DNA of 64,000 bases from the NCBI GenBank assembly GCA_946894095.1, contig OX335643.1, positions 6,001,036 to 6,065,035 on the forward strand, given 5' to 3'. Source of the DNA: Incurvaria masculella. Its lineage: Eukaryota > Arthropoda > Insecta > Lepidoptera > Incurvariidae. Position numbers and translations under genes: made by a program. The notes under the pieces are model-generated. The model saw only the letters and a list, made by a program, of their open reading frames with translations, made no database searches and was not told where the DNA came from. Position 1 is the stretch's first letter; each line of letters begins with the position of its first letter. Shown one piece after another: positions 1 through 64,000 of this stretch.

Positions 1-1085
1 TAGCTCGAAAGCCATACTGATTAGAGGCCAGTAAGTTACGCGATTCTAAGTAAGTAGTCAAACGTTTTTTTACAACGTTTTCTAATATTTTAGACAGAGC
101 TGGGAGTATCGAAATTGGTCTGTAGTTAGATAGGATAGATTTATCTCCAGTTTTGTAAATAGGGCAAATAATTGCTTTTTTGCAACCCGATGGGAAGATG
201 CCTGTGGAAAGACTTAGGTTGGAAATAAAAGTAATTGGCTCGGTCAAGCAGTTCCTCGCTTTTTTTAGCAACTTAGATGTAACTTTATCCCACCCAGGTG
301 AGCTTTCTGTTTTTAATTCTCCTATTATACGGTCGATCTCAACACTGTCGGTTGGGTACATAAAAAAAGAGTTAAATGAATTACTTGTTTCAGTGATATT
401 TTTAGACAAATTAGTTTCTGTTGTATTTTGTTTTATTAATGATTTCAAAGCAAGTTTTTCTCCAATTGTGGAAAAATAATAGTTTGCCCTGTTGACCGAT
501 TTCAACCCTGTATTTTCAGTTTTTAAACGTTCGGTTGGCACTAAGTTTGTTTTGCTTGGCAGGTACGCAGCTTCTTTAATAGTCGACCATGTCATTTTAA
601 GGTTATTTTTGTGTTGCTCCAATTTTTTATTCAAGTAAGTTTCTCTAGCTACTTTCGTAATTCTATTGCAAACGTTCCTATACTTTTTGTATTTAATTTG
701 AATGGCAAAATCATCAGGGTGTTTTTTCGATTGAATGTGCATACGATCTCTTTTTTTAAAACATTTTATAAGTCCCGAGGTAATCCAAGGCTTTTTGCTG
801 TGGTGAGATTGCGATATGGGGCGGATGATAGTATGCATATTATATACTTGAGAAATAATCGCGATAAATTTTTCTGTAGCTACATCAACATCAACACTCT
901 CCAAAACTGTTCCCCAATCATAGTTCTCTAGATCTCGCATCATTGCATTGTAATCGGTGACCGTTATTGTGCGTGTGTGGTTTTGCTGTTCACGTTTTGT
1001 CTTACCTAGAGATACCATGACGGGGTAATGATCAGTTATGTCTGTTTGGCAGATTACACTGGATGTTTCCTTTCGAGTACATAGT
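1..1085 (-). mobile_element. Non-LTR retrotransposon (LINE) ORF2 fragment, endonuclease end to early reverse transcriptase
   Basis: Reading the minus strand from about 1,085 down to the window edge gives one open frame with no stop. It begins in the last part of an APE-type endonuclease (an ICQTDITDHYPV segment containing the conserved D-H pair). It passes through the linker and enters the reverse transcriptase N-terminus (PIYKTGDKSILSNYRPIS near position 100). This layout is typical of the jockey/CR1 group. The 5' part is missing: homology stops near 1,085, where a short TAG/TAC-rich stretch joins a SINE-like repeat. The rest of the RT lies left of the window. The frame is open over about 360 codons, so the copy is not very old, but it is 5'-truncated and could not move by itself. 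Confidence 0.85.
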
Positions 1086-1111
1086 AGTATAGTAGTACAG
1101 AGTAGCATAGT

Positions 1112-1480
1112 TGGCTAATACCACACAAATACCGTTAGGATATTAGCCCAATACACCTCATTCCCGAAGGAATTAGGTGCCATGCCAGGACCTTCCCTAT
1201 ATGACCACGGCTACATTGAACTGAATGGAAATCACGGACAATTTTTCATTGCCGCTTCGACCATCATTTCATCCAATGCGATGGTATATCTCGGGCAGCT
1301 ACAGTTTTATATGGATTCCGAACAATTGAGCAGCTCGCATTCGTGACGAAATGCACTTATCGAACTCGGAAAGAGAAAGACAGTGGTGCATGTCGGAATT
1401 GAACCCAGGCCTCTGGTACGCTAGGCCAGTCGCCGCGCCACAAGGCTACGATCCGCTCGCCAGCAGTGCGCCGTTGCTGG
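1112..1480 (-). repeat. tRNA-headed SINE-like repeat, copy 1
   Basis: On the minus strand the head (about 1,480-1,390) contains a pol III B-box-like GGGTTCAATTCC behind an A-box-like TGGCGCGGCGACTGG. The body then carries landmarks shared with other copies in this window: CCATCGCATTGGATGAAATGATGG, GAAGCGGCAATGAAAAATT, CCGTGATTTCCATTCAGTTCAATGTAGCC and GGAAGGTCCTGGCATGGCA. It ends in TTGGGCTAATATC...GTGTGGTATTAGCC. The same block recurs near 8.1, 12.2, 16.1, 22.7, 30.6, 31.0, 42.1 and 56.3 kb in both orientations, so it is a dispersed family. Confidence 0.7.
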
Positions 1481-1564
1481 CCCGTGTGGGCATCCGGAAA
1501 CTATACGTAAAAAACGTTAGAAATATCTTCAGCAAGTACGAAGGCGACCTACGCATCCATCATT
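1456..1564 (+). pseudogene. Fragment of an S28 serine protease gene
   Basis: About 36 codons read LASSAPLLARVG followed by ...VRNIFSKYEGDLR. This matches the region just after the catalytic serine in the intact S28 protease at 6.06-7.44 kb (LASSAPLLAKADFG ... YGVFRKYGGDLC). The first 27 bases match about 23 of 27 in the two copies. No catalytic residue and no further exon is recognisable on either side, and the fragment abuts a SINE-like repeat at its left. It is best read as a relic of a duplicated neighbour, or a lone surviving exon piece. The surrounding open frame (1,351-1,602) begins in SINE sequence and is not itself a gene. Confidence 0.6.
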
Positions 1565-1599
1565 TTAGGGTATTCAACCTTAAATTTAAATTGGTTCTG

Positions 1600-2720
1600 T
1601 AAAGACCACTCAATACAACTATTCTAGTGGATCCATTCAAACTTACCCAAGATACCCATTTACCTCAAATAATTAAATAATAAATATAAAAAAATCTCAC
1701 TTTCAGTTCAATGTTGTTAGCCGAAGAATATTAGAGGCAATTGTAATACTTTCTCTGGAGCAAACAGCGAAGGTATTCAGATAACTAGTTCCATCGTTAA
1801 TAAATTATGTAAAATGTATATGTTTCTTCGATCGGCTTCTACTCATGGACATTGCAAAAGTTTATATGTAAAGCCTTGAATGGAAAAGTTGTGAATATAG
1901 TTACTTCGCATACAAGTGATATTTCATGTTTGATAAGAATTCGTGAAAATCGTATTAAAGTTAATTTCGCTTCGCTAAATGTTGCCATTTAAATAGATTG
2001 AGACGAATTGACACAGCGGTAACAATGATTGGTTTCATTACTTGACGTCACTCCAGATGTAGAATGCATTGCAAAACATACTTTATTACACGTACTTAAG
2101 GGTTTTTGTGCATGTGAATACTTTCCTGTTGAAGTCGGAGCAAGAAGACTACCAGCAAATAGTTTACTGAAGAATACAGGCCAAGATCGACTTCAAGCTA
2201 GCGAGACGCTAAGTGAGCTGAGGAATCATCTTTGGAGTCAGAATATGGACAGGACAGAGCAAAGCTCAACATTCAGGACCTCAACGCCCCCGGAGATGCA
2301 TTGGGACACGGTCACTATAATCCTCTTCGGACTGACTGCAGGCTCGGAGAAATCGATGATGTCCCCTACGTTAAACGCAAAAAAAAGCTGATCAAAACAG
2401 CCTCAGCCCCAAGGAGACATTTACTCTAAAGTCTTTTCATATCATGTTAGAATTGGTTCGCTCTTATTTCGGTTATCCCCCCTCCATATAGCATAAGTTA
2501 GCTTGTAAGTACACTACCAAGTAAAATAATAAAGTAAGAATGTTTGTTTTTATTGCAAGTGAAATACACACACGAACGACACAACATCACACAACCTCTT
2601 ATAATACACTTCCTCACGGTAGTCATATAAGATAGCTGACACACCCTCACCCTCTCACAAGAGAGACTGAGATGCTCCGGTAAAACACAACCAGGAAATA
2701 AACGATTTCTGATTCTGATT
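1600..2720. other. Intergenic stretch with unrecognised short open frames; probable LINE 3' tail at right
   Basis: Two overlapping open frames at 2,029-2,429 show no family I recognise and begin and end abruptly, so I do not call a gene. The right end (about 2,690-2,725) reads AATAAACGATTTCTGATTCTGATTCTGG. This combination of a poly(A) signal and a short tandem tail is the kind left by non-LTR retrotransposons. Nothing else is supported. Confidence 0.4.
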
Positions 2721-2889
2721 CTGGGTTCTATTCATCGTAGGCTAGCTGAAGAGGATCGAATAGTGCCGAAACTTCTAATGGTACCCATCATTAGGCATAT
2801 AAGAGCGGGAGTAGGTACCGAAACTCATTTGTATCGGGGCTGCGTTGGCTTACTTTTACTTAACATACAATGGTGGCAGCGCCGGCGAG

Positions 2890-3110
2890 AGCGTTCTCTC
2901 ACGAATTCGCTCCCTACTGAGTTTCTCGTAAGAACATGTAAGAACTTCAGAGGATGTTATTAAGTGTAACTGTGTGTTCACCATTGTTTGTAATATATGT
3001 AGTAAGTGATTATGCAGTAAATTATTACCGATTCTGTAAGCGAAATAATTGCAGTTTGACGCTTTTATTAACTCGTGGCTTTACTGCCGTCATACGAATG
3101 AGTTCCATTT
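2890..3110. repeat. Dispersed repeat related to 12,545-12,700
   Basis: Segments such as TTCGCTCCCTACTGA, GTAAGAACTTCA.AGG.T, TCTGTAAGCGAA and TAACTCGTGGCTTTAC recur in the same order near 12,550-12,690. A related piece (CCTTACGAATGAGTTTCGATTGC) lies near 12,915. This looks like a degenerate TIR element family. No coding potential. Confidence 0.45.
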
Positions 3111-3269
3111 ATTTACAGGTGATTTTTTTAAGTGGTCCTCCAGGGCCAAATCTTAAACTGTAAGAAATAGCAAAAACACTCAAAGAAGCCTTGAGGCCGA
3201 TTTTGATAAATAACTTAAACTACATTATTAGAGAAAAAAAAATTTTGTTTTCTAGTAGAGAATCCCACA

Positions 3270-3323
3270 GTTTAACCATAGCCGGCTATTATTTCCTGCT
3301 ATAATAGTCGGCTATGGTTTAAC
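3270..3323. repeat. Short near-perfect hairpin
   Basis: GTTTAACCATAGCCGGCTAT is mirrored by ATAGTCGGCTATGGTTTAAC across a short spacer, with arms of about 23 bases and two mismatches. It lies in otherwise featureless AT-rich DNA and is probably a tiny foldback/MITE remnant. Confidence 0.6.
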
Positions 3324-3870
3324 CGATTATAACCAGAACCTAGGTCGCTGCACTAAACAAGACTCAGGTTCCCTTTGTAAAGATAATTAAGTGATTAAGT
3401 AATTACTTCAGTAAGTAAAAACTTAGACGAATCTGTTGCCGTTTCTAACATTTTACAGTGTCTGCGATTTATCAATTCGGATGAATCTGAGTCAAAACGA
3501 TTTAGCCATGAGAGTTTGATCTAATAATATCTGAATTAGGGACGTGATTAAAGTGATTAAACTTTTTAAAAGTGATAAATCTCCAAACCTCAAGGAATAC
3601 AGACGAAAGCTGATTAAAATCGGACAATCAAGCACCATAGTTTGTATCAACTTTTTCTTTTATATTTAATACAACCCACATTGTCACACAGCGCACACAG
3701 CCGATGTAATTATAAATTACCCATATCCGTTTGATGAGGAAGTGATTCCTGAAGACTGTCGTAATAGCTCAATATAGCGCTTACGCGTGGAATGTCTTTC
3801 CCAAGCAACCTTATCATCCGCATGAACTGTAACACTGTCACCAGGGTTGGGTATCTTAGGCCAACACTGA
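3323..3870. other. AT-rich intergenic DNA, nothing recognised
   Basis: I see no open frame of note, no repeat shared with the rest of the window and no RNA gene between the hairpin and the LINE tail near 3,880. Confidence 0.5.
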
Positions 3871-3880
3871 CATATTTATT

Positions 3881-5491
3881 GATTTATTTTTTATTTTTAT
3901 TTATTTACACACACACCAGTACAGATAATCATCGATATTAAGAAAAGGACAATAGCTAACTTAAATGTATACAATATAAAATAAAAACGAAATTCTTAAC
4001 TGTACTAGCGAGAGGCTGGTAAGATTGATCGTATTTTGCCACCTAAACTGGCCACAAGGCTGTTTTATAGGTGGCATTTTCAGTTGTGCCTTTACTGTTT
4101 ATATTTGGGTATCTCTCTTAAGTTTTAAATCGATGGATGTTATAAATGATGTATTTCAAAATTAAAAACTATAAAAAAAAAAAGAAATTAAAAAGATAAA
4201 AAAAAGTGTTTTGTGTATGTGTGTTCTGTAGTATGTGAGGGTGTGTTCGTGTGTGCGTGTGTGTGAGGTTGAGAGGGTGTGTGTGTGTGTGTGTGTGTGA
4301 GGGTGAGGCTGTGTGTGTGTGTGTGTGTGTATGTGAGAGTATTAGAATGAGGGTGCTTGCAAATCTTTGTTTGTTTTATTTTATATAGTAACATAGAACA
4401 GGTGCTCAGTCTCCTCATAGTCCTTCGAACCGAGCCATTGTGTTAGGTTCTTCTTTAAAACGGCCTTGCGGGTGCCCTTGAAGTTGCATTCATCAACAGC
4501 CTTATTGTAAAGGAAAGGTCCAAGGAACGCTCTGAATCGTTGCCCGAAAGCGGTTCTGGTCACATGTACTGCTAACCGGCCTGTTTGTCTCGTATTGTAT
4601 GTAATAGCAGGATTCGTTTGCGGGATTCCATGCACCCATTTAAGAAGCTTTGCAATGTACAGCTGCCGTACACTTAGAAGGCCAGTTTCTTGCAGCAAAT
4701 CTCTTGTTCGGTAAAGAAAAGGTTTTCTGAACAGAACCCTAAGCGCAGCTCTTTGAGACCTTTCAGCCACCAGCATGTGAGTCTTTGCAGCACCGCCCCA
4801 TGCCGCTATGCAGTAGGTCAGGATTGACTCGCCGAGAGCCTGGTAAATGCTTCGGAGTAGTGGTTTCCTTCCAACAGATCTTAGGTCCTTGAAAACAAAC
4901 ATTAGCTTCCTTATGCGTTTAGCGAGGTTTTCTAGGTGATTTTTCCAGCAAAGCTTGTTATCCAGTATAACTCCGAGATATGTTGTACTTTTTACTGCAC
5001 TAACCTCCTGACAGTCACAGTCGGGGCGGCATGAGGCACCTGCGTTTTTGTGTATTTTCAGCACTCTTTCACTCATCGGCTGACCAGCTTCTGTAATGCT
5101 GTAGCACATATAGTTGGTTTTAGAGACATTTAGAGTAAGCAGATTCCTGTCAAGCCACTGTTTGACTGTGCTTAAGCCAAACTCTGCACGGTCGTATGCT
5201 TGCTGCCAGGTGTCTCCAGAGAAAACCAATGCCGTATCGTCAGCATAGGCAATGATCCTGCAGCCCTCCAGATCAAGTTTACAAAGCCCGTTCAGGTAAA
5301 TTATAAATAATATTGGGCCCAGGACGCTGCCCTGGGGAACTCCGTATTCGATTGTTGATGGGCTGCTGGTACACTGACCCATTCTGACGGTTTGGGTGCG
5401 TGCTATTAGGTAGCTCTCAAACCATTTTAGCTGAAGACCTCTGATACCCATGAGCTCTAGTTTTCGCAAAAGTATTGGAATGGAAACGGTA
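3881..5491 (-). mobile_element. 5'-truncated LINE (reverse transcriptase plus 3' UTR), minus strand
   Basis: The coding part (5,491-4,381) is a reverse transcriptase of the jockey/CR1 type. It has the palm motifs GVPQGSVLGP and AYADDTALV followed by the thumb/connection region (TTYLGVILD). Homology runs past the first ATG at 5,469 to about 5,491 (frame reading SIPILLRKLE), where an LTR-like block begins, so the N-terminal half of RT and the endonuclease are missing. Downstream is a 3' UTR with a (TG)n tract at 4,200-4,340 and an AATAAATAAAAATAAAAAATAAAT-type tail ending near 3,881. The 362-codon frame is intact. As a 5'-truncated copy it is dead on arrival, but fairly recent. Confidence 0.9.
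4200..4340. repeat. (TG)n-rich microsatellite in the LINE 3' UTR
   Basis: Interrupted TG/TGAG runs lie between the LINE stop codon and its A-rich tail. The antisense histidine/threonine-rich reading frame across it is an artefact of the repeat. Confidence 0.85.
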
Positions 5492-5493
5492 TG

Positions 5494-5918
5494 TCAATTC
5501 AAACACTAATTTGCAAACTATATCACTCACTTCACTGATTCACTTCAGAGCTAGTTCACTTTTCTTGGTATCGCTTACTGTCGCTCGTTTCGCTACCAAA
5601 AATAGACTGCCGCCCTCAGCGCCTTGGGCGCGTTTTATATCGGTGGAGCTTCTTTCCAGAACACTCCACCGATTTCTAGGCGCCCATGTAGGGCAGCAGT
5701 CAAGAACAATCTCCCTCGAGACATTACTCGAAAGTTCGAGATTTGTTTCTGAAGTCAGCTGGACGAGGCGTCACTTTATATGGGACGACAGTGATGCAAT
5801 AGCCTGCGCAATGGAATAAGACAAGTAGCGCCATCTACTGAGACTTGAAAGAACCATTTGGCGCACTTTGGTAGTGTAGCAGCGCTATGTCTTCGCAGCG
5901 GGGCGCGCTCGTAACAAT
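5494..5918 (-). mobile_element. LTR-like block (solo or remnant LTR), minus strand
   Basis: On the minus strand the block starts TGTTACGAGC at 5,918 and ends ...GAATTGACA at 5,494, a TG...CA layout of 425 bp. It contains a TATA-like CGATATAAAACGCGCC near 5,645-5,630 and a GC-rich leader, which suits an LTR promoter. It abuts the truncated LINE on one side and the S28 gene's 5' flank on the other. I could not find matching target duplications: the left flank is CGGTA and the right flank is ATATT. It may therefore be a recombined remnant rather than a clean solo LTR. Superfamily not assigned. Confidence 0.45.
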
Positions 5919-5992
5919 ATTCACGGTTGCGGTTAAATATGACCTCAATAAGAAACCCATTCCTTTATAGGAGGATATATCCTTTACAGAAT

Positions 5993-6031
5993 TTATATAA
6001 ATAAGGAAGGTAACACCAATAGTTCTTCATT
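5993..6031 (+). promoter_or_regulatory. Core promoter of the S28 protease gene
   Basis: A TATA element (TTATATAAATA, 5,993-6,003) is followed about 30 bases later by an initiator-like TCATT at 6,027. The ATG lies at 6,058, giving a 5' leader of about 30 bases. Spacing fits a standard insect TATA/Inr core promoter. The LTR-like block ends only about 75 bases upstream of the TATA box. Confidence 0.55.
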
Positions 6032-6057
6032 ACATTTGAAATCCACTACAAGCAACA

Positions 6058-7440
6058 ATGAACACGGTCTTAATGTTTTTTGCCATTTGGGCGGGCAAAG
6101 CGACTGCGTTTGTAGACATTATTAACTTCAGTGGTAATTCTTTTCAAATCACACTCGAACATCGACACGAGGGCTCATCACCCAAGCATATAGCGGTGCA
6201 ATACTTCACACAGCGACTTGACCACTTCAATGCAAGCGTCCCCCACACGTTCCAACAGCGCTACTTCGAGAGGGACCAATTCTGGAAGAAAGACGGACCT
6301 ATATTCATCGTGATAGGAGGAGAAGGCGACACGAGTAAAGGTGATGTCTTTGGCGGCATCACGGAACAATTGGCGAAGGAAACCAATGGAGTCCTGTACG
6401 CGTTTGAGCACAGGTACTATGGCGTGAGCTTGCCATTCCAATTGGAGCACAACGTCGGCAACATGCAGTACTTGAGCTCCAGGCAGGCCTTGGCCGATTT
6501 GGCGGGCTTTATTGTGCACCTGAAAGGTGACGAGAAGTTTAAGAACTCTAAGGTTGTGGTGATCGGGGGATCGTACGCGGGGAATCTGGCGGCTTGGATG
6601 AGAGCTAAGTATCCAAACTTGGTGGACGCGGCGCTCGCCAGCAGTGCACCACTGCTAGCTAAAGCGGACTTCGGGGATTACTACAAGGCCGTTTACGGTG
6701 TTTTTAGAAAATACGGCGGAGATCTTTGCTGTCAGAACATTAATTCGATGATCGCTAAAGTTCGCGATCACTTAAAAGAGAACTCCACGGATAAATTAAA
6801 GAAAATGATTAATATTTGTCAAGATAGCGATGTAGACAATATAGACAATCAACGTTTCTTAATGCGATTCATCTTGGGGACAATTTCGTCCTACGTTCAG
6901 TATGGCAATTCACAAACAGTGAAAGACCAATGTGCCGCATTTGCAAAAATGAATGAAGAAGAAAGGTTCGATCTGGACACAGAGGATTGCATCAATATTG
7001 ATTATCAGGAATATTTGAAGTCGTATCGTTTGGACCCGTGGAAATATCAACAGTGCACAGAGTTCGGCTACTCGACGCATAGCAAGCAAGTATTCTACCA
7101 AAAGTGTTCTGCGTTTCTCGACCGACCTTATGACGAGACTTCTATAGAGGAGGCAGTCAACAGAACTAACGCATACTACGGAGGATTGGAGTCGGGTGGT
7201 ACGAGGGTCCTCTTTACACACGGAAGTTTGGACCCTTGGGCCCAACTGGGCGTAACAAATAGCCAAAACACTCAGCTTACTCCAGTTATTGTCATACAAG
7301 GAGAATCGCATTGTTCTGATCTCTATGAGATAAGCGAAGAAGATAGTGAAGATATGAAAATCAATCGAGCCCAAATCAAGTTTTGGATTAAGTATTGGCT
7401 TGAAAATGAAGATGAATCAAGAACAGATCAGGAGTGGTAG
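6058..7440 (+). CDS. S28 family serine carboxypeptidase (prolylcarboxypeptidase / thymus-specific serine protease-like)
   Basis: A single-exon 460-residue protein of usual S28 length. The N-terminus has a short hydrophobic stretch (MNTVLMFFAIWAGKATAF) suited to a signal peptide, so it is probably secreted or lysosomal/gut-luminal. Family marks in order are YFTQRLDHF, then IFIVIGGEG, FEHRYYG, and the nucleophile motif GGSYAG with Ser172. Asp392 in SLDPW and His418 in GESHCSD complete the catalytic triad. S28 enzymes cleave after proline or release C-terminal residues from peptides. All three catalytic residues are present and the frame is clean, so the gene looks functional. The lack of introns is notable. 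The start was chosen as the first ATG after the TATA/Inr. It has no operon partner, and a fragment of a related gene lies at about 1.46 kb. Confidence 0.92.
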   Translation: MNTVLMFFAIWAGKATAFVDIINFSGNSFQITLEHRHEGSSPKHIAVQYFTQRLDHFNASVPHTFQQRYFERDQFWKKDGPIFIVIGGEGDTSKGDVFGGITEQLAKETNGVLYAFEHRYYGVSLPFQLEHNVGNMQYLSSRQALADLAGFIVHLKGDEKFKNSKVVVIGGSYAGNLAAWMRAKYPNLVDAALASSAPLLAKADFGDYYKAVYGVFRKYGGDLCCQNINSMIAKVRDHLKENSTDKLKKMINICQDSDVDNIDNQRFLMRFILGTISSYVQYGNSQTVKDQCAAFAKMNEEERFDLDTEDCINIDYQEYLKSYRLDPWKYQQCTEFGYSTHSKQVFYQKCSAFLDRPYDETSIEEAVNRTNAYYGGLESGGTRVLFTHGSLDPWAQLGVTNSQNTQLTPVIVIQGESHCSDLYEISEEDSEDMKINRAQIKFWIKYWLENEDESRTDQEW

Positions 7441-8065
7441 ATTTTTTGTGTTTGAATATTTATGGATGTATCGTCTACTTTAATGACAATTATATTTTAT
7501 TAATATTATTTCTGCCTACAGAAATGTTATACATGTATATTTTATTAAATACGTGTTGGTGCAAACCAGTTCTATTAATGTCCATTTAATGTTATTTAGT
7601 GATGGGTCGTTTTCGCTTTAGCTTTAATTGTTCACGACTAAATGTCAATTTAACGATAGCTCATTAATGAATACATTAATTTTCTGCTAAAATTCGCAAC
7701 TTTGTGGGAAAGAGACGCGCATCGGCAGCCGGCAGCGAGTGAGAGAGACATACCCGCCACTGCAATGAGGTATCCCCAAGCGCAAGCGAGACCATAAGAT
7801 GGACGCGTTGTAAACGCATTTCATTATTTCGTTAAGAATTGTGGCGAAGAATTCTAGTCTGTATATCTCCTCTGATAAAGTTGAGTCCTCTTTGTAGTAT
7901 TTTCGTTATTTTTAACGAGATAGCTTATAGTTAATTCTGTTGTTTCTTGGTGCTTAGCACTTTGCGTTTAGCAGTTTCAAATTATCAGAAATTGATTAGT
8001 GTTGCATCGGCATCGCTACGCGTGAAACGGGTCCATTTTTTCGTTTCGTTTTTCGAATAACTAGG
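7441..8065. other. 3' flank of the S28 gene, AT-rich, no gene seen
   Basis: AT-rich sequence with several near-AATAAA words within 120 bases of the stop codon (for example ATTAAA near 7,545) that could serve polyadenylation. Beyond 7,600 a TTAAT/AATTAA-rich segment resembles the one at 8,570-8,660 and may be a pair of degenerate DNA-transposon ends. No coding signal. Confidence 0.4.
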
Positions 8066-8262
8066 CGGTAGGGTAAATCTCGCCCGGGTTGGTACCACCG
8101 AATTGGATGAACGATTGGTCGAAGCTTGTCCGTGTTTGCCATTCAGTTCAATGTAGCCGGGCAATATAAGGAAGGTCCTGGCATGGCAACTGATTTTCAT
8201 GTGGTGTTAAGGGCTGCTATTATGACGGTGGGTGTGGTATTAGCCATAATGTTCGGATTCCA
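8066..8262 (+). repeat. SINE-like repeat, copy 2 (body only)
   Basis: Plus-strand body of the family described at 1,112-1,480: GGTAGGGTAAATCTCGCCCGG, ATTGGATGAACGATTGGTCGAAG, CCGTGTTTGCCATTCAGTTC and GGAAGGTCCTGGCATGGCA, ending GGTGTGGTATTAGCC. The tRNA-like head is not evident. Confidence 0.65.
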
Positions 8263-8821
8263 TAAAAAATAATATACAAATTTATTACTGACCTCTTTTG
8301 TATTTTTTTAATATTTTATAAGAGTGATTCTCGTTTTAAAACGTTTCTCTTCAGAATATATCGCCTCAACCCACCCATTCAAGAAATCAGTATTATTTGC
8401 ATGAAAATAAAATTCGATTAAACATGAAGGTATTTACTTCCGCCACCTAGACAAATGTCATGCCGACCCTCCACTCAGAGTTTGCCCAATCTCAATCAAA
8501 GGTTTGCCGCCGCCGCTGCACTACTAGCTGTAATACGTTTTAGCATCGCCTAATAATTTTCGCTTCCAACAATTCATATTAGGTACCAAAATTAATTAGA
8601 CTAAAAATAGCTTTAAAGAGAAAGAGCTAAACGTGAATTAATTTCACGACTAATAGATTAATTTAAAATACGCCCTTCACTAATGTTATTAATATGAAAT
8701 TGATTGATTTTGTTATGTGAGACATCTGCAAAAGAATTTTCAACGTTAAATTTGAATTTAGAACGCGCGCGTTGTCGGAAGAGCGGGAAGGTGTGTTAGT
8801 TCTACGCAAGCGTAGTGCAGA

Positions 8822-9075
8822 TTTTAGTAGCCACGGATCGTTGGTCGGCGGAGCACCGCGCTTTTGCTGTAGAGGCATTTTTTAAGAGACCCATTCTCCC
8901 AACGCGTCGCGTAGGGCGTTTGCAAGACAGTTCAATATTCGACGAAACGAGATTGTCCGAGTACGCAGCTTATGGGTAGTTGGGTGCGAAGTTTCGTGAA
9001 CAAGAAATTATGAAACCGTTGAAGCGGTTCGGCGTTATGTGATTGCAAATCCTCGTGTCTCGCTCAGAAAGCGTT
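8822..9075 (+). repeat. Dispersed repeat shared with 23,214-23,437
   Basis: Begins TAGTAGCCACGGATCGTTGG and continues through GGCGTTTGCAAGACAGTT, GAGATTGTCCGAGTAC and GGTAGTTGGGTGCGAAG, ending at CTCGCTCAGAAAGCGTTCTG. The same ordered blocks recur 14.4 kb away in direct orientation, with small indels. GC content is higher than in the flanks. No protein family recognised. Confidence 0.75.
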
Positions 9076-9381
9076 CTGTATCATTAAACTTTAAAAAAAT
9101 ACTCTATTAGAGCGCTCGTGTCCTCGAAAAATATTTTATAATAAATATAGTAATATATTTATACATTTAACTATGCAATAAAAACGATTCCAATTATCAT
9201 CACAATGTTTTTTTAAAGAGTTCAATAAAAAAGATCCTGTTTTTCCTGTTCCTGTTTCATCCTTCCTTGTTCCTGTTTCAAGGTCAAGAAAACGGAAGAA
9301 TCGGACAAATATGATGACATTGACGCCCGTGTTAAAAGTTTAGAGGACAAGGTCAAGAAAACGGAAGAACTCGAAACCGAG

Positions 9382-9909
9382 GTGAGAGAGCTTAAGAGGG
9401 AGCTAAAGACAAGCCACGCAGATCAAAGAAAACAACAACAATGGAGCAGGATGCATAATCTAGAAATCAGCGGAATCCCTGAAGTTCGGAACGAGTCACC
9501 GGCGGCCCTGGTGCAACGCGTCGCGCGTCACGTGGGACTGGAGCTGCAAGATGCCGACATCGAGTTCGCGAGCCTCGTGCGGCCGATGCTGTCTGTTCCC
9601 GGCCGCCCGAGAAACATAGTCGCCAAGCTGCGAAGCCGCTTGTATAAAGACACCATTCTGTCAGGCCTGAGGAAAAAGAAGGGCATTAATACCGAAGACA
9701 TCGGTTTCGCCGGAGACGTCCGTAAAATATTTGTAAACAAACACCTCACACCGTTTAATAAAATATTGTATAAAAAATGTAGAAGTCAGGCAGCCGCAAA
9801 ATTATATAAGTACACATGGGTCAGAAACTGTCAGATGTTTGCAAGGAAAAGCGACGGATCCGATCTTATTCACATTCAATGCGAGTCAGATCTCCAAAAA
9901 AATTTTTAA
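9382..9909 (+). CDS. LINE ORF1 protein with baculovirus FP25-like domain (partial)
   Basis: A 175-residue frame. A charged coiled-coil start (ELKRELKT) is followed by a domain of the Baculo_FP type, with landmarks NLEISGIPE, RPRNIVAKL, VNKHLTPFNKILY and a terminal IHIQCESDL. Lepidopteran LINEs often carry this domain in ORF1, where it is thought to bind nucleic acid and package the element RNA. The upstream coiled coil continues out of frame or without ATG to about 9,280 (repeated VKKTEE segments), so the N-terminus is damaged. It belongs to the LINE around it and is not a baculovirus insertion. Confidence 0.75.
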   Translation: MRELKRELKTSHADQRKQQQWSRMHNLEISGIPEVRNESPAALVQRVARHVGLELQDADIEFASLVRPMLSVPGRPRNIVAKLRSRLYKDTILSGLRKKKGINTEDIGFAGDVRKIFVNKHLTPFNKILYKKCRSQAAAKLYKYTWVRNCQMFARKSDGSDLIHIQCESDLQKNF

Positions 9910-10977
9910 AGAGTTTTTTAGTTGTCAAATGGCTACCAATTCAAAATACTAAGCGCAACTGCATTAGTTTGACTTTAAGGCTTTATCTTTTTATTTCCTT
10001 TGTTGTTCACAAGTATTATTCACACACACAAACATACCTAAATACACACAATCATTATTCACACACACAAACATACCTAAATACATATACTATACAACCT
10101 CACACTCGCATGATTAGATTTAGAGATAAAAATATAATACATAACATACGTATTATAACCAAATATCCTACCAAAATATTACATGATGAGAACCTATTCA
10201 TAAATATACAAGTTTATCAAATATATCAATATGAACTAACTTTCTGGCACTATGAAAACATTTATTTGAGTTTAATTATTTCTGAACACCTACGAATTAT
10301 ACTTACACTTTCTAATGGCACAAACTAATCTCAATATTTACTATCAAAATATTCGTGGCCTACGAACGAAACTATTGGAACTAAATCAAGCAATATTAGG
10401 CAACGAATATGATCACAGAATAAGTAATAGTGATATGATATAATTGTTATAACGGAAACCTGGCTATGCAACAGTATATTAGACGCTGAGATCTGTGATG
10501 CGCGCTATGACATATTTCGCTGTGACCGGGATCTGGATGCAACCGGTAAGTCGCGTGGTGGCGGCGTGATGGTGTGCGTGCGGAGAGCGCTCGGCGCCGA
10601 GCTGCTGGCGCAGGCACAGTATGCGCGCCCGCCGACTGACTTGGTGTGGGTTTCTGTGCCCGCGCGCTCGCTCGGCCCCGACTCCGCCCCGCTCCACCTC
10701 GCCGCTGCCTAAGTACCGCCACAACCTGTTACATTGCCTGCGGATATCAATAGAATATTAGACTCTGTAAATATGGTCACTGAAAAGTATTGTAATGATA
10801 ACATCATTATATAGGGAGATTTCAACCTTCCACACATAATATGGACCTCGGAAGAGCCAATTCATACAAAAAAAGGTTCACTGGGATATTCAGAATGCAG
10901 GCTTACTGTTAGTAGAAGACTTTAATCTTAAGGGACTATTTCAAAAAAACACAATAAAAAATTCACACGAACATACC

Positions 10978-11805
10978 TTGGATTTGGTGTTTAGCAATTT
11001 TTCACTGGAGATACATGTTAGTGACTGCCCGTTGCTAAAAGAAGATCTTCATCACCCAGCTTTTACGATTGCCGTTTCTGATATTTTAGTTACACCACTT
11101 ATTGAAGAATGCTCAAAGCGGTACACATTTTATAAAGGAGATTACACAAGTATTAGTGAAATGTTGGATCAAATCGATTGGTCAAACATACTTAAATCTG
11201 GCACAGTTGATGAGGCAGTGCAGTTATTCTACGACAAAATTTATGAAAGTTTCCATAATTTTATACCTTTTCAATCCAAATTTGTTAGTAAATATCCCAT
11301 TTGGTATACACCGGCTTTAATTAAAATCATAAAACAAAAATCACGATCACATTCTAGATATAAACATTTTAAAAACCCTGGAGATTACGACGAGTTTAAT
11401 TTATTAAGAAACAGACAGCATAAGGTTCAACAAGAGTGTTATAATAAATACACTGAGAGTTGTAACCACTACAACCTTCTAACCCTAGAAGAAAGACGAC
11501 TACAGTTAGATTTGGCATTTTTATTTGACCTAGTCAACAGCAGTGTTGATTGCCCACAACTGATAGGTGAAATCAAGTATAATGCTCCAGTCCGCCGCAC
11601 GCGTCATACTCCTCACCTTTTCTATACGCCACTAAAACGCACCAAATATGCTCAAAATTCAACAATAACACGATTAACTAACACTTATAATAATCATTTT
11701 AGTTCACAAGATATATTTACTTCAAGTAAAAGTGTATTTAAAATTGCAATAAAAACACAAATAATACTTAATAGACTAAAAGATACATTAGCAAAATTTC
11801 AATAA
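10978..11805 (+). pseudogene. LINE ORF2 remnant: endonuclease end fused to ORF2 C-terminus, RT deleted
   Basis: The first part (LVFSNFSLEIHVSDCPLL and on) is the last endonuclease strand and linker. From about residue 163 (CNHYNLLTLEERRLQLDL) it matches the post-RT tail seen in the other LINE at 33,990-34,300 (CKHYKILPLDTRREMLDL). The roughly 450-residue reverse transcriptase that should separate them is missing, yet the reading frame runs on for 275 codons. This was probably an internal deletion, by template jump or recombination. Confidence 0.75.
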
Positions 11806-12120
11806 CTTAATGTTTATCTTATACTATGTGTCTCTAAGCTTGTGACCTTTTACACAAACACACCCTCCCACATACCCTCACTCACCCTCTCACACCCTCT
11901 CTCACACACATACACATACACTTACATTAGACAAGTAACACACAAAATTGCAAAAATAAAAAAACAAAATACAATAACTAAACGAATCATAAAAAAGGTT
12001 GATATTTTCAAATGAGATTTATAATGAAAGGAACCACATTTTAAGGTACAAGACATTTACGATACCCTATTAATTTGAGGTTATGCAGCGAAATTTAAAT
12101 TTAACCATAGTAATCAGATT

Positions 12121-12440
12121 TTGTCAGCCTTGGTAGCCCAGTGGCGCGACTTCTTACGGTTCGATAAGCTTGGTAAAGCAACTCTGAGCACGGTTAGGTT
12201 CTGTTTTTAAACGTTGAGGCTGACCGTGGTTCGGATTCCACGTGAAACTGATGGGCCTTCCTTACTTACTAGGTGGTGGGGTTAATCCCGCATAGGTTGG
12301 TACCATCGCATTGAAAGGACGATGGTCGAAGCGAAAACACGGTTCCGTGTTTTCAATCCAGATCAATTTAGCAGAGCAAAATAAGGAAGGTCCTGGTAAG
12401 GCTAATATCATGACAGATGTTCAGTCAGCCCGTACAATCT
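12121..12440 (+). repeat. SINE-like repeat, copy 3 (head and body)
   Basis: The head has an A-box-like GTAGCCCAGTGGCGC near 12,133 and a B-box-like GGTTCGGATTCC near 12,229. The body includes CTTACTAGGTGGTGGGG, TACCATCGCATTGAAAGGACGATGG, TCAATCCAGATCAATTTAGC and GGAAGGTCCTGG. An A/T-run follows near 12,490. This copy defines the family best. Confidence 0.7.
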
Positions 12441-12990
12441 TAACTTTAACAAGTACAATTAGTTAAATTGTTGTCTCTACAAGAAATAAAAAAAAAAAAA
12501 TTTTTTTTGTTATTAATGCGATTAGGATAATGAAATAATGGATTTACAAATTCGCTCACTACTGACGTTTTTGAGTTGAACCGACACGTAAGAACTTCAC
12601 AAGAGGCTAATTAGTGCAACGTACATTCGATGTTGCTCGTCCCGAATTTGTAAGCGAACTAACTATAGTTGGACATGTTCCACTAACTCATGGCTGTACA
12701 GGGTGTAAATGACCGTCCAATCCTTTTTATTAAGTTCATGGAGTTTATTAGTGTTACTGTTGAAACAGTAAATTTTCCATACATTTTAAATAGAAATATT
12801 TTTTAAGGCATTTACCCGATTTAGAAATTAAAAAAGATGAAATATTTGTTCAATATCTAATATATTTTACGTAGCTTAAATATAAGATGGGACTGTTGTT
12901 TACACCTCGTATACCTACGTTGCCGCCTTACGAATGAGTTTCGATTGCTACTCCCATCCTGTGTAAATTAGTTCCCTATCTTGAAAACCT

Positions 12991-13307
12991 TAAGAGGCTA
13001 ATGAGGTGACCAAGTTCCATACAATGGCTCGTGCCTGTTTCCTCAGTCGAATTAAGAAATATGAGATTTTGCACATTAAATAAATCTACTATGAGCTACG
13101 TCTGAATGTTTTAGTTTTTTTGATAATTTAATTTTCATGATATACGCATATTTATGTTTGTATTCAAATTATTAGAGGCATAAGTCATAGATAAATAAAT
13201 TTATGAAAAAAAAACAAAAAACGTACAGACGTAGCTCTCAAAAAGAAAAATCTTAAAAACAGGCAGTGCCGCTCGTGTGGAGCTCGATCACCTCATTATC
13301 CTCTTAA
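12991..13307. mobile_element. TTAA-flanked MITE (piggyBac-like target), copy 1
   Basis: TTAA at 12,991 is followed by GAGGCTAATGAGGTGA, and TCACCTCATTATCCTC is followed by TTAA at 13,304. These inverted termini bounded by TTAA are the hallmark of piggyBac-type insertion. There is no transposase inside. A related copy lies at 39,926-40,225. Confidence 0.65.
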
Positions 13308-13319
13308 GAAATATTCATC

Positions 13320-13692
13320 TTAAGGCTGTTCCGACCTATATAAAGTTGTTTGCACACATAACGCAAAAAGTATTGCACTTTAAGCCACGAATTAATAATA
13401 AAAGTTTAATATAGTCATATTACTTGCAGGGAAAACGATTTCACAATTTCAGGATTATTGGTTTTGTTACAATTTATTTAAATACGATTTTTATTTAACA
13501 GCGCCATCTAACGGTGTAAAACTTCTGTCCGGCAATTACAACGAAACCATTAAACCTGAAATTGTGAATATCTTTTCGCTGCAACTACTATGGCTATATT
13601 TAATATTATTATTGACGAATTCGTGCCTTAAAGTGCAATACTTTTTTGCGTTCTGTGTAAAAAAAACATTGTATGGGTCGGAACATCCTTAA
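13320..13692. mobile_element. TTAA-flanked MITE with long inverted repeats
   Basis: The ends read TTAAGGCTGTTCCGACC and GGTCGGAACATCCTTAA. Similarity between the arms extends about 150 bases (for example GCAAAAAGTATTGCACTTTAAG against CTTAAAGTGCAATACTTTTTTGC). TTAA sits at both borders. No open frame. It lies 13 bases right of the previous MITE and 240 bases upstream of gene A. Confidence 0.7.
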
Positions 13693-13887
13693 AATAAGCC
13701 ATGGAAGTTGTTGCAGGTAAGTAATGTTGGTCCTATCCTTCACAATCGCCAATTATTATTGAGATAAACAAATATTGTCCAGCATGGACCACGCTAATTT
13801 AAGAGACGAAGATAACCCAAGTTCACCCTTGACCGGAGAGTTCGAGTAATCATCTTGTTTTTGCATTAAAAACCACTGATTAAAATA

Positions 13888-13893
13888 TCAGTT
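13888..13893 (+). promoter_or_regulatory. Initiator-like TCAGTT upstream of gene A
   Basis: The arthropod Inr word TCAGTT lies 45 bases upstream of the gene A start codon, in a position suited to transcription start. There is only a weak AT-rich word (CATTAAAAACC) about 25 bases upstream, so no convincing TATA box. Confidence 0.35.
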
Positions 13894-13934
13894 GCATGCT
13901 CGTCTGTCGGAAAGAGAAGGACGCAGTTGAAAAA

Positions 13935-16900
13935 ATGGGGAGTTCCAATATTTTAAAAGTGGTATTTTTACTCGCACTATGCTGTGGTAAGTAATATTTT
14001 CTGTTCGTATTCTGTATTCGACTTCAAATATACTTTTTCGTACTTAGCCAGTGAGTCGCTTGTTCTTCCTTTTGTTTTTATACATACGTTACTCTAAATA
14101 CTAAAGGTATTCTTCTAAACACTAAATACGCTTCTTAATGAAATTAAATTTTGGTTAGATAAACTAATATTGCAACTTGGGAAGTTTGTTCGTCAGTTTT
14201 TATTTTTATGTTGATAGTGCTAGCTAATTCTATTATTTTTACATGTTAGGTTACCTACCTATTAATAGAATAAATGTACTACTTTATTATTAGTTTTATT
14301 TAGGAAACTTAAGAGCTCAATTATGTGATATTTAAAGAAATAATCCAGGTTTTTAATTTAAAGCCAATAATAAAATTAACGTTCAAGCAACTTTGGAAGG
14401 AGAAGAGATGGAGTGGGCTTGATTGTATTCTCTTTACTTGTGACCCACACGGCACGGTTTTGTATTTACACCCTGTATACATATTAAAAACAGGGTATAT
14501 ATATTATATATATAGTATTTTTATTATACACATATATTATTATTATTATAAACAGTGTATACATATAATATTATATTATGTCAACATATTACCAAAAAAC
14601 AATATGGCATCAGTAAATATATCTTTGCGTACTAAGCAGGTACGTGGCTTATTTCAAGGAATGTGATATGTATGTATGTAGAATTGAGTGTGAAGCGAGG
14701 ACACATGAATTAAAGAAATAGCCCGGTAAAAAGAACTTATTTACGAATATACTGTAAGGCTGGACCCGAACCAGCACAATATATGTAATATGTACCTAAA
14801 TATGTTTGTATATTCAATATTTGCAGTCAATTTTAGCAACACAAATGAAGCTTTAAATAAATGTATGGGGGTATAATCTTAAACACTGTGTTAGTAGGAG
14901 GCATTGATTACTGGAGGAGGGACTTTAGGAGAATTCCAAATTATGGCGAAATTGCAAGACGCAATACCCGCGAATGGTATGTTTTACTGGTTTGGGTATA
15001 GCCTTGCAGTATATTAATAAAGTAGTCCGTTTTGCTGGGCTCTTATTCTGATTAATGTGGCCTTGCTTCAAGGTCGATTATACAAACATACATTTCACAT
15101 TCCTTTGAATATGACATCATTTCTGAGGCAGTTGGTTATTGAAAGTGGCGCCGACTTTGATCTCCAAAACATGAATTGTCAGGAGAGATGACCACTGCAG
15201 TCTCAGCAGAGCGGATTGTCCACGGGATCAAGGCTGGAGACGTGGTCCTGGTAAACTCTGACAAGCAGAAGGTGATAGAAATGCAGAGGGGGCACGGGGG
15301 CTGGAACGACGATATGACAGAGGTGACTAGTATACAATATTTTTTGACGTGGAAAGTGTCCTTTTTTCCGACGCGCGAAATCTCCAAAGTAAAGCTGAGA
15401 AAAGTTATAATGTTGAGAGTGTATTTTAGGTAATGTTGGCATATACAGAGTCTTAGCGGAGATATGGTCCAAACGTTAACCACGTATTCCTCAGCATATT
15501 TGAAGAAATAAATGGAAATCACTTTTTGATCTAAGACTTAAAAAAATGATATTCACATAGTTGACTTTGTAGGGTGTGTTACTCCTTAGCTTCGAACCCC
15601 GACCACGCATCGCGACTGAGTTTTCCGAGGCACTTCTTAATCAACAACTTGGAGCCAATCTTCTCGCCATTGCCTGTCCAGAGCTGGCATTCGTGAAGAC
15701 CTCCATACAGAAATTGACACCCACCTCAACTAACCTATCACGATATCATCACATCATATGGTGTGTGGTGACTGTCATCTCACAGTCACCACACACCATA
15801 ATACCATGATACACGCCTACCGCATCCTACAACTCTATCATAGGCCTACATCTATCTACAATCTATAGATTCGTGACCGCCTTTGAGTGAACAGTCCGAA
15901 ATTTAACTCATGTTTTTTTACGATTTCAGTCATTGGGAAAAATAGGGAAGGTGGAGTACATCGACGGTGATAACGACGCAAGGGTTAAAGTGTGTAAAAC
16001 CTTCTGGTACTTCAACCCCGAAGCTCTTACCAAGCTCTCTTCAACTGAAGATGGCATTCTCGAAATCTCTACAGGTATGTATTATGTAATTTTGAGGTTG
16101 GTCTATTTTGTCAGCCTCGGCAGTGGAGCAACGTGTTCGATCATAAGAGTTAATTAACCCTGGGCGCGGTCGGGTTCTGGTTGGGCTTGACCGTTCAACC
16201 ATTTAGGCTGGCCATAGTTTGGAGCGGAAGTTAAACTGTAGGTCCTCCTTCTATGGGGTAGGGTTGTCAAAGCGGCAATGGAAATTTGCGATGTAATATT
16301 TTTCATTTTTTTTTTACTTTTATTTATTAGGCGTTAAAACGGCTGTGCATACATATTATTTTCAGAAATCGTTTCAACAAAATATACAGCAACAGAAACA
16401 AAGTATATTATTTAATAGATAAATCACATATGTATATTTAAAATAGAGTTATAAAACAAATCATAATAAATTTGTCTAGGAAACATGAACACATTGTTAA
16501 ATACCTTAAAATTTTTAACTGTTCAGTATACCTCACGGTTGTCAAATTGTTTTAAAAGAAAAACGCGTTTAATTTTGTAAGTATTAATATATGTATAATA
16601 CCGCAGATCGATATGCAGTAAAAGCTAGATAAAAGTAAACTCAATCAGCAATGATGCCAAATTTCCACTTCTCGATGGTCTCCGTCCACGTTTCGTAAAT
16701 CGTTTCGTTATTGAAAGAATCTGCAAATCAAGTATTTTTATTGGGTCGCCTTCATAAAGTCCAAAAAGCATAAGGTCCAAAACCCAGAACATCCAAAAGT
16801 ATGTATTTTTGCATGTATTTATAAATGCAAATATTATAATCTAACCTAACCTAACCTAACCTAATTGAAAAAGTTCCGAATTCATTAGTGTTTTGGACGG

Positions 16901-19900
16901 TATGGGTTTTGGACTTTGTGCTTTTTGGACTTTATGATGCGTCCCCTTTTTATTTACTCTATATTCTTCTATTTATTATTTCAGATAAATGCGTTACCGG
17001 CCCAGAATTGGAAGTCACCAAGAAAAGATTGAGGAAAATCGGCAGAATCGTCGATATGGATTGCACTGTGAGGAATAATCCCTACACTTCCTCTTATGTA
17101 CGCTGGGTAAGTTAACATACAGTATTGTGTGATTGTTTTTAATAAAAACTGGTATGGCTGTCAAAGGTGGTCAGGAAAAACAAGTGCACCTCACCTTGCG
17201 AAGCAACCCTAAACGAGGTGCAATTCCAGCCGGTTTTCGGACTATTACAGAAAGATTTTAAGATCCGTATTGGTTTTTACGGGGTTCCGTACCCAAAGGG
17301 TAAAAACGGAACCCTATTACTAAGCCTCCGCTGTCCGTCCGTCCGTCCGTCCGTCCGTTCGTCTGTCACAGGGCTGTATCTCATGAACCGTAACAGGTAG
17401 GAAGCTGAAATTTTACAGATTATGTATTTATTTTGCCGCTATAACAACAAATAGGTAACATTATAAAATAATTATAATTAAAGATACATACAAAAAACGT
17501 GTTTTTTTTTGTAAATCTTGTGCGATGGTACGGAACCCTTCGTGTGCGAGTCCGACTCGCACTTGGCCGGTTTTTAAGTATTTATCTTAGATTATATCGA
17601 TACATTTTTGGGTTCTGTTAGTTGCGAAAAGTCTTTCTTTCTCCGAAGTTATAAACGAATCAGCAGTAGCAGTCATGAGAGTGCCGTGCCATACAGAAAT
17701 ATGAAAGCATAAAGTGCGAGTTTTTAAATATATTTAAGGGAACTTGTGTTCATATAGTAACCGTGACCATTTCGATCCAGTTAGGAAATTATTCCGTGAG
17801 TAAAACCTTTGTCCAAATATTAAATTTATAAATAAGTACAATTTAACTACATTATTCGGAACCTAGCTGAGTTAGTATGGTTTGGATATTTCCGAAGCAG
17901 AAGATAAATTATAAATGAAACTTAATTAAACTTAATTATACATACAAATTATACATGAACTGCGCCCATTTCACAATCCTTTACATAATGTGGTAAACCA
18001 CAATATTAAAAATCGATATTAAAAACACAGTAAGTTGCTTGCAATTATAGGAAAATGTTCAAATTATATAGAAATTTATTTCCAGTTCTTCTTCGCTGTG
18101 ATTGTTGAACTGGCTAATGAAAAAATATGACAATACTGCACGGATGATGAATTCACAATGCACTTGTTTCGTTTCCAGGTTAAGGAAGGCTTGGTGATCT
18201 CGCGAGATGCTACTCTTGCTATCACGAATCCTCGCATCTCGGTTATGTCCGATTCATCGAAAACCTTCACGCTACAGGTATGTTTCCTGTCGTCACAAGG
18301 GAAAATGACAAGTGGGCCCTGTAGTTATGCGCATTCCCCATACAAATATGTTTTGCAAGGGAATTTAAAAAATACTGTTACGATTTACAAAATTGTTTGT
18401 TCAGCCAAAAATGTATTTTGGTCAGAACTTAAGAATGTATGGAGATTTCATTTTTGCTATAATTTAAGTTGCTTAAAAAAATGGACGGCAAAATATTAAT
18501 TTATTAATGATACAAAAATAAAATTTCATTTGCAGGCGTGGTTTGACCTACCAATTTGGTTTCTGCAACGTATTAGTGATTTTAAACTATTCGATATCAA
18601 CGTAACAACGTGTGGCACACAACGCGCATATGGAAAATTCCCATAGGCGTACATGGTCACATTATACGGACCCGGGTAACACTTACATGCGGGTGTGTGG
18701 TGACCATAGTTTCTGATGTGTGACTTCCGCAGATAGATGACATCAAACTCGACGACGCCGGCGTGTACGCCTGCGAGCTGCAGACGAACAACGGCAGTCT
18801 GCTGGCCGCGGCGACCGTGGAGCTCGTCGTCCAGAGTCCGCCGGTCATCTCCGAGAACTCGACCCGCTTCCTAGTGGCCACTGAAGGCGAAGGTGAGTCC
18901 AGAGCGGGCGGATCGTTGCGACGTTTGGGACTCGAATCGGTCCTCAACGGACATCCCATTGTACAGATCGAACGTAATTTAAGAGGGCATATTTTTCGTG
19001 TCAGCATATACGAAAAGAGAAAGCTATTTCCGACTACAGTTCAAGTATATTTTGTTAAAATTATGCCAGCAACTAATATAACCAGTACTTAGTCGTCCAC
19101 CTTTTTAAATATTTTTTTTTTAGTTAACTGGAATATTAAATGCTTTTTAATTTGAATTAAAAAGTATGCAAAATCAAAATGCTTTCAACTCTGTTATTTA
19201 CGAGAAAAACTAATGAATGAAAATATAGGAGACAATCTACTTACATTTTAAAATATATTCAAGTGAAAAATAATGAAATCGGATATGTTTTGATGTAGAA
19301 AACTGTTTTCTCCCGAAGGTAGCTGGGCTACATGTCTTTGAGTAAATAATGGGCGTTTAAATTTTAAAATTACGGCTCTAAGGGTGGGCCCATAACACGG
19401 AGATCGTGGACCTCCATGGCCTGTGAGCATCAGAAAATTAGGCTCCCCATAAAAACGTAGTTTACTAATAATTTAAAAACCACCGTTCCGATTTACTTGA
19501 TATTTGAGATTATATATCGAGCAACAAATATCTATGTGTGTACGTATTTGTCTTTTCGAAAAATGTATCCCGTGTAAAAAAGAGAAGATGAAATTGGCAT
19601 AAGGAAGTTTGAAAACTTACGGCTTTTCACACGGCGGAAGAAGACATTCTCCGACGTTTCGAGCTGATCGTTCAGCCTGTTGTCAACCGCCACGTTCATA
19701 CGAGCAGTAGTCGTCTGCTGCGTAGCTCTAAATAGAATACCACATATGTATACAATTACGAGACGCGTCGTGGGACACCAAGCTCATATTATCGAATCAC
19801 AAGGCTTCGCGCTACTGGGCTACCGAGGCCACAGAATAACTAATCTTTGATTGCATTGTACATATTGCCTGGAATGTTGATACTGGTGCCTGTCTTCTTT

Positions 19901-22425
19901 TTTACAAATAAGAAGACAAGCGAGGAAAGAGACAGGTAGCGGTGTTATCGCTTCTGTCGTAAAGTAATGTGTTGACGAGTCTTTGACAGATAAATTCTCG
20001 ATACCTGCTACTCTATCTGCTTCCTTGCCTCACTACCATATATCCTCGTTCGAAATGCGTATCACCGGATAGTTTGTTACTATGGGAGTGCGATATGATT
20101 AGACACTTGATGGGAAGTTACCAAGTAATTCTAGGTAACGTTTATGACCAATTTGTGTTGTCGAGGTCTGAACGCGCGCCTATTCAGGGTGCAAAGATAA
20201 TGAAATGTTTGTTTATATTAACAGCTCTTTACAAACCTTAATTTGGTTTTCAGGTGCTCAGCTGGAATGCAACGCTGAAGGCGAGCCTGAACCCGAGGTG
20301 ACGTGGCATCGTGTCTTCAAGGAGTCCATCGCGCCAATAGAAGACCTCATTTACACGTAGGTGCTCACTCCATTCAAACCAAAACTCCAGTCAATTGTGG
20401 CTTTGAGGTCAAAATACAGCATGTAACTGAACTGACTACCATTTAATTGCCACTTCGACCGTCTTTCATGAAATGCGATAATGCCAAAAAGGACGAAAAA
20501 GTTTTATATGTAGGAAAACGAACCACGGCCAACCGCAACATTTAGACGGTCACGCATGCAAAATCTGATAGAGCATAGCATTGCCTAACCTTGATAATCG
20601 AACACGGCGTTGCGACCTGGAGATACAGAGGCCTTATCTGGCTGAGGTACTGAAAGCTTATTTTGATACGATTTGGCAGAATGATATCAGTTCTAGTTAA
20701 GTGGAAACTAGTGACCGATCTAATAATATTTCAAATAAATAATGAAAACAAAATTAACAAATTATTCGCTAAAAAATTCGTACTTGACATATAGTGAAAT
20801 ATTGATTTTCGTAGTAAGCAAAAACGTAGTTTTTAAATGCGGCTGGAGTGATATATGGAGTGATAGATATAGTTAAGTGCGTCATACACTTGAAAGAATA
20901 TAGTCTGGCGGTAATGGTGTCACCGAAGTTTGGTTTTTTTATGATTATAGAGGTAGCGTCCTGGAGATAGCAGCCGTACGTCAAGCGGATGGCGGAGATT
21001 ACTACTGCGTCGCTGCCAACGGAGCCGGTCGCTCGGCCAGGAGGGACGTGCACTTGGTGGTGGTGAAACCTGGCGAAGTCTACACCGGTCGGCCATTGGT
21101 GAGGACATTCTTATTGACAATAAAGAATCTTTACAGAAGAATATTTGTAAGGGAGCGTTCGTAAGCCACGTGACGGATTTTAGACATCTTTTGGATCTCT
21201 CCTCACCCCTCGTGACCGGTCGTGACCAAGAGGCTTACTCCCCTTCCCCTGCCCAAGTTACGTGACATTCACAAAATCAGTTTTTACACAACTGTGCAAA
21301 AATCCCGCTATTTCTGATTAGGAGGGAATATTATGAATAGGCCAATATTGAGGTCATTATATATAATTTGTACAGGTTTACGTAACCAAGACGATAATAT
21401 CAAGAGAGGGTACATTTCCGAAAAAAGTTAAAACAATGTTGATTTTAATGCAATCATTTGTTTTATATAGGGCTGATTTTTCGACAGTCTGATAATCAGC
21501 CAATTCATTATTCGACGGATTCATTTACGCTTCTGCTTATGCATCGATTATAGTAAGTCCATATTTTTATTAGTAAAATTACACTCAGATAATTGTGATA
21601 GAAAATATAATTCTCCGGTAATGGCTATCTCGATTAATTTAATTTCATTTACTTATTCAACTTCTGGTGGCCAAACTATAATAAGTCATGTCACAATTTG
21701 ATTGATCTGTGGATTCGATGAACTCAGTGAAGCAGAGAAACTTCAGTGGTCTATAAGTTATGTTTTTTTTCGTCCACATTAATGATGTAATACAATTATG
21801 ATTTCATGCCTAAATGCTACTGCCAAACTGATTTTTAAAAAATTTAGAACGGTAAAAAACTAGGAAACTAAGGCTAACTTAAGGCAAAGAACTAAGAAAT
21901 ACGAGGAAACAACAACCCAAAATGTGAAAAGCCTTCAATATTAAATTACTTAACCTTCCTTATCCGTCTTTTGACATATGGTAATTTGTACTAGTCGTCC
22001 GATAAGTACTATCTGAGGATTGAAAAGACCCTTAGAAGGTTCGTGGGACGGGCGGAGCGCTTGGCACGACATGACTCGGCTTCGGTGCGTTCCGTCACGT
22101 GACTCGGGCCGGCATCGTGACCAGACGTGACCGAGAGCCGGACCCCTCCCTCCCCCTAAATCCCTCACGTGGTTTGTGAACGCTCACACTTTTATGAGTT
22201 ATTGATTTACAGATTGATGACACGACTGCCACAGTCGTCCCCGCCGACTCCGTCTCGCCGCTCCTGGCGGAGCAACTCCAGCTTTACGCAGAGAAGATCA
22301 CCAACTCCACCGGCGAGATACGCCTCCAGGTCGAGGGTTTCAACAAAAAGCTCAAGGCTATTGAGAGAGGACTTCAATATCCCGAGACCTGCAAGGATTC
22401 CGCAGTGGCGACAAATCGTGTTTAG
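13935..22425 (+). CDS. Gene A: secreted protein with Mind bomb-type SH3 repeat and two Ig domains
   Basis: Nine exons join in consistent phase: 13,935-13,986; 15,183-15,322; 15,930-16,074; 16,985-17,106; 18,179-18,277; 18,733-18,892; 20,254-20,356; 20,951-21,098; 22,213-22,425. All introns are GT-AG and the product is 393 residues. Exon 1 is a signal peptide (KVVFLLALCC). Exons 2-3 form one SH3-like repeat of the Mind bomb/HERC2 kind, with GDVVLV, the hallmark RGHGGWNDDM, then LGKIGKVEYIDGD and FWYFNPEALTKL. Exons 4-6 form an Ig domain (MDCTV, VRW, DAGVYACEL). Exons 6-8 form a second Ig domain (LECNAEGEPEPEVTWH, DGGDYYCVAANGAG). The last exon holds a short helical, charged tail with no membrane segment, so secretion is likely. 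Family function is unknown to me. Ig domains suggest recognition, and Mib repeats bind peptides in known ligases. Gene B is a paralogue on the other strand. Confidence 0.85.
14690..15080. repeat. Dispersed repeat in gene A intron 1, related to 25,190-25,400 and 35,925-36,010
   Basis: The part at 14,870-15,080 (AAACACTGTG, AGACGCAATACCCGCGAATGG, CTTGCTTCA.GGTCGATTA) recurs in order at 25,200-25,415. The part at 14,695-14,770 (GAGGACACATGAATTAAAGAAA) resembles 35,930-36,005. No coding content. Confidence 0.6.
16112..16300 (+). repeat. SINE-like repeat, copy 4 (degenerate head)
   Basis: TGTCAGCCTCGGCAGTGGAGC, GGTCGGGTTCTGG, TTTAGGCTGGCCATAGTTTGG and AAACTGTAGGTCCTCCTTC match the head region of the copies at 12.1 and 23.1 kb. 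Located just downstream of gene A exon 3. Confidence 0.55.
16743..16946. repeat. Inverted-repeat element with an internal (CCTAA)n run
   Basis: CATAAAGTCCAAAAAGCATA and GTCCAAAACCC at left face GGGTTTTGGAC and GCTTTTTGGACTTTATG at right. Between the arms, 16,841-16,864 is about five units of CCTAA, the complement of the insect telomere repeat TTAGG. The element ends 38 bases before gene A exon 4. Confidence 0.6.
17265..17575 (+). repeat. Lepidopteran GGGTTCCGTACC...CACTTGGCCGG repeat, full copy
   Basis: Begins GGGGTTCCGTACCCAAAGGG and continues with a (CCGTCCGT)n run, GGGCTGTATCTCATGAACCG and GCCGCTATAACAACAAATA. It ends GTGCGAGTCCGACTCGCACTT then GGCCGGTTTTT. From general knowledge this repeat is very common in moth and butterfly introns. 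Further copies here: 26,573-26,665 (part), 38,656-38,764 (internally deleted), 43,545-43,808 and 46,790-47,066 (both minus). Confidence 0.8.
19000..19440 (+). repeat. Intronic repeat shared with gene B flank (47,250-47,580)
   Basis: AAAGTATGCAAAA, TTTTGATGTAGAAAAC, TTTCTCC.GAGGGTAGCTG and AAATGATGGGTGTTT-like blocks occur in the same order and orientation at 47,390-47,550. The segment from 19,440 to 19,570 further resembles the foldback element at 44,464-44,828. Confidence 0.5.
19445..20253. other. Gene A intron 6, remaining sequence
   Basis: Contains further repeat debris, including a SINE-head fragment near 19,790-19,835 (antisense, GGCTTCGCGCTACTGGGCTACCG). No exon-like open frame with flanking splice signals was found. 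Confidence 0.4.
21152..22188. mobile_element. TIR element in the last intron of gene A
   Basis: The left end GGGAGCGTTCGTAAGCCACG is mirrored at the right by CACGTGGTTTGTGAACGCTC. Inside, 21,480-22,030 matches 42,370-42,605 in inverted orientation (GATAAGTACTATCTGAGGATT, CGCTTCTGCTTATGC), so a second repeat is nested in it. It occupies nearly the whole last intron and ends about 25 bases before the terminal exon. Confidence 0.55.
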
Positions 22426-22691
22426 ATAAGGTGTTGTCGTGTTTAGGGAAATGGTGACAATAAGAATTTAGTAATTTTTGCATAATATTTTGAGAAAAAC
22501 TACCGAATAAAATATACTGCATTTGCCAAAATTTTTTTTGGTCTCTGTCTTATGCTGTGATTGTGGTCTTGAGACGATTCTCAAGTATTCCGTCTGTCAA
22601 ATTTGACTAAACTTCCATACATTTTAGATCAAAATTTACAGTTTTCACAGATTGCAATACAAAACTGAACTATCTGAAATTTGGTCTAACA

Positions 22692-23216
22692 CACCACATG
22701 GGAACTAGGTGCCATACCAGGACCTTCCTAATATTGATAATTTCATGTATTTAATGGAATGGACATTACCGTTATCTCATTAATTTGAGTTTCAGCGACA
22801 TCCACATTTAAACACCATCTTCTGACGGATGTTACGACCAATACTATTTTCAGATTATTTTCTAATATTGCTCGCTTACATTAAACTGGATGGAAATCAC
22901 GGACAATTTTCATTGCCGCTTCGATCATCGTTCATTCAATGCGATGGTACCAACCCGGGCGGGATTAACTCTACCACCTAGTAAGTAAGAACCTACCACC
23001 TAGTAAGTAAGGACATACCACCTAGCAAGTAAGGACCTACCACCTAGTAAGTAAGGAAGGGGACCTACAGTTTTACGTGGAATCCGAACCACGGCCAGCC
23101 TCAACGGTTGATATTGGTCATTGGTCATCCTTCTAGAACCCAACCACGCTCAGAGGTACTTATCCAGCTTATCGAATTGCAAGGCATCGCACCACTGGGC
23201 TTCCTAGGCTGTTTTA
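22692..23216 (-). repeat. SINE-like repeat, copy 5, with internal tandem array
   Basis: Minus-strand copy with both body (CCAGGACCTTCC, CATTGCCGCTTCGATCATCG, ACCAACCCGGGCGGGATTAA) and head (GAATCCGAACCACGGCCAGC, CACCACTGGGCTTCCTAGGC). The middle (22,974-23,060) is expanded into about four units of ACCACCTAGTAAGTAAGGA, a local minisatellite inside the SINE. Confidence 0.7.
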
Positions 23217-23437
23217 GTAGCCACGGATCGTTGGTCGGCGGAGCACCGCGCTTTTGCGCCCTACGCGACGCAATGGGGCGTTTGCAAGACAGTTAAATGT
23301 TCGACCAACACGAGATTGTCCGAGTACTTGTTGGTAGTTGGGTGCGAAGTGTTCGTGAAGAAGAACAAGAAATCGGAAGCGGTTCGGCGTGATGTGATTG
23401 CAAATCCTCGTCTCTCGCTCAGAAAGCGTTCTGTGCA
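23214..23437 (+). repeat. Second copy of the 8,822-9,075 repeat
   Basis: Same ordered blocks as 8,822-9,075 (TAGCCACGGATCGTTGGTCG to CTCGCTCAGAAAGCGTTCTG), in the same orientation. Its left edge coincides with the SINE-like head. Confidence 0.75.
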
Positions 23438-24166
23438 CGGAGGAGGGAGGCAGAGAGGAGGTGTTATTACCTCATATTACTAAGGAACGCAGCGTGACCC
23501 TGCGCGGGGAAGCGGGGGGAAAAATATTTTATGGTGGGGGTTCAAGCTCCGCCTTTTATGCTCAATCCATCTACCGGAAGAACCGGTATTCTGGTAGCAG
23601 CTATTCCGAGAGCTATTTTTAGCTATGTTTAGCTTTAGCGAGACTACAACTAGATGACGACTTTTGCATTTTACTGTTAGTTTTTCTATAAAAAACCTTC
23701 GAAATTTAAATCTATACCTTCGCGCGGATTCAAATAATTTAAATTTAAAAATGTCATAAAAATTTGCATCATGAGATCAATATTTCTTACCGTACAAAGA
23801 AAATTATTGCGCGCCATCTATCGGCACATAGCAAGAGCGATACATCGATACAATGCTCGAATATTGACTCAAATTATAAAACATGAGGTGTTTTACTGAC
23901 AAATAAAACTTAATTCCACCTACACACGTTAGATTATTTAGTCCTGTGTAATGTTTGCAACATTTTATACAAAATCTCATCGTGTAATCGACTGTTCGCT
24001 GAAAATTGCGCAACCCCACAACCTAACACCGCCAGCGGCATGTCGCGAATGACGCTAATCCACGCGTTTTTATCACGTGGGCTGTGGCGTAGAGACCCAC
24101 TTGGTGGACACAGACCCAGTTTGCTAAGACCATCTCCTCTCTACCTCCCTCCTCCGTGGTCACGAC
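23437..24166. mobile_element. Possible transposon with inverted GGAGGAGGGAGG ends
   Basis: CACGGAGGAGGGAGGCAGAG at the left faces CTCTACCTCCCTCCTCCGTG at 24,140-24,166 on the right. The 730 bases between have no recognisable transposase and are AT-rich in the middle. A non-autonomous element is the simplest reading. Confidence 0.45.
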
Positions 24167-24169
24167 GGA

Positions 24170-25190
24170 CCGGCCAGCCACGGGAATCATGGCTCGCTGC
24201 GAAGGCAGCTCTCCACGGGGCCGATACTTCAATATTGTCCTCGCTTCGCACATGAGCCTAGCACTGTGGCGCAGCATGTATGTGTACAAGGAATCATACA
24301 GTATTTATAATTGTCATTTCGTGAAGAGATTTAGACAAATTGACGAATTAAATGATATTTCGCGCGCAATCCGTCCTTCCGAGGCGGGCACCATAATGGT
24401 ATTCGGTGAAGTCACACCGGGCGCACGTGGCGTACATGGAAACAATAGCGCGTGGTCATGTTTACGAATCTTTAAAAAAACATTGTGAAGCCATTTGAAG
24501 TGCCAGTAAAAAAACCCATATTTTGAGTTGGTGCTTTCGTAATAAAAATAAAAATAAATTTAAATAGCGTTTCCAGGCTCATTAGCATCGAAATCGGATA
24601 AGTGGTAGCAAATGCTTAAATATGACGGTTGATGATCTCTAACTTGATGTCTTTTAAACTATTATTTTGAATGATATAGAAGTGTGTATGTATCTCAAAG
24701 ACAAAATATATAAAAAACGTATATTTATTTTTTAGATACGTACTTTTGTATTTTTCGTAGTTCTCTTAAGGTTTGCATAAAATATTTGCAAATTAAATAC
24801 ACAAACTGTCCTCGTTGATCGTTCTTCCTATTAGTTAAACTGTATCAAAAACTAGTTCCGTGGTTTAGGAGTAAGCACCGCCGCCGCCCCCCCCCCCTTC
24901 AGCTTCAGCCGCCGCCCTCTCGCCCGGACGCGTATGACAGCCACTTCTTAACGTAAGCAAAACTGAATTTTATTTAGTCTATCCTGTGTATCTGGTAGTT
25001 GAATGTATGTGTACTAAGTTTCATAGTATTCGGATGATCGGTTTAAGAGTTATGGAGTTTTGCCTAGGAAGACATGATACTGGCTCTAGCGTCTGATGCT
25101 AAATACGATTTTGGTGACGACGGCAATGTGATTGATAGTTCAATCATTGCAGTCAGTGTCCGCAAGGCAGGTAAAGGTCACAATCAATGT
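24170..25190. other. Intergenic DNA, no gene recognised
   Basis: The left part (to 24,490) is GC-richer and open in places but shows no known family. A (CCG)n/C-run lies near 24,878-24,900. The rest is AT-rich with no supported feature. Confidence 0.4.
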
Positions 25191-25415
25191 ATATACATAT
25201 ATTGATATAATCCTAAACACTGTGTGAGTAGAAGGCATTTATTAAGGGACGAGGGACTGTAGGAGATTTTAATTTAATTTTGGGTATACTGTTGGTGGCG
25301 AAATTCAAGACGCAATACCCGCGAATGGTAAGTATTGCTGGTTCGGGTCCAGCCTTGCCGTTTATTCATACAGTAGTTCTTTTTACAGGGCTGAGTCCTT
25401 GCTTCAGGGTCGATT
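25190..25415 (+). repeat. Second copy of the 14,870-15,080 repeat
   Basis: AAACACTGTGTGAGTAGAAGG, AGACGCAATACCCGCGAATGG and CCTTGCTTCAGGGTCGATTA match the gene A intron 1 repeat in order. Confidence 0.6.
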
Positions 25416-26570
25416 AATCACTTTAATTGTATATGACGTCAGTGTGTTGCATAATAAAAATCAGACACCGATTTCAGTCTTTAGCGCTTAAGGTGGCCCA
25501 ACCCGCTCAACTCCCCATACAAACGGGGAAAGAAGATCACGCCCATATTTCTTATCAGGGATCCCAACTTTTGCTCAAAAAGCTTTATTTGATCGAACTA
25601 GATGTCTGATGACCGTTGGCATTGTAAAATTGTGTTTGGTTTCTAAGTTATAAGGTCCGAAAGATCGAATTTTTCGCGCGTTTTATACAATAACTTTGGT
25701 GGTTTATTAAGCAATGATAAAGTAAGAAAATCTTAAAAAGATTAGTCATCAGACATAGCTTATTTAATTAAGATTTATAATCTATTTGGTTTTTGTTAGA
25801 TTTTTGACTGCAGCGGTCGTGGTTTACTTTTAGCTATAAGTCGTTTTGAAATCAAAATTTTCGTAAATCTTACCAAATCATACACTATGCACATTGTCTT
25901 TTTTGTGGACACGTTGCATCTTCCTCATCACGTAGCCTGTCTTTATCTTTCAAACAGAGAAGGTTCCAGAGCGCAACAGCACGGTTTTGTACAGTGCCCG
26001 CGAATGAGTTAGTCCCGCCGGGTTGGGCCACCTTAATACATATCATTAAAATATTGTTATTGATAACGCTCCAGCTGGGCCCGGGTTTTCTCAGAAATAT
26101 GGGCCTTGTAAAAAAGAAAGAAAACATCAACTTTTCTGAAAATATCAGGTTTACGGAGATTAAAGGCTAAATTCGCGCTCTTTTCGATGGAAATCTATGC
26201 TTTTCTTATAACTCAAGTACGATAAATTACGGAACACACACATTTCTGCATTTCCCATTTATTTATTTTAGTAAATAAAAAATTGTAATTATTGTAGTTC
26301 CAATTATTGTTATTTTTGGAGTCGGTGTCTGAAAAGGCAGGTTTGTAACTATATACATGTGAAACAGAATGTATTTTATTTAATAGATTTTATTTTTTAT
26401 TTATTAAGACTTAAAATGAACATTATAGATAGCCGGAGACTTAAGTATATAAGAAGAGAGTGAAATAAAAACGGATTCTGCATACTTTACGGGGCGGCTG
26501 GGGTCTTCTAGTCATGGGCATGGACTCTCATTAAGGAAAACCTTTACAGTTAATTTACTAAGCCCCCTCG
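25416..26570. other. Intergenic DNA, no gene recognised
   Basis: AT-rich sequence. GGTGGCCCAACCCG near 25,490 recurs inverted at about 26,020-26,035 (CGGGTTGGGCCACC), suggesting a degenerate foldback element over 25,480-26,040. No coding signal. Confidence 0.4.
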
Positions 26571-26689
26571 TTTTTAGGGTTCCGTACCTAAACGGTGCCA
26601 AAGGAACTATTATAGGCCTCCACTGTCCATCTGTACACCCGTCCGTCTGCCCGTCGGTCTGTATGTCAGCGTCAGAATCCCTGGGTAAG

Positions 26690-26915
26690 ATCTGGCTGCC
26701 ACACCCAACTACACTTGGCTACCCACAATATACGGACTCTGAGAACGCATGAGAAACTGGTCGAGCTGGAACAGGAGCTGGCTCATATTAAATGGGACAT
26801 CCTGGGTCTCTGCGAGGTCAGAAGGAAGGGCGAAGAGACTAAAGAGCTACATTCCGCCAACCTGTTCTACTTCAGAGGAAATCACCAAAAATCGGAAAGT
26901 GAAGTCGTATTTTAG
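26690..26915 (+). mobile_element. RTE-type LINE fragment (endonuclease N-terminus)
   Basis: A 66-codon frame reads ATHNIRTLRTHEKL, then WDILGLCEVRRKGE and ANLFYFRGN. These are the first strands of the APE endonuclease as found in RTE-clade elements, with the Asn and Glu metal-site motifs. It is cut off after about 65 residues, directly behind a partial GGGTTCCGTACC repeat. Confidence 0.7.
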
Positions 26916-27141
26916 GTCCTAATATCAACAATAGAACCGATCAAATAAAATACATAAATTGGTTTGGTTCCGCACGATGGAACTTAGTTTCAAAGATAAT
27001 GTAAATTTTCCATGTTTCCGCGAATGCAAACTTTATAGCGAAGCACATCAAGGGAAATTCAATCATACGATTTCAAGTGATTTTTTTTAACTGGAAATTC
27101 TAATAGCAATATTAGTAAAAGTTAAGTTTAAAGAAATAAGA

Positions 27142-27676
27142 TTGTTAACATTTACTTTAATTTACATTTTAGAGTTGTTTTGTTTTGTCAAACAATACCC
27201 ATTTTATTTTAATATAGTGAAAGATGTCACCAGATGCAATATACGACAGAATACAGCTGGAAATTCGTATAAATTGCCCATGCGTACCACGTTGGTAGCA
27301 AAAAGCATAACTCAGTCCGCTATTGCCATTTACAATACACTATCAGAAGATTTAAAAGAAATCGGAAACGTAAAAAAAAATTAAAATTAACTCAATGGCT
27401 TCTGACAAAAATGTACTATAACATAGAAGAATATTTCAAAGAAATTAAGGGCTAAGATAATGAGGTTATGCAAAGTTTAGCTTTTTTTTAATTTTAATTT
27501 TACTATATTTTTTTGTTTCGTGGTTTAATGTAAATGCATGTATTTTTCTTTCACAAGCATTGCCACACCTATATCTAGGTAGCATTTTTAAAGACCGAGT
27601 TAGACATTGTACCATTATGTTCTTGTTGTACACTGCATTAAAATGTATTTGCAATAAAATATTTTGATTTGATTTG
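27142..27676 (+). mobile_element. LINE 3' end (ORF2 tail and UTR)
   Basis: NIRQNTAGNSYKLPMRTT followed by AIAIYNTLSEDLKEI is typical of the last residues of CR1/jockey-like ORF2. The frame breaks at a poly(A) run near 27,372 and continues in another frame (LTQWLLTKMYYN). The 3' UTR ends in a TTTGATTTGATTTGA tail near 27,660-27,676. Severely 5'-truncated. Confidence 0.65.
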
Positions 27677-28018
27677 AGTACCAATGGTTGGTGAATCAGA
27701 TGCTTACTTTTTTTGGCAAAGGAATCTCTTCTTCCAACGAGGCCCCCAGCGACCCTTGCTGAAAAAAGTGGGACAGGAAAATTACAGCACCAGTTTTTGA
27801 AACGATTCCAAGACACTCGGTTAAAGATGACACGCGTGAAGTAAAGTTTTATTCGCAATATACACTCGAGTAAAAAATATACATGCACCTTCGCATAAAA
27901 CCTGCGAGCAGGGAAGTAAGAACCTAGGTATACAACTTCTACTAGATGATATCATACAGTCTAAAACGTGATGATATCATCTGGTTAGGAATTTAGTTTG
28001 CTTCGAGGCGGGCTATAG

Positions 28019-28224
28019 TGTTGGAAGTACTATATTAACCCCGCTCTTGAAGGCAGTCAGGTTATATGATTATGGAAGCAGATGAGCCGCCGGAGGTATG
28101 GCTCTGCTAACCGATCCTGCTATAATTTATATAATTGTATTAGTAACTTTATTAGTTGTAAGTAACTTAAACTGAGGGTTGCTGTTTCTATTGTTCTTTG
28201 TTCTTTGCCTCAATCTGTTCTACA
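28019..28224 (+). mobile_element. Possible Copia-type LTR remnant
   Basis: TGTTGGAAGTAC at 28,019 to CTGTTCTACA at 28,224 gives a 206-base TG...CA block with internal TATAATTTATATAATTG and TTCTTTGTTCTTTG, resembling short Copia LTRs. The flanks (CTATAG and AAGGA) do not match, and no primer-binding site or internal region was identified, so the call is tentative. Confidence 0.35.
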
Positions 28225-28229
28225 AAGGA

Positions 28230-28920
28230 ATTCCTTGGCAGTAACATTTAGATCTATGATAGCGACCGGCCAGCGAGCGTTCGGTTCCCGGGTGACACGC
28301 GGAACCCGAACGGCTGGCTGCTCTTCGCTACGTAAGTACAGCTCCGACGATACTCCGCTCCCTCCTTGGCGAGGACCGACTCAGCGTCGGGACCTACCGA
28401 GCCGCCGAGTGATGCACCCGGCTACGGAACCTCCCCAGGGCACCGGAGCGCTTTGTGACTTGAAATTAAACCCAAGCGTCTGGATGTAGAGCCGAGCTGT
28501 ACCCCCGACCAGGTTGCCGGCAGCACGCCTTAACTTCTGCACCGCATGTACCGCTATCGCACCACGAGCACCGCACTTCAAAGCAAGCAGACTCGATCTG
28601 ACTGGTCAGAGTCTAACTCGATACTCGAAAGGCAACTTTAAACTTTAAAATAAACTAAAAAAACTTGCAACTATAAAAACTATAAAAACTTTAAACTTTA
28701 AAACTCTGCCGAACCCACTTGGTTGGCGTAGTGAACGAACTATATAAGGCAGCGTCTCCGACCCGTTTCGTCGGAGCGCCAGTACGATCTGGCCCCATTA
28801 TGTTAGGGACCCTTATTTATACCTGACCTGAAAATATTACGGTGCAGTCTGCGGTGCGGGGGGCAGAAGGGAAAGCGAACGGACAGCAATCTGTCGAGAA
28901 TATTTCTCGGTGTCAAATCT
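28230..28920. other. GC/CpG-rich segment of unknown nature
   Basis: Clearly richer in GC than its surroundings, with short open frames on both strands but no recognised protein. The minus strand has CCTTATATAGTTCG near 28,750 and a conspicuous TTTAAACTTTAAA repeat cluster at 28,630-28,710. It could be LTR or retrotransposon leader sequence. Confidence 0.35.
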
Positions 28921-29800
28921 TTATTATTATCACATATTATAAGAAAATATAATATAAATACCATAACAAATATGCATAAGTCTGCACATGTACTATACAA
29001 TGTATACATAATTAACTTTACAAATGAACACCTGCAGTAATATTCTATACAATTTTGTATTCACAAGAAATGTCTACTTTAGAGTTTTATGATCGCGTCG
29101 CCAACAATCTAAGTGTGTATTTCATAATTGTGGACGGAAAAATATGTTATGCAAACCCGTGAAGTTTCTTTGCGGGTTCTTCTTTACTGGGTTGATCGAA
29201 TCCGCGGATCTTTGTGACGTAACTTGGTGTAGTTTGACTACCAAAAAGTTTAAATAAATGAAATGAAATTAATATTATGTCTGCCTACAGAACCAATACG
29301 GTAAAAACAACTAAATAAGTAAATGAATAAATAAATAAAAAAATTAAGGAGAAAAACAGCTAATCTGGTTGTATGTAGCTGAACGCCCCCTCTTGTGTCC
29401 CGCGCCGCCGTCTCTATGCGGATCGGATGGCGCGAGCCGCGCCCCTGGAGCTGCAATGGGGTGCAGGGAGTGCAGGATCGGAAATCGGGAGCCGATCCTG
29501 AAACATAACATAGATATCGTGAAAAGCAGTAATATTTCGGCATTCGCCGTTATCAAACTCTTTGATCAAAATCAATCATTAAATATCAATTATTTAAATT
29601 TTAAAATTATCACCACCCAAAGAAAGTGCACTCCAGCCTAAATTTATCACATGCATAACATCTGGTTGTATCTATCAGAATTGAGAAACTTTCAATATGC
29701 CCTAAGTATCTTAAATATTTAAAATAAGGAAATCTCACATTGTTTTTTCGGTCGATATTACATATATCGACCGATTATCTCGATACGTTATACACTAGCA
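28921..29800. other. Intergenic DNA, no gene recognised
   Basis: AT-rich with a GC-rich island at 29,385-29,505 (GGATCGG and CCGATCC in inverted order). No coding or repeat-family support. Confidence 0.35.
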
Positions 29801-29915
29801 GCCTTACTTATAAACATTTATACCATCGCTATTACTCCGGTATATTTAGCTGACGGGTACTTCTAGCTAGAAATACCGGAGCAATAGCGATGGTACAAAT
29901 GTTTATTAGTAAGGC
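29801..29915. repeat. Foldback element, arms about 43 bases
   Basis: GCCTTACTTATAAACATTTA and ACCATCGCTATTACTCCGGTAT at left are mirrored by ATACCGGAGCAATAGCGATGGT and AATGTTTATTAGTAAGGC at right, around a loop of about 27 bases. It lies about 110 bases beyond the 3' end of gene B. Confidence 0.7.
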
Positions 29916-30027
29916 AGTTAAAGTGCGTTTTTACTGGGGAAAGTAAAGAAAAATCGATGTATATTAGATGCATCTCTTTTATTTTAGGAATTCATGCTTC
30001 AGATAGATTTTCTCAATAATTGCGACA

Positions 30028-33000
30028 TCATTCATGCTCAGGAACCTGTTTAACCTGTTTGTGCATGATCCTCCGCTCTACTACCTCCATCCTCCCGCTG
30101 ATATCATCCAGTTTGGAGCGAAGTTCTGCGGTTGAGTTCGTGATGAGGTATTTGATATCCAGCAGTTGCTCCTCTATGGATGATAGTGCGGCGCAACCGA
30201 CGCAGCTAGTAGGAGTGGGCGGTTTTTCTTGCTGTTAAAGTAAGAGAACATTTGGTTAATTTATATCCAAACAGCCAAGTTCAAAGTATTATTCTTATTT
30301 AATTAAAGTGTCCTTGCGTCACAGTCGATTATATAGAAAAAACGACGTACATGCTTGGTAGGAAAAAGTATATTTACTTAACATTACTTAAATTTAACAT
30401 TACTAAGCACAATGCAGTCAGAGGGAAGGAAAACATGTCACAATTATGTTAACAGTCTATTGCTAGTTAGGCTAAACTTTTAAAATTTGTCTCAATTAGT
30501 CTCGATTTATCAAGCTGAGTCGCAACCCTAACAATTCCAATATTATATCAATATTTTTTTATTTGATGTCACTGGACATGAATAGCTAATACGACACTCA
30601 CACTAATGCTCTCAACACACTGCATGGCTAATTTTTTATTGCCGCTTCGAGCATATTTTCATCCAATGCGATGGTATCAACCCGGGTGGGATTAACATTA
30701 CCACCTAGTAGGGGAAAGGAACTAACAGTTTTAGATTGATTCCGAACAATGGAACAGCACGCATTGGTAAGGACATGCACTTATCCTACTCATAAGGAGA
30801 AAAGAAGTGTTGCATGAGCGGGGCTGAGATTTAATCTAGGTTTCTCTAGATGGAAGGCAAGTCCACCTGCCCCTGAGACACGTGTCGCTTCAAAACAACA
30901 CTAAATATATACAGCACATGTACAGATCGTACGGCTAGATGACTTGACTTTCATGCGAGAGGTCTGCGTTCAAATATTCGCCCGGTCATGCACCATTTTC
31001 TTTCTCTTTATGAGTTGGATAAGTGGAATTGGTTATGAATGCGAGATGTTGTGATGTATTCCATGGTTCGAAACCCATGTAAAACTTTAGGTCCCCTTCC
31101 CCTACTAGGTGGTAGGATTAGGCCCGCCCGGGTTGGTACAACCGCATTTAATGAAACTATGGTTAAAGCGGCAATTAAAAAATTCTCCGTGTTTTCCATC
31201 TAGTTCAATGTGCCGTGCTCGTAAAGGGAAGGTCTTGTCATTGAAACGAATTCCTTCTGGAATGCGGTGTGTTGGGCTAATATCGTAACTTTAGTTGTGT
31301 GGTATAAGCCATCAATATCAGGTTCTATAAAAAAAAAATCAAAATAATAGATTTTCAAGAGAATAGAATCCAAAATTATTTATTCGATAGAGTACAAGTA
31401 TACAAAACCAAGAGAATTTATTTTTATAAAACAAAAAGTATACTATGGAAAAGGCTTATGACTCAGCGATGGTTCGCACTTACGAGAGCTGCAGCATGCT
31501 GCAGCAGTCTGGCGACGCTGGTTTTCAGTCACAACCTGTGATGGGGATGTGTGAGGGTGTGTGCGCATATGATGGTGTGTGTGTGTGTTAATGTTTATAG
31601 TTTATAGTTTATAGTATACTGTTGTGTTTAGTGATTCTATGTATGATTATGTGTAAGTCTATAAATATTTGTGTTGATGTAATTTCCGTGTTTGTGCAAG
31701 ACAAATGTGACCCTGTGTATATAATTGTATTAAAAAAAAAATGGAAAAGTATAAGTCTAGGTATGCAACAATATGTAAAGATAACCACGTAAGTAAAAAT
31801 AATGAAATCTACAGTGAAGTTGTTGGATCGAAATAATTGAAGTTTAGGGCTGAATATACAATTTGGAATGTCGATGAAAGGTTTAAAATAGAAAAGAAGG
31901 CTACATGACAAAAGTAAAATTACCGGCTGATAGAGTTGCACCGCTTTGACAGCAACAAGTCTGTTATAGATGTCCCTCAGCTCGCAGCTGTACCAGCCCG
32001 CATCCTCAGGCTTCATGTCGGCAATCTGTGGGAAGATCACCGACATTTTTAAAGGTAAAGCAAACTGTATTTTTCCGACTATCTGAACGTGCCCTGGGTA
32101 TGAGGTGTCATGCCAGGCTGTCAGGCAGAAGAGCCGCGCGCCTAATAATTAGGACACTTGAACCCTGTTCGGCTGTCAGGCGCTACAGTTATAGTTCGCA
32201 AGAAATTCGTAGTGCCAGTCAGCCTTAGTTTGAAAGAAATTAACGGACTGCTTGCACGCCCAATAATTAGGACTCTTGCACCCTGTTCGGCTGTCAGGCG
32301 CTACAGTTATAGTTTGCAAGAAATTCGTAGTGCCTGTCAGCCATAGTTTGTAATAAATTAACGGACTGTTTGCACGCCCAATAATTAGGACACTCGTGCC
32401 GTTTTTGTCTGATAGCCACTACAGTTATAGTTTGCAAGAAATTAACGGACTGCTTGCACGCCCAATAATTAGGACTCTTGCACCCTGTTCGGCTCTCAGG
32501 CGCTACAGTTATAGTTTTCAAGAAAATTGTAGTGCCTGTCAGCCATAGTTTGTAATAAATTAACGGACTGTTTGCACGCCCAATAATTAGGACACTCGTG
32601 CCGATTTTGTCTGATAGCCACTACAGTTATAGTTTGCAAGAAATTAACGGACTGCTTGCACGCCCAATAATTAGGACTCTTGCACCCTGTTCGGCTGTCA
32701 GGCGCTACAGTTATAGTTTGCAAGAAATTCGTAGTGCCTGTCAGCCATAGTTTGTTATAAATTAACGGACTGTTTGCACGCCCAATAATTAGGACACTCG
32801 TGCCGTTTTTGTCTGATAGCATCATTAAATTGATGAAAATAGTGGATTTGAACAAGTCAGCTGGCCCCGATGGCATTTCTCCTCACGTTATCGTAAAATG
32901 TGCCGAAAGTCTGTGAATTAAATGAATGTGATTTAAAAGATCTTTAAGTGAAGGCATAGTGCCCAAAATTTGGAAGTCCGCTTTTGTTACACCTGTTCAC

Positions 33001-36000
33001 AAAAAAGGCCCTAAAAATAATATTGAAAATTATAGACCCATCTCTAAACTCTGTATTTTCAGCAAAATTCTCGAAAAAAATATTCACGAGCAAGTATATG
33101 CAGCTCTGAAAACGTCCTTTAGTCAAACTCAGCATGGTTTCCTCAGAGGTCGGTCTACGGTCAGTAACCTATTGCTATTCACTGAGTCTCTCACCAGTAG
33201 TATGGACAGCAGGGTTCAAGTCGATGCCATCTACACTGACTATAGCAAAGCTTTCGATAAAATTAACCACCAAATTTTAATGAGGAAACTCACATCCGCG
33301 GGTATTCATGGCGACCTATTTCGATGGTTTTGCTCTTACGTTGAAGGTAGATGTCAAGCTGTTGTACTTAATGGCTACACATCCAATTGGATACATGTTC
33401 CTTCTGGCGTTCCCCAGGGCTCGCTTCTCGGGCCTCTGCTCTTTTTACTATTTATCCAAGATATTCATCAGTGCTTCCTTAATTCTAAAATCCCACTTTT
33501 TGCCGATGACATGAAAATTACTAAATAGATAAAAAACGCATCTGACGTTATTTTATTGCAGGAAGACCTGAATCGTTACGAGATCTACTGTCAGATTAAT
33601 CTTCTCGACCTCAACGTACCTAAATGCATGTGTATTACTTATTCACGAAATCGAGACCCTATTATCTCTAAATATTGTCTTATGGGCCAAGAATTGATCC
33701 GTGTACACCAAATTAGGGACTAGGGTGTTATCTTAGATACCAAGTTATTATATGACAAATTCAACGGTCAAAAAGGCTAGTAAAGCGTTGGGATTCATAC
33801 TACGAATATCCAAAAGTTTTGTTAATCCTAAGACACTCCTAACTCTTTACTTCTCTTATGTCAGAAGCCATCTGGAATATGCCTCCCAGGTTTGGAACCC
33901 AAGGTATGAAATTAATAAATACCGACTTGAGCGCGTTCAGCAAAGATTTCTCAAGCATCTTATGTTTCGTACACAGCCAAGTTTCACATCCACTTTAGAC
34001 GCCTGTAAACACTATAAGATACTTCCGTTAGACACTAGGAGAGAAATGCTCGACCTGACTTTTCTTATCAAAATAGCCAATGGCGACATTTATTGTCCTG
34101 AACTACTTGAGCGCATACACCTCCACGTCCCCTCACATATGACTAGAAACAGTTCACTTTTACACCTACTACTAGTTCATACGAAATACAAACAAAATTC
34201 CTTCTTCTGGCGTACCAGTCACCTGTTTAACGAGGTCCAGGACGATATCGACCTTTTCACCTCTAAGCCTGCTTCCATAAAAAACAAATACATTCAAGCT
34301 TTTCTCCAGATTTAGGCTGCTGCTTACATTTTTTTTGTGTAATTCACATTGTCCAAATTTTGTCTGCTTTAACTGTTTGATTATTATTTCTGCTACTAAC
34401 CTAATATGTTAATTTTGTGCTTCATGTTTGATCGTGCAGCTGTTATTCTCACTTTTTTATTATTTGTTTCTTCCAACTGTATGAGATAACTAATGTATTT
34501 TCTTTCGTTTATACTAGATCGTGCTACTGTAATTCTCACGTTTTTATTTTATGTTTCTTCCAGCTGTGTGAGCTCGTAATTGGTGTTATTTTCATTTATA
34601 TTATTGTTATATTGTTATGTAAATGCACTGTGAGCTCGCCTTAATAAATAAATAAATAAATAAATAGCCACTACAGTTATAGTTTGCAAGAAATTAACGG
34701 ACTGCTTGCACGCCCAATAATTAGGAATCTTGCACCCTGTTCGGCTGTCAGGCGCTACAGTTATAGTTTGCAAGAAATTCGTAGTGCCTGTCAGCCATAG
34801 TTTGTAATAAATTAACGGACTGTTTGCACGCCCAATAATTAGGACACTCGTGCCGTTTTTGTCTGATAGCCACTACAGTTATAGTTTGCAAGAAATTAAC
34901 GGACTGCTTGCACGCCCAATAATTAGGACTCTTGCACCCTGTTCGGCTGTCAGGCGCTACAGTTATAGTTTGCAAGAAATTCGTAGTGCCTGTCAGCCAT
35001 AGTTTGTAATAAATTAACGGACTGTTTGCACGCCCAATAATTAGGACACTCGTGCCGTTTTTGTCTGATAGCTAATACAGTTATAGTTTGCAATAAATTA
35101 ACGGACTGCTTGCACGCCCAATAATTAGGATACTTGCACCCTGTTCGGCTGTCAGGCGCTACAGTTATAGTTTCCAAGAAATTCGTAGTTCCTGTAAGCC
35201 ATAGCTTGTAATAAATTAACGGACTGCTTGCACGCCCAATAATTAGGACACTCGTGCTGTGTTCAGCTAACAGGCACAACAGTTATAATTTGTAACTTAC
35301 TGCAGAAAAAACTACGAACCACCGTTGGCCATCTACATGGCTTTTTACACCTGAATAATTTAGATCATAATTCCTATTAATTTAGAATAAGATGTCATTA
35401 TAGTAGTCAAGAGTTTGCTCCTCACCAATATATATAATGTTCTTATAATAATGTTCTTTGTGAGCAGTAGTAATCAATCAATCACTGTAAACTAGTTTGT
35501 AAGTATCACTGGAAAAAATAATAATACAATGACCAACCTGACGAAGTTTCTTGTCGGCTCTTCTTCGCCAGAAGTAATCGAACCGACAGGAAAAAAAAAT
35601 GACGAATCCGAGTGTGTAATATACATCTAATGGAGGAAATAAAGAAACTGAAACTGAAACATTGGCATAAACACCGGACGAGGATCTGTGGTTTCAACGT
35701 TACCTCCAGAGTCTGTGTTGCCGTTGAGTAGGATGAACGGATTTTGATGCGCGGGTTCATGACCCGAAGGGAACCACCACGAGAAATCTGTATACCTTCC
35801 TTCACCTGATGACAAAATATATTCAAAATTAACTCAAAATATTTTTAAGATGTTCTACCTGCATTATATTATAAATATTGAAATACCATTCGTTAAGACT
35901 GTAAAGTGTATCTACATACGACCGTGAAGCAAGGACACATTAATTAAAGAAAAAAGCCGTATAAATAACTTTTTTAACAATATATTACGAGACTGCATAT

Positions 36001-39000
36001 GAACCAACAAGTTACGATACATAAAAATGAATAGATTTTTAGATATTATTTGTTTTGCAATATCGTTTGTGTGTAGTTACTTTTAAAAGCATCTTTATAT
36101 CAGGCAATTTTCGGAAGATAAAATTTTTTTTACCCACAACCTCCAATTTAAAATATAATTAAAATAAATTGTGAATTCATAACGCGTCCCCTATTCCAGA
36201 ACGTTCCTTCGTATATTCTAACAGCGATCGATGAATAAATAACGCAATGTCCTCAATCACTTGATTGACTGTATACCCATATAAATAGAAAAAACAACTA
36301 CGTTTGCAGATTAATTAGACTAAAGCGATATTTTACCCAAAATCACGTTTGTGTCTAATTTTTCACAATTTTTATGCCGTATTTACCGTGCGTTTGCCAT
36401 GTGTTTGCGTACTTTTTTTTTTACTCATTTTGAAATAGTTGGTTCACTGTCGGCTGTTGGGTTGTTTTCTTGAAAGTTGTTTGTTTAATGCAAACGTATA
36501 TACAATGTGAAAGTGAAAATCCATATTAAGTCGTTTTGAAAGCACAAGGTCGAAAACCCAAACCGTCCAAATCATTTATGAATACGGACAAGGTTAGGTT
36601 ATGTGAAGGCAACAATTTGAACAAAAAAATTGTAAGCTTCCACTCATATTGGCTGGAGATTTTAACGTTAGTGAAATATTATTTATTACTAAATATTTCA
36701 ATTAATGTCTATTTTTACTTATAAAAATCAAATTTACTTAATTTGCATTGAAACAATGATAAAAAATTTACAAATAGAAACAATCTAAATCCTTAGATGA
36801 AAAAGGAATCTAAATCACCATATCGAATTATATTCAAATGTTCTATCATTTGATTGCTCTTTATATTTTTGCTGTGAATTTATTGAAAATGTAATATTGT
36901 AATTGACTATTTCTATAGCATTATGGATGTTCGCTGAAATAAAAACATTTTGATTTTCATTTTGATCTTGAAGTGAAAGCGTATTGAACCTCGTTCCTGA
37001 CGGGGTCCCTCGATTGCACACTTTTTTTCTTCTATTACTGTGCCCTTCCTTCACAGTCGATTCAACATATATGTTTTGTAAGTAATGCTATTTCCGTACA
37101 GACATAATTCCGATCGCATTTTCGCACTTATTTCTTGAATCCTGAGAGTTATGAGTATTTACTAAACGCGAAACTACTTATCCTGGGAAATCCGAGCGCG
37201 CGCGTTGCGCCGGGCACAGATTATATAAATCTCTTAGCACGGAAGAAACTAAAGCGACAGTCGGTCAGCGTTCCGAGCAATATTCCGAGCCGAATTTCGT
37301 TCGCAAGTTCCGAGCGGAATTATCTCTGTCCGGAAAAGGCTTCAGTAACACTTACCCAGTTAACGGTTGCAAAGGTTACTGGATCACTGAATATAGCGCA
37401 TGTTAGCTTTTCTACGTTGCCGACTCTTTCCTGTGTGATGTTGATGGTGGCATAGGAAATGATGCATTCTGTGGAAATACCAAAATATTCTGATCATTTA
37501 ATGTGTAGTAGTTAGTACATGTAGCTCGGTGAGATTAAGGCGGTGGTATAATAATGTGGAAGACGTAACTACTTAGAACACTTGTTTAATATAATAAAAG
37601 AAATATATATTATAGCGATTATCACATTTAAGGTCGGAGAAAAAAAAGGGGAAGTTCGTTATAATGTTGCAATATCCAAAAAGGTAATATCGAGTCACCT
37701 TAAGAGGTCCTGGCATACGCCATATGCCGCGCTTAACATACAAAAATAAATCTTCGTACCAATACCAATTGGTATAAAGATGTATTTTTAAAATCCCCTA
37801 TGATGATTTTTGTAAGTATATCGACTAACACAACACACAGTTTTCAGGTTCCAGATGATAGAAAACGAACATGAAACATTAAATGCAGCAATGACCATTG
37901 TCAAATTTACTGTCAAATGGTTACCTGAGGATATCTCAGGAGCGCTGCCGCCGGCTGAGGCGATCTTGATGAGCACTTTGGGGTTGAAGACCCAGGAAGT
38001 GTTGAACATTTCAACTCTCAAGTCGCCATCGTAGTCGGCAGAAACTATTCCTATTTTTCCCAATGTCTGAAAATGTGTTGTTGGAATTAGAAAAATACAG
38101 ACTGTCCACTTCCCAGCATTTTTCTCCAGATTCGGACTGCGTATGCCGCTAGGTGACACTCGGGCTAAGAAAAATAGTCGTAACAGAAACTCAGGCTAAG
38201 ATAAATAGTCGTAACCGAAACTAAGACTAACGAAAAGTAGTACTTTGTGACGTCATTTTGCATTACTTTGAGATTTCGCCCATACAAAATGTATCAAAGT
38301 TACGACACAAAGTACAACTTTTCGTTAGCCTTAGTTTCTGTTACGACTATTTATCTCAGCCTAAGACTAACGAAAAGTAGTACTTTCTGACGTCACTTGG
38401 ACATATTTTGTATGGACGAAATCTCAAAGTAATGCAAAGTGACGTCACAAAGTACAACTTTTCGTTAGTCTTAGTTTCTGTTACCACCATTTATCTCAGC
38501 CTCAGTTACTCGTTAATATCTCAGAGAGTACTTAACTTATCAAGCTCAAAGTAATTATTAAATAACTTTAGGTGCATTCGCAAGAATTATTTGCAAAATT
38601 TTCGTTTCAATAGCACAAACTTTGCTCGATAGAAAAAAATCGTCAAAATAGGCCTATTTTTAGGGTTCCGTGCCTAAAGGGTGCAAACGGATCCCTATTA
38701 CTAAGCCTCCGATGTCCGGAACCCTTCGTTTGCAAGGTCAACTCGCACTTGGCCGATTTTTCACATTTCTCATCGTCTCTTCAAACTAGTAAGGATTTTA
38801 AATAAAAAAATATATGTGCGCACAGTGCTCTTTAATATTTGAACCGAATATTCGTGCGGAAACACCTGAAGTTATATGCAAATAAATTAAAGTTTCATAA
38901 GTACTCCCTGAGAAATTAAGGAATAACTAAAAGTCATCTAGCGGCATACGCAGCGTACATCTACAAAATACTCTTTTTACACGTTCATTACAACTGCTAG

Positions 39001-42000
39001 TATTATGTAACCTGACTTTTCGATTTGCTTTATTAATCTCATCGTATGTTTTTTTGGTCGCTCGGTGTCGACAATTCTACTCGCTTCTACTCTTTTGATT
39101 TGTATTATTTCGTCAAACATTTCATCTACAAGCCCTACCAACCCAAGTTCTGTTAATATATTATTTTTCAGTTGACTTACCCAACTATTGCGAAACTTGG
39201 GGCCTCGTCAGAACGTCAAAAATTCAGAACGACAAAAATGTGTATTTTTGAAATACCATTGCAAAACATCAAAGAATCAGACCGTCGAATTTGATTGAAT
39301 ATTATTTTATTTTGTTCGTTTTGCAATGGTTTAGTACTTTTAAAAAATGCTTAATTGCAGAACCCCAATAATCAGGACGACAAAAAATTTGACGATCTGA
39401 CTTTTGTCGGTCTGCAAGTTATTTTTAAAAAATAGATTTTTGTCGTTTTGATTTTTTGACGTTCTGAAGGCGACTCCGAAACTTGTACGGTTAACTCATT
39501 CCGCAAACTTTCCTCAAGCAACGAATTTCTACAGCATTATATCCTATATGAAATACCCAAGTCCCGCTATCATGCACGCTAGGCACCATACACAAGAATA
39601 TCGCTTCGATTCGCCATCCTTATTGTGATAAAAGTCTGTAAGTTGTTTTTGGTTTCCGTTTAAATATTTGCTTTCCATTATTTCTGCTAAATATTTTTTG
39701 ATAATTAAATTTTTCAAAATGCATGCTTTACTGTTTGTTTGTTAATAATAATGATTTTTAACACAACATTGCCATGGTCATAGTAGCCAGAAACACAGCA
39801 TGACATATGAAGCGCAGAATTCAAAAGTGCCACTTTCTTGTCTCAATCATTTGCCCTCATAATTTACAACGAAATAATGTATTGGGAAAAAAATATTTTA
39901 GACATGCAAAATCATACTGAAAACCTTAAGAGGATAATGAGAACTTTACTTATATCCAACGAGAAAAAATCTTCTTTTATTAAAGAGGTTATTTTCTCAT
40001 TGCTTGTATCCATGATACGCTCCTTTTTGTATTTGCATACACATTTTCAGATGCATATATAACGGATATAAATTAATGTATCAAAAGAATCAAAACGTGT
40101 AATTCAAACGTAGCTCTCAGTTGATTAATTAAATGTGCAAAATCTCAAAATAATATTTATCAAATTTACTGAGGAATCAGGCACGAGCCATTGTATGTAA
40201 CATGATCACCTCGTTATCCTCTTAATGCCAAAACTACTTTCAACCGTCCCAACCACCTTGGAAAGTTTGTACACTTTGATCGACTAAAATGCTTTGGTTA
40301 TTATGCTCTAACAAGATAACCTTTTCCATTTCATCTACCCATCCTCCGTGATCTTCTTCGAGCTGCTTCACTTTCGCCTTGTCCTCGATCACCAATACGA
40401 TGTCTCCCTCCACGATCTTGTCTTCCGTCGCCGTTGCTTCTGTGGTCGTACTGATGGCGCTTGGCAACTGGGATACCTCGAGCTTCGTAGCTGCGGTGGC
40501 TGCTAATTCGCTGTGGATCGTTACCTCGCACGTATACCAGCCCGCATCTTCAGGCTTCACATCGTCAATCTAAGGAAATGCCGTTTTTATTTAATTTAAA
40601 ATATTATTCATCAGACTTCAGTGGTATATTGTAATAATATTTTTCTATTACAAGTTCAATAATAAAGTATGAAAACGCAAATAAAATTAAAAAATTACAA
40701 TTTGTAACAAAGTTAGATTCTTAATAAAGCCGCGTTCCGACGATAAGAGTTGACTCTGACGAAGTGTACCCTGGCGGTCACTCTAATGATACTAGTAGCG
40801 TGGAAACCGTGCATCAGAGTTAACTCGGACGAGTGTGTGCCATCATAGTGGACTAGGACCGTGCTCAACTTTTTCGAGTGAATTATGTGTGAATGTGAAT
40901 TGAAGAGTGGCACAACGTCACTTTTTTCAGTACTAAACAGTTCGAAATATTTGTTTTATTTTTAAATATTTCATTGTCTTGTGCGTTCAGATAGAAAGAA
41001 CAGTGTTAAAAATGGCTGATAAAAAATCATGTTAAAAATTCATGTTAAAACATTTTCAAATCTTTTATCAACATATCTGCAGTTATTTCAAGGCCCAGCC
41101 GTAACAGTTCCTGATCCGTCACGATATAGATATTGTTTTTTGTGCAGAAAAGCTATTTGCCTGTCAACTTCTTTAGATTACATAAGAGTGAACGATGAAA
41201 TTTTTAAACCACTATCATAGTACACTAGGAAGGAGGCTACTCTGTCATAGTATACTCTTGCAAGTAAACTCGTATCGCAGGAACGCGGCTTAAATGTTAT
41301 CGTTCACTGTATTGTGTCCTTGATGGAATTGGGTTTTATATTGATGAATTCTAACAATACTGCAGAAGAATATTGCTGCAGTCCATTATCGGTGCTTCCT
41401 ACTAACACAGTGCTTAAAACATATTATAAATTAAAGCGCGCAGACGTGTGGAAAATTGATTCCTCCTGAATTCAGACATAAGATCCCTAAAATTTATATT
41501 TGCATATTTTTTTTATATATATAATGATGTGTCCTTGGAGCAATGTTCAGACTTACATATTTAAATAAAGACAGAGCCTTGTCGTGAACTTTAAATGTAG
41601 CAGATCACATGATATCATCACACTCTTTATTCTATCATTTGTGCACACTTTGATATTTGAGCTATTATGAATGGTGCTTTAAACATGCGATCTCCAAAAC
41701 AATTGTGTGATAACTCTTAGACTTCCTCCATCACTTGGCATAGACCTGTTTAAATACCTTTTTTTTCTACATTGATTGAAAAATTTGTTCTCATACTTCA
41801 TTTATGTTGGTACTATCTTTCATGTGGGTATCTGTTCCTGTCTTTACTGTGAAATGTACTCCAGTGATTGGTTATTAAATATAATTGTACGCGGATTATT
41901 ATTAAAAATACCTACCACAATTGTAAAGATGTTCGACGAAAAGTGTGATTGGACGGTGATGCGGGAATCCTCAGTTACCCTGACGGAATCACGAGAGATT

Positions 42001-45000
42001 GGGTCGCCGCCCTTTTTCTGTTGACGAAAACCATTGAATTATGTATTATATCCACAATGTTTGTATCAGTTATGTGTTCTGAGTAATATGTCGCAAAATA
42101 AACGAAACATTTTTTTTTTGTTACTTGTCATAGACGGCTAATAACACACCCACCGTCAAGATATTAGCCCAATATACCTCATTGAACTTGGTGCCATACC
42201 AGGACCTTTCATATATTGCACGGCTATTTAACTGATGGTCCGAAGATCGCAGGTCCAAGTTCTGGTTCAGACCGAACAATATATTTTTAGCATATTTGAC
42301 TAATAACATTATAATATTATATGAAAAAGGAACGTTGTTTTTTTATATAAGATTATAATACTTTAGTAAAATTTTTTAATCCTCAGATAGTACTTATCGG
42401 ACTTATCGGATCGTACAAATTCACGTTGGTCAAAGGACGGATAGTCATTGCTGGATAACTATATCTTCTATCACAATTACCTGACTATAATTTTAATAAT
42501 ATGTATAATATGTATTTGAATAATATATTTATTTTCTAATAAACATATGGACTTACTATATTGGGGGCATAAGCAGAAGCGTAAATAAATTTGTCGAATA
42601 GCTATCTGAGTGGGCAGTCTGAGTTCTCACCGAAATTGGCGTTTACGGCAAACCGATCGACTGGCGTTTTCTCCAAACTCCATACAAGTTTTTACTAGAT
42701 ATTCTGTGGTTTTACTTCTTCAAGCTGTCAAAGTCAAACGCGGACTTCCGATTTGTATGAAAACGCGGAGTGGACGTAAACGGCAACGTCGACGTATTTA
42801 CGGCAACGTTGAGTAAGCTGTCAAATCAAGCTCGGACTCGCAAATGTTAGTTCGCTTAACGCCCGCTGCGCGCGCTCTTCAATTTCTCCATACATTTGAA
42901 AACGCCAGTCGATCGGTTTGCCGTAACGCCAATTTAGGTGACAACTTAGACTACCGGCTCTGAGCCGGTAGTCTCAGTTTTCACCTCAATAGGCGTTGAC
43001 GTAACTTCGAAGTTCCATAAATACTCCATACAAGTTTTCAATAGATATTCTGCGGTTTTACTTCTTCAAGCTGTCAAAGTCAAACTCGGACTTCCGATTT
43101 GTATGAAAACGCGGAGGCGACATAAACGGCAACGTCGACGTATTTACGGCAACGTTGAGTAAGATGTCAAATCAAACTCGGACTCGCAAATGGTAGTTCG
43201 CTTAACGCCCACTGCGCGCGCTCTTCAATATCTCCATACATTTTAAAACGCCGTATCGGTTTGCCGTAACGCCAATTAAGGTGAGAACTCAGACTGACTA
43301 CTCTGTCTGTCTGTTTATTAGACCATTGAAAAATCAGCCCTAAGATTACTTTAAGCCAAAAGCTCGTCCGATATCGATCAACAAAAATAACACTTACCCA
43401 CAACACATGAGAGTCGGGATGTTTGTCGACTACTGTGCAGGTGAGGCTTACACTGTCGGAAGATCTCTGCTCGGAGATGCTGACAGTCGAGTTTAACCAG
43501 ACGCAATCTGGTGAAATGAAAATATTTGATATTGTTACATATCAAAACCGGCCAAGTGCCAGTCGGACTCGCACACGAAGGGTTCCGTATCGTCGTATAT
43601 GATTTAACACCAAAAAAGCACGTTTTTTGTATATTTAATTTTCATTATATTTTTTTTACCTATTTGTTATTATAGCGGAAAAATAAATACACACTTTGTG
43701 AAGAAATCAGCTGCCTACCTCGTACGGTTTATGAGATGCAGCCCTGTGACAGACAGCGGAGGCTTAATAATAGGGTTCCGTTGGCACCCTTTGGGTAAGG
43801 AATCCTAAAAAGTGTCAAATTTTAACGGTTGACTTTGTCAGCTAGTAAATAAATAAATAAGAAATATTCATTAACTCCTCTTACTTAGATACCATTTTAC
43901 AGACAGGTAATTTATATATTAACTAGCTGTAATACCCGGCTCCGCTAGGAACAACATTGAAGCATTTTTTTGGGGATAAAAGGTCGCCTACATTTCAAGC
44001 GTTTCAAACAAACCATACAATTTCAAAAAATTTCATTGCGGACTATCCGTTGGGTCGTTTCAGATATTTGTGTGCGTGAACATGGTGACGCGTGATTTTT
44101 TTAAATATCAATTAGTTTATTGCGGGGTTTGAGGTTCGTCGCTCAACGTCCTAAAATGGTAAATAACTCGAAAGTATAATTTATTAGGTTACCTTTTCCT
44201 TAATTTTTCAAAATGTATCTATATGCGTCTCTCATTTGATGCCAACATTATCACAATCTATCAAACATTTATAATTTTACTAGTTGAGTTACCCGACTCC
44301 GCACATGTCAATTTCATTTTGGACGAACTGTTGATAATCCCATAACAACAAAACCTTTTTCCCAAATAAATTGTATCCTATGTGGTTATCCAGGTAATAA
44401 ACTATGTATTTGTCCAATTTTATTCATATCGATTCAGCCGTTTTTGTAACGGATGTTAAGAACGGCCCGTAAGCTATGCTCCCCATACAAACGTAGTTTA
44501 CTTATCATTTAAAAACCGCTATTCCAATTAAATTGATATTAAATATGAAAAATCAGGGAACCAATATCTGTGTCTGTATACTTTTGTTTTTTTGAAAAAT
44601 CCAAACCGAATCAGATGAAAGCAAAAACAAAATCTTCATACTAATTTTGTTTTCTCTGTGGTTTGACTCAGTATACATTTATCGAAAAAGCAAAGGCATG
44701 CAGACACAGATATTTGTTGCCAGATTTGTGATACCAAATATCAAGTAAATTGCTACAGTGGTTTTTACATGATTAGTAAACTACGTTTGTATGGGAGGCG
44801 AAATTTTCTGATGCTTACGGGGGCACCTTAAGTAACGAACATCGAAACTTTCACATTTATGACATAAGTAGGGAGCATAAGGCATAATTGTTTCTATTTA
44901 CACCGAAAACTTTACATAAACACTGACGACCCAGAACAGGAATGAAAGGGCGCGCATCCGTATTCCAGTACTAAAAAATACTCATAAATCAAAACTAAAA

Positions 45001-47184
45001 TCAAGCTTAATTCAATGACGGTGTAACTAGTTCTGGCAGCGACGGGAGATGGCGCTAGTTAAAAATGTCATAGTGCCAGCAAAAATAAGCAGTTTTCGGC
45101 ATTTATTTTTAATCTACGGTAAAGATCGGGTACAGTTGAACCGAAAATCGAACATCCCATATCTACAAAGAAATATATGGCCATCTCCATCTCGACTTTA
45201 TGTTCAGGGTCGCGGGGTGATGGTACTTGCATAAATAAAAACTGTTTTAAGCAAAAGTAAATTTACCCATGGATATCTCCGGTGCACTTTCGCCGGCCGA
45301 TGCAAGTTTAATGATAGTATTCGGGGTATACCACGCAGTAGTGCCGCATATTCTCACCAAAACATCATTGACGCTGTCCTGCTTTATAACTCTTCCTATT
45401 TTTCCCAGTGTCTGCGAAAAGAAACAAAAATAATATGGTGATATCCAGTCAATTTTACTTAGGTACCCGGGTAAAGGTACACATTCGGAATGTATGCTGA
45501 CCAACAGGTCTATTCCTGGCATTCAGTAATCAGGAATCCTGATTCTAGAAAACCGCTTTTGTCGCGGTTTTCAAAGCGATTTTCTTGATGTTCTTGATTT
45601 TCTCAATGTTCCGGAGCATAGTTTTTTTAATCAATCAAGGTTTTCCGTGTAAAAACTCGCTTTGAAAATCGCTATAAAAGCGGTTTTCTAGACTCAGGAT
45701 TCCTGATTCTTGATTACTGAATGCCAGGAATAGACCTGCTGGTATCGCGATGATACTTGGGATATATGGGATATTGATTAAGTGATGCCTCAGTCATATG
45801 TTTGCAGATATATGAATAGTTTTAGTATTTTTTGTCGTAACTTGTGAAGTTATTTTCCTTATACTTTTATTTTATTTCTTTAAAATCAATATTTAATATG
45901 TTTAGGATGATTAAATCAAATAAAAAACGGAATGAAAGTAGGTTCGAATGGCAGGTATGGAGGTGAAGAAATTCCTCCATGTGCCAGACTTTAGCGAAAT
46001 TTCAAGAGATTGTATGTCAATTTTGACATAAAATGTATGGAAGTAATGTCAAATTTGGCAGTCGGAAGATTAGAAAATTCTCTTAAGACCTAAAAGCTGT
46101 CTTGAATCTCAGGATAATGGACTGTTAATTTTGGCACAAAATGTATGGAGTTATGTGAAATTAGGCAGTCGGGAGACTTGACAATTATCTCAAGACCCAA
46201 AAACCGTCATTAAATCTCAGCATTTGCCTTACCCGCGGATCCGCCAAAACTAACCGGACGTATTTCGTCGTCATAATCCAAACTGCCAAAGCGCTCCTTA
46301 ACTGTGGCCTCGTCGGAGAGCACCTGCACCACGTCTCCTTCCTTGAACTCTTCCTCCGCAGCATCTTGCTTTGTATCCGTTTTGCCGACTTCAACTTTCA
46401 CGGCAGCGGTAGCAACCAATTCTTCTCTTCTTAGCTCGCAGGCGTACCAGCCTTCGTCTTTAGATTTAACATCACTAATCTGCGGGGAGAACGAAAAGTA
46501 TTTATTGAAGAATATTTTCGTTTGTTTCTAGTTTAAGTTCTGATAGTAACTGTTGTGACTTTGAAGAAATTAACACGAATAGATAGAGCTAACATTATCT
46601 TGCCTTATTGGCAAATCGGTGACTCGTTCTTGCTTGACACGGCTTTGCCCAATCTTCCCATTTGTTAATAACCTCATTCCCGACGCAATTTTTAGTCTAG
46701 AATTCAGAATGGCACTTCGCTCGCAAGGTGAAATGAACAGCGTCTACATATTGTTGTTGTTGCTGCCATTTATAGCGGTCCACTTAAAAAACCGGCCAAG
46801 TGCGAGTCGAACTCGCACACGAAGGGTTCCGGACCATCCATAAGATTGAAATAAAAAAATCACGTTGGGGCACCCCTTTGTTTTTTATATTTTTTATGTT
46901 ACTTATTTGTTGTTATAGCGGCACAATAAATACACACTCTGAAAATTAGAGCTCCCTACTTATTACGGTTTATGAGATACAGCCCTATGACAGACGGACG
47001 CACGGACGGATGGAAGGACTGACGGACAGCGGAGGCTCAGTGATAGGGTTCCGTCTGCACCCTTTTAAAATTATGACATTACCTGTAGTCTCAAGATTTT
47101 CGGTCCGGCCGAACTCACTGTGACCCGGCCGCGCGGCAACGGAGCAAGAGCAGCGTCTTCAGGCATTGCTCCATATTTATTTAC
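30028..47184 (-). CDS. Gene B (5'-incomplete): protein of alternating Ig domains and Mind bomb-type SH3 repeats
   Basis: Eleven exons in transcript order: 47,184-47,083; 46,479-46,255; 45,411-45,267; 43,507-43,398; 42,017-41,916; 40,569-40,321; 38,066-37,925; 37,468-37,356; 35,805-35,704; 32,025-31,924; 30,231-30,028. Every intron is GT-AG and every phase fits, giving 531 residues with a TGA stop. Order: second half of an Ig domain (DEGWYACEL), Mib-type repeat 1 (EGDVVQVLSDEATVK, TLGKIGRV), Ig (LTCTV, LW, DAGWYTCEV), Mib-type repeat 2 (GDIVLV, DHGGWVDEM, LGKIGIV, WVFNPKVLIKI), Ig (LTCAIF, VNW, DAGWYSCEL), then a charged helical tail (EEQLLDIKYLITNSTAELR). The tail aligns with the end of gene A (AEQLQLYAEKITNSTGEIR). 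Repeat 1 has lost the HGGW motif. The exon for the first half of the first Ig, and any signal peptide, were not found before the Polinton at 48.3 kb. They probably lie beyond it. Confidence 0.85.
30600..30890 (-). repeat. SINE-like repeat, copy 6
   Basis: Minus-strand copy: TTATTGCCGCTTCGAGC, ATCCAATGCGATGGTATC, ACCCGGGTGGGATTAAC and ATTACCACCTAGTAGGGG. The head, near 30,800-30,885, is degenerate. It lies head-to-head with the next copy inside the last intron of gene B. Confidence 0.65.
30945..31330 (+). repeat. SINE-like repeat, copy 7
   Basis: Plus-strand copy: GTCTGCGTTCAAATATTC (B-box-like), CTTTATGAGTTGGATAAGTGG, CCCCTACTAGGTGGTAGGATTA, TCTAGTTCAATGTGCCG and GGGAAGGTCTTGTC, ending TGTGTGGTATAAGCC. 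Confidence 0.65.
31331..31923. other. Gene B last intron, unassigned part
   Basis: AT-rich, with a short (TG)n run at 31,555-31,592 and TTTATAGTTTATAGTTTATAG at 31,595-31,617. No exon-like frame. Confidence 0.4.
32070..32825. repeat. Tandem satellite array, left part
   Basis: Units of about 100 bases, alternating in two forms to make a higher-order period of roughly 200. Each carries CTACAGTTATAGTTTGCAAG, AATTAACGGACTG, TTGCACGCCCAATAATTAGG and either ACTCTTGCACCCTGTTCGGC or ACACTCGTGCCGTTTTTGTC. The array lies in a gene B intron just upstream, in transcript sense, of exon 32,025-31,924 and continues beyond an inserted LINE at 34,666. Long antisense frames here come from the unit length and are not genes. 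Confidence 0.9.
32821..34665 (+). mobile_element. 5'-truncated LINE inserted in the satellite array
   Basis: A reverse transcriptase of the jockey/CR1 type. It starts at KIVDLNKSAGPDGIS and shows VHKKGPKNNIENYRPIS, DYSKAFDKINH, GVPQGSLLGPLLF and the catalytic FADD. It is broken by stops near 32,915 and 33,526 and by a stop/frame change near 33,721. The post-RT tail (33,752-34,315) follows in another frame. The 3' UTR ends in (AATA)n at 34,643-34,665. Satellite sequence flanks it, with ATAGC present at both joins as a probable short target duplication. Confidence 0.88.
34666..35290. repeat. Tandem satellite array, right part
   Basis: Continuation of the array at 32,070-32,825 with the same two alternating unit types. 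The last unit (about 35,215-35,290) is the most diverged. The array and the LINE together account for 3.2 kb of gene B intron. Confidence 0.9.
35806..37355. other. Gene B intron between exons 37,356-37,468 and 35,704-35,805
   Basis: Includes a copy of the GGACACATTAATTAAAGAAA repeat (35,925-36,010). It also has a CG-rich patch near 37,190-37,210 (GAGCGCGCGCGTTGCGCC). No further exon with valid phase and Ig or Mib motifs was found. Confidence 0.4.
38164..38505. repeat. Nested, tandemly duplicated foldback repeats
   Basis: The block AACTAAGACTAACGAAAAGT and its complement ACTTTTCGTTAGTCTTAGTT occur twice each. TGACGTCA-type words and GAGATTTCG / CGAAATCTC lie between them. The whole reads as two palindromic units back to back. 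Intronic in gene B, about 100 bases from exon 37,925-38,066. Confidence 0.7.
38656..38764 (+). repeat. GGGTTCCGTACC-type repeat, internally deleted copy
   Basis: AGGGTTCCGTGCCTAAAGGG and CTATTACTAAGCCTCCG join directly to GGAACCCTTCGTTTGC and CACTTGGCCG, with the roughly 190-base middle seen at 17.3 kb removed. Confidence 0.7.
39201..39474. mobile_element. MITE with CGTCAGAACGTCAAAAA termini
   Basis: GGCCTCGTCAGAACGTCAAA and GAACGACAAAAAT at left are mirrored by ATTTTTGTCGTTTTG and TTTTTTGACGTTCTGAAGG at right. Internal GACAAAAAT/TTGTCG motifs repeat. No open frame. Confidence 0.6.
39926..40225. mobile_element. TTAA-flanked MITE, copy 2
   Basis: TTAAGAGGATAATGAGAACT at left and CACCTCGTTATCCTCTTAA at right, bounded by TTAA. 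The interior (GCAAAATCTCAAAATA, AGGAATCAGGCACGAGCCAT) matches copy 1 (12,991-13,307) in inverted orientation. The right end is 95 bases from gene B exon 40,321-40,569. Confidence 0.65.
40729..41289. mobile_element. Element with GCCGCGTTCC termini
   Basis: The left end GCCGCGTTCCGACGATAAGAG faces CTCGTATCGCAGGAACGCGGC at the right. The interior holds GAGTTAACTC-type words and a short frame with no known family. The target duplication is unclear. Confidence 0.55.
41290..41915. other. Gene B intron, nothing recognised
   Basis: AT-rich DNA between the GCCGCGTTCC element and exon 41,916-42,017. It has a local inverted pair AATACTGCAGAAGAATATTGCTGCAG near 41,360. No coding or family support. Confidence 0.35.
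42128..42262 (-). repeat. SINE-like repeat, copy 8 (body end)
   Basis: GACGGCTAATAACACACCCACC, AGATATTAGCCCAATATACCTC, TTGGTGCCATACCAGGACC and ACGGCTATTTAACTG match the tail of the family, minus strand. Confidence 0.55.
42617..42951. mobile_element. TIR element, left member of a tandem pair
   Basis: TCTGAGTTCTCACCGAAATTGG and TTTACGGCAAACCGATCGAC at left face GATCGGTTTGCCGTAACG and CCAATTTAGGTGACAAC at right. The interior has AAACGGCAACGTCGACGTAT. A second copy follows at once. Confidence 0.65.
42970..43294. mobile_element. TIR element, right member of a tandem pair
   Basis: Shares ordered blocks with the left member (TTTTACTTCTTCAAGCTGTC, GGCAACGTCGACGTATTTAC, CTTAACGCCC.CTGCGCGCGC) and ends ATCGGTTTGCCGTAACGCCA then GGTGAGAACTCAGAC. 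It ends about 100 bases from gene B exon 43,398-43,507. The join carries a perfect CCGGCTC/GAGCCGG palindrome. Confidence 0.65.
43545..43808 (-). repeat. GGGTTCCGTACC-type repeat, minus copy
   Basis: Starts AAAACCGGCCAAGTGCCAGTC and GAACGAAGGGTTCCG-like sequence, then TTGTTATAGCGG and TATGAGATGCAGCCCTGTGAC, and ends TTAATAATAGGGTTCCG. It lies in the intron upstream of exon 43,398-43,507. Confidence 0.75.
43920..44440. repeat. Degenerate interspersed repeats of the TACCCGGCTCCGC type
   Basis: AACTAGCTGTAATACCCGGC at 43,921 and TAGTTGAGTTACCCGACTCC at 44,281 each head a segment that ends in GATTCAGCCGTTTTTG-like or similar sequence. They are common remnants of lepidopteran LINE/SINE tails, without coding content. 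Confidence 0.45.
44464..44828. repeat. Long foldback element
   Basis: CCCATACAAACGTAGTTTAC at left is mirrored by GTAAACTACGTTTGTATGGG at right. The arms continue through ATATCTGTGTCTG / CAGACACAGATAT and GTTTTTTTGAAAAA / CGAAAAAGC-like blocks. Related single-arm sequence lies at 19,440-19,570 in gene A. Confidence 0.6.
45501..45742. repeat. Long palindrome, arms about 85 bases
   Basis: CAGGTCTATTCCTGGCATTC and AGTAATCAGGAATCCTGA at left are mirrored by TCAGGATTCCTGATTCTTGA and GAATGCCAGGAATAGACCTG at right. Inner blocks TAGAAAACCGCTTTTG and AAAGCGATTTTC are mirrored as well. About 90 bases from gene B exon 45,267-45,411. Confidence 0.7.
46015..46219. repeat. Direct tandem duplication next to gene B exon
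   Basis: 46,015-46,107 and 46,128-46,219 share AAAATGTATGGAGTTATGT-like, GGCAGTCGGGAGA, CTCAAGACC.AAAA and AATCTCAG blocks. The second copy ends 35 bases short of exon 46,255-46,479. Confidence 0.6.
46790..47066 (-). repeat. GGGTTCCGTACC-type repeat, minus copy
   Basis: AAAACCGGCCAAGTGCGAGTC, CACACGAAGGGTTCCGGACC, TTGTTGTTATAGCGGCAC and TATGAGATACAGCCCTATGAC, ending TGATAGGGTTCCGTCTGCAC. It fills the space up to exon 47,083-47,184. Confidence 0.8.
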
Positions 47185-48300
47185 CTGGTAATTAAATTAA
47201 TACAGGTGAGATTATATTGTGACCAAATGTTCATGGGTACACTTTTCGTGTCGGTCCATGCAAAAAGGGTAATCTATGTCCTAACCAATTTCCAAAGATA
47301 TTTGGTTTAAATTATGCCAACATGATCATCAAAACAGTACATGGTCGTCTATGTTTTTAAGTTTTATCCTATTGCATTATTTACTGGAAAATTAATCGCT
47401 GAACATGAAACATTTTGAACTAAAAAGTATGCAAAACTAGACTATTTAATGAAAACATAGCAGAGATTCAGGTTTTGATGTAGAAAACAGGTTTCTCCTG
47501 AGGGTAGCTGCGCGACAACTTTGTAGGTAAATGATGGGTGTTTCAATTTTAAAATATAGGCTCCAATCTCATTCAGTATAATTAGTAAGTGAAAGTACAT
47601 TTTATTATTTTTAAAAATAACTACAACTGATTTTTAAATTTGAAAAAGATGAAAGATACATGTATTATATATTATTATATTTGAGTAGTGTAAGATTGGG
47701 CAAGCTGAATCACTTTGCTAATCGCTTCGTTCTTCAGCATGCCCAATCTTAGGTCATTCAATATTTACTACTTTGGTAACACAAAATTCGGAACTCTGCA
47801 TTTAAGTTTGACGTTGATATCTTTAAAACAGATTTTTTATTACCTTCATCTTCTCACAAAGCCAAGATTCACACTCACTAGTACTTGTATCTCGATCAAA
47901 GTTTTCTTCCACAATGTTAACTCTTACTGACACCTAATTCAATTTATAGCAATAAAACATTTCGTGTCACCAGTTCAAGTCATTATTACAGACACCAATG
48001 TATATCCTATTAAATCGCTAGTCTAATCAATCCCACGCTCGCTCGGTCGGTATCGGACACCAGACACCATGCAAGGGTGACTACTACATGCTACTAATGT
48101 GTGAACTTATAAATGATATTGTCATCTTATATAAAACGGGATATCTGTTTCAATGTTTGTCCGTTTGTATGGCTGAATAAAAATTCATTTTTAAATTTCA
48201 TAGGATCTCGTTTGCAAGCGTCATGAAAAAATATACTCGAAATGAAATACGTAAAATAATCTTATTTATACAGGTAGAGTAGGATGAAGGATGGGGTATA
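47185..48300. other. Space between gene B and the Polinton genes
   Basis: 47,250-47,580 is the repeat shared with gene A intron sequence (19,000-19,440). 47,692-47,752 holds a foldback (TAAGATTGGGCAAGCTGAA and TTCAGCATGCCCAATCTTA). The Polinton's left terminal inverted repeat should lie in the last few hundred bases, but its partner is outside the window, so I cannot place the border. A possible exon at 47,844-47,933 is discussed in the findings. Confidence 0.45.
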
Positions 48301-48332
48301 AGGAGATAGTCAAAACTAATTATTTAAAAAAA

Positions 48333-48341
48333 ATATATTTA
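48333..48341 (-). terminator. Poly(A) signal for the Polinton minus-strand genes
   Basis: AATAAA on the minus strand overlaps the last stop codon region (TTTAAATAAATATAT), at the end of the minus-strand gene group. Placement fits a shared 3' end. Confidence 0.45.
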
Positions 48342-48829
48342 TTTAAAGATTTCTTTATCTACACACCACATTTTTAAAGCTATAACATTTTTTAAAGCAC
48401 AACATTTCTTATGATTAATACAATTGTATTCGCATGATTGCTTACAATATGTCCGTATAATTTCGCTAAGGTTAGGGCAGTCATAATGCTCTAAATTTAT
48501 TACATTACGTGCATCACACATTTCTTTTATCCAGAGTACCTTTTCTTCACCTTTACAATAAATTATTTTATCATCTAAATAAGGTTTGACATATTTATCG
48601 AACTCATACATATGCATGAAACCGTCCCTCCATAAAATGTCGCGGTCTTTTCCAGCCAAATAACTTGTTTTTTTTCTTCAAAAGATAGTTTATTGTAAGG
48701 AAATGGAGATTTTAAAAGAAATACTTGGGTTTTATTATTCGAAGCTATAGCCAACTCCTTAGGAATGAATTCGTTATTAGAAATTTTGAACCCCTGTAGA
48801 TCCAGTATAATACTGTTATCACCAGTCAT
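48339..48829 (-). pseudogene. Polinton small Cys-rich protein, split by a frameshift
   Basis: Two overlapping frames appear to be one gene. The upstream frame starts at ATG 48,829 and reads IILDLQGFKISNNEFIPKEL through KKQVIWLEK, then runs into unrelated residues. The downstream frame (to stop 48,339) reads DILWRDGFMHMYEF, then a Cys/His-rich tail (CPN, CKQSC, CINHKKCC) that might bind metal. The switch lies between an A8 run (48,668-48,675) and about 48,640. A single-base indel or ribosomal slippage could explain it. Proteins like this accompany insect Polintons, but I know no assigned function. The start overlaps the major capsid stop as TGATG. Confidence 0.55.
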
Positions 48830-50046
48830 CACGTAATTTTCTTTACTATATTGCTTAAAGGCTTGTATTCAATGATGCTCTCATTTAATATGAGACAATA
48901 AGCTGCTGTTTTTTCAGGAAATTCCCTGTCACTCTCTATTTCTATTCGTACATCCACTGGACCAGATTTAATAGTTTCGTTCTGTCGGGAACAATCAACA
49001 ACAAACAAAGGTGCTTTGCTTTTAAAATCGATTAAATCCAACAACGGACTCGATTGACAGTCGTAGTAAGACTGTTGAAATTTTGAATAAAGCTCGTATA
49101 ATAAAGAATACTTTTCTTCGTTAAATTTGATAGAGAGGGTATCATACGGGTAATAATTAGAGTTTAAAAATACTTTCACATCTCTCACATTACAGTGATC
49201 GAATTGAGACATATCAAAATCTCCAGAATTTTTCCGATTAATTTGAAGTCCTAGAATAACAAATCTGGGTTTTTCTAATTGGTTTGATGTCTTAATCGAC
49301 CAAGTATGTTTCGTGGTTTGAGGAAGAAGCGGATATTCATATAAATCCCAATTACGAAATTCCATTCTTAAAGTTTTATCTTTATCTAAATATTTTAGTA
49401 AATTTAAGCGTTCACGATCTGAGACTTTTACATGAGGCACTCTCCAAATAATTTTTGATATAGTTACATCGGAAAGATATTGACCTTCACCTAGCTTCAA
49501 AGAATTCAAATTTGTATTAGCCCTCAAAAGTATTAGCTCATGTTTACAATTAATTACAATTTTTTTGTAATCCTCCGCAAATCCGAGAATTTTGTTAAGC
49601 GGTATGTTAACACTGAATCGCCCATCACTATTTCTGATACCATTAACATTCCAACCCCATACGATACCTACTTTTGACTCTATCTCATTCATAGAGATAT
49701 AAGATTTCATGGTTGTGGTAATTCCAGCATTTTTCACCCTATCTATTTCTATACCATTGAGTTCATATCGTATATCTTGAAAAAGGAATAAAATCGGATT
49801 ATTTGTTAAATTAAAGCTTTCAACCTTCGAGGGATTGTTGTCGGCTCCAGTCTTGTAAACATGGAAAACACCTTCAATGTACACGGAGCTTTCCGATGGT
49901 AGAATATACAGGTCTTGCTGATTTACAGGTATTCTAATCTCATCATTATTGTTGAAACTGTTTACATATGGTTTGTATGCATGTACTTCTATGCTTTCAA
50001 TAGAGTCATCGCGAGTCTGAGGCTCAGTTATGCTTAAAATACTCAT
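48829..50046 (-). CDS. Polinton major capsid protein (double jelly-roll)
   Basis: A 405-residue protein in the usual position and size for the Polinton capsid gene, next to the penton-like protein. Recognisable segments are NNDEIRIPVNQQDLYILPS near the N-terminus, IRYELNGIEIDRV, then TWSIKTSNQLEKPRFVILGLQ and the C-terminal half with NSNYYPYDTL. Insect homologues are assigned to the double jelly-roll fold that builds icosahedral shells in adenovirus-like lineages. The assignment is from overall resemblance, as there are no catalytic motifs to check. The frame is intact. Start ATG overlaps the stop of the small basic ORF (ATGA), and its stop overlaps the next start (TGATG). Confidence 0.78.
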   Translation of the reverse strand: MSILSITEPQTRDDSIESIEVHAYKPYVNSFNNNDEIRIPVNQQDLYILPSESSVYIEGVFHVYKTGADNNPSKVESFNLTNNPILFLFQDIRYELNGIEIDRVKNAGITTTMKSYISMNEIESKVGIVWGWNVNGIRNSDGRFSVNIPLNKILGFAEDYKKIVINCKHELILLRANTNLNSLKLGEGQYLSDVTISKIIWRVPHVKVSDRERLNLLKYLDKDKTLRMEFRNWDLYEYPLLPQTTKHTWSIKTSNQLEKPRFVILGLQINRKNSGDFDMSQFDHCNVRDVKVFLNSNYYPYDTLSIKFNEEKYSLLYELYSKFQQSYYDCQSSPLLDLIDFKSKAPLFVVDCSRQNETIKSGPVDVRIEIESDREFPEKTAAYCLILNESIIEYKPLSNIVKKIT

Positions 50047-50180
50047 TTTATTAGACCAAGCAATTTTAAAAAGGTTTTATTTTCTTTAGTCAATTTTTTC
50101 GAACGTCTTTCTTTTATGATACCCTGTGATTTACTGATACATGGAGTTCTTATAACAACTACTTTATTGAATAGTATCAT
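50043..50180 (-). CDS. Small basic Polinton ORF, 45 residues
   Basis: ATG at 50,180 overlaps the penton-like stop (ATGA), and its own TGA at 50,045-50,043 overlaps the capsid ATG (again ATGA). The peptide is strongly basic (IIKERRSKKLTKENK in the middle), with a hydrophobic start and end. Exact stop/start overlaps on both sides, in a gene group where such overlaps recur, suggest a real gene. By analogy a basic core or cement peptide is possible, but no homologue is recognised. Confidence 0.5.
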   Translation of the reverse strand: MILFNKVVVIRTPCISKSQGIIKERRSKKLTKENKTFLKLLGLIK

Positions 50181-50851
50181 CTTATTTTCCTTAAATGTAA
50201 CGATAAGTGTAGATTTTCTTTACGAAAATTAATTAAATCGTTGTTGCTATCGAGTATGCGAATAGTTGTGGAAGATACAAAGTTTCGATTGACAGGAAAA
50301 TAAACTATATTCTCAGGTCTTTCTAGAATACGATATCCTGGTGGAACATTCGGAATAAATTCGTGAATTATGTGTGTCGGTCTACCGTTTGAAAATGATC
50401 CGTCAACAATATCACATTCGATTCTGATGGTGTTGGTTGAAACAATGTTAACAGGAGACGATGAGTGATGTGTTATATTTGATTTAAGAAGTATTTTTGG
50501 AAAACCTAGCATTGGTGCAATCGAGTTCTCCTTTTTAAAATTAATTGTTTTGGAACATCGAATGCTGCACTTTAAAGTATTGTTATTAGATGTTATATTT
50601 ATATAAGAATCTTTGATGTTATCTTTTATGTAATCGCATAAATCTTCCAGTTCATAGGAACCTTCTGGTATTTCCATTATTTCATTTTCACCATAGTAAA
50701 ATTTATTGTTTCTGTGGTCAATATTCGGAATTGAGTTGAATGTAGCGAAATAAAGCAATCCACATTCATACACATCATTTAACTCAATGGAAGGTAAATA
50801 ATATGAGGTTAATTCGGATGTTGTACCAGAAACAGAAAGTGTGATCGACAT
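50177..50851 (-). CDS. Polinton penton-like minor capsid protein
   Basis: 224 residues, placed between protease and major capsid gene as is common for the single jelly-roll penton protein of Polintons. Landmarks are ITLSVSGTTSELTSYYLPSI, ECGLLYFATFNSIPNID, and a C-terminal part with FIPNVPPGYRILERP and FPVNR. It should form the fivefold vertices of a capsid if one is made. The frame is intact. No catalytic motif can be checked, so the call rests on position, size and resemblance. Confidence 0.65.
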   Translation of the reverse strand: MSITLSVSGTTSELTSYYLPSIELNDVYECGLLYFATFNSIPNIDHRNNKFYYGENEIMEIPEGSYELEDLCDYIKDNIKDSYINITSNNNTLKCSIRCSKTINFKKENSIAPMLGFPKILLKSNITHHSSSPVNIVSTNTIRIECDIVDGSFSNGRPTHIIHEFIPNVPPGYRILERPENIVYFPVNRNFVSSTTIRILDSNNDLINFRKENLHLSLHLRKIR

Positions 50852-50868
50852 TATTGCACTGAGAGATA

Positions 50869-51168
50869 TTAATAAAAATAACCGTTTTTATAGGTTTTCC
50901 AAAAAGTATCCAGAAATTTTATGCATAAGTGTCCACAGTTTTTTTGAAAATAGTTTTGATATGTTTTGTAGTTGTAAAAAATATTATTTGAGTTTAAGTA
51001 ATGCACCAATTCCTTTGGTGGTGGTAAGTTTCCGAAACTATCAAAGTATTCATAGTAATTATTAACTTTTACGTAGGCTACCCAGTGAGTTCCAGTATTC
51101 GAAGTACTATCCAAGTTGACGACACCGCATTCAATTTTATGTGGTTTACAAGGTAAGGAATTTCTCAT
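50869..51168 (-). CDS. Polinton adenain-like cysteine protease
   Basis: The ATG-initiated frame is 99 residues. The catalytic set is visible: His28 in GTHW, Asp43 in YFDSFG, Gln71 in KTYQ and Cys78 in NCGHLC, in the order of Ulp1/adenovirus-type proteases. This enzyme would process capsid precursors. The open frame continues upstream of the ATG for about 40 codons to roughly 51,290 without a start codon, inside the end of the PLA2-like gene. That stretch (LPRRALTNIDIL ... PYFRGVYM) looks like true protease sequence. The real start is therefore non-AUG, spliced, or lost. Confidence 0.75.
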   Translation of the reverse strand: MRNSLPCKPHKIECGVVNLDSTSNTGTHWVAYVKVNNYYEYFDSFGNLPPPKELVHYLNSNNIFYNYKTYQNYFQKNCGHLCIKFLDTFWKTYKNGYFY

Positions 51169-51251
51169 GTAAACGCCCCTAAAATAAGGGATATCTTTAG
51201 TATGGTTTAGGATGTCTATATTGGTGAGCGCTCGTCTAGGCAGCCTTTGAC

Positions 51252-51998
51252 TTAGTTTTTTGATAAATTTCGGTATATTCCAAATCCATTTTTATACGGC
51301 TTAAGATGTAATCCGTTTCCGATGACAATAGATTCCATTGCTGCATTATGTTGTTGTGTCTCCTTAAGATTTTGTTGTCCGACCTTGTAATCGTTAACAG
51401 CTTTTGCAATTCCTGCAGCACCTCCAGCAAAGCTTCCTAAAGCCGACAGCCCCGCAAAAATGGGGATAAGAGGAAGAATTCCACCTGTCTTAGGAACGGC
51501 TATAACCCTCGGTAATTTGATATTTTTATGTTTTTTAATAATTTTTTTGGCAACAGCGAAGGCATACTTGATTGCCAATTTACCGTCTTTAGGTTTAGAA
51601 TTTTTTAATTTTGATTTTATCTCACGAATTATGTTTGAAAAATTTCTTGATTTGGCTTTTACACCAGCTCCCACTTTCAATTTGGTTTTCATAATATTTT
51701 TAACCAACCATGACGCAATTTTTTCTCCTCTTCCGGATTTATTAGACTTCGAGCGGATGTCTGCCATTTTCATCAACCTTAAATCAGCTTTATGGCGATT
51801 ATCGAGATCTTTATATTTTGAATAAGCTATGTCATGTTTCTTACAATACTCATCTAATTCGTTAACACCTTTATCACCACGAACTAGCCTTTCTGTGAGT
51901 CTAGTTCCCGGACCGCAAAAATTATAACCAGGAATATGTAGTTCAAAAGGTAATTTATTTATAATCGAATCAATAAGTCCCTTTCCTTTCATCGCCAA
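51252..51998 (-). CDS. Polinton phospholipase A2-like domain protein
   Basis: 248 residues. Near the N-terminus is a PLA2-like site: a calcium-loop-like YNFCGPGT (residues 25-32) and the catalytic pair His55-Asp56 in KKHDIAYSKY, as in parvovirus-type capsid PLA2 domains. A very basic middle region follows (many KSK/KLK), then a glycine/alanine-rich hydrophobic segment (about residues 187-213) that could insert in membrane. Such proteins are thought to help capsids cross membranes. The combination suggests a minor capsid or entry-type protein, but activity is untested. The frame is intact. The 3' end overlaps the presumed N-terminal coding region of the protease. Confidence 0.72.
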   Translation of the reverse strand: MAMKGKGLIDSIINKLPFELHIPGYNFCGPGTRLTERLVRGDKGVNELDEYCKKHDIAYSKYKDLDNRHKADLRLMKMADIRSKSNKSGRGEKIASWLVKNIMKTKLKVGAGVKAKSRNFSNIIREIKSKLKNSKPKDGKLAIKYAFAVAKKIIKKHKNIKLPRVIAVPKTGGILPLIPIFAGLSALGSFAGGAAGIAKAVNDYKVGQQNLKETQQHNAAMESIVIGNGLHLKPYKNGFGIYRNLSKN

Positions 51999-52033
51999 TC
52001 ACACAATGACCGTTTATATAGCCAGACTTAGAT

Positions 52034-52963
52034 TTATAATTTATTTTTCATATCAATCCAGCTGTTCTCTGATGAAGGCAATCCAAGCCATTTGACCAAT
52101 ACTTGTCTACCTTTTCGTTTCAAAACTTTTTCGACAAGATATATATCGGGATATCGAGTTTTTGAGATTTCTTGCTCGTAAAAACATCCAGATATAATTT
52201 GCTTATTCATGTCTTGTAATATGTATGACGGGGGATACCTTGTTTTTAAAGAAATAATTTTAAATAACTCGGTAGACCAATTAGGATGATAACCCTTTGC
52301 AAAAACACCCTTATACTTACTTATGCGAACATAATCACCGACCTTACACTTTGGGATTGTTTTTTTTAAAATCTTTGATTTATTTTTTTCAATGTTGGCA
52401 TAGACGGTATTGACATTATGAATATTGACGTTCGAAGGTGAAAATCCTGTTGTTCTATGCAAAGTATTGTTATACTCACTAATAACATCAGTAAGTACAT
52501 CTCCAACCCATTTATAGTTACCATTAAGACTAAATTTTTTATATAGTTTGCTCTTTAATGTTCTTATAAATCGTTCTACGATGGAAGCTTTCTTAACAGA
52601 GTATGTAGAATAATGGTTTATTGCATATTTTTTCATATATTTTCTGAAAGTATCATTATAAAATTCTTTTCCAAAATCAGTCTGCATATTTTTCGGCTTG
52701 CGGCCTTCGTTCAAAATATTTTTAATTGCTTTACCGACATCTATTTTATTTTTTGTTTTTAAGGGTACAGCCCATGCATATTTTGAAAAGGCGTCGATTA
52801 CAACCAATATTATTTTATAACCTTTATTAACTGTAGAAAAGTTTCTCATCTCCACTAAATCAGCTTGCCATAAGTCATCTATCCCGTAAATATTAACATA
52901 TCGACGGGGGAAGTTCTTTCGAACTATTTTATGCAGTTCTTCTACTACATCTTTTTTACTCAT
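52034..52963 (-). CDS. Polinton integrase (retroviral-type core with chromodomain)
   Basis: 309 residues. The rve core carries Asp35 (WQADLV), Asp96 (QTDFGKEF) and Glu130 (IVERFIRTLK), the D,D-E triad of retroviral and Polinton integrases, which inserts the linear element DNA. An SH3-like basic region with VGDYVRISKYKG follows. The last 40 residues form a chromodomain (VEKVLKRKGRQVLVKWLG, ENSWI), probably reading histone marks for target choice. All key residues are present and the frame is intact. Its ATG overlaps the upstream gene's stop (ATGA). Confidence 0.92.
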   Translation of the reverse strand: MSKKDVVEELHKIVRKNFPRRYVNIYGIDDLWQADLVEMRNFSTVNKGYKIILVVIDAFSKYAWAVPLKTKNKIDVGKAIKNILNEGRKPKNMQTDFGKEFYNDTFRKYMKKYAINHYSTYSVKKASIVERFIRTLKSKLYKKFSLNGNYKWVGDVLTDVISEYNNTLHRTTGFSPSNVNIHNVNTVYANIEKNKSKILKKTIPKCKVGDYVRISKYKGVFAKGYHPNWSTELFKIISLKTRYPPSYILQDMNKQIISGCFYEQEISKTRYPDIYLVEKVLKRKGRQVLVKWLGLPSSENSWIDMKNKL

Positions 52964-53325
52964 TTTTGGTCCTTTATTGCCTTGCTATACAAACGATCAA
53001 CATCCGCTTTAGTATAAGCGTTTGTAATATACTGTGTTTTTAATATTTGAATCTCTCTCTTTATAGCATTTATTTCTTTATCATAATAATTAAGTTTCGT
53101 TTGTAATTCTTTCTTCAAGCAAAGTTCTTCAGTTTTTTTGTCCACATAAGACTTCGTAACAGCATCACTAGCTTCTTCAGGTGGGAGAAGTTGCTTTATT
53201 CTGACTGATTGTACATCAATATGCCCATCATCAGATCTATACAATCCTAGTTCATTACATTTTCTTAATTCAGAATTTACCCGCAATCTTTTATGGACAT
53301 GCTGTCCGAATTTGTCAATATTCAT
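52960..53325 (-). CDS. Polinton coiled-coil protein, fibre-like
   Basis: 121 residues: a short basic head (FGQHVHKRLRVN), a segment LLPPEEASDAVTKSYVDKK, then a long heptad-patterned helix to the end. The DAVTKSYVD-type motif is often seen in trimeric tail-fibre and spike proteins just before a coiled coil. A vertex or fibre role is a reasonable guess but not shown. It overlaps the integrase start by four bases. Confidence 0.55.
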   Translation of the reverse strand: MNIDKFGQHVHKRLRVNSELRKCNELGLYRSDDGHIDVQSVRIKQLLPPEEASDAVTKSYVDKKTEELCLKKELQTKLNYYDKEINAIKREIQILKTQYITNAYTKADVDRLYSKAIKDQK

Positions 53326-53400
53326 ATTGGTTTCGATCTGTATTTGTTCAATACTTCAAGAAGACTGTATAATAATACTGAAATATCGGATTTATATATT

Positions 53401-54300
53401 TCACTCGATAATACCACACTCTCTTAGTTCTTCCAAAATCGATATAATTTCATTATCAAGACCAGTATTTCCAGCATCACGAGAGGCAATTAATAAACGA
53501 AGACGATCAACTAGCTCATTTGGATCATTCCAGTACACTAAATCTATACTCTTTTTAATTTTTTTCATTGATGGAAGTCCATCTCCAAAAAATAAATCAT
53601 CTTTTTTACTATCCAGCTTAAATAGAGGTTTTATTATTGAAAGATACTTAAAACCCTTATTGCTTTTAATCGGTTTTAGCGCGTTGAAATCTCTTCTGTG
53701 TACATTTGTTTCCTTTAATATCTGTTTGTAAATAATGTTGTCATCATCTGAATTTTTTCTTAAATCCGGCCTTTTTTTAAATAGTAACTCCTTTAATCCA
53801 GTTGTAAGCTTGATTTTCAAACTTCCTACCTCCAATTTATCATCTTCAAATTTTACTACTTTATTTCCTATCCTCGTTTGTCCTTTTTCGAATCTCACCC
53901 CGAACGGAATATTTTGTTTTGATGTTTCAAGGAAAACAGGCTTGTTATTTAAATTACCGTCATCATTATACGAATCTAAAGAGGATATAGATGTCTGACG
54001 AATAAATGTTGAATTCGGCGATTCAAACATTTCACAATCTTTATCGCTCTCAGACGAATCGCTCTGATCTTTGCTGATCACACTTTCTCGAGAGAATGAT
54101 TCTTTTTTTTGCGGTTCATATACAGAAGGGTTATTTATTTTAGTAGAAAGGTGTGCCATTTTATTCAGAGGTGCAGTTATTGGTTTAAGTACTTTTTCCA
54201 TTACGATTTCATGATCCATTTGGTTTTCGCGCATTTGGCTTAATTTCTTTTTAACCGAATGAACCGATTCAATTATCTCTTTTTTAATGGTTTCATCCAT
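53401..54300 (-). CDS. Polinton conserved protein (DUF8207-like C-terminus)
   Basis: 299 residues. The N-terminus is a charged helix, the middle is a serine/acid-rich linker (SDSSESDKDCEM), and the C-terminal third is conserved in insect Polinton-associated proteins: TTGLKELLFKKRPDL, YWNDPNELVDRLRLLIASRD and EIISILEELRECGII. I recall this region as a domain of unknown function (DUF8207), an identification from memory to be checked. No enzyme motif is visible. A structural or scaffolding role is possible. Confidence 0.6.
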   Translation of the reverse strand: MDETIKKEIIESVHSVKKKLSQMRENQMDHEIVMEKVLKPITAPLNKMAHLSTKINNPSVYEPQKKESFSRESVISKDQSDSSESDKDCEMFESPNSTFIRQTSISSLDSYNDDGNLNNKPVFLETSKQNIPFGVRFEKGQTRIGNKVVKFEDDKLEVGSLKIKLTTGLKELLFKKRPDLRKNSDDDNIIYKQILKETNVHRRDFNALKPIKSNKGFKYLSIIKPLFKLDSKKDDLFFGDGLPSMKKIKKSIDLVYWNDPNELVDRLRLLIASRDAGNTGLDNEIISILEELRECGIIE

Positions 54301-54378
54301 TATTTATTAGCTAAAAATACCACCACACCACGTTCTTAGTCTTACATGAATGAAAAATAAACAGTCGGATGTTTATAT

Positions 54379-55080
54379 TTAAATTGTTTTATCTAAAACA
54401 ATGAACGTATCAAAATTTTGTCTGTAGAGTCCTTTATCTCTTTCACAATCTTTATTAATTACTAAAAAATTATACGGTACTGCCCAAATTCTTCTACAAA
54501 TCCCCCAAAATTGGTTCCATGACATATCAGTACTCACATGTTCATTGTAAACATGTTTTAGGTTGGTATTGTCTTGACGGAAGAGAATAATTAAATTAGC
54601 ATTGTCTCTAATCAATTGTTTAGGCACTTTGGAATATGTTTGATTTAAATAAAAAGAATCGATAAAGTTATGCCGACCCATAGAAAAATAATTACGAATA
54701 TGATTTTGATTTTCACACGCTACATCGTCAAACACGATGATTGAGTTTGTTAAAGCTTTCATAGGATCAACTACAGCGTCATGGTTTTTAAATTTGAAAA
54801 ATGATACTCCCGGTACGTTTTCCAGGACTTTACTCAAATAGAGGTACTTCGGTTGAAAATCTGTTTTTGAGTAGAGGTACACATTTTCATATTTTAAACC
54901 ATTCTCGTGCAATAGCAAGCCTAGTAATAAGTTAGTTTTTCCACAATTGGACGGGCCACATATAATACATCTTATCGTGTTCGGTAGAAGGCTGGTGTGT
55001 CGGGGTTTGGCTTTAATGATGTCATTCTTACAAAAAACAAAATCTAAGTTTAGCGATTGTGGCTGCTTGATAAAATGCAT
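54379..55080 (-). CDS. Polinton genome-packaging ATPase (FtsK/HerA, A32-like)
   Basis: 233 residues. Walker A GPSNCGKT (residues 42-49) and Walker B SIIVFDDV (113-120) are intact. The following SMGRHNFIDSFYLNQTYSKV is typical of A32-like packaging ATPases, with the Gln-Thr-Tyr serving as the sensor region. It would pump element DNA into a capsid. First gene of the minus-strand group, next to the divergent spacer. Frame intact. Confidence 0.9.
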   Translation of the reverse strand: MHFIKQPQSLNLDFVFCKNDIIKAKPRHTSLLPNTIRCIICGPSNCGKTNLLLGLLLHENGLKYENVYLYSKTDFQPKYLYLSKVLENVPGVSFFKFKNHDAVVDPMKALTNSIIVFDDVACENQNHIRNYFSMGRHNFIDSFYLNQTYSKVPKQLIRDNANLIILFRQDNTNLKHVYNEHVSTDMSWNQFWGICRRIWAVPYNFLVINKDCERDKGLYRQNFDTFIVLDKTI

Positions 55081-55870
55081 AGCTTATGTGGTTGTGATCG
55101 AGATGGATCAACTAAATTAAACTCCAACATATTGGAGATCTTATATACCTTTTCGAAAGGACTAACAAGACCCAACGAGAAATTGCGAAATGCAGCCAAT
55201 ATTTCAGTCAAGCAAAGCTGGGTACTGCATATAGTATCAATAGTCTACCTATGTGAATGACTAAGTATATTGATGGAAAGCGTGTGAAAACGCGTGAACA
55301 TCATTCTCACGTGTCAGCATTTTCGTGTTCCGACCTGTCTTTGTGACTACTTACTGGCCCCCGAGTTTATTGCATAATACATAAAGGTAGGTTTACATGA
55401 AAAATATTTATTTTATTTTAAATGTTTTGCATATGCTGAAATCATACTGCATGGTTGAGTGTGTATATATGTTTTAACGTTTACAAGTATCGTATCGGCT
55501 ATTAAATATTTCTATATTCTGATGAAATATCGTAAAGTTATTACCTAGCTCATTCGAGTTTTTAAAACATTTAAATCAATGAACCGATTTCCATACGCAA
55601 ATCTTAAATAATACTATTTATAATAAGGTAATTATTAAAATATAACTTTCACTCGTATTGAATACAATATAAAAAAAACACAATTGATAAAAAATATTAT
55701 ATTATCGACAAAACTATTAAAACCGATAATCCAATATTCGAGGTAAATAAATATTAATAAATTTTAGTAGGATTTACACTACCTATGTAAACCAATCTTT
55801 ACATCAAACTGCAACATCGACAGAAAAAACCCTATAAAAAAGGAAGATCACACCGTTGATAATTATCAGT
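55081..55870. promoter_or_regulatory. Divergent spacer between the two Polinton gene groups
   Basis: About 900 bases of AT-rich non-coding DNA separate the ATPase start (minus) from the plus-strand transcript. A clear plus-strand core promoter is present: TATAAAAAAGG at 55,833 and an initiator ATCAGTTTG with TCAGT at 55,866, about 34 bases downstream. I did not find an equally clear minus-strand TATA. Confidence 0.55.
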
Positions 55871-55983
55871 TTGAAGCAGGCCAGCAAGCAGGAAGCAGGG
55901 AAAAGTAGAAGTGACAAGTAGAAAGGTGATCAGTACAAGTGTAAGCAACAGTGTGTTCAACGAGTGTCGTTACAGGACCAAGC

Positions 55984-56993
55984 ATGTAAGTAAGTGTTGT
56001 TAATTTTCATGATACCCATCACCGCAAACCTTAGTTTCTTTTTAGTTTAAAATTAATGTAATAACTTGTTAGCGTTGAACATACTTGTTACTGCCCATCT
56101 AAGTAAACATCAACCTCTAAATCAGTATATAAACTGTTGACTGACCTATGAATATTGCCCCCCTTCACGAAATGTCGATTATATCAAGGAATTTATTATT
56201 TACAATGTTATTTTTTTATCATTTTTTCTTTGAATTCCTATCGAGTCGGTACAATCACATTCATTAAACGATGGTCGAAGCGACAAAGAAAAATCGTAAG
56301 TGATTGCCATTAAATTTAATATAACCGTCTTGCCATAATCACCTGATGTGCTGAGCTAATATCAGGCGTGGTATTATCCATCCATGTTAAGTTGCATAAA
56401 ATAAAACCTCTCATTATATGTTTATTTTTTCCTGCAGGAGCTCATTCAAGAACTACTTTGACTCTGATGAGGAGGCCGCACCACCGACGCCGACCGCTGT
56501 ACACTCTGCAGCGAAAAAAGGGGCCAACATCAAACGTTCAACAGAGAGAGCGGGAAGCAAGCGTCCACGTTCCAGCACGTCGCCGGGCCGCGCCGTCGCT
56601 CACACCGCTCCCGCCGCCGCTAACGTCGCTGCTCGTCGTCAGATGCACAAGCTGTTCGGAACCGACAGCGAAGATGAAGGTATGACTGACGCCGCCAAGC
56701 CGGCGGCCCGCTCATCGATTTTAAATAAGCAAGTGAAAAAAACTTTACATTGCTCGCTCGCCCGCCGTACTGGCCGTGGATATTCGAAGATCACCCTTCA
56801 TGAAAAACAAGGGGATTTTTATGTGGAGCTGAAAATCTATAGGGCCAAGGAAATAGAAAAAATTCCACCAATAGAGCGTTGGGAGCACGCGCTCGTTGAA
56901 ATAAAAACGCGGATAAATGACGACGGTGAGTCGTGGGGCCTTCTTACAAAATTCATACAGACGGAGAAGAAAGATTTTGAAAAATCTTCTTAA
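55984..56993 (+). CDS. Unrecognised spliced Polinton gene with split start codon
   Basis: The start codon itself is split by an intron. AT at 55,984-55,985 precedes GTAAGT, and the G at 56,438 follows CCTGCAG. Joining them creates ATG followed in frame by AGC TCA, giving a 185-residue protein ending at 56,993. It begins SSFKNYFDSDEEAAPPTP, has a basic Ser/Pro/Ala-rich middle and a second acidic patch (LFGTDSEDEGM). It ends in a compact domain (KTLHCSLARRTGRGYSKITL, VELKIYRAKEIEK, GESWGLLTKFIQ). I do not recognise the family. Transcript start and polymerase lie in line, so it probably belongs to the element. A nucleic-acid or replication role is a guess only. Confidence 0.65.
55986..56437 (+). 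other. Intron in the Polinton plus-strand transcript, with a SINE tail fragment
   Basis: GTAAGTAAGTG donor and TTTATTTTTTCCTGCAG acceptor. At 56,250-56,375 it contains body-end sequence of the SINE-like family (CATTCATTAAACGATGGTCG, GAAGCGAC, GAGCTAATATCAGGCGTGG, ending GTGGTATTA). Confidence 0.6.
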
Positions 56994-57081
56994 TTGTAAA
57001 CACATTTCAATATGACGGAAGATTAGATTTTAGTTTCACTTTAACTCTTCAGATATACTAAAAAATATTTAGTTGTTAAAA

Positions 57082-58800
57082 ATGTATTGTGAAAAGTGTA
57101 ATATTCATATTCAAAAAAGAGGCTATACATTTCATAAAAGGAGCAGTTTGCATAAAGCAAACTGTTTGCTAAGTACTGAGTTCGATAACGTTCAACTGAT
57201 TGCATCAGCTTTCAAGAGCAGGGTCAGATCCTATCGCATAAATCCTTTGAGTAAATGTATAACACCTGAAGAATTTCTTTCTACTGTAACATTATCAGTC
57301 GAAAAACTAATTCAAATTTCCCTTTTGAAGCATATATCATTGAAGGTTAATTTCGAATTATTTGCATATTTTACCCTATTAAAAAACGAGGAGGAAGTAT
57401 TAAAATCTTTTAATTCAAAGTATCTTCCAATTTTTCAAAGCTCGGATTTACAAGATTTTTACACGAATGCAAAGGAAAAACTTATTTTAAAAACATCTGA
57501 ATTTGAACATAGAGAGTCCGGGTGGTCATTAAAAAACATAAGCCATCTTGAAGTCAACATAAATAAGTATAACCCTTTTCGAGGAGGTTCTTACATTCCA
57601 TTACCTCAGGCAATACGGAACAATAAAAGTTGTTTAAATATAAAAAGTGACGATGATCATTGTTTTCTTTGGTGTGTGGTCGCTCATTTGTACCCTGCAA
57701 CACACAACCCCTGCAGAGTAACTTCGTACCCGCATTACTCACAAATTCTAAATGTGGATGGAATGTGTTTCCCACTCTCCTTCAATGATATTAAAATGTT
57801 TGAGAAAAATAATCCGAGTATTAGTATTAATGTGTACGGTATTTCTAAAGGAAATGAAATTAACGGCCCTTTATATCACACGATGAAACGTAAATCAAAT
57901 CATATTAATTTACTTTTTATTGAAAACGGTAGCGCTTCTCATTACTGTTTGATCAAAAATCTCGCTCGATTAGTGCGTAAACAAATAACTACTCATCACG
58001 CAAAATTATTTTTATGTGAAAATTGCTTACTTTTTTTTGCTGATGAGAGAAAATTTAACATTCATGAATGCTCACGTGTGCGCACTATTCTGTCCCAAGA
58101 AAACAGTTATCTGCATTTCACCCGATATGAAAGAACACAAAGAGTTCCTTTCGTTATTTATGGTGACTTTGAAAGTGTGCTCCGAAGATGTGAAGAAAAT
58201 GAAACAAATAAAACGGATCGAACACAGCTACTAAAAGTTCACACACCCACATGTTTTGGATATTATATCTGCTCCTCCGTAAAGCCTGAACTGAATAAAT
58301 TAGTAACATATAGAGGAGAACGTTGTGTAAATACTTTCATTGAAAGATTAACTAATGATGTATTGAGTTTATTTGAAATCATAAACACGAATAAACCTAT
58401 GGACCCTCTTACCAATGAACAAAGCAATTCCTTAAAAAATGCTAAAATTTGTTATATTTGTGAAAATCATTTATTTGGTGGCTGTGTTGCGGATCACGAT
58501 CACATAACAGGGGAATTTAGGGGCGCCGCCCACGCGCAGTGTAATTTGGTTCTTCGACAATGCCCTTTCATACCAATATTTTTTCACAATCTGTCCGGTT
58601 ACGACAGTCATTTCTTTATTAAAGAGTTGGCTAGTAAACCAGGTCGTATAAAGATAATCCCAAAAAATAAAGAGAACTATATTACTTTCACAAAGTTCAT
58701 ACCATTAGGAGAAGGGCGATTTGCTCAGTTGAAATTTATTGACTCCTTTAAGTTTTTAAGTTCAAGCCTTGATAAACTCAGTAAAAGTCTTAGAACAAGC
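57082..58800 (+). pseudogene. Polinton protein-primed DNA polymerase B, 5' part (interrupted)
   Basis: ATG at 57,082 (an in-frame TTG lies nine bases upstream). About 573 codons precede the LTR element. Order: a zinc-finger-like start (CEKCNIHIQKRG ... H), a long N-terminal domain with CFLWCVVAHLYP, Cys-rich CENCLLFFADERKFNIHEC, Exo I with Asp362 in YGDFES, an HNH-like CYICENHLFGG/DHDH region, and Exo II in FHNLSGYDSHFF. This enzyme copies the linear element from a terminal protein. The frame is open up to the insertion at 58,800. It resumes in the matching frame after the second target copy at 63,646, so the gene was whole before the insertion. Confidence 0.88.
58796..58800 (+). repeat. Target site duplication CAAGC, left copy
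   Basis: CAAGC immediately before the 5' LTR, repeated at 63,646-63,650 directly after the 3' LTR. Five bases is the expected duplication for Ty3/Gypsy integration. Confidence 0.9.
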
Positions 58801-58905
58801 TGTCAGGTGTGGGTAGTTATAAATATATGCACTGCCATTTCTTATGAAATAAAATCAGTCTATTGTCGAACACCGTGTTTCAATCATCGCCTCCTAACAC
58901 GAACA
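58801..58905 (+). repeat. 5' LTR, 105 bp
   Basis: TGTCAGGTGTGGG to CTAACACGAACA. Contains TATAAATATATG near 58,817 as a possible TATA box and GAAATAAAATC near 58,846 with a poly(A) signal. Identical to the 3' LTR base for base. Confidence 0.92.
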
Positions 58906-58923
58906 TGGCGCAGCCGGTAGGAT
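58906..58923 (+). other. Primer-binding site
   Basis: TGGCGCAGCCGGTAGGAT starts exactly at the 5' LTR border, the expected place for pairing with the 3' end of a tRNA (TGG against CCA). The tRNA is not identified with certainty; a serine tRNA, as in some insect elements, is possible. Confidence 0.65.
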
Positions 58924-58999
58924 CTGAAATTTAAACTCCTGAACTGTACATAGTGACTGTGCATCGAGTAGTATATTGTGTCGTGTGCTTGTTGCAATC

Positions 59000-61900
59000 A
59001 TGGAAGCCGGTCTTCCGCCGCCTCCTCCGTTTAGTTTCGAAAATAACTTAACGAATGTAACGTCGGGTAATTTAAGCAAGGACTGGCAAAAGTGGCGCAA
59101 ATATTTCGAAGTTTATTATATTGCTTGTGAGCTCAACGAAAAACCGGACAAGGTACAAGTAAACATTTTATTGCATCTCATAGGCGAACAGTGTCGAGAA
59201 GTGTATGAGCAGTTTACAGAGACGTTTGCGAAAGTAAAAGACTTGTTGCAGCGATTTGACACATATTTTCAACCAAAAAAGAACATTACAGTAGAAAGGC
59301 ATAAGTTTTTTACTCGTGTGCAAAAAGATAGCGAGTGCATAGAACAATATGTGTACGAGTTAGGCAAAATGGCGGGAAACTGTGAATTCGGCATTTTGAA
59401 GAATGATCTTGTTAAGGACATTTTAATTTGTGGTGTTAGAGAGACGGCGATTAGGGAAAGACTTCTAAGGGAAGCGGATCTCAATTTAGAGAAGGCGCTT
59501 GATATTTGCAGAGCTGCAGAAATGGCTAGGGTTCACGCAAAGGATATTTTGAAAACAGAGCAAGTGGACACGGTATGTAAGGACAATAATACGGTAGTGT
59601 CCTGCGATTGTGAACAGTGCGGAGGCGTCGTCTGTTGGGTTGGACAGCGGCGAAATCAGGCAACGCGCGCGAGCGGCGACGGAGGCGGCTTCGGGGGCCG
59701 CAGCGACGGCGGCGTTTGGCGAGATCGCTTCCATCGAAATGGCAACACTGGCAATTTTCGCGGTCGCGGACAACGAGCTGTCAATGTCACTGGTGACAGC
59801 GGCGGTGTTTCTCATACTGATGCAAGCGGATTACTTCGCCGTGGCTGTAGTGGAAATAGCAGCCATGGCGAAGGATTGGGCAGCTCTGGTGGGTGCGTTC
59901 GCGCGGGTTCAACCCCCGCCCGCAGCGGAACGCACCGTCCTCCCTTCCAAGCTCCGGACCATCGCGAGTGTAAAAAGTGCGGAACAGTTCATAACAAGTT
60001 TCAGTGCCCAGCTTACGGGAAAAAGTGTAGGCAGTGCTCGCGATTTAATCATTATTCACGCATGTGTGTGTATCACATAGCGGAAAATGAAAGCAGCGAA
60101 CAGGTAATTTATGGGTTGACAGATCACGACAAGGGTTGGTCACTATCTTTACTCATAAACAAGTCTGAAATACTGTTCAAATTGGATACTGGGGCCAGCG
60201 TAAATGTTTTGCCTCTGAGATATCTGCAGCAAATCAGTGTATTACCGACAAGTCTGTTAGAAACGAATACAAAACTACACGGCTATTCGGGTTCTTTGAT
60301 AACCGTTTTAGGCAAGTGTCGTCTGAAATTTGCATATAAGGATCAGGAATACATACTAGAGTTTATTGTTGCGGACGTGCCCTCTCCTCCAATATTAGGT
60401 ATTGAGGCATGTCAGGAACTGAATGTTATTCAACGTGCTATGTCGCTCAGTGCAACTGATACAGCAATGAGGCAAGGTATCACTTCTGAATATGCAGATG
60501 TTTTCCAGGGCTTAGGTTGCTTACCTACCGAATATAAGATAGTGTTAAATAAAAACATTCCCCCTGTCGTCCACGCACCAAGAAAATTGCCTTTAGCGCT
60601 CAGGGACAGCGTTAAGGCAAAGTTGAGAGAAATGGAGCAACAAGAAATCATAGAAAAAGTCGAAGGTCCCACGGACTGGGTAAATAGCATGACAGTTGTC
60701 AAAAAAGCTAATGGGGAACTACGTATATGTCTAGATCCAAGAGATTTAAATAAAGCAATCAAACGTGAACATTTTAAGCGTCCCACACTCGATGAGTTAG
60801 TGTCCAATTTATCTAATGCAAAATATTTTAGCACCTTAGATGCATCGTCTGGGTTTTGGCAGATTAGGTTACATCCAACCAGTACAGACCTGTGCACATT
60901 TAACACAGCGTTTGGTCGATACAAATTCTTGCGACTGCCGTATGGAATATCCTCAGCTTCAGAGGTATTTCACAAAGCAGTATTTACCTTCATGGATGAC
61001 CTGGAAGGAGTCTGTATATTTATTGACGACATATTAATTTTTGGTAAAACAAAGAAAGAGCATGATCTAAGACTTAAAAAAGTGCTCCAAAGGTGTAGAG
61101 AGATCAATCTGAAATTAAATTTGGAAAAATGTAAATTTGGGCTTAGTGAACTTAAATACCTGGGCCACAAAATAACAAAACATGGAATTCAGCCCGATGA
61201 GTCACACATCTCTGCGGTGAAAAATATGCCCATTCCAAAAAATAGTAAAGATGTGGAGAGGTTCTTAGGCTTGGTAACATATGTAGGTACATTCATTCCG
61301 AGTTTGTCGGAAAAAACTGAGCCGCTTCGTGAGTTGCTTAAAAAAGACATTGAGTGGCATTGGGATGAGCGGCACCAGAAATGCTTTGAGTCGCTCAAAG
61401 CATCACTGACAACAAGTCCAATTTTGCAGTACTACAGTTTAGAAAAGCCCGTGCGGATCTCCGTCGATGCCAGCCAGTCCGGGCTTGGTGGTTGCCTCCT
61501 GCAGGATGGTCTTCCGGTAAGTTACATTTCTAGATCGCTAACTAAAGCGGAAAAAAATTATGCACAGATTGAGAAGGAACTATTAGCAGTTGTTTTCGCA
61601 TGTGAAAAATTCTACACCTATGTGTATGGTCGGGCCGATATCACTATAGAAACAGACCACAAGCCCCTAATCAGCATCATTAAGAAACCCATAGCGCACG
61701 CACCGGCTCGTTTGCAGAGAATGCTAATGAGACTTCAGCCGTACACATTTGAGCTTGTCTATACACCTGGTAAGTTTTTATACATCGCAGACACCCTATC
61801 ACGAGCCTACCAGACTAGGGCCACGGATGGTCAGAGCTCGGAGTACAGCGATGAGCGAGAAGTGCAGGCCCAGGTGCGAGTCATCACAACCAGCAACTCA

Positions 61901-62893
61901 CTCACCGATACTCATTTCCAACAAATGCAGGTAAGTTCTGACAATGATGATGAAATCCAACTTCTTATTAAACAAATAAAAAAAGGCTGGCCTAAAAACA
62001 AACATTTACTGGTTGACATATTAAAGCCCTACTGGAACGTTAAGGAAGAATTAACAATAGCCTATGGCTTAGTGTGGAAAGGAAATAAAATTATAATACC
62101 GAAAACAATGAGGCGTGATATGTTGAAAAACATTCACATTGGTCACATGGGACTAGAAAAATGTAAATTACGAGCTAGAGAAATTATGTACTGGCCGAAC
62201 ATGAACTTTCAGCTTCAGGACATGATATCCAACTGCCAGGCTTGCCTAACATACAGACGGGAAAATAGTAAAGAAACCTTGCTCCAACATAAAGTCCCAG
62301 AGCTACCTTGGTCCAAAATAGGAACTGACCTATTTCAATATAAAGGCGAGAACTATCTTCTAGTTATTGACTACTTTAGTAAGTTTATAGAAGTAACGCA
62401 CCTTAAGTCAACCACCTCAGAAAACATTATAAAAAATTTAAAAATAATATTCAGTAGACAGGGCATTCCAAACATTGTAATGTCGGATTGTGGTCCGCAA
62501 TACTCGTCTGAAGTATTCAGAGAGTTCGCTAACGAATGGAAATTCACACATGTCACATCTTCCCCACGATATCCTCAGTCCAATGGTCAGACAGAACGTG
62601 CTGTACAGATAGTAAAAAACATGCTTAAAAAGACCGATTTTAACAAGAATGATTTCAGATTAGCACTGTTAGAATATTTAAATACTCCCCTCGACAACAT
62701 CATAGCATCCCCAGCAGAATTATTAAACAGTCGGAAGCTTAGGAGCATTTTACCTACCAATCAAAAACTTTTGAAACCCAAACTTCAGAAAAATGTTCAT
62801 GCTAACCTAAAGGCCAGACAAACACAACAAAAAATCTATTATGACAAGACAGCTAATGAAAAATCAAAAAGTCAAAGTACGTATGGAAAATAA
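59000..62893 (+). CDS. Gag-Pol polyprotein of the LTR retrotransposon
   Basis: From ATG 59,000, about 1,297 residues. Gag: a capsid-like helical domain, then a Gly/Arg-rich stretch and two zinc knuckles (CKKCGTVHNKFQC near residue 324, CRQCSRFNHYSRMC after it). Protease: Asp396 in KLDTGASVNVLP. RT: STLDASSGFWQIRL, then FIDD with Asp676-677. RNase H: ISVDASQSGLGG and ETDHKPL. Integrase: an HHCC region (HIGHMGLEKC ... CQAC), then Asp1110, Asp1163 and Glu1199 with the D,35,E spacing. The frame stops at 62,893, but typical integrase tail sequence follows in another frame, so the C-terminus is displaced by a frameshift near 62,860-62,890. Confidence 0.92.
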   Translation: MEAGLPPPPPFSFENNLTNVTSGNLSKDWQKWRKYFEVYYIACELNEKPDKVQVNILLHLIGEQCREVYEQFTETFAKVKDLLQRFDTYFQPKKNITVERHKFFTRVQKDSECIEQYVYELGKMAGNCEFGILKNDLVKDILICGVRETAIRERLLREADLNLEKALDICRAAEMARVHAKDILKTEQVDTVCKDNNTVVSCDCEQCGGVVCWVGQRRNQATRASGDGGGFGGRSDGGVWRDRFHRNGNTGNFRGRGQRAVNVTGDSGGVSHTDASGLLRRGCSGNSSHGEGLGSSGGCVRAGSTPARSGTHRPPFQAPDHRECKKCGTVHNKFQCPAYGKKCRQCSRFNHYSRMCVYHIAENESSEQVIYGLTDHDKGWSLSLLINKSEILFKLDTGASVNVLPLRYLQQISVLPTSLLETNTKLHGYSGSLITVLGKCRLKFAYKDQEYILEFIVADVPSPPILGIEACQELNVIQRAMSLSATDTAMRQGITSEYADVFQGLGCLPTEYKIVLNKNIPPVVHAPRKLPLALRDSVKAKLREMEQQEIIEKVEGPTDWVNSMTVVKKANGELRICLDPRDLNKAIKREHFKRPTLDELVSNLSNAKYFSTLDASSGFWQIRLHPTSTDLCTFNTAFGRYKFLRLPYGISSASEVFHKAVFTFMDDLEGVCIFIDDILIFGKTKKEHDLRLKKVLQRCREINLKLNLEKCKFGLSELKYLGHKITKHGIQPDESHISAVKNMPIPKNSKDVERFLGLVTYVGTFIPSLSEKTEPLRELLKKDIEWHWDERHQKCFESLKASLTTSPILQYYSLEKPVRISVDASQSGLGGCLLQDGLPVSYISRSLTKAEKNYAQIEKELLAVVFACEKFYTYVYGRADITIETDHKPLISIIKKPIAHAPARLQRMLMRLQPYTFELVYTPGKFLYIADTLSRAYQTRATDGQSSEYSDEREVQAQVRVITTSNSLTDTHFQQMQVSSDNDDEIQLLIKQIKKGWPKNKHLLVDILKPYWNVKEELTIAYGLVWKGNKIIIPKTMRRDMLKNIHIGHMGLEKCKLRAREIMYWPNMNFQLQDMISNCQACLTYRRENSKETLLQHKVPELPWSKIGTDLFQYKGENYLLVIDYFSKFIEVTHLKSTTSENIIKNLKIIFSRQGIPNIVMSDCGPQYSSEVFREFANEWKFTHVTSSPRYPQSNGQTERAVQIVKNMLKKTDFNKNDFRLALLEYLNTPLDNIIASPAELLNSRKLRSILPTNQKLLKPKLQKNVHANLKARQTQQKIYYDKTANEKSKSQSTYGK

Positions 62894-63188
62894 ATGGGTC
62901 CCTGGGGTTATAACACGGAGGTTAAGGGAACGGTCCTATGTAGTTTGCCTAAATGCTGGAAATCAGATAGTGCGCAATCGTCGTCACATAATTGTTGACT
63001 CAGCGCACCGCCTTGACACTGAACCACATTTTTCAGACTTAGATGAAATAGCCTTGCCTCGGAGGCGAGCATTGCCGCTGGCTCCCGTGTCCCCACCAAC
63101 CCATGTTGTGCCCAACAATGAACCATATGTTACTTGTTTTGGCAGGACGGTGAGAGTTCCTGATCGACTGAACTATAGCCGGTTTTAA
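62841..63188 (+). pseudogene. Integrase C-terminal tail in a shifted frame
   Basis: An overlapping frame reads KVKVRMENKWVPGVITRRL, YVVCLNAGNQIVRNRRHII and ends PDRLNYSRF. This SH3-like basic tail belongs at the end of the integrase in this kind of element. It lies in a different frame from the 1,297-residue polyprotein, with the shift in a lysine/AAA-rich stretch near 62,860-62,880. Either a recent indel broke the pol frame or it is reached by frameshifting. A separate gene is unlikely. Confidence 0.7.
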
Positions 63189-63529
63189 GAACAATAAATA
63201 AAAAATGCATGAAATCAAATTAATTTATTGTTATACTTACTGAATTATTCAATGTACATATATTAATTAAGAATATGGATACACTTATGAAATAGTTTTG
63301 AATACAAAGTTCTAGATGTAATGTATTTTTGCAATTTGCACATAGTCTGAATTTTAGTTGTTTATTTTGTGTCAATGTTATTTTGAATTTACTATGTTTA
63401 TATCACACAATAATTTTTCTTAGAATCATTGCATGTGATTTGAAATTATTTATTATTTTAGCAAAAAAAAAAAAAAAAAACAAAAAAAAAAAAAAAAGAT
63501 TTGCATGTCATAAATTTTATTAAATTATT
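63189..63529. other. LTR element 3' untranslated region
   Basis: AT-rich and non-coding, with an A-run interrupted by C at 63,462-63,497. No env-like frame. Confidence 0.7.
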
Positions 63530-63540
63530 AGAAAGGGGGA
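63530..63540 (+). other. Polypurine tract
   Basis: AGAAAGGGGGA directly before the 3' LTR, the expected plus-strand primer for reverse transcription. Confidence 0.85.
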
Positions 63541-63645
63541 TGTCAGGTGTGGGTAGTTATAAATATATGCACTGCCATTTCTTATGAAATAAAATCAGTC
63601 TATTGTCGAACACCGTGTTTCAATCATCGCCTCCTAACACGAACA
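63541..63645 (+). repeat. 3' LTR, 105 bp
   Basis: Base-for-base identical to 58,801-58,905. Confidence 0.92.
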
Positions 63646-64000
63646 CAAGCGACTTCGTGCACCTTAAGAAAACATTTCCTGAAGATAATTTATTTGAATG
63701 CATTCGTGAAAAAGGATTTTATCCGTACGAATATATGGACACATGTGAAAAATATGAAGAAAGGGATCTACCAGATCATTCAGCTTTTTATAATCAGTTA
63801 ACTTCCTCAAATATTACAAATGCTGAGTATGCACACGTAGAAAAAGTTTGGTCCACTTTTAAAATAAAAGACTTAGGCGAATATACAGACCTATATTTAA
63901 AATGTTATGTACTTTTGTTGTGCGATGTATTTGAAAATTTCCGCAACATGAGTTTAAAATATTACAAGCTGGACCCAGCCTATTATGTCACATCTCCAGG
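63646..64000 (+). pseudogene. Polinton DNA polymerase B, continuation after the LTR element
   Basis: Begins with the second CAAGC target copy and reads open to the window edge: DFVHLKKTFPEDNLFECIRE, then FKIKDLGEYTDLYLKCYVLL, DVFENFRNMS and YKLDPAYYVTSPG. This is the end of the exonuclease domain and the start of the polymerase domain. The frame matches the 5' part when the insert and one target copy are disregarded. At the expected Exo III position (pattern YxxxD) the sequence is Y-L-K-C-Y, so the aspartate appears replaced by tyrosine. The rest lies outside the window. Confidence 0.85.

Follow-up and report, generated by a model that had tools for sequence, protein, structure and literature searches.

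Genes A and B in the window

The window analyzed here is a 64,000-nt stretch of DNA (OX335643.1:6,001,036-6,065,035), and all exon coordinates given for genes A and B are positions within it. The chromosome-scale contig that bears the window, together with the clustered family described below, is called C3, and coordinates on this contig are written as C3:x. On the + strand we identified gene A (13935-22425), for which a spliced model of 9 exons encodes 393 aa from ATG to stop with GT-AG at all borders and agreeing phases. The protein is ordered as a signal-like segment, one Mind bomb (Mib) SH3 repeat, Ig1, Ig2 and a C-terminal exon. Exon 1 (13935..13986) contains the start codon and the signal-peptide-like segment, which is hydrophobic by hydropathy, and ends in phase 1. 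The Mib SH3 repeat is divided between exon 2 (15183..15322; 5' half, GDVVLV...HGGWNDDM; phase 1 to 0) and exon 3 (15930..16074; 3' half, SLGKIG...WYFNPEAL), the latter being 145 nt long and running from phase 0 to 1 like the second-repeat 3' exon of mib1. Ig1 begins in exon 4 (16985..17106; phase 1 to 0), continues through exon 5 (18179..18277; phase 0 to 0) and ends with DAGVYAC in exon 6 (18733..18892; phase 0 to 1), which also holds the start of Ig2. The middle of Ig2 is encoded by exon 7 (20254..20356; phase 1 to 2) and its end, DGGDYYC, by exon 8 (20951..21098; phase 2 to 0). Only these two Ig domains were found by Pfam, and the protein ends in exon 9 (22213..22425), the C-terminal exon, with an NST sequon, the stop and a helix predicted via alignment to gene B.

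The visible part of gene B lies on the - strand (47184-30028) and comprises 11 exons encoding 531 aa with a stop at the end; GT-AG borders and agreeing phases were found here as well. Its visible order is an Ig end part, SH3, Ig, SH3, Ig and the C-terminal exon. The first exon in the window (47083..47184) encodes the middle of an Ig domain and is followed by a single exon (46255..46479) that carries an Ig 3' part and the 5' half of an SH3 repeat, with the 3' half of the repeat at 45267..45411 (145 nt; phase 0 to 1). The next Ig is encoded by 43398..43507 (first part), 41916..42017 (middle) and a single unbroken exon, 40321..40569, that again combines the Ig 3' part with an SH3 5' half; the matching SH3 3' half lies at 37925..38066 (142 nt; phase 0 to 1). 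The last Ig occupies 37356..37468 (first part), 35704..35805 (middle) and 31924..32025 (end), and the C-terminal exon (30028..30231) contains TSCVGC, a predicted helix, an NST sequon and the stop.

The stretch described in the earlier note ends at 47184. This base is the acceptor of an internal Ig exon and not the start of gene B. The first half of that Ig was found at C3:6070288-6070398 (-), 22 kb past 47184 and outside the window, and a Polinton-like element and a retroelement lie in between. The farther-upstream units (C3:6076-6081 kb) look decayed, with an in-frame stop in one SH3 exon and shortening of an SH3 exon, so that a full-length gene B may not exist. When we searched for a signal exon of gene B with a strict filter, which recovered the gene A exon and missed that of gene D (see below), no candidate was accepted.

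The C-terminal exon of gene B, aligned with three others, was predicted to fold as a single helix over residues 13-61 (mean pLDDT 80.8, pTM 0.44). All four aligned exons have the NST sequon, and those of genes B and D also carry a CxxC ahead of the helix. The predicted helical tail would fit bundle formation without demonstrating it.

Ig domains are fused to Mind bomb SH3 repeats

Pfam analysis of the spliced proteins of genes A and B, one of the checks proposed in the earlier note, returned Ig plus SH3_15 in both. The Mib SH3 repeat (SH3_15, PF18346) scored 65.9 bits in gene A (E 4e-18), 72.2 bits in gene B (E 4.2e-20, two stretches) and 370.1 bits in gene D, against a cut-off of 24. The non-SH3 parts of genes A and B matched I-set, Ig_3 and V-set, with I-set/Ig_3 in two stretches of gene A. 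Matches to Izumo-Ig and other Ig sub-families were taken as general Ig similarity. These matches, the GT-AG models and the shared exon bear out the claim that both genes join Ig domains to Mind bomb SH3 repeats. The "HERC2" in the name given to the module proved wrong: Pfam assigns SH3_15 and not MIB/HERC2, and the HERC2 or MIB-HERC2 domain label was rejected.

The strongest single fact for the fusion is the gene B exon 40569-40321 (-), which is independent of any splicing model. The exon is stop-free in a single frame that opens as the last third of an Ig domain (IDDVKPEDAGWYTC...) and closes with GDIVLV...HGGWVDEMEK, which corresponds to an SH3 repeat up to its midpoint. In Pfam it matched the end of the Ig V-set model with 17.4 bits (cut-off 26) and the start of SH3_15 with 22 bits (cut-off 24), and scores below the cut-offs are expected since the exon holds half domains. 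The sister exon 46479-46255 (-) gave weak generic SH3 matches and no Ig match in Pfam. Because one unbroken exon holds parts of both domains, guessed splicing is not the sole basis for the fusion.

We compared the three SH3 modules (one in gene A, two in gene B) with solved structures and found human MIB1 (4tse) as the best match for each, with E-values of 1.7e-30, 1.1e-25 and 3.3e-12. In 4tse the second repeat outscored the first for all three modules (61.4 vs 45.0, 57.4 vs 33.0 and 42.5 vs 5.2 bits). For the Ig pair of gene A, the best solved matches were the adhesion/guidance proteins MDGA1, Robo2 and Dscam, followed in fourth place by titin, and Drosophila DIP-eta was a solved match that spanned both Ig domains. 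In genes A and B, both core cysteines are retained in the Ig domains. In all seven comparisons of paralogous stretches pS exceeded pN, with dS saturated in two, which fits constrained coding sequence.

No 19-residue window at transmembrane level was detected by hydropathy in gene A or in the visible part of gene B outside the signal-like segment of gene A. RING finger families did not occur in the Pfam output for gene A and visible gene B (E up to 1) or gene D (E up to 0.001). A simple cysteine pattern for RING fingers had no match in gene A or visible gene B, and neither ankyrin repeats nor a MIB/HERC2-ZZ module appeared in the Pfam output for the three proteins. The claim that genes A and B have no membrane helix or RING finger was therefore upheld by hydropathy, Pfam and pattern, gene B being incomplete.

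The fused exons belong to a family clustered on one contig

The genome was searched in six frames (552 Mb, 31 contigs). With the SH3_15 profile we obtained 26 matches, of which 20 are on C3, 3 are in mib1 on contig C5 and 3 are in a mib2-like gene on contig C9. The gene B protein gave at least 85 matches, at least 84 of them on C3 and one being mib1, with 81 of the 187 candidates scored. The second-half SH3 exon occurred at no fewer than 50 distinct places on C3, some of them decayed; 41 fall within 6.0-6.55 Mb and another 9 within 7.4-7.47 Mb. For the C-terminal exon we found at least 13 places, all on C3, of which one, at 6097584, is truncated. By exon-level profiles, the contiguous 264 kb that include the window hold 19 second-half and 17 first-half SH3 exons, 19 first, 11 middle and 19 last Ig exons, and 5 C-terminal exons. 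A Polinton-like element and retroelements also sit within the array.

A complete spliced model was obtained for gene D (C3:6239242-6194017, -), which has 42 exons, 5,355 nt and 1,784 aa, no faulty splice border and one terminal stop. The protein starts with MELPVLFFTAFFCSTLCW, a signal-like segment joined, as in gene A, by a phase-1 intron; SH3 and Ig then alternate nine times before the C-terminal exon. We picked this signal exon over a candidate of higher hydropathy on the grounds that upstream of gene E there is a near-copy of it, donor included. In Pfam, SH3_15 was detected in eight stretches and Ig_3 passed alone in six, and middle Ig exons were looked for in units 3 and 4 and not found there. 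HGGW and NP are both missing from SH3 units 1-4, and at least one of the two is missing from each of units 6-8; the ligand of such units may have changed, or they may now be spacers.

Gene E (C3:6244-6260 kb) was recognized as copying part of gene D. The two genes differ by 7 synonymous and 16 non-synonymous changes in the six exons compared, of which two were trimmed, and the resulting dN/dS of 0.65 does not separate weak constraint from adaptation. Gene C (C3:6097-6161 kb), which has a truncated C-terminal exon, looks decayed. Part of the family looks dead, with gene C and the upstream units of gene B carrying a stop or lacking exons.

A protein homologue search with gene A identified, among the 7,993 best word-sharing candidates, a single protein (P0001), which is of Mind bomb type and has ankyrin repeats; with gene B there was none among the 7,991 candidates scored, nor any for its SH3 region. 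These searches say little about insects. The scan of viral contigs for relatives returned nothing. Two weak matches in the scan of prokaryote genomes fell in the tail region of gene A and were taken as chance. For the gloverin family, which is lepidopteran, the genome gave two matches that passed the cut-off (E 2.4e-9 and 1.7e-7); together with the number of contigs (31), this agrees with a moth or butterfly.

The SH3 exons resemble the second repeat of mib1

To our knowledge, the Mib SH3 repeat domain is familiar from intracellular proteins only. We named the gene on C5 mib1 since its exons match repeats 1 and 2 of MIB1 and the ankyrin part of P0001. Phases read from the sequence indicated that the second repeat is interrupted by a phase-0 intron after ...GEWAEAMAP. 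The 3' exon of this repeat reads TLGKIGRVQQIYHDNDLKVEVCNTSWTYNPNAVTKVASSDGSVPGNSS (TLGKIGRV...VPGNSS|G), ends in phase 1 and is followed by ...GERLSALLKKLFET. The second-half SH3 exons of the cluster match it in their start and end residues and in their phases. For a comparison of lengths and by blastn we took 13 of the 19 second-half SH3 exons from the 264 kb; 11 of the 13 are 145 nt long, as is the mib1 3' exon, and the other two are 142 and 148 nt. The best blastn match to the mib1 exon had an E-value of 2.7e-15 (gene D unit 9).

SH3 modules were compared with the two repeats of the genome's own mib1 and placed in a tree, with 16 of the 19 modules entered. All modules except one (15/16) were closer to repeat 2 (mean 0.44) than to repeat 1 (0.32). 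In the tree the cluster was not one group (two changes) and formed one group in 31% of 200 bootstrap trees; the gene A module (A_sh1) was placed with repeat 1 with weak support (65/72). Since the tree splits the cluster, a single capture is not proven. The 5' border also differs from that of mib1, whose first-half exon starts in phase 0 whereas the units of genes A and D start in phase 1; other first-half SH3 exons of the cluster are fused to an Ig exon instead of having a phase-1 start. On C9, the mib2-like gene has its split where mib1 does, with an exon that is less similar. We considered this gene a less likely parent, its 3' exon reading VLGKTGRVMNV... and lacking the common tail.

According to PMC11887331, Mib1 binds the Notch ligands Delta and JAG1 at their C-box through its REP region, and Mib1 without MZM but with REP is apparently dominant negative in flies. 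Given this binding, the ancestral Mib region reads short peptides. Many SH3 modules of the cluster have lost HGGW or NP residues, and in these the reading of peptides may be gone. The phrase "Mind bomb SH3 repeat" also appears in a paper on the sunflower kinome, so the name is not confined to animals. Overall, the family shares with the REP region of Mind bomb 1 the SH3_15 repeat, the position and phases of the second-repeat intron and the tail K-ASAG... that follows the repeat. It differs from Mind bomb 1 in that no ankyrin, MZM or RING part was found in genes A, B and D, and in having single repeats together with Ig domains in proteins that are predicted to be secreted.

The Ig exons resemble a lachesin-like gene on the same contig

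Between the two blocks of the cluster we identified a gene at C3:6743.5-6755.2 kb (-) that encodes three or more Ig domains within the 16 kb examined, both gene ends lying outside. By its sequence we take it to be lachesin-like; lachesin is an extracellular, GPI-anchored adhesion protein with three Ig domains. Gene A and this gene were identical in 61 of 125 residues (49%) from the end of Ig1 to Ig2. The exon phases of Ig1-Ig2, as read from the sequence, were 1-0, 0-0, 0-1, 1-2 and 2-0, and those of gene A are identical. In Ig1 of the lachesin-like gene the first exon ends after the conserved Trp and the middle exon ends with ...YTLQ; these first two exons matched the profiles of the family weakly (E 0.001 and 0.013). 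Gene A thus resembles lachesin in the sequence of Ig1 and Ig2 and in every exon border and phase that was read. In contrast to lachesin, the family has SH3 exons between the signal segment and Ig1, a helical exon in place of the third Ig and the tail, and up to nine units, as in gene D. No convincing SH3 exon was found near the lachesin-like gene in the 16 kb, and no hydrophobic GPI-type tail was detected by hydropathy in genes A, B or D. Since the lachesin-like gene matches gene A in borders and phases and showed no convincing SH3 exon in these 16 kb, the simplest account of gene A is an SH3 cassette, itself with phase-1 borders, in the phase-1 intron before Ig1.

Origin and possible role of the family

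The fused exons, the borders and phases that the family has in common with mib1 on one side and with the lachesin-like gene on the other, the clustering on a single contig and the nine-unit model with a signal-like start are all observed. We consider, with a probability of about 0.6, that genes A and B are members of a tandem family of predicted secreted proteins that combine Mib SH3 repeats with lachesin-type Ig domains, that the family likely arose when mib1 repeat-2 exons entered a lachesin duplicate, and that its products are likely multivalent extracellular binders. The earlier suggestion that an intracellular module had moved into an extracellular Ig family gains support from the likely parents of both parts being in the same genome, with secretion as a prediction. 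The products of genes A and D are predicted to be secreted from their hydrophobic N-terminal segments, as judged by hydropathy and position only.

We infer the direction and order of events as follows. A lachesin gene would have been duplicated, and the copy would have taken up the exons of the second SH3 repeat of mib1 in the phase-1 intron that precedes its first Ig exon. The third lachesin Ig and the tail would then have been lost and a helix exon gained, and amplification of the unit would have given rise to genes B and D. With the third Ig and the membrane anchor of lachesin exchanged for a soluble helical tail, the mature protein would leave the cell, and the tail, with its Cys-x-x-Cys in genes B and D, may join chains into bundles. 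As to bound partners, we infer that each arm would show Ig faces, as in lachesin-type Ig domains, which mediate adhesion, together with SH3 faces derived from the region of Mind bomb that binds short stretches in the tails of Notch ligands. A single molecule could thereby hold on to many targets simultaneously. Against this account stands titin, an intracellular muscle protein, as the fourth solved relative of the gene A Ig pair.

The variation in unit number, the decayed copies and the recent duplicates would fit a fast-turning role in recognition (e.g. immunity) more than a fixed structural role. A more specific form of this idea is a recognition repertoire born within the lineage, in which the peptide-reading Mib module sits in a secreted lachesin scaffold and has been amplified along one chromosome; its phase-symmetric units, combined by duplication and perhaps splicing, would yield varied (SH3-Ig)n proteins that act as multivalent immune opsonins, with a logic as in FREPs and Dscam. 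We regard it as doubtful.

Alternatively, the proteins could be secreted, soluble antagonists of lachesin or matrix linkers, whose Ig faces would bind the insect's own lachesin-type adhesion molecules and tune epithelial or glial junctions, with the SH3 repeats as rigid spacers. In favor of this are the 49% identity, from the end of Ig1 to Ig2, between gene A and the lachesin-like gene of C3, the presence of DIP-eta and other adhesion Ig proteins among the solved relatives, the non-hydrophobic tail exon of genes A, B and D, and the loss of HGGW/NP residues from many SH3 units, as spacers could afford. However, at least 13 places with a C-terminal exon and a strongly varying number of units would be unusual for a housekeeping junction factor, and we consider this alternative somewhat unlikely. 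The truncated C-terminal exon of gene C, the stop in the upstream units of gene B, the partial copy of gene D in gene E, and the Polinton-like element and retroelements in the array could instead point to a mostly dead or artefactual cluster, in which local duplication and transposon activity produced chimeric duplicates with few or no functional products. This is very unlikely given that gene A is intact over 9 exons, gene D over 42 and gene B over the 11 visible ones, and that pS was above pN in every paralogue comparison (7/7). Finally, interference in the cytosol, with a non-functional signal-like segment and SH3 repeats that compete with Mind bomb for the tails of Delta and Serrate, would agree with the C-box binding of REP, with the apparent dominant-negative effect of Mib1 minus MZM and with the resemblance of most modules to the second repeat of the REP region, but is highly improbable because the models of genes A and D (paralogues and so not independent) open with a signal-like segment and a phase-1 intron, the core Ig cysteines are kept in genes A and B, lachesin-type Ig proteins are extracellular, and the modules are single repeats rather than a REP pair, many of them without the motif residues.

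Relation to known proteins and significance

Hemolin, a secreted lepidopteran Ig protein, is comparable in that both are multi-Ig proteins of a lepidopteran that are secreted or predicted to be so; hemolin differs in having Ig domains only, four in number. Dscam and the mollusc FREPs are likewise diversified, modular extracellular Ig proteins, and the phase-1-bounded units found here could in principle be skipped. Dscam-like receptors are diversified through alternative splicing of duplicated exon sets; in the present family, phase symmetry of the units is what we observed. Dscam and the FREPs differ from the family in that no fibronectin, transmembrane or fibrinogen part was found in genes A, B and D. 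The combination of Ig and Mib SH3 is familiar to us from nowhere else. The author of the earlier note knew of no described protein with this architecture, and this held up in open-access papers: in a search of open-access full text, with insect protein databases outside its reach, neither a fusion of Ig with Mib SH3 nor a combination of lachesin and Mind bomb was found described. A survey of gene families that are new or expanded, which covered 115 insects including 99 Lepidoptera (PMC11837612), has none of the terms immunoglobulin, lachesin, SH3 and mind bomb in its main text. It is quite possible that the family is already annotated yet uncharacterized.

The family can be traced, by exon and phase, to likely parents of both of its halves within one genome, and it places a domain of intracellular proteins in a predicted extracellular setting. 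It also provides an example of how an exon cassette with phase-1 borders can become a long alternating array. If the prediction of secretion is true, extracellular binding by the Mib SH3 repeat becomes testable, and the family would be a new candidate for secreted proteins that serve recognition or adhesion in this lepidopteran.

Mobile elements and other coding frames in the window

Among the open frames of the window, one of 460 aa at 6058-7437 on the forward strand matches serine carboxypeptidase S28 (E 8.8e-95) and is apparently intronless. Frames on both strands at 48.3-58.9 kb had matches to a double-jelly-roll domain, an integrase core with chromodomain, Pox A32, a phospholipase A2-like domain and DNA polymerase B, and together make up a Polinton/Maverick-like element. 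It sits within the presumptive large intron of gene B, one of the two Ig-SH3 fusion genes of the window. A retroelement-type open frame, 1,316 codons long, was identified at 58943-62890 (forward strand); its domains are reverse transcriptase, RNase H and integrase. A gene B intron also carries a 202-bp tandem repeat in two blocks (32139-32820 and 34664-35292), which flank frames that, judged by eye, are reverse-transcriptase-like.

Probable duplications among the Ig-SH3 genes

We noted that the SH3 modules of gene D, a reverse-strand gene model of nine SH3-Ig units on contig C3 of the searched genome (G000), sort into classes by differing replacements at the HGGW and NP motif residues. In the SH3 tree, two modules of gene B grouped with units 5 and 8 of gene D with good support, and this pairing points to whole-gene duplication. 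The Ig domains of genes A, B and D have an additional cysteine at the domain start, and the lachesin-like gene (C3:6743.5-6755.2 kb, reverse strand) likewise has one directly before Ig1. A partial copy of gene D, gene E, was found at C3:6244-6260 kb; its layout is a single unit in which the first SH3 unit of gene D is joined to Ig exons resembling those of units 8 and 9 and to the tail. Three further Ig-SH3-Ig stretches (L007, L005 and L010) lie on the forward strand at C3:6491-6535 kb, spaced ~26 and ~15 kb apart, and their high mutual similarity suggests that they were duplicated recently.
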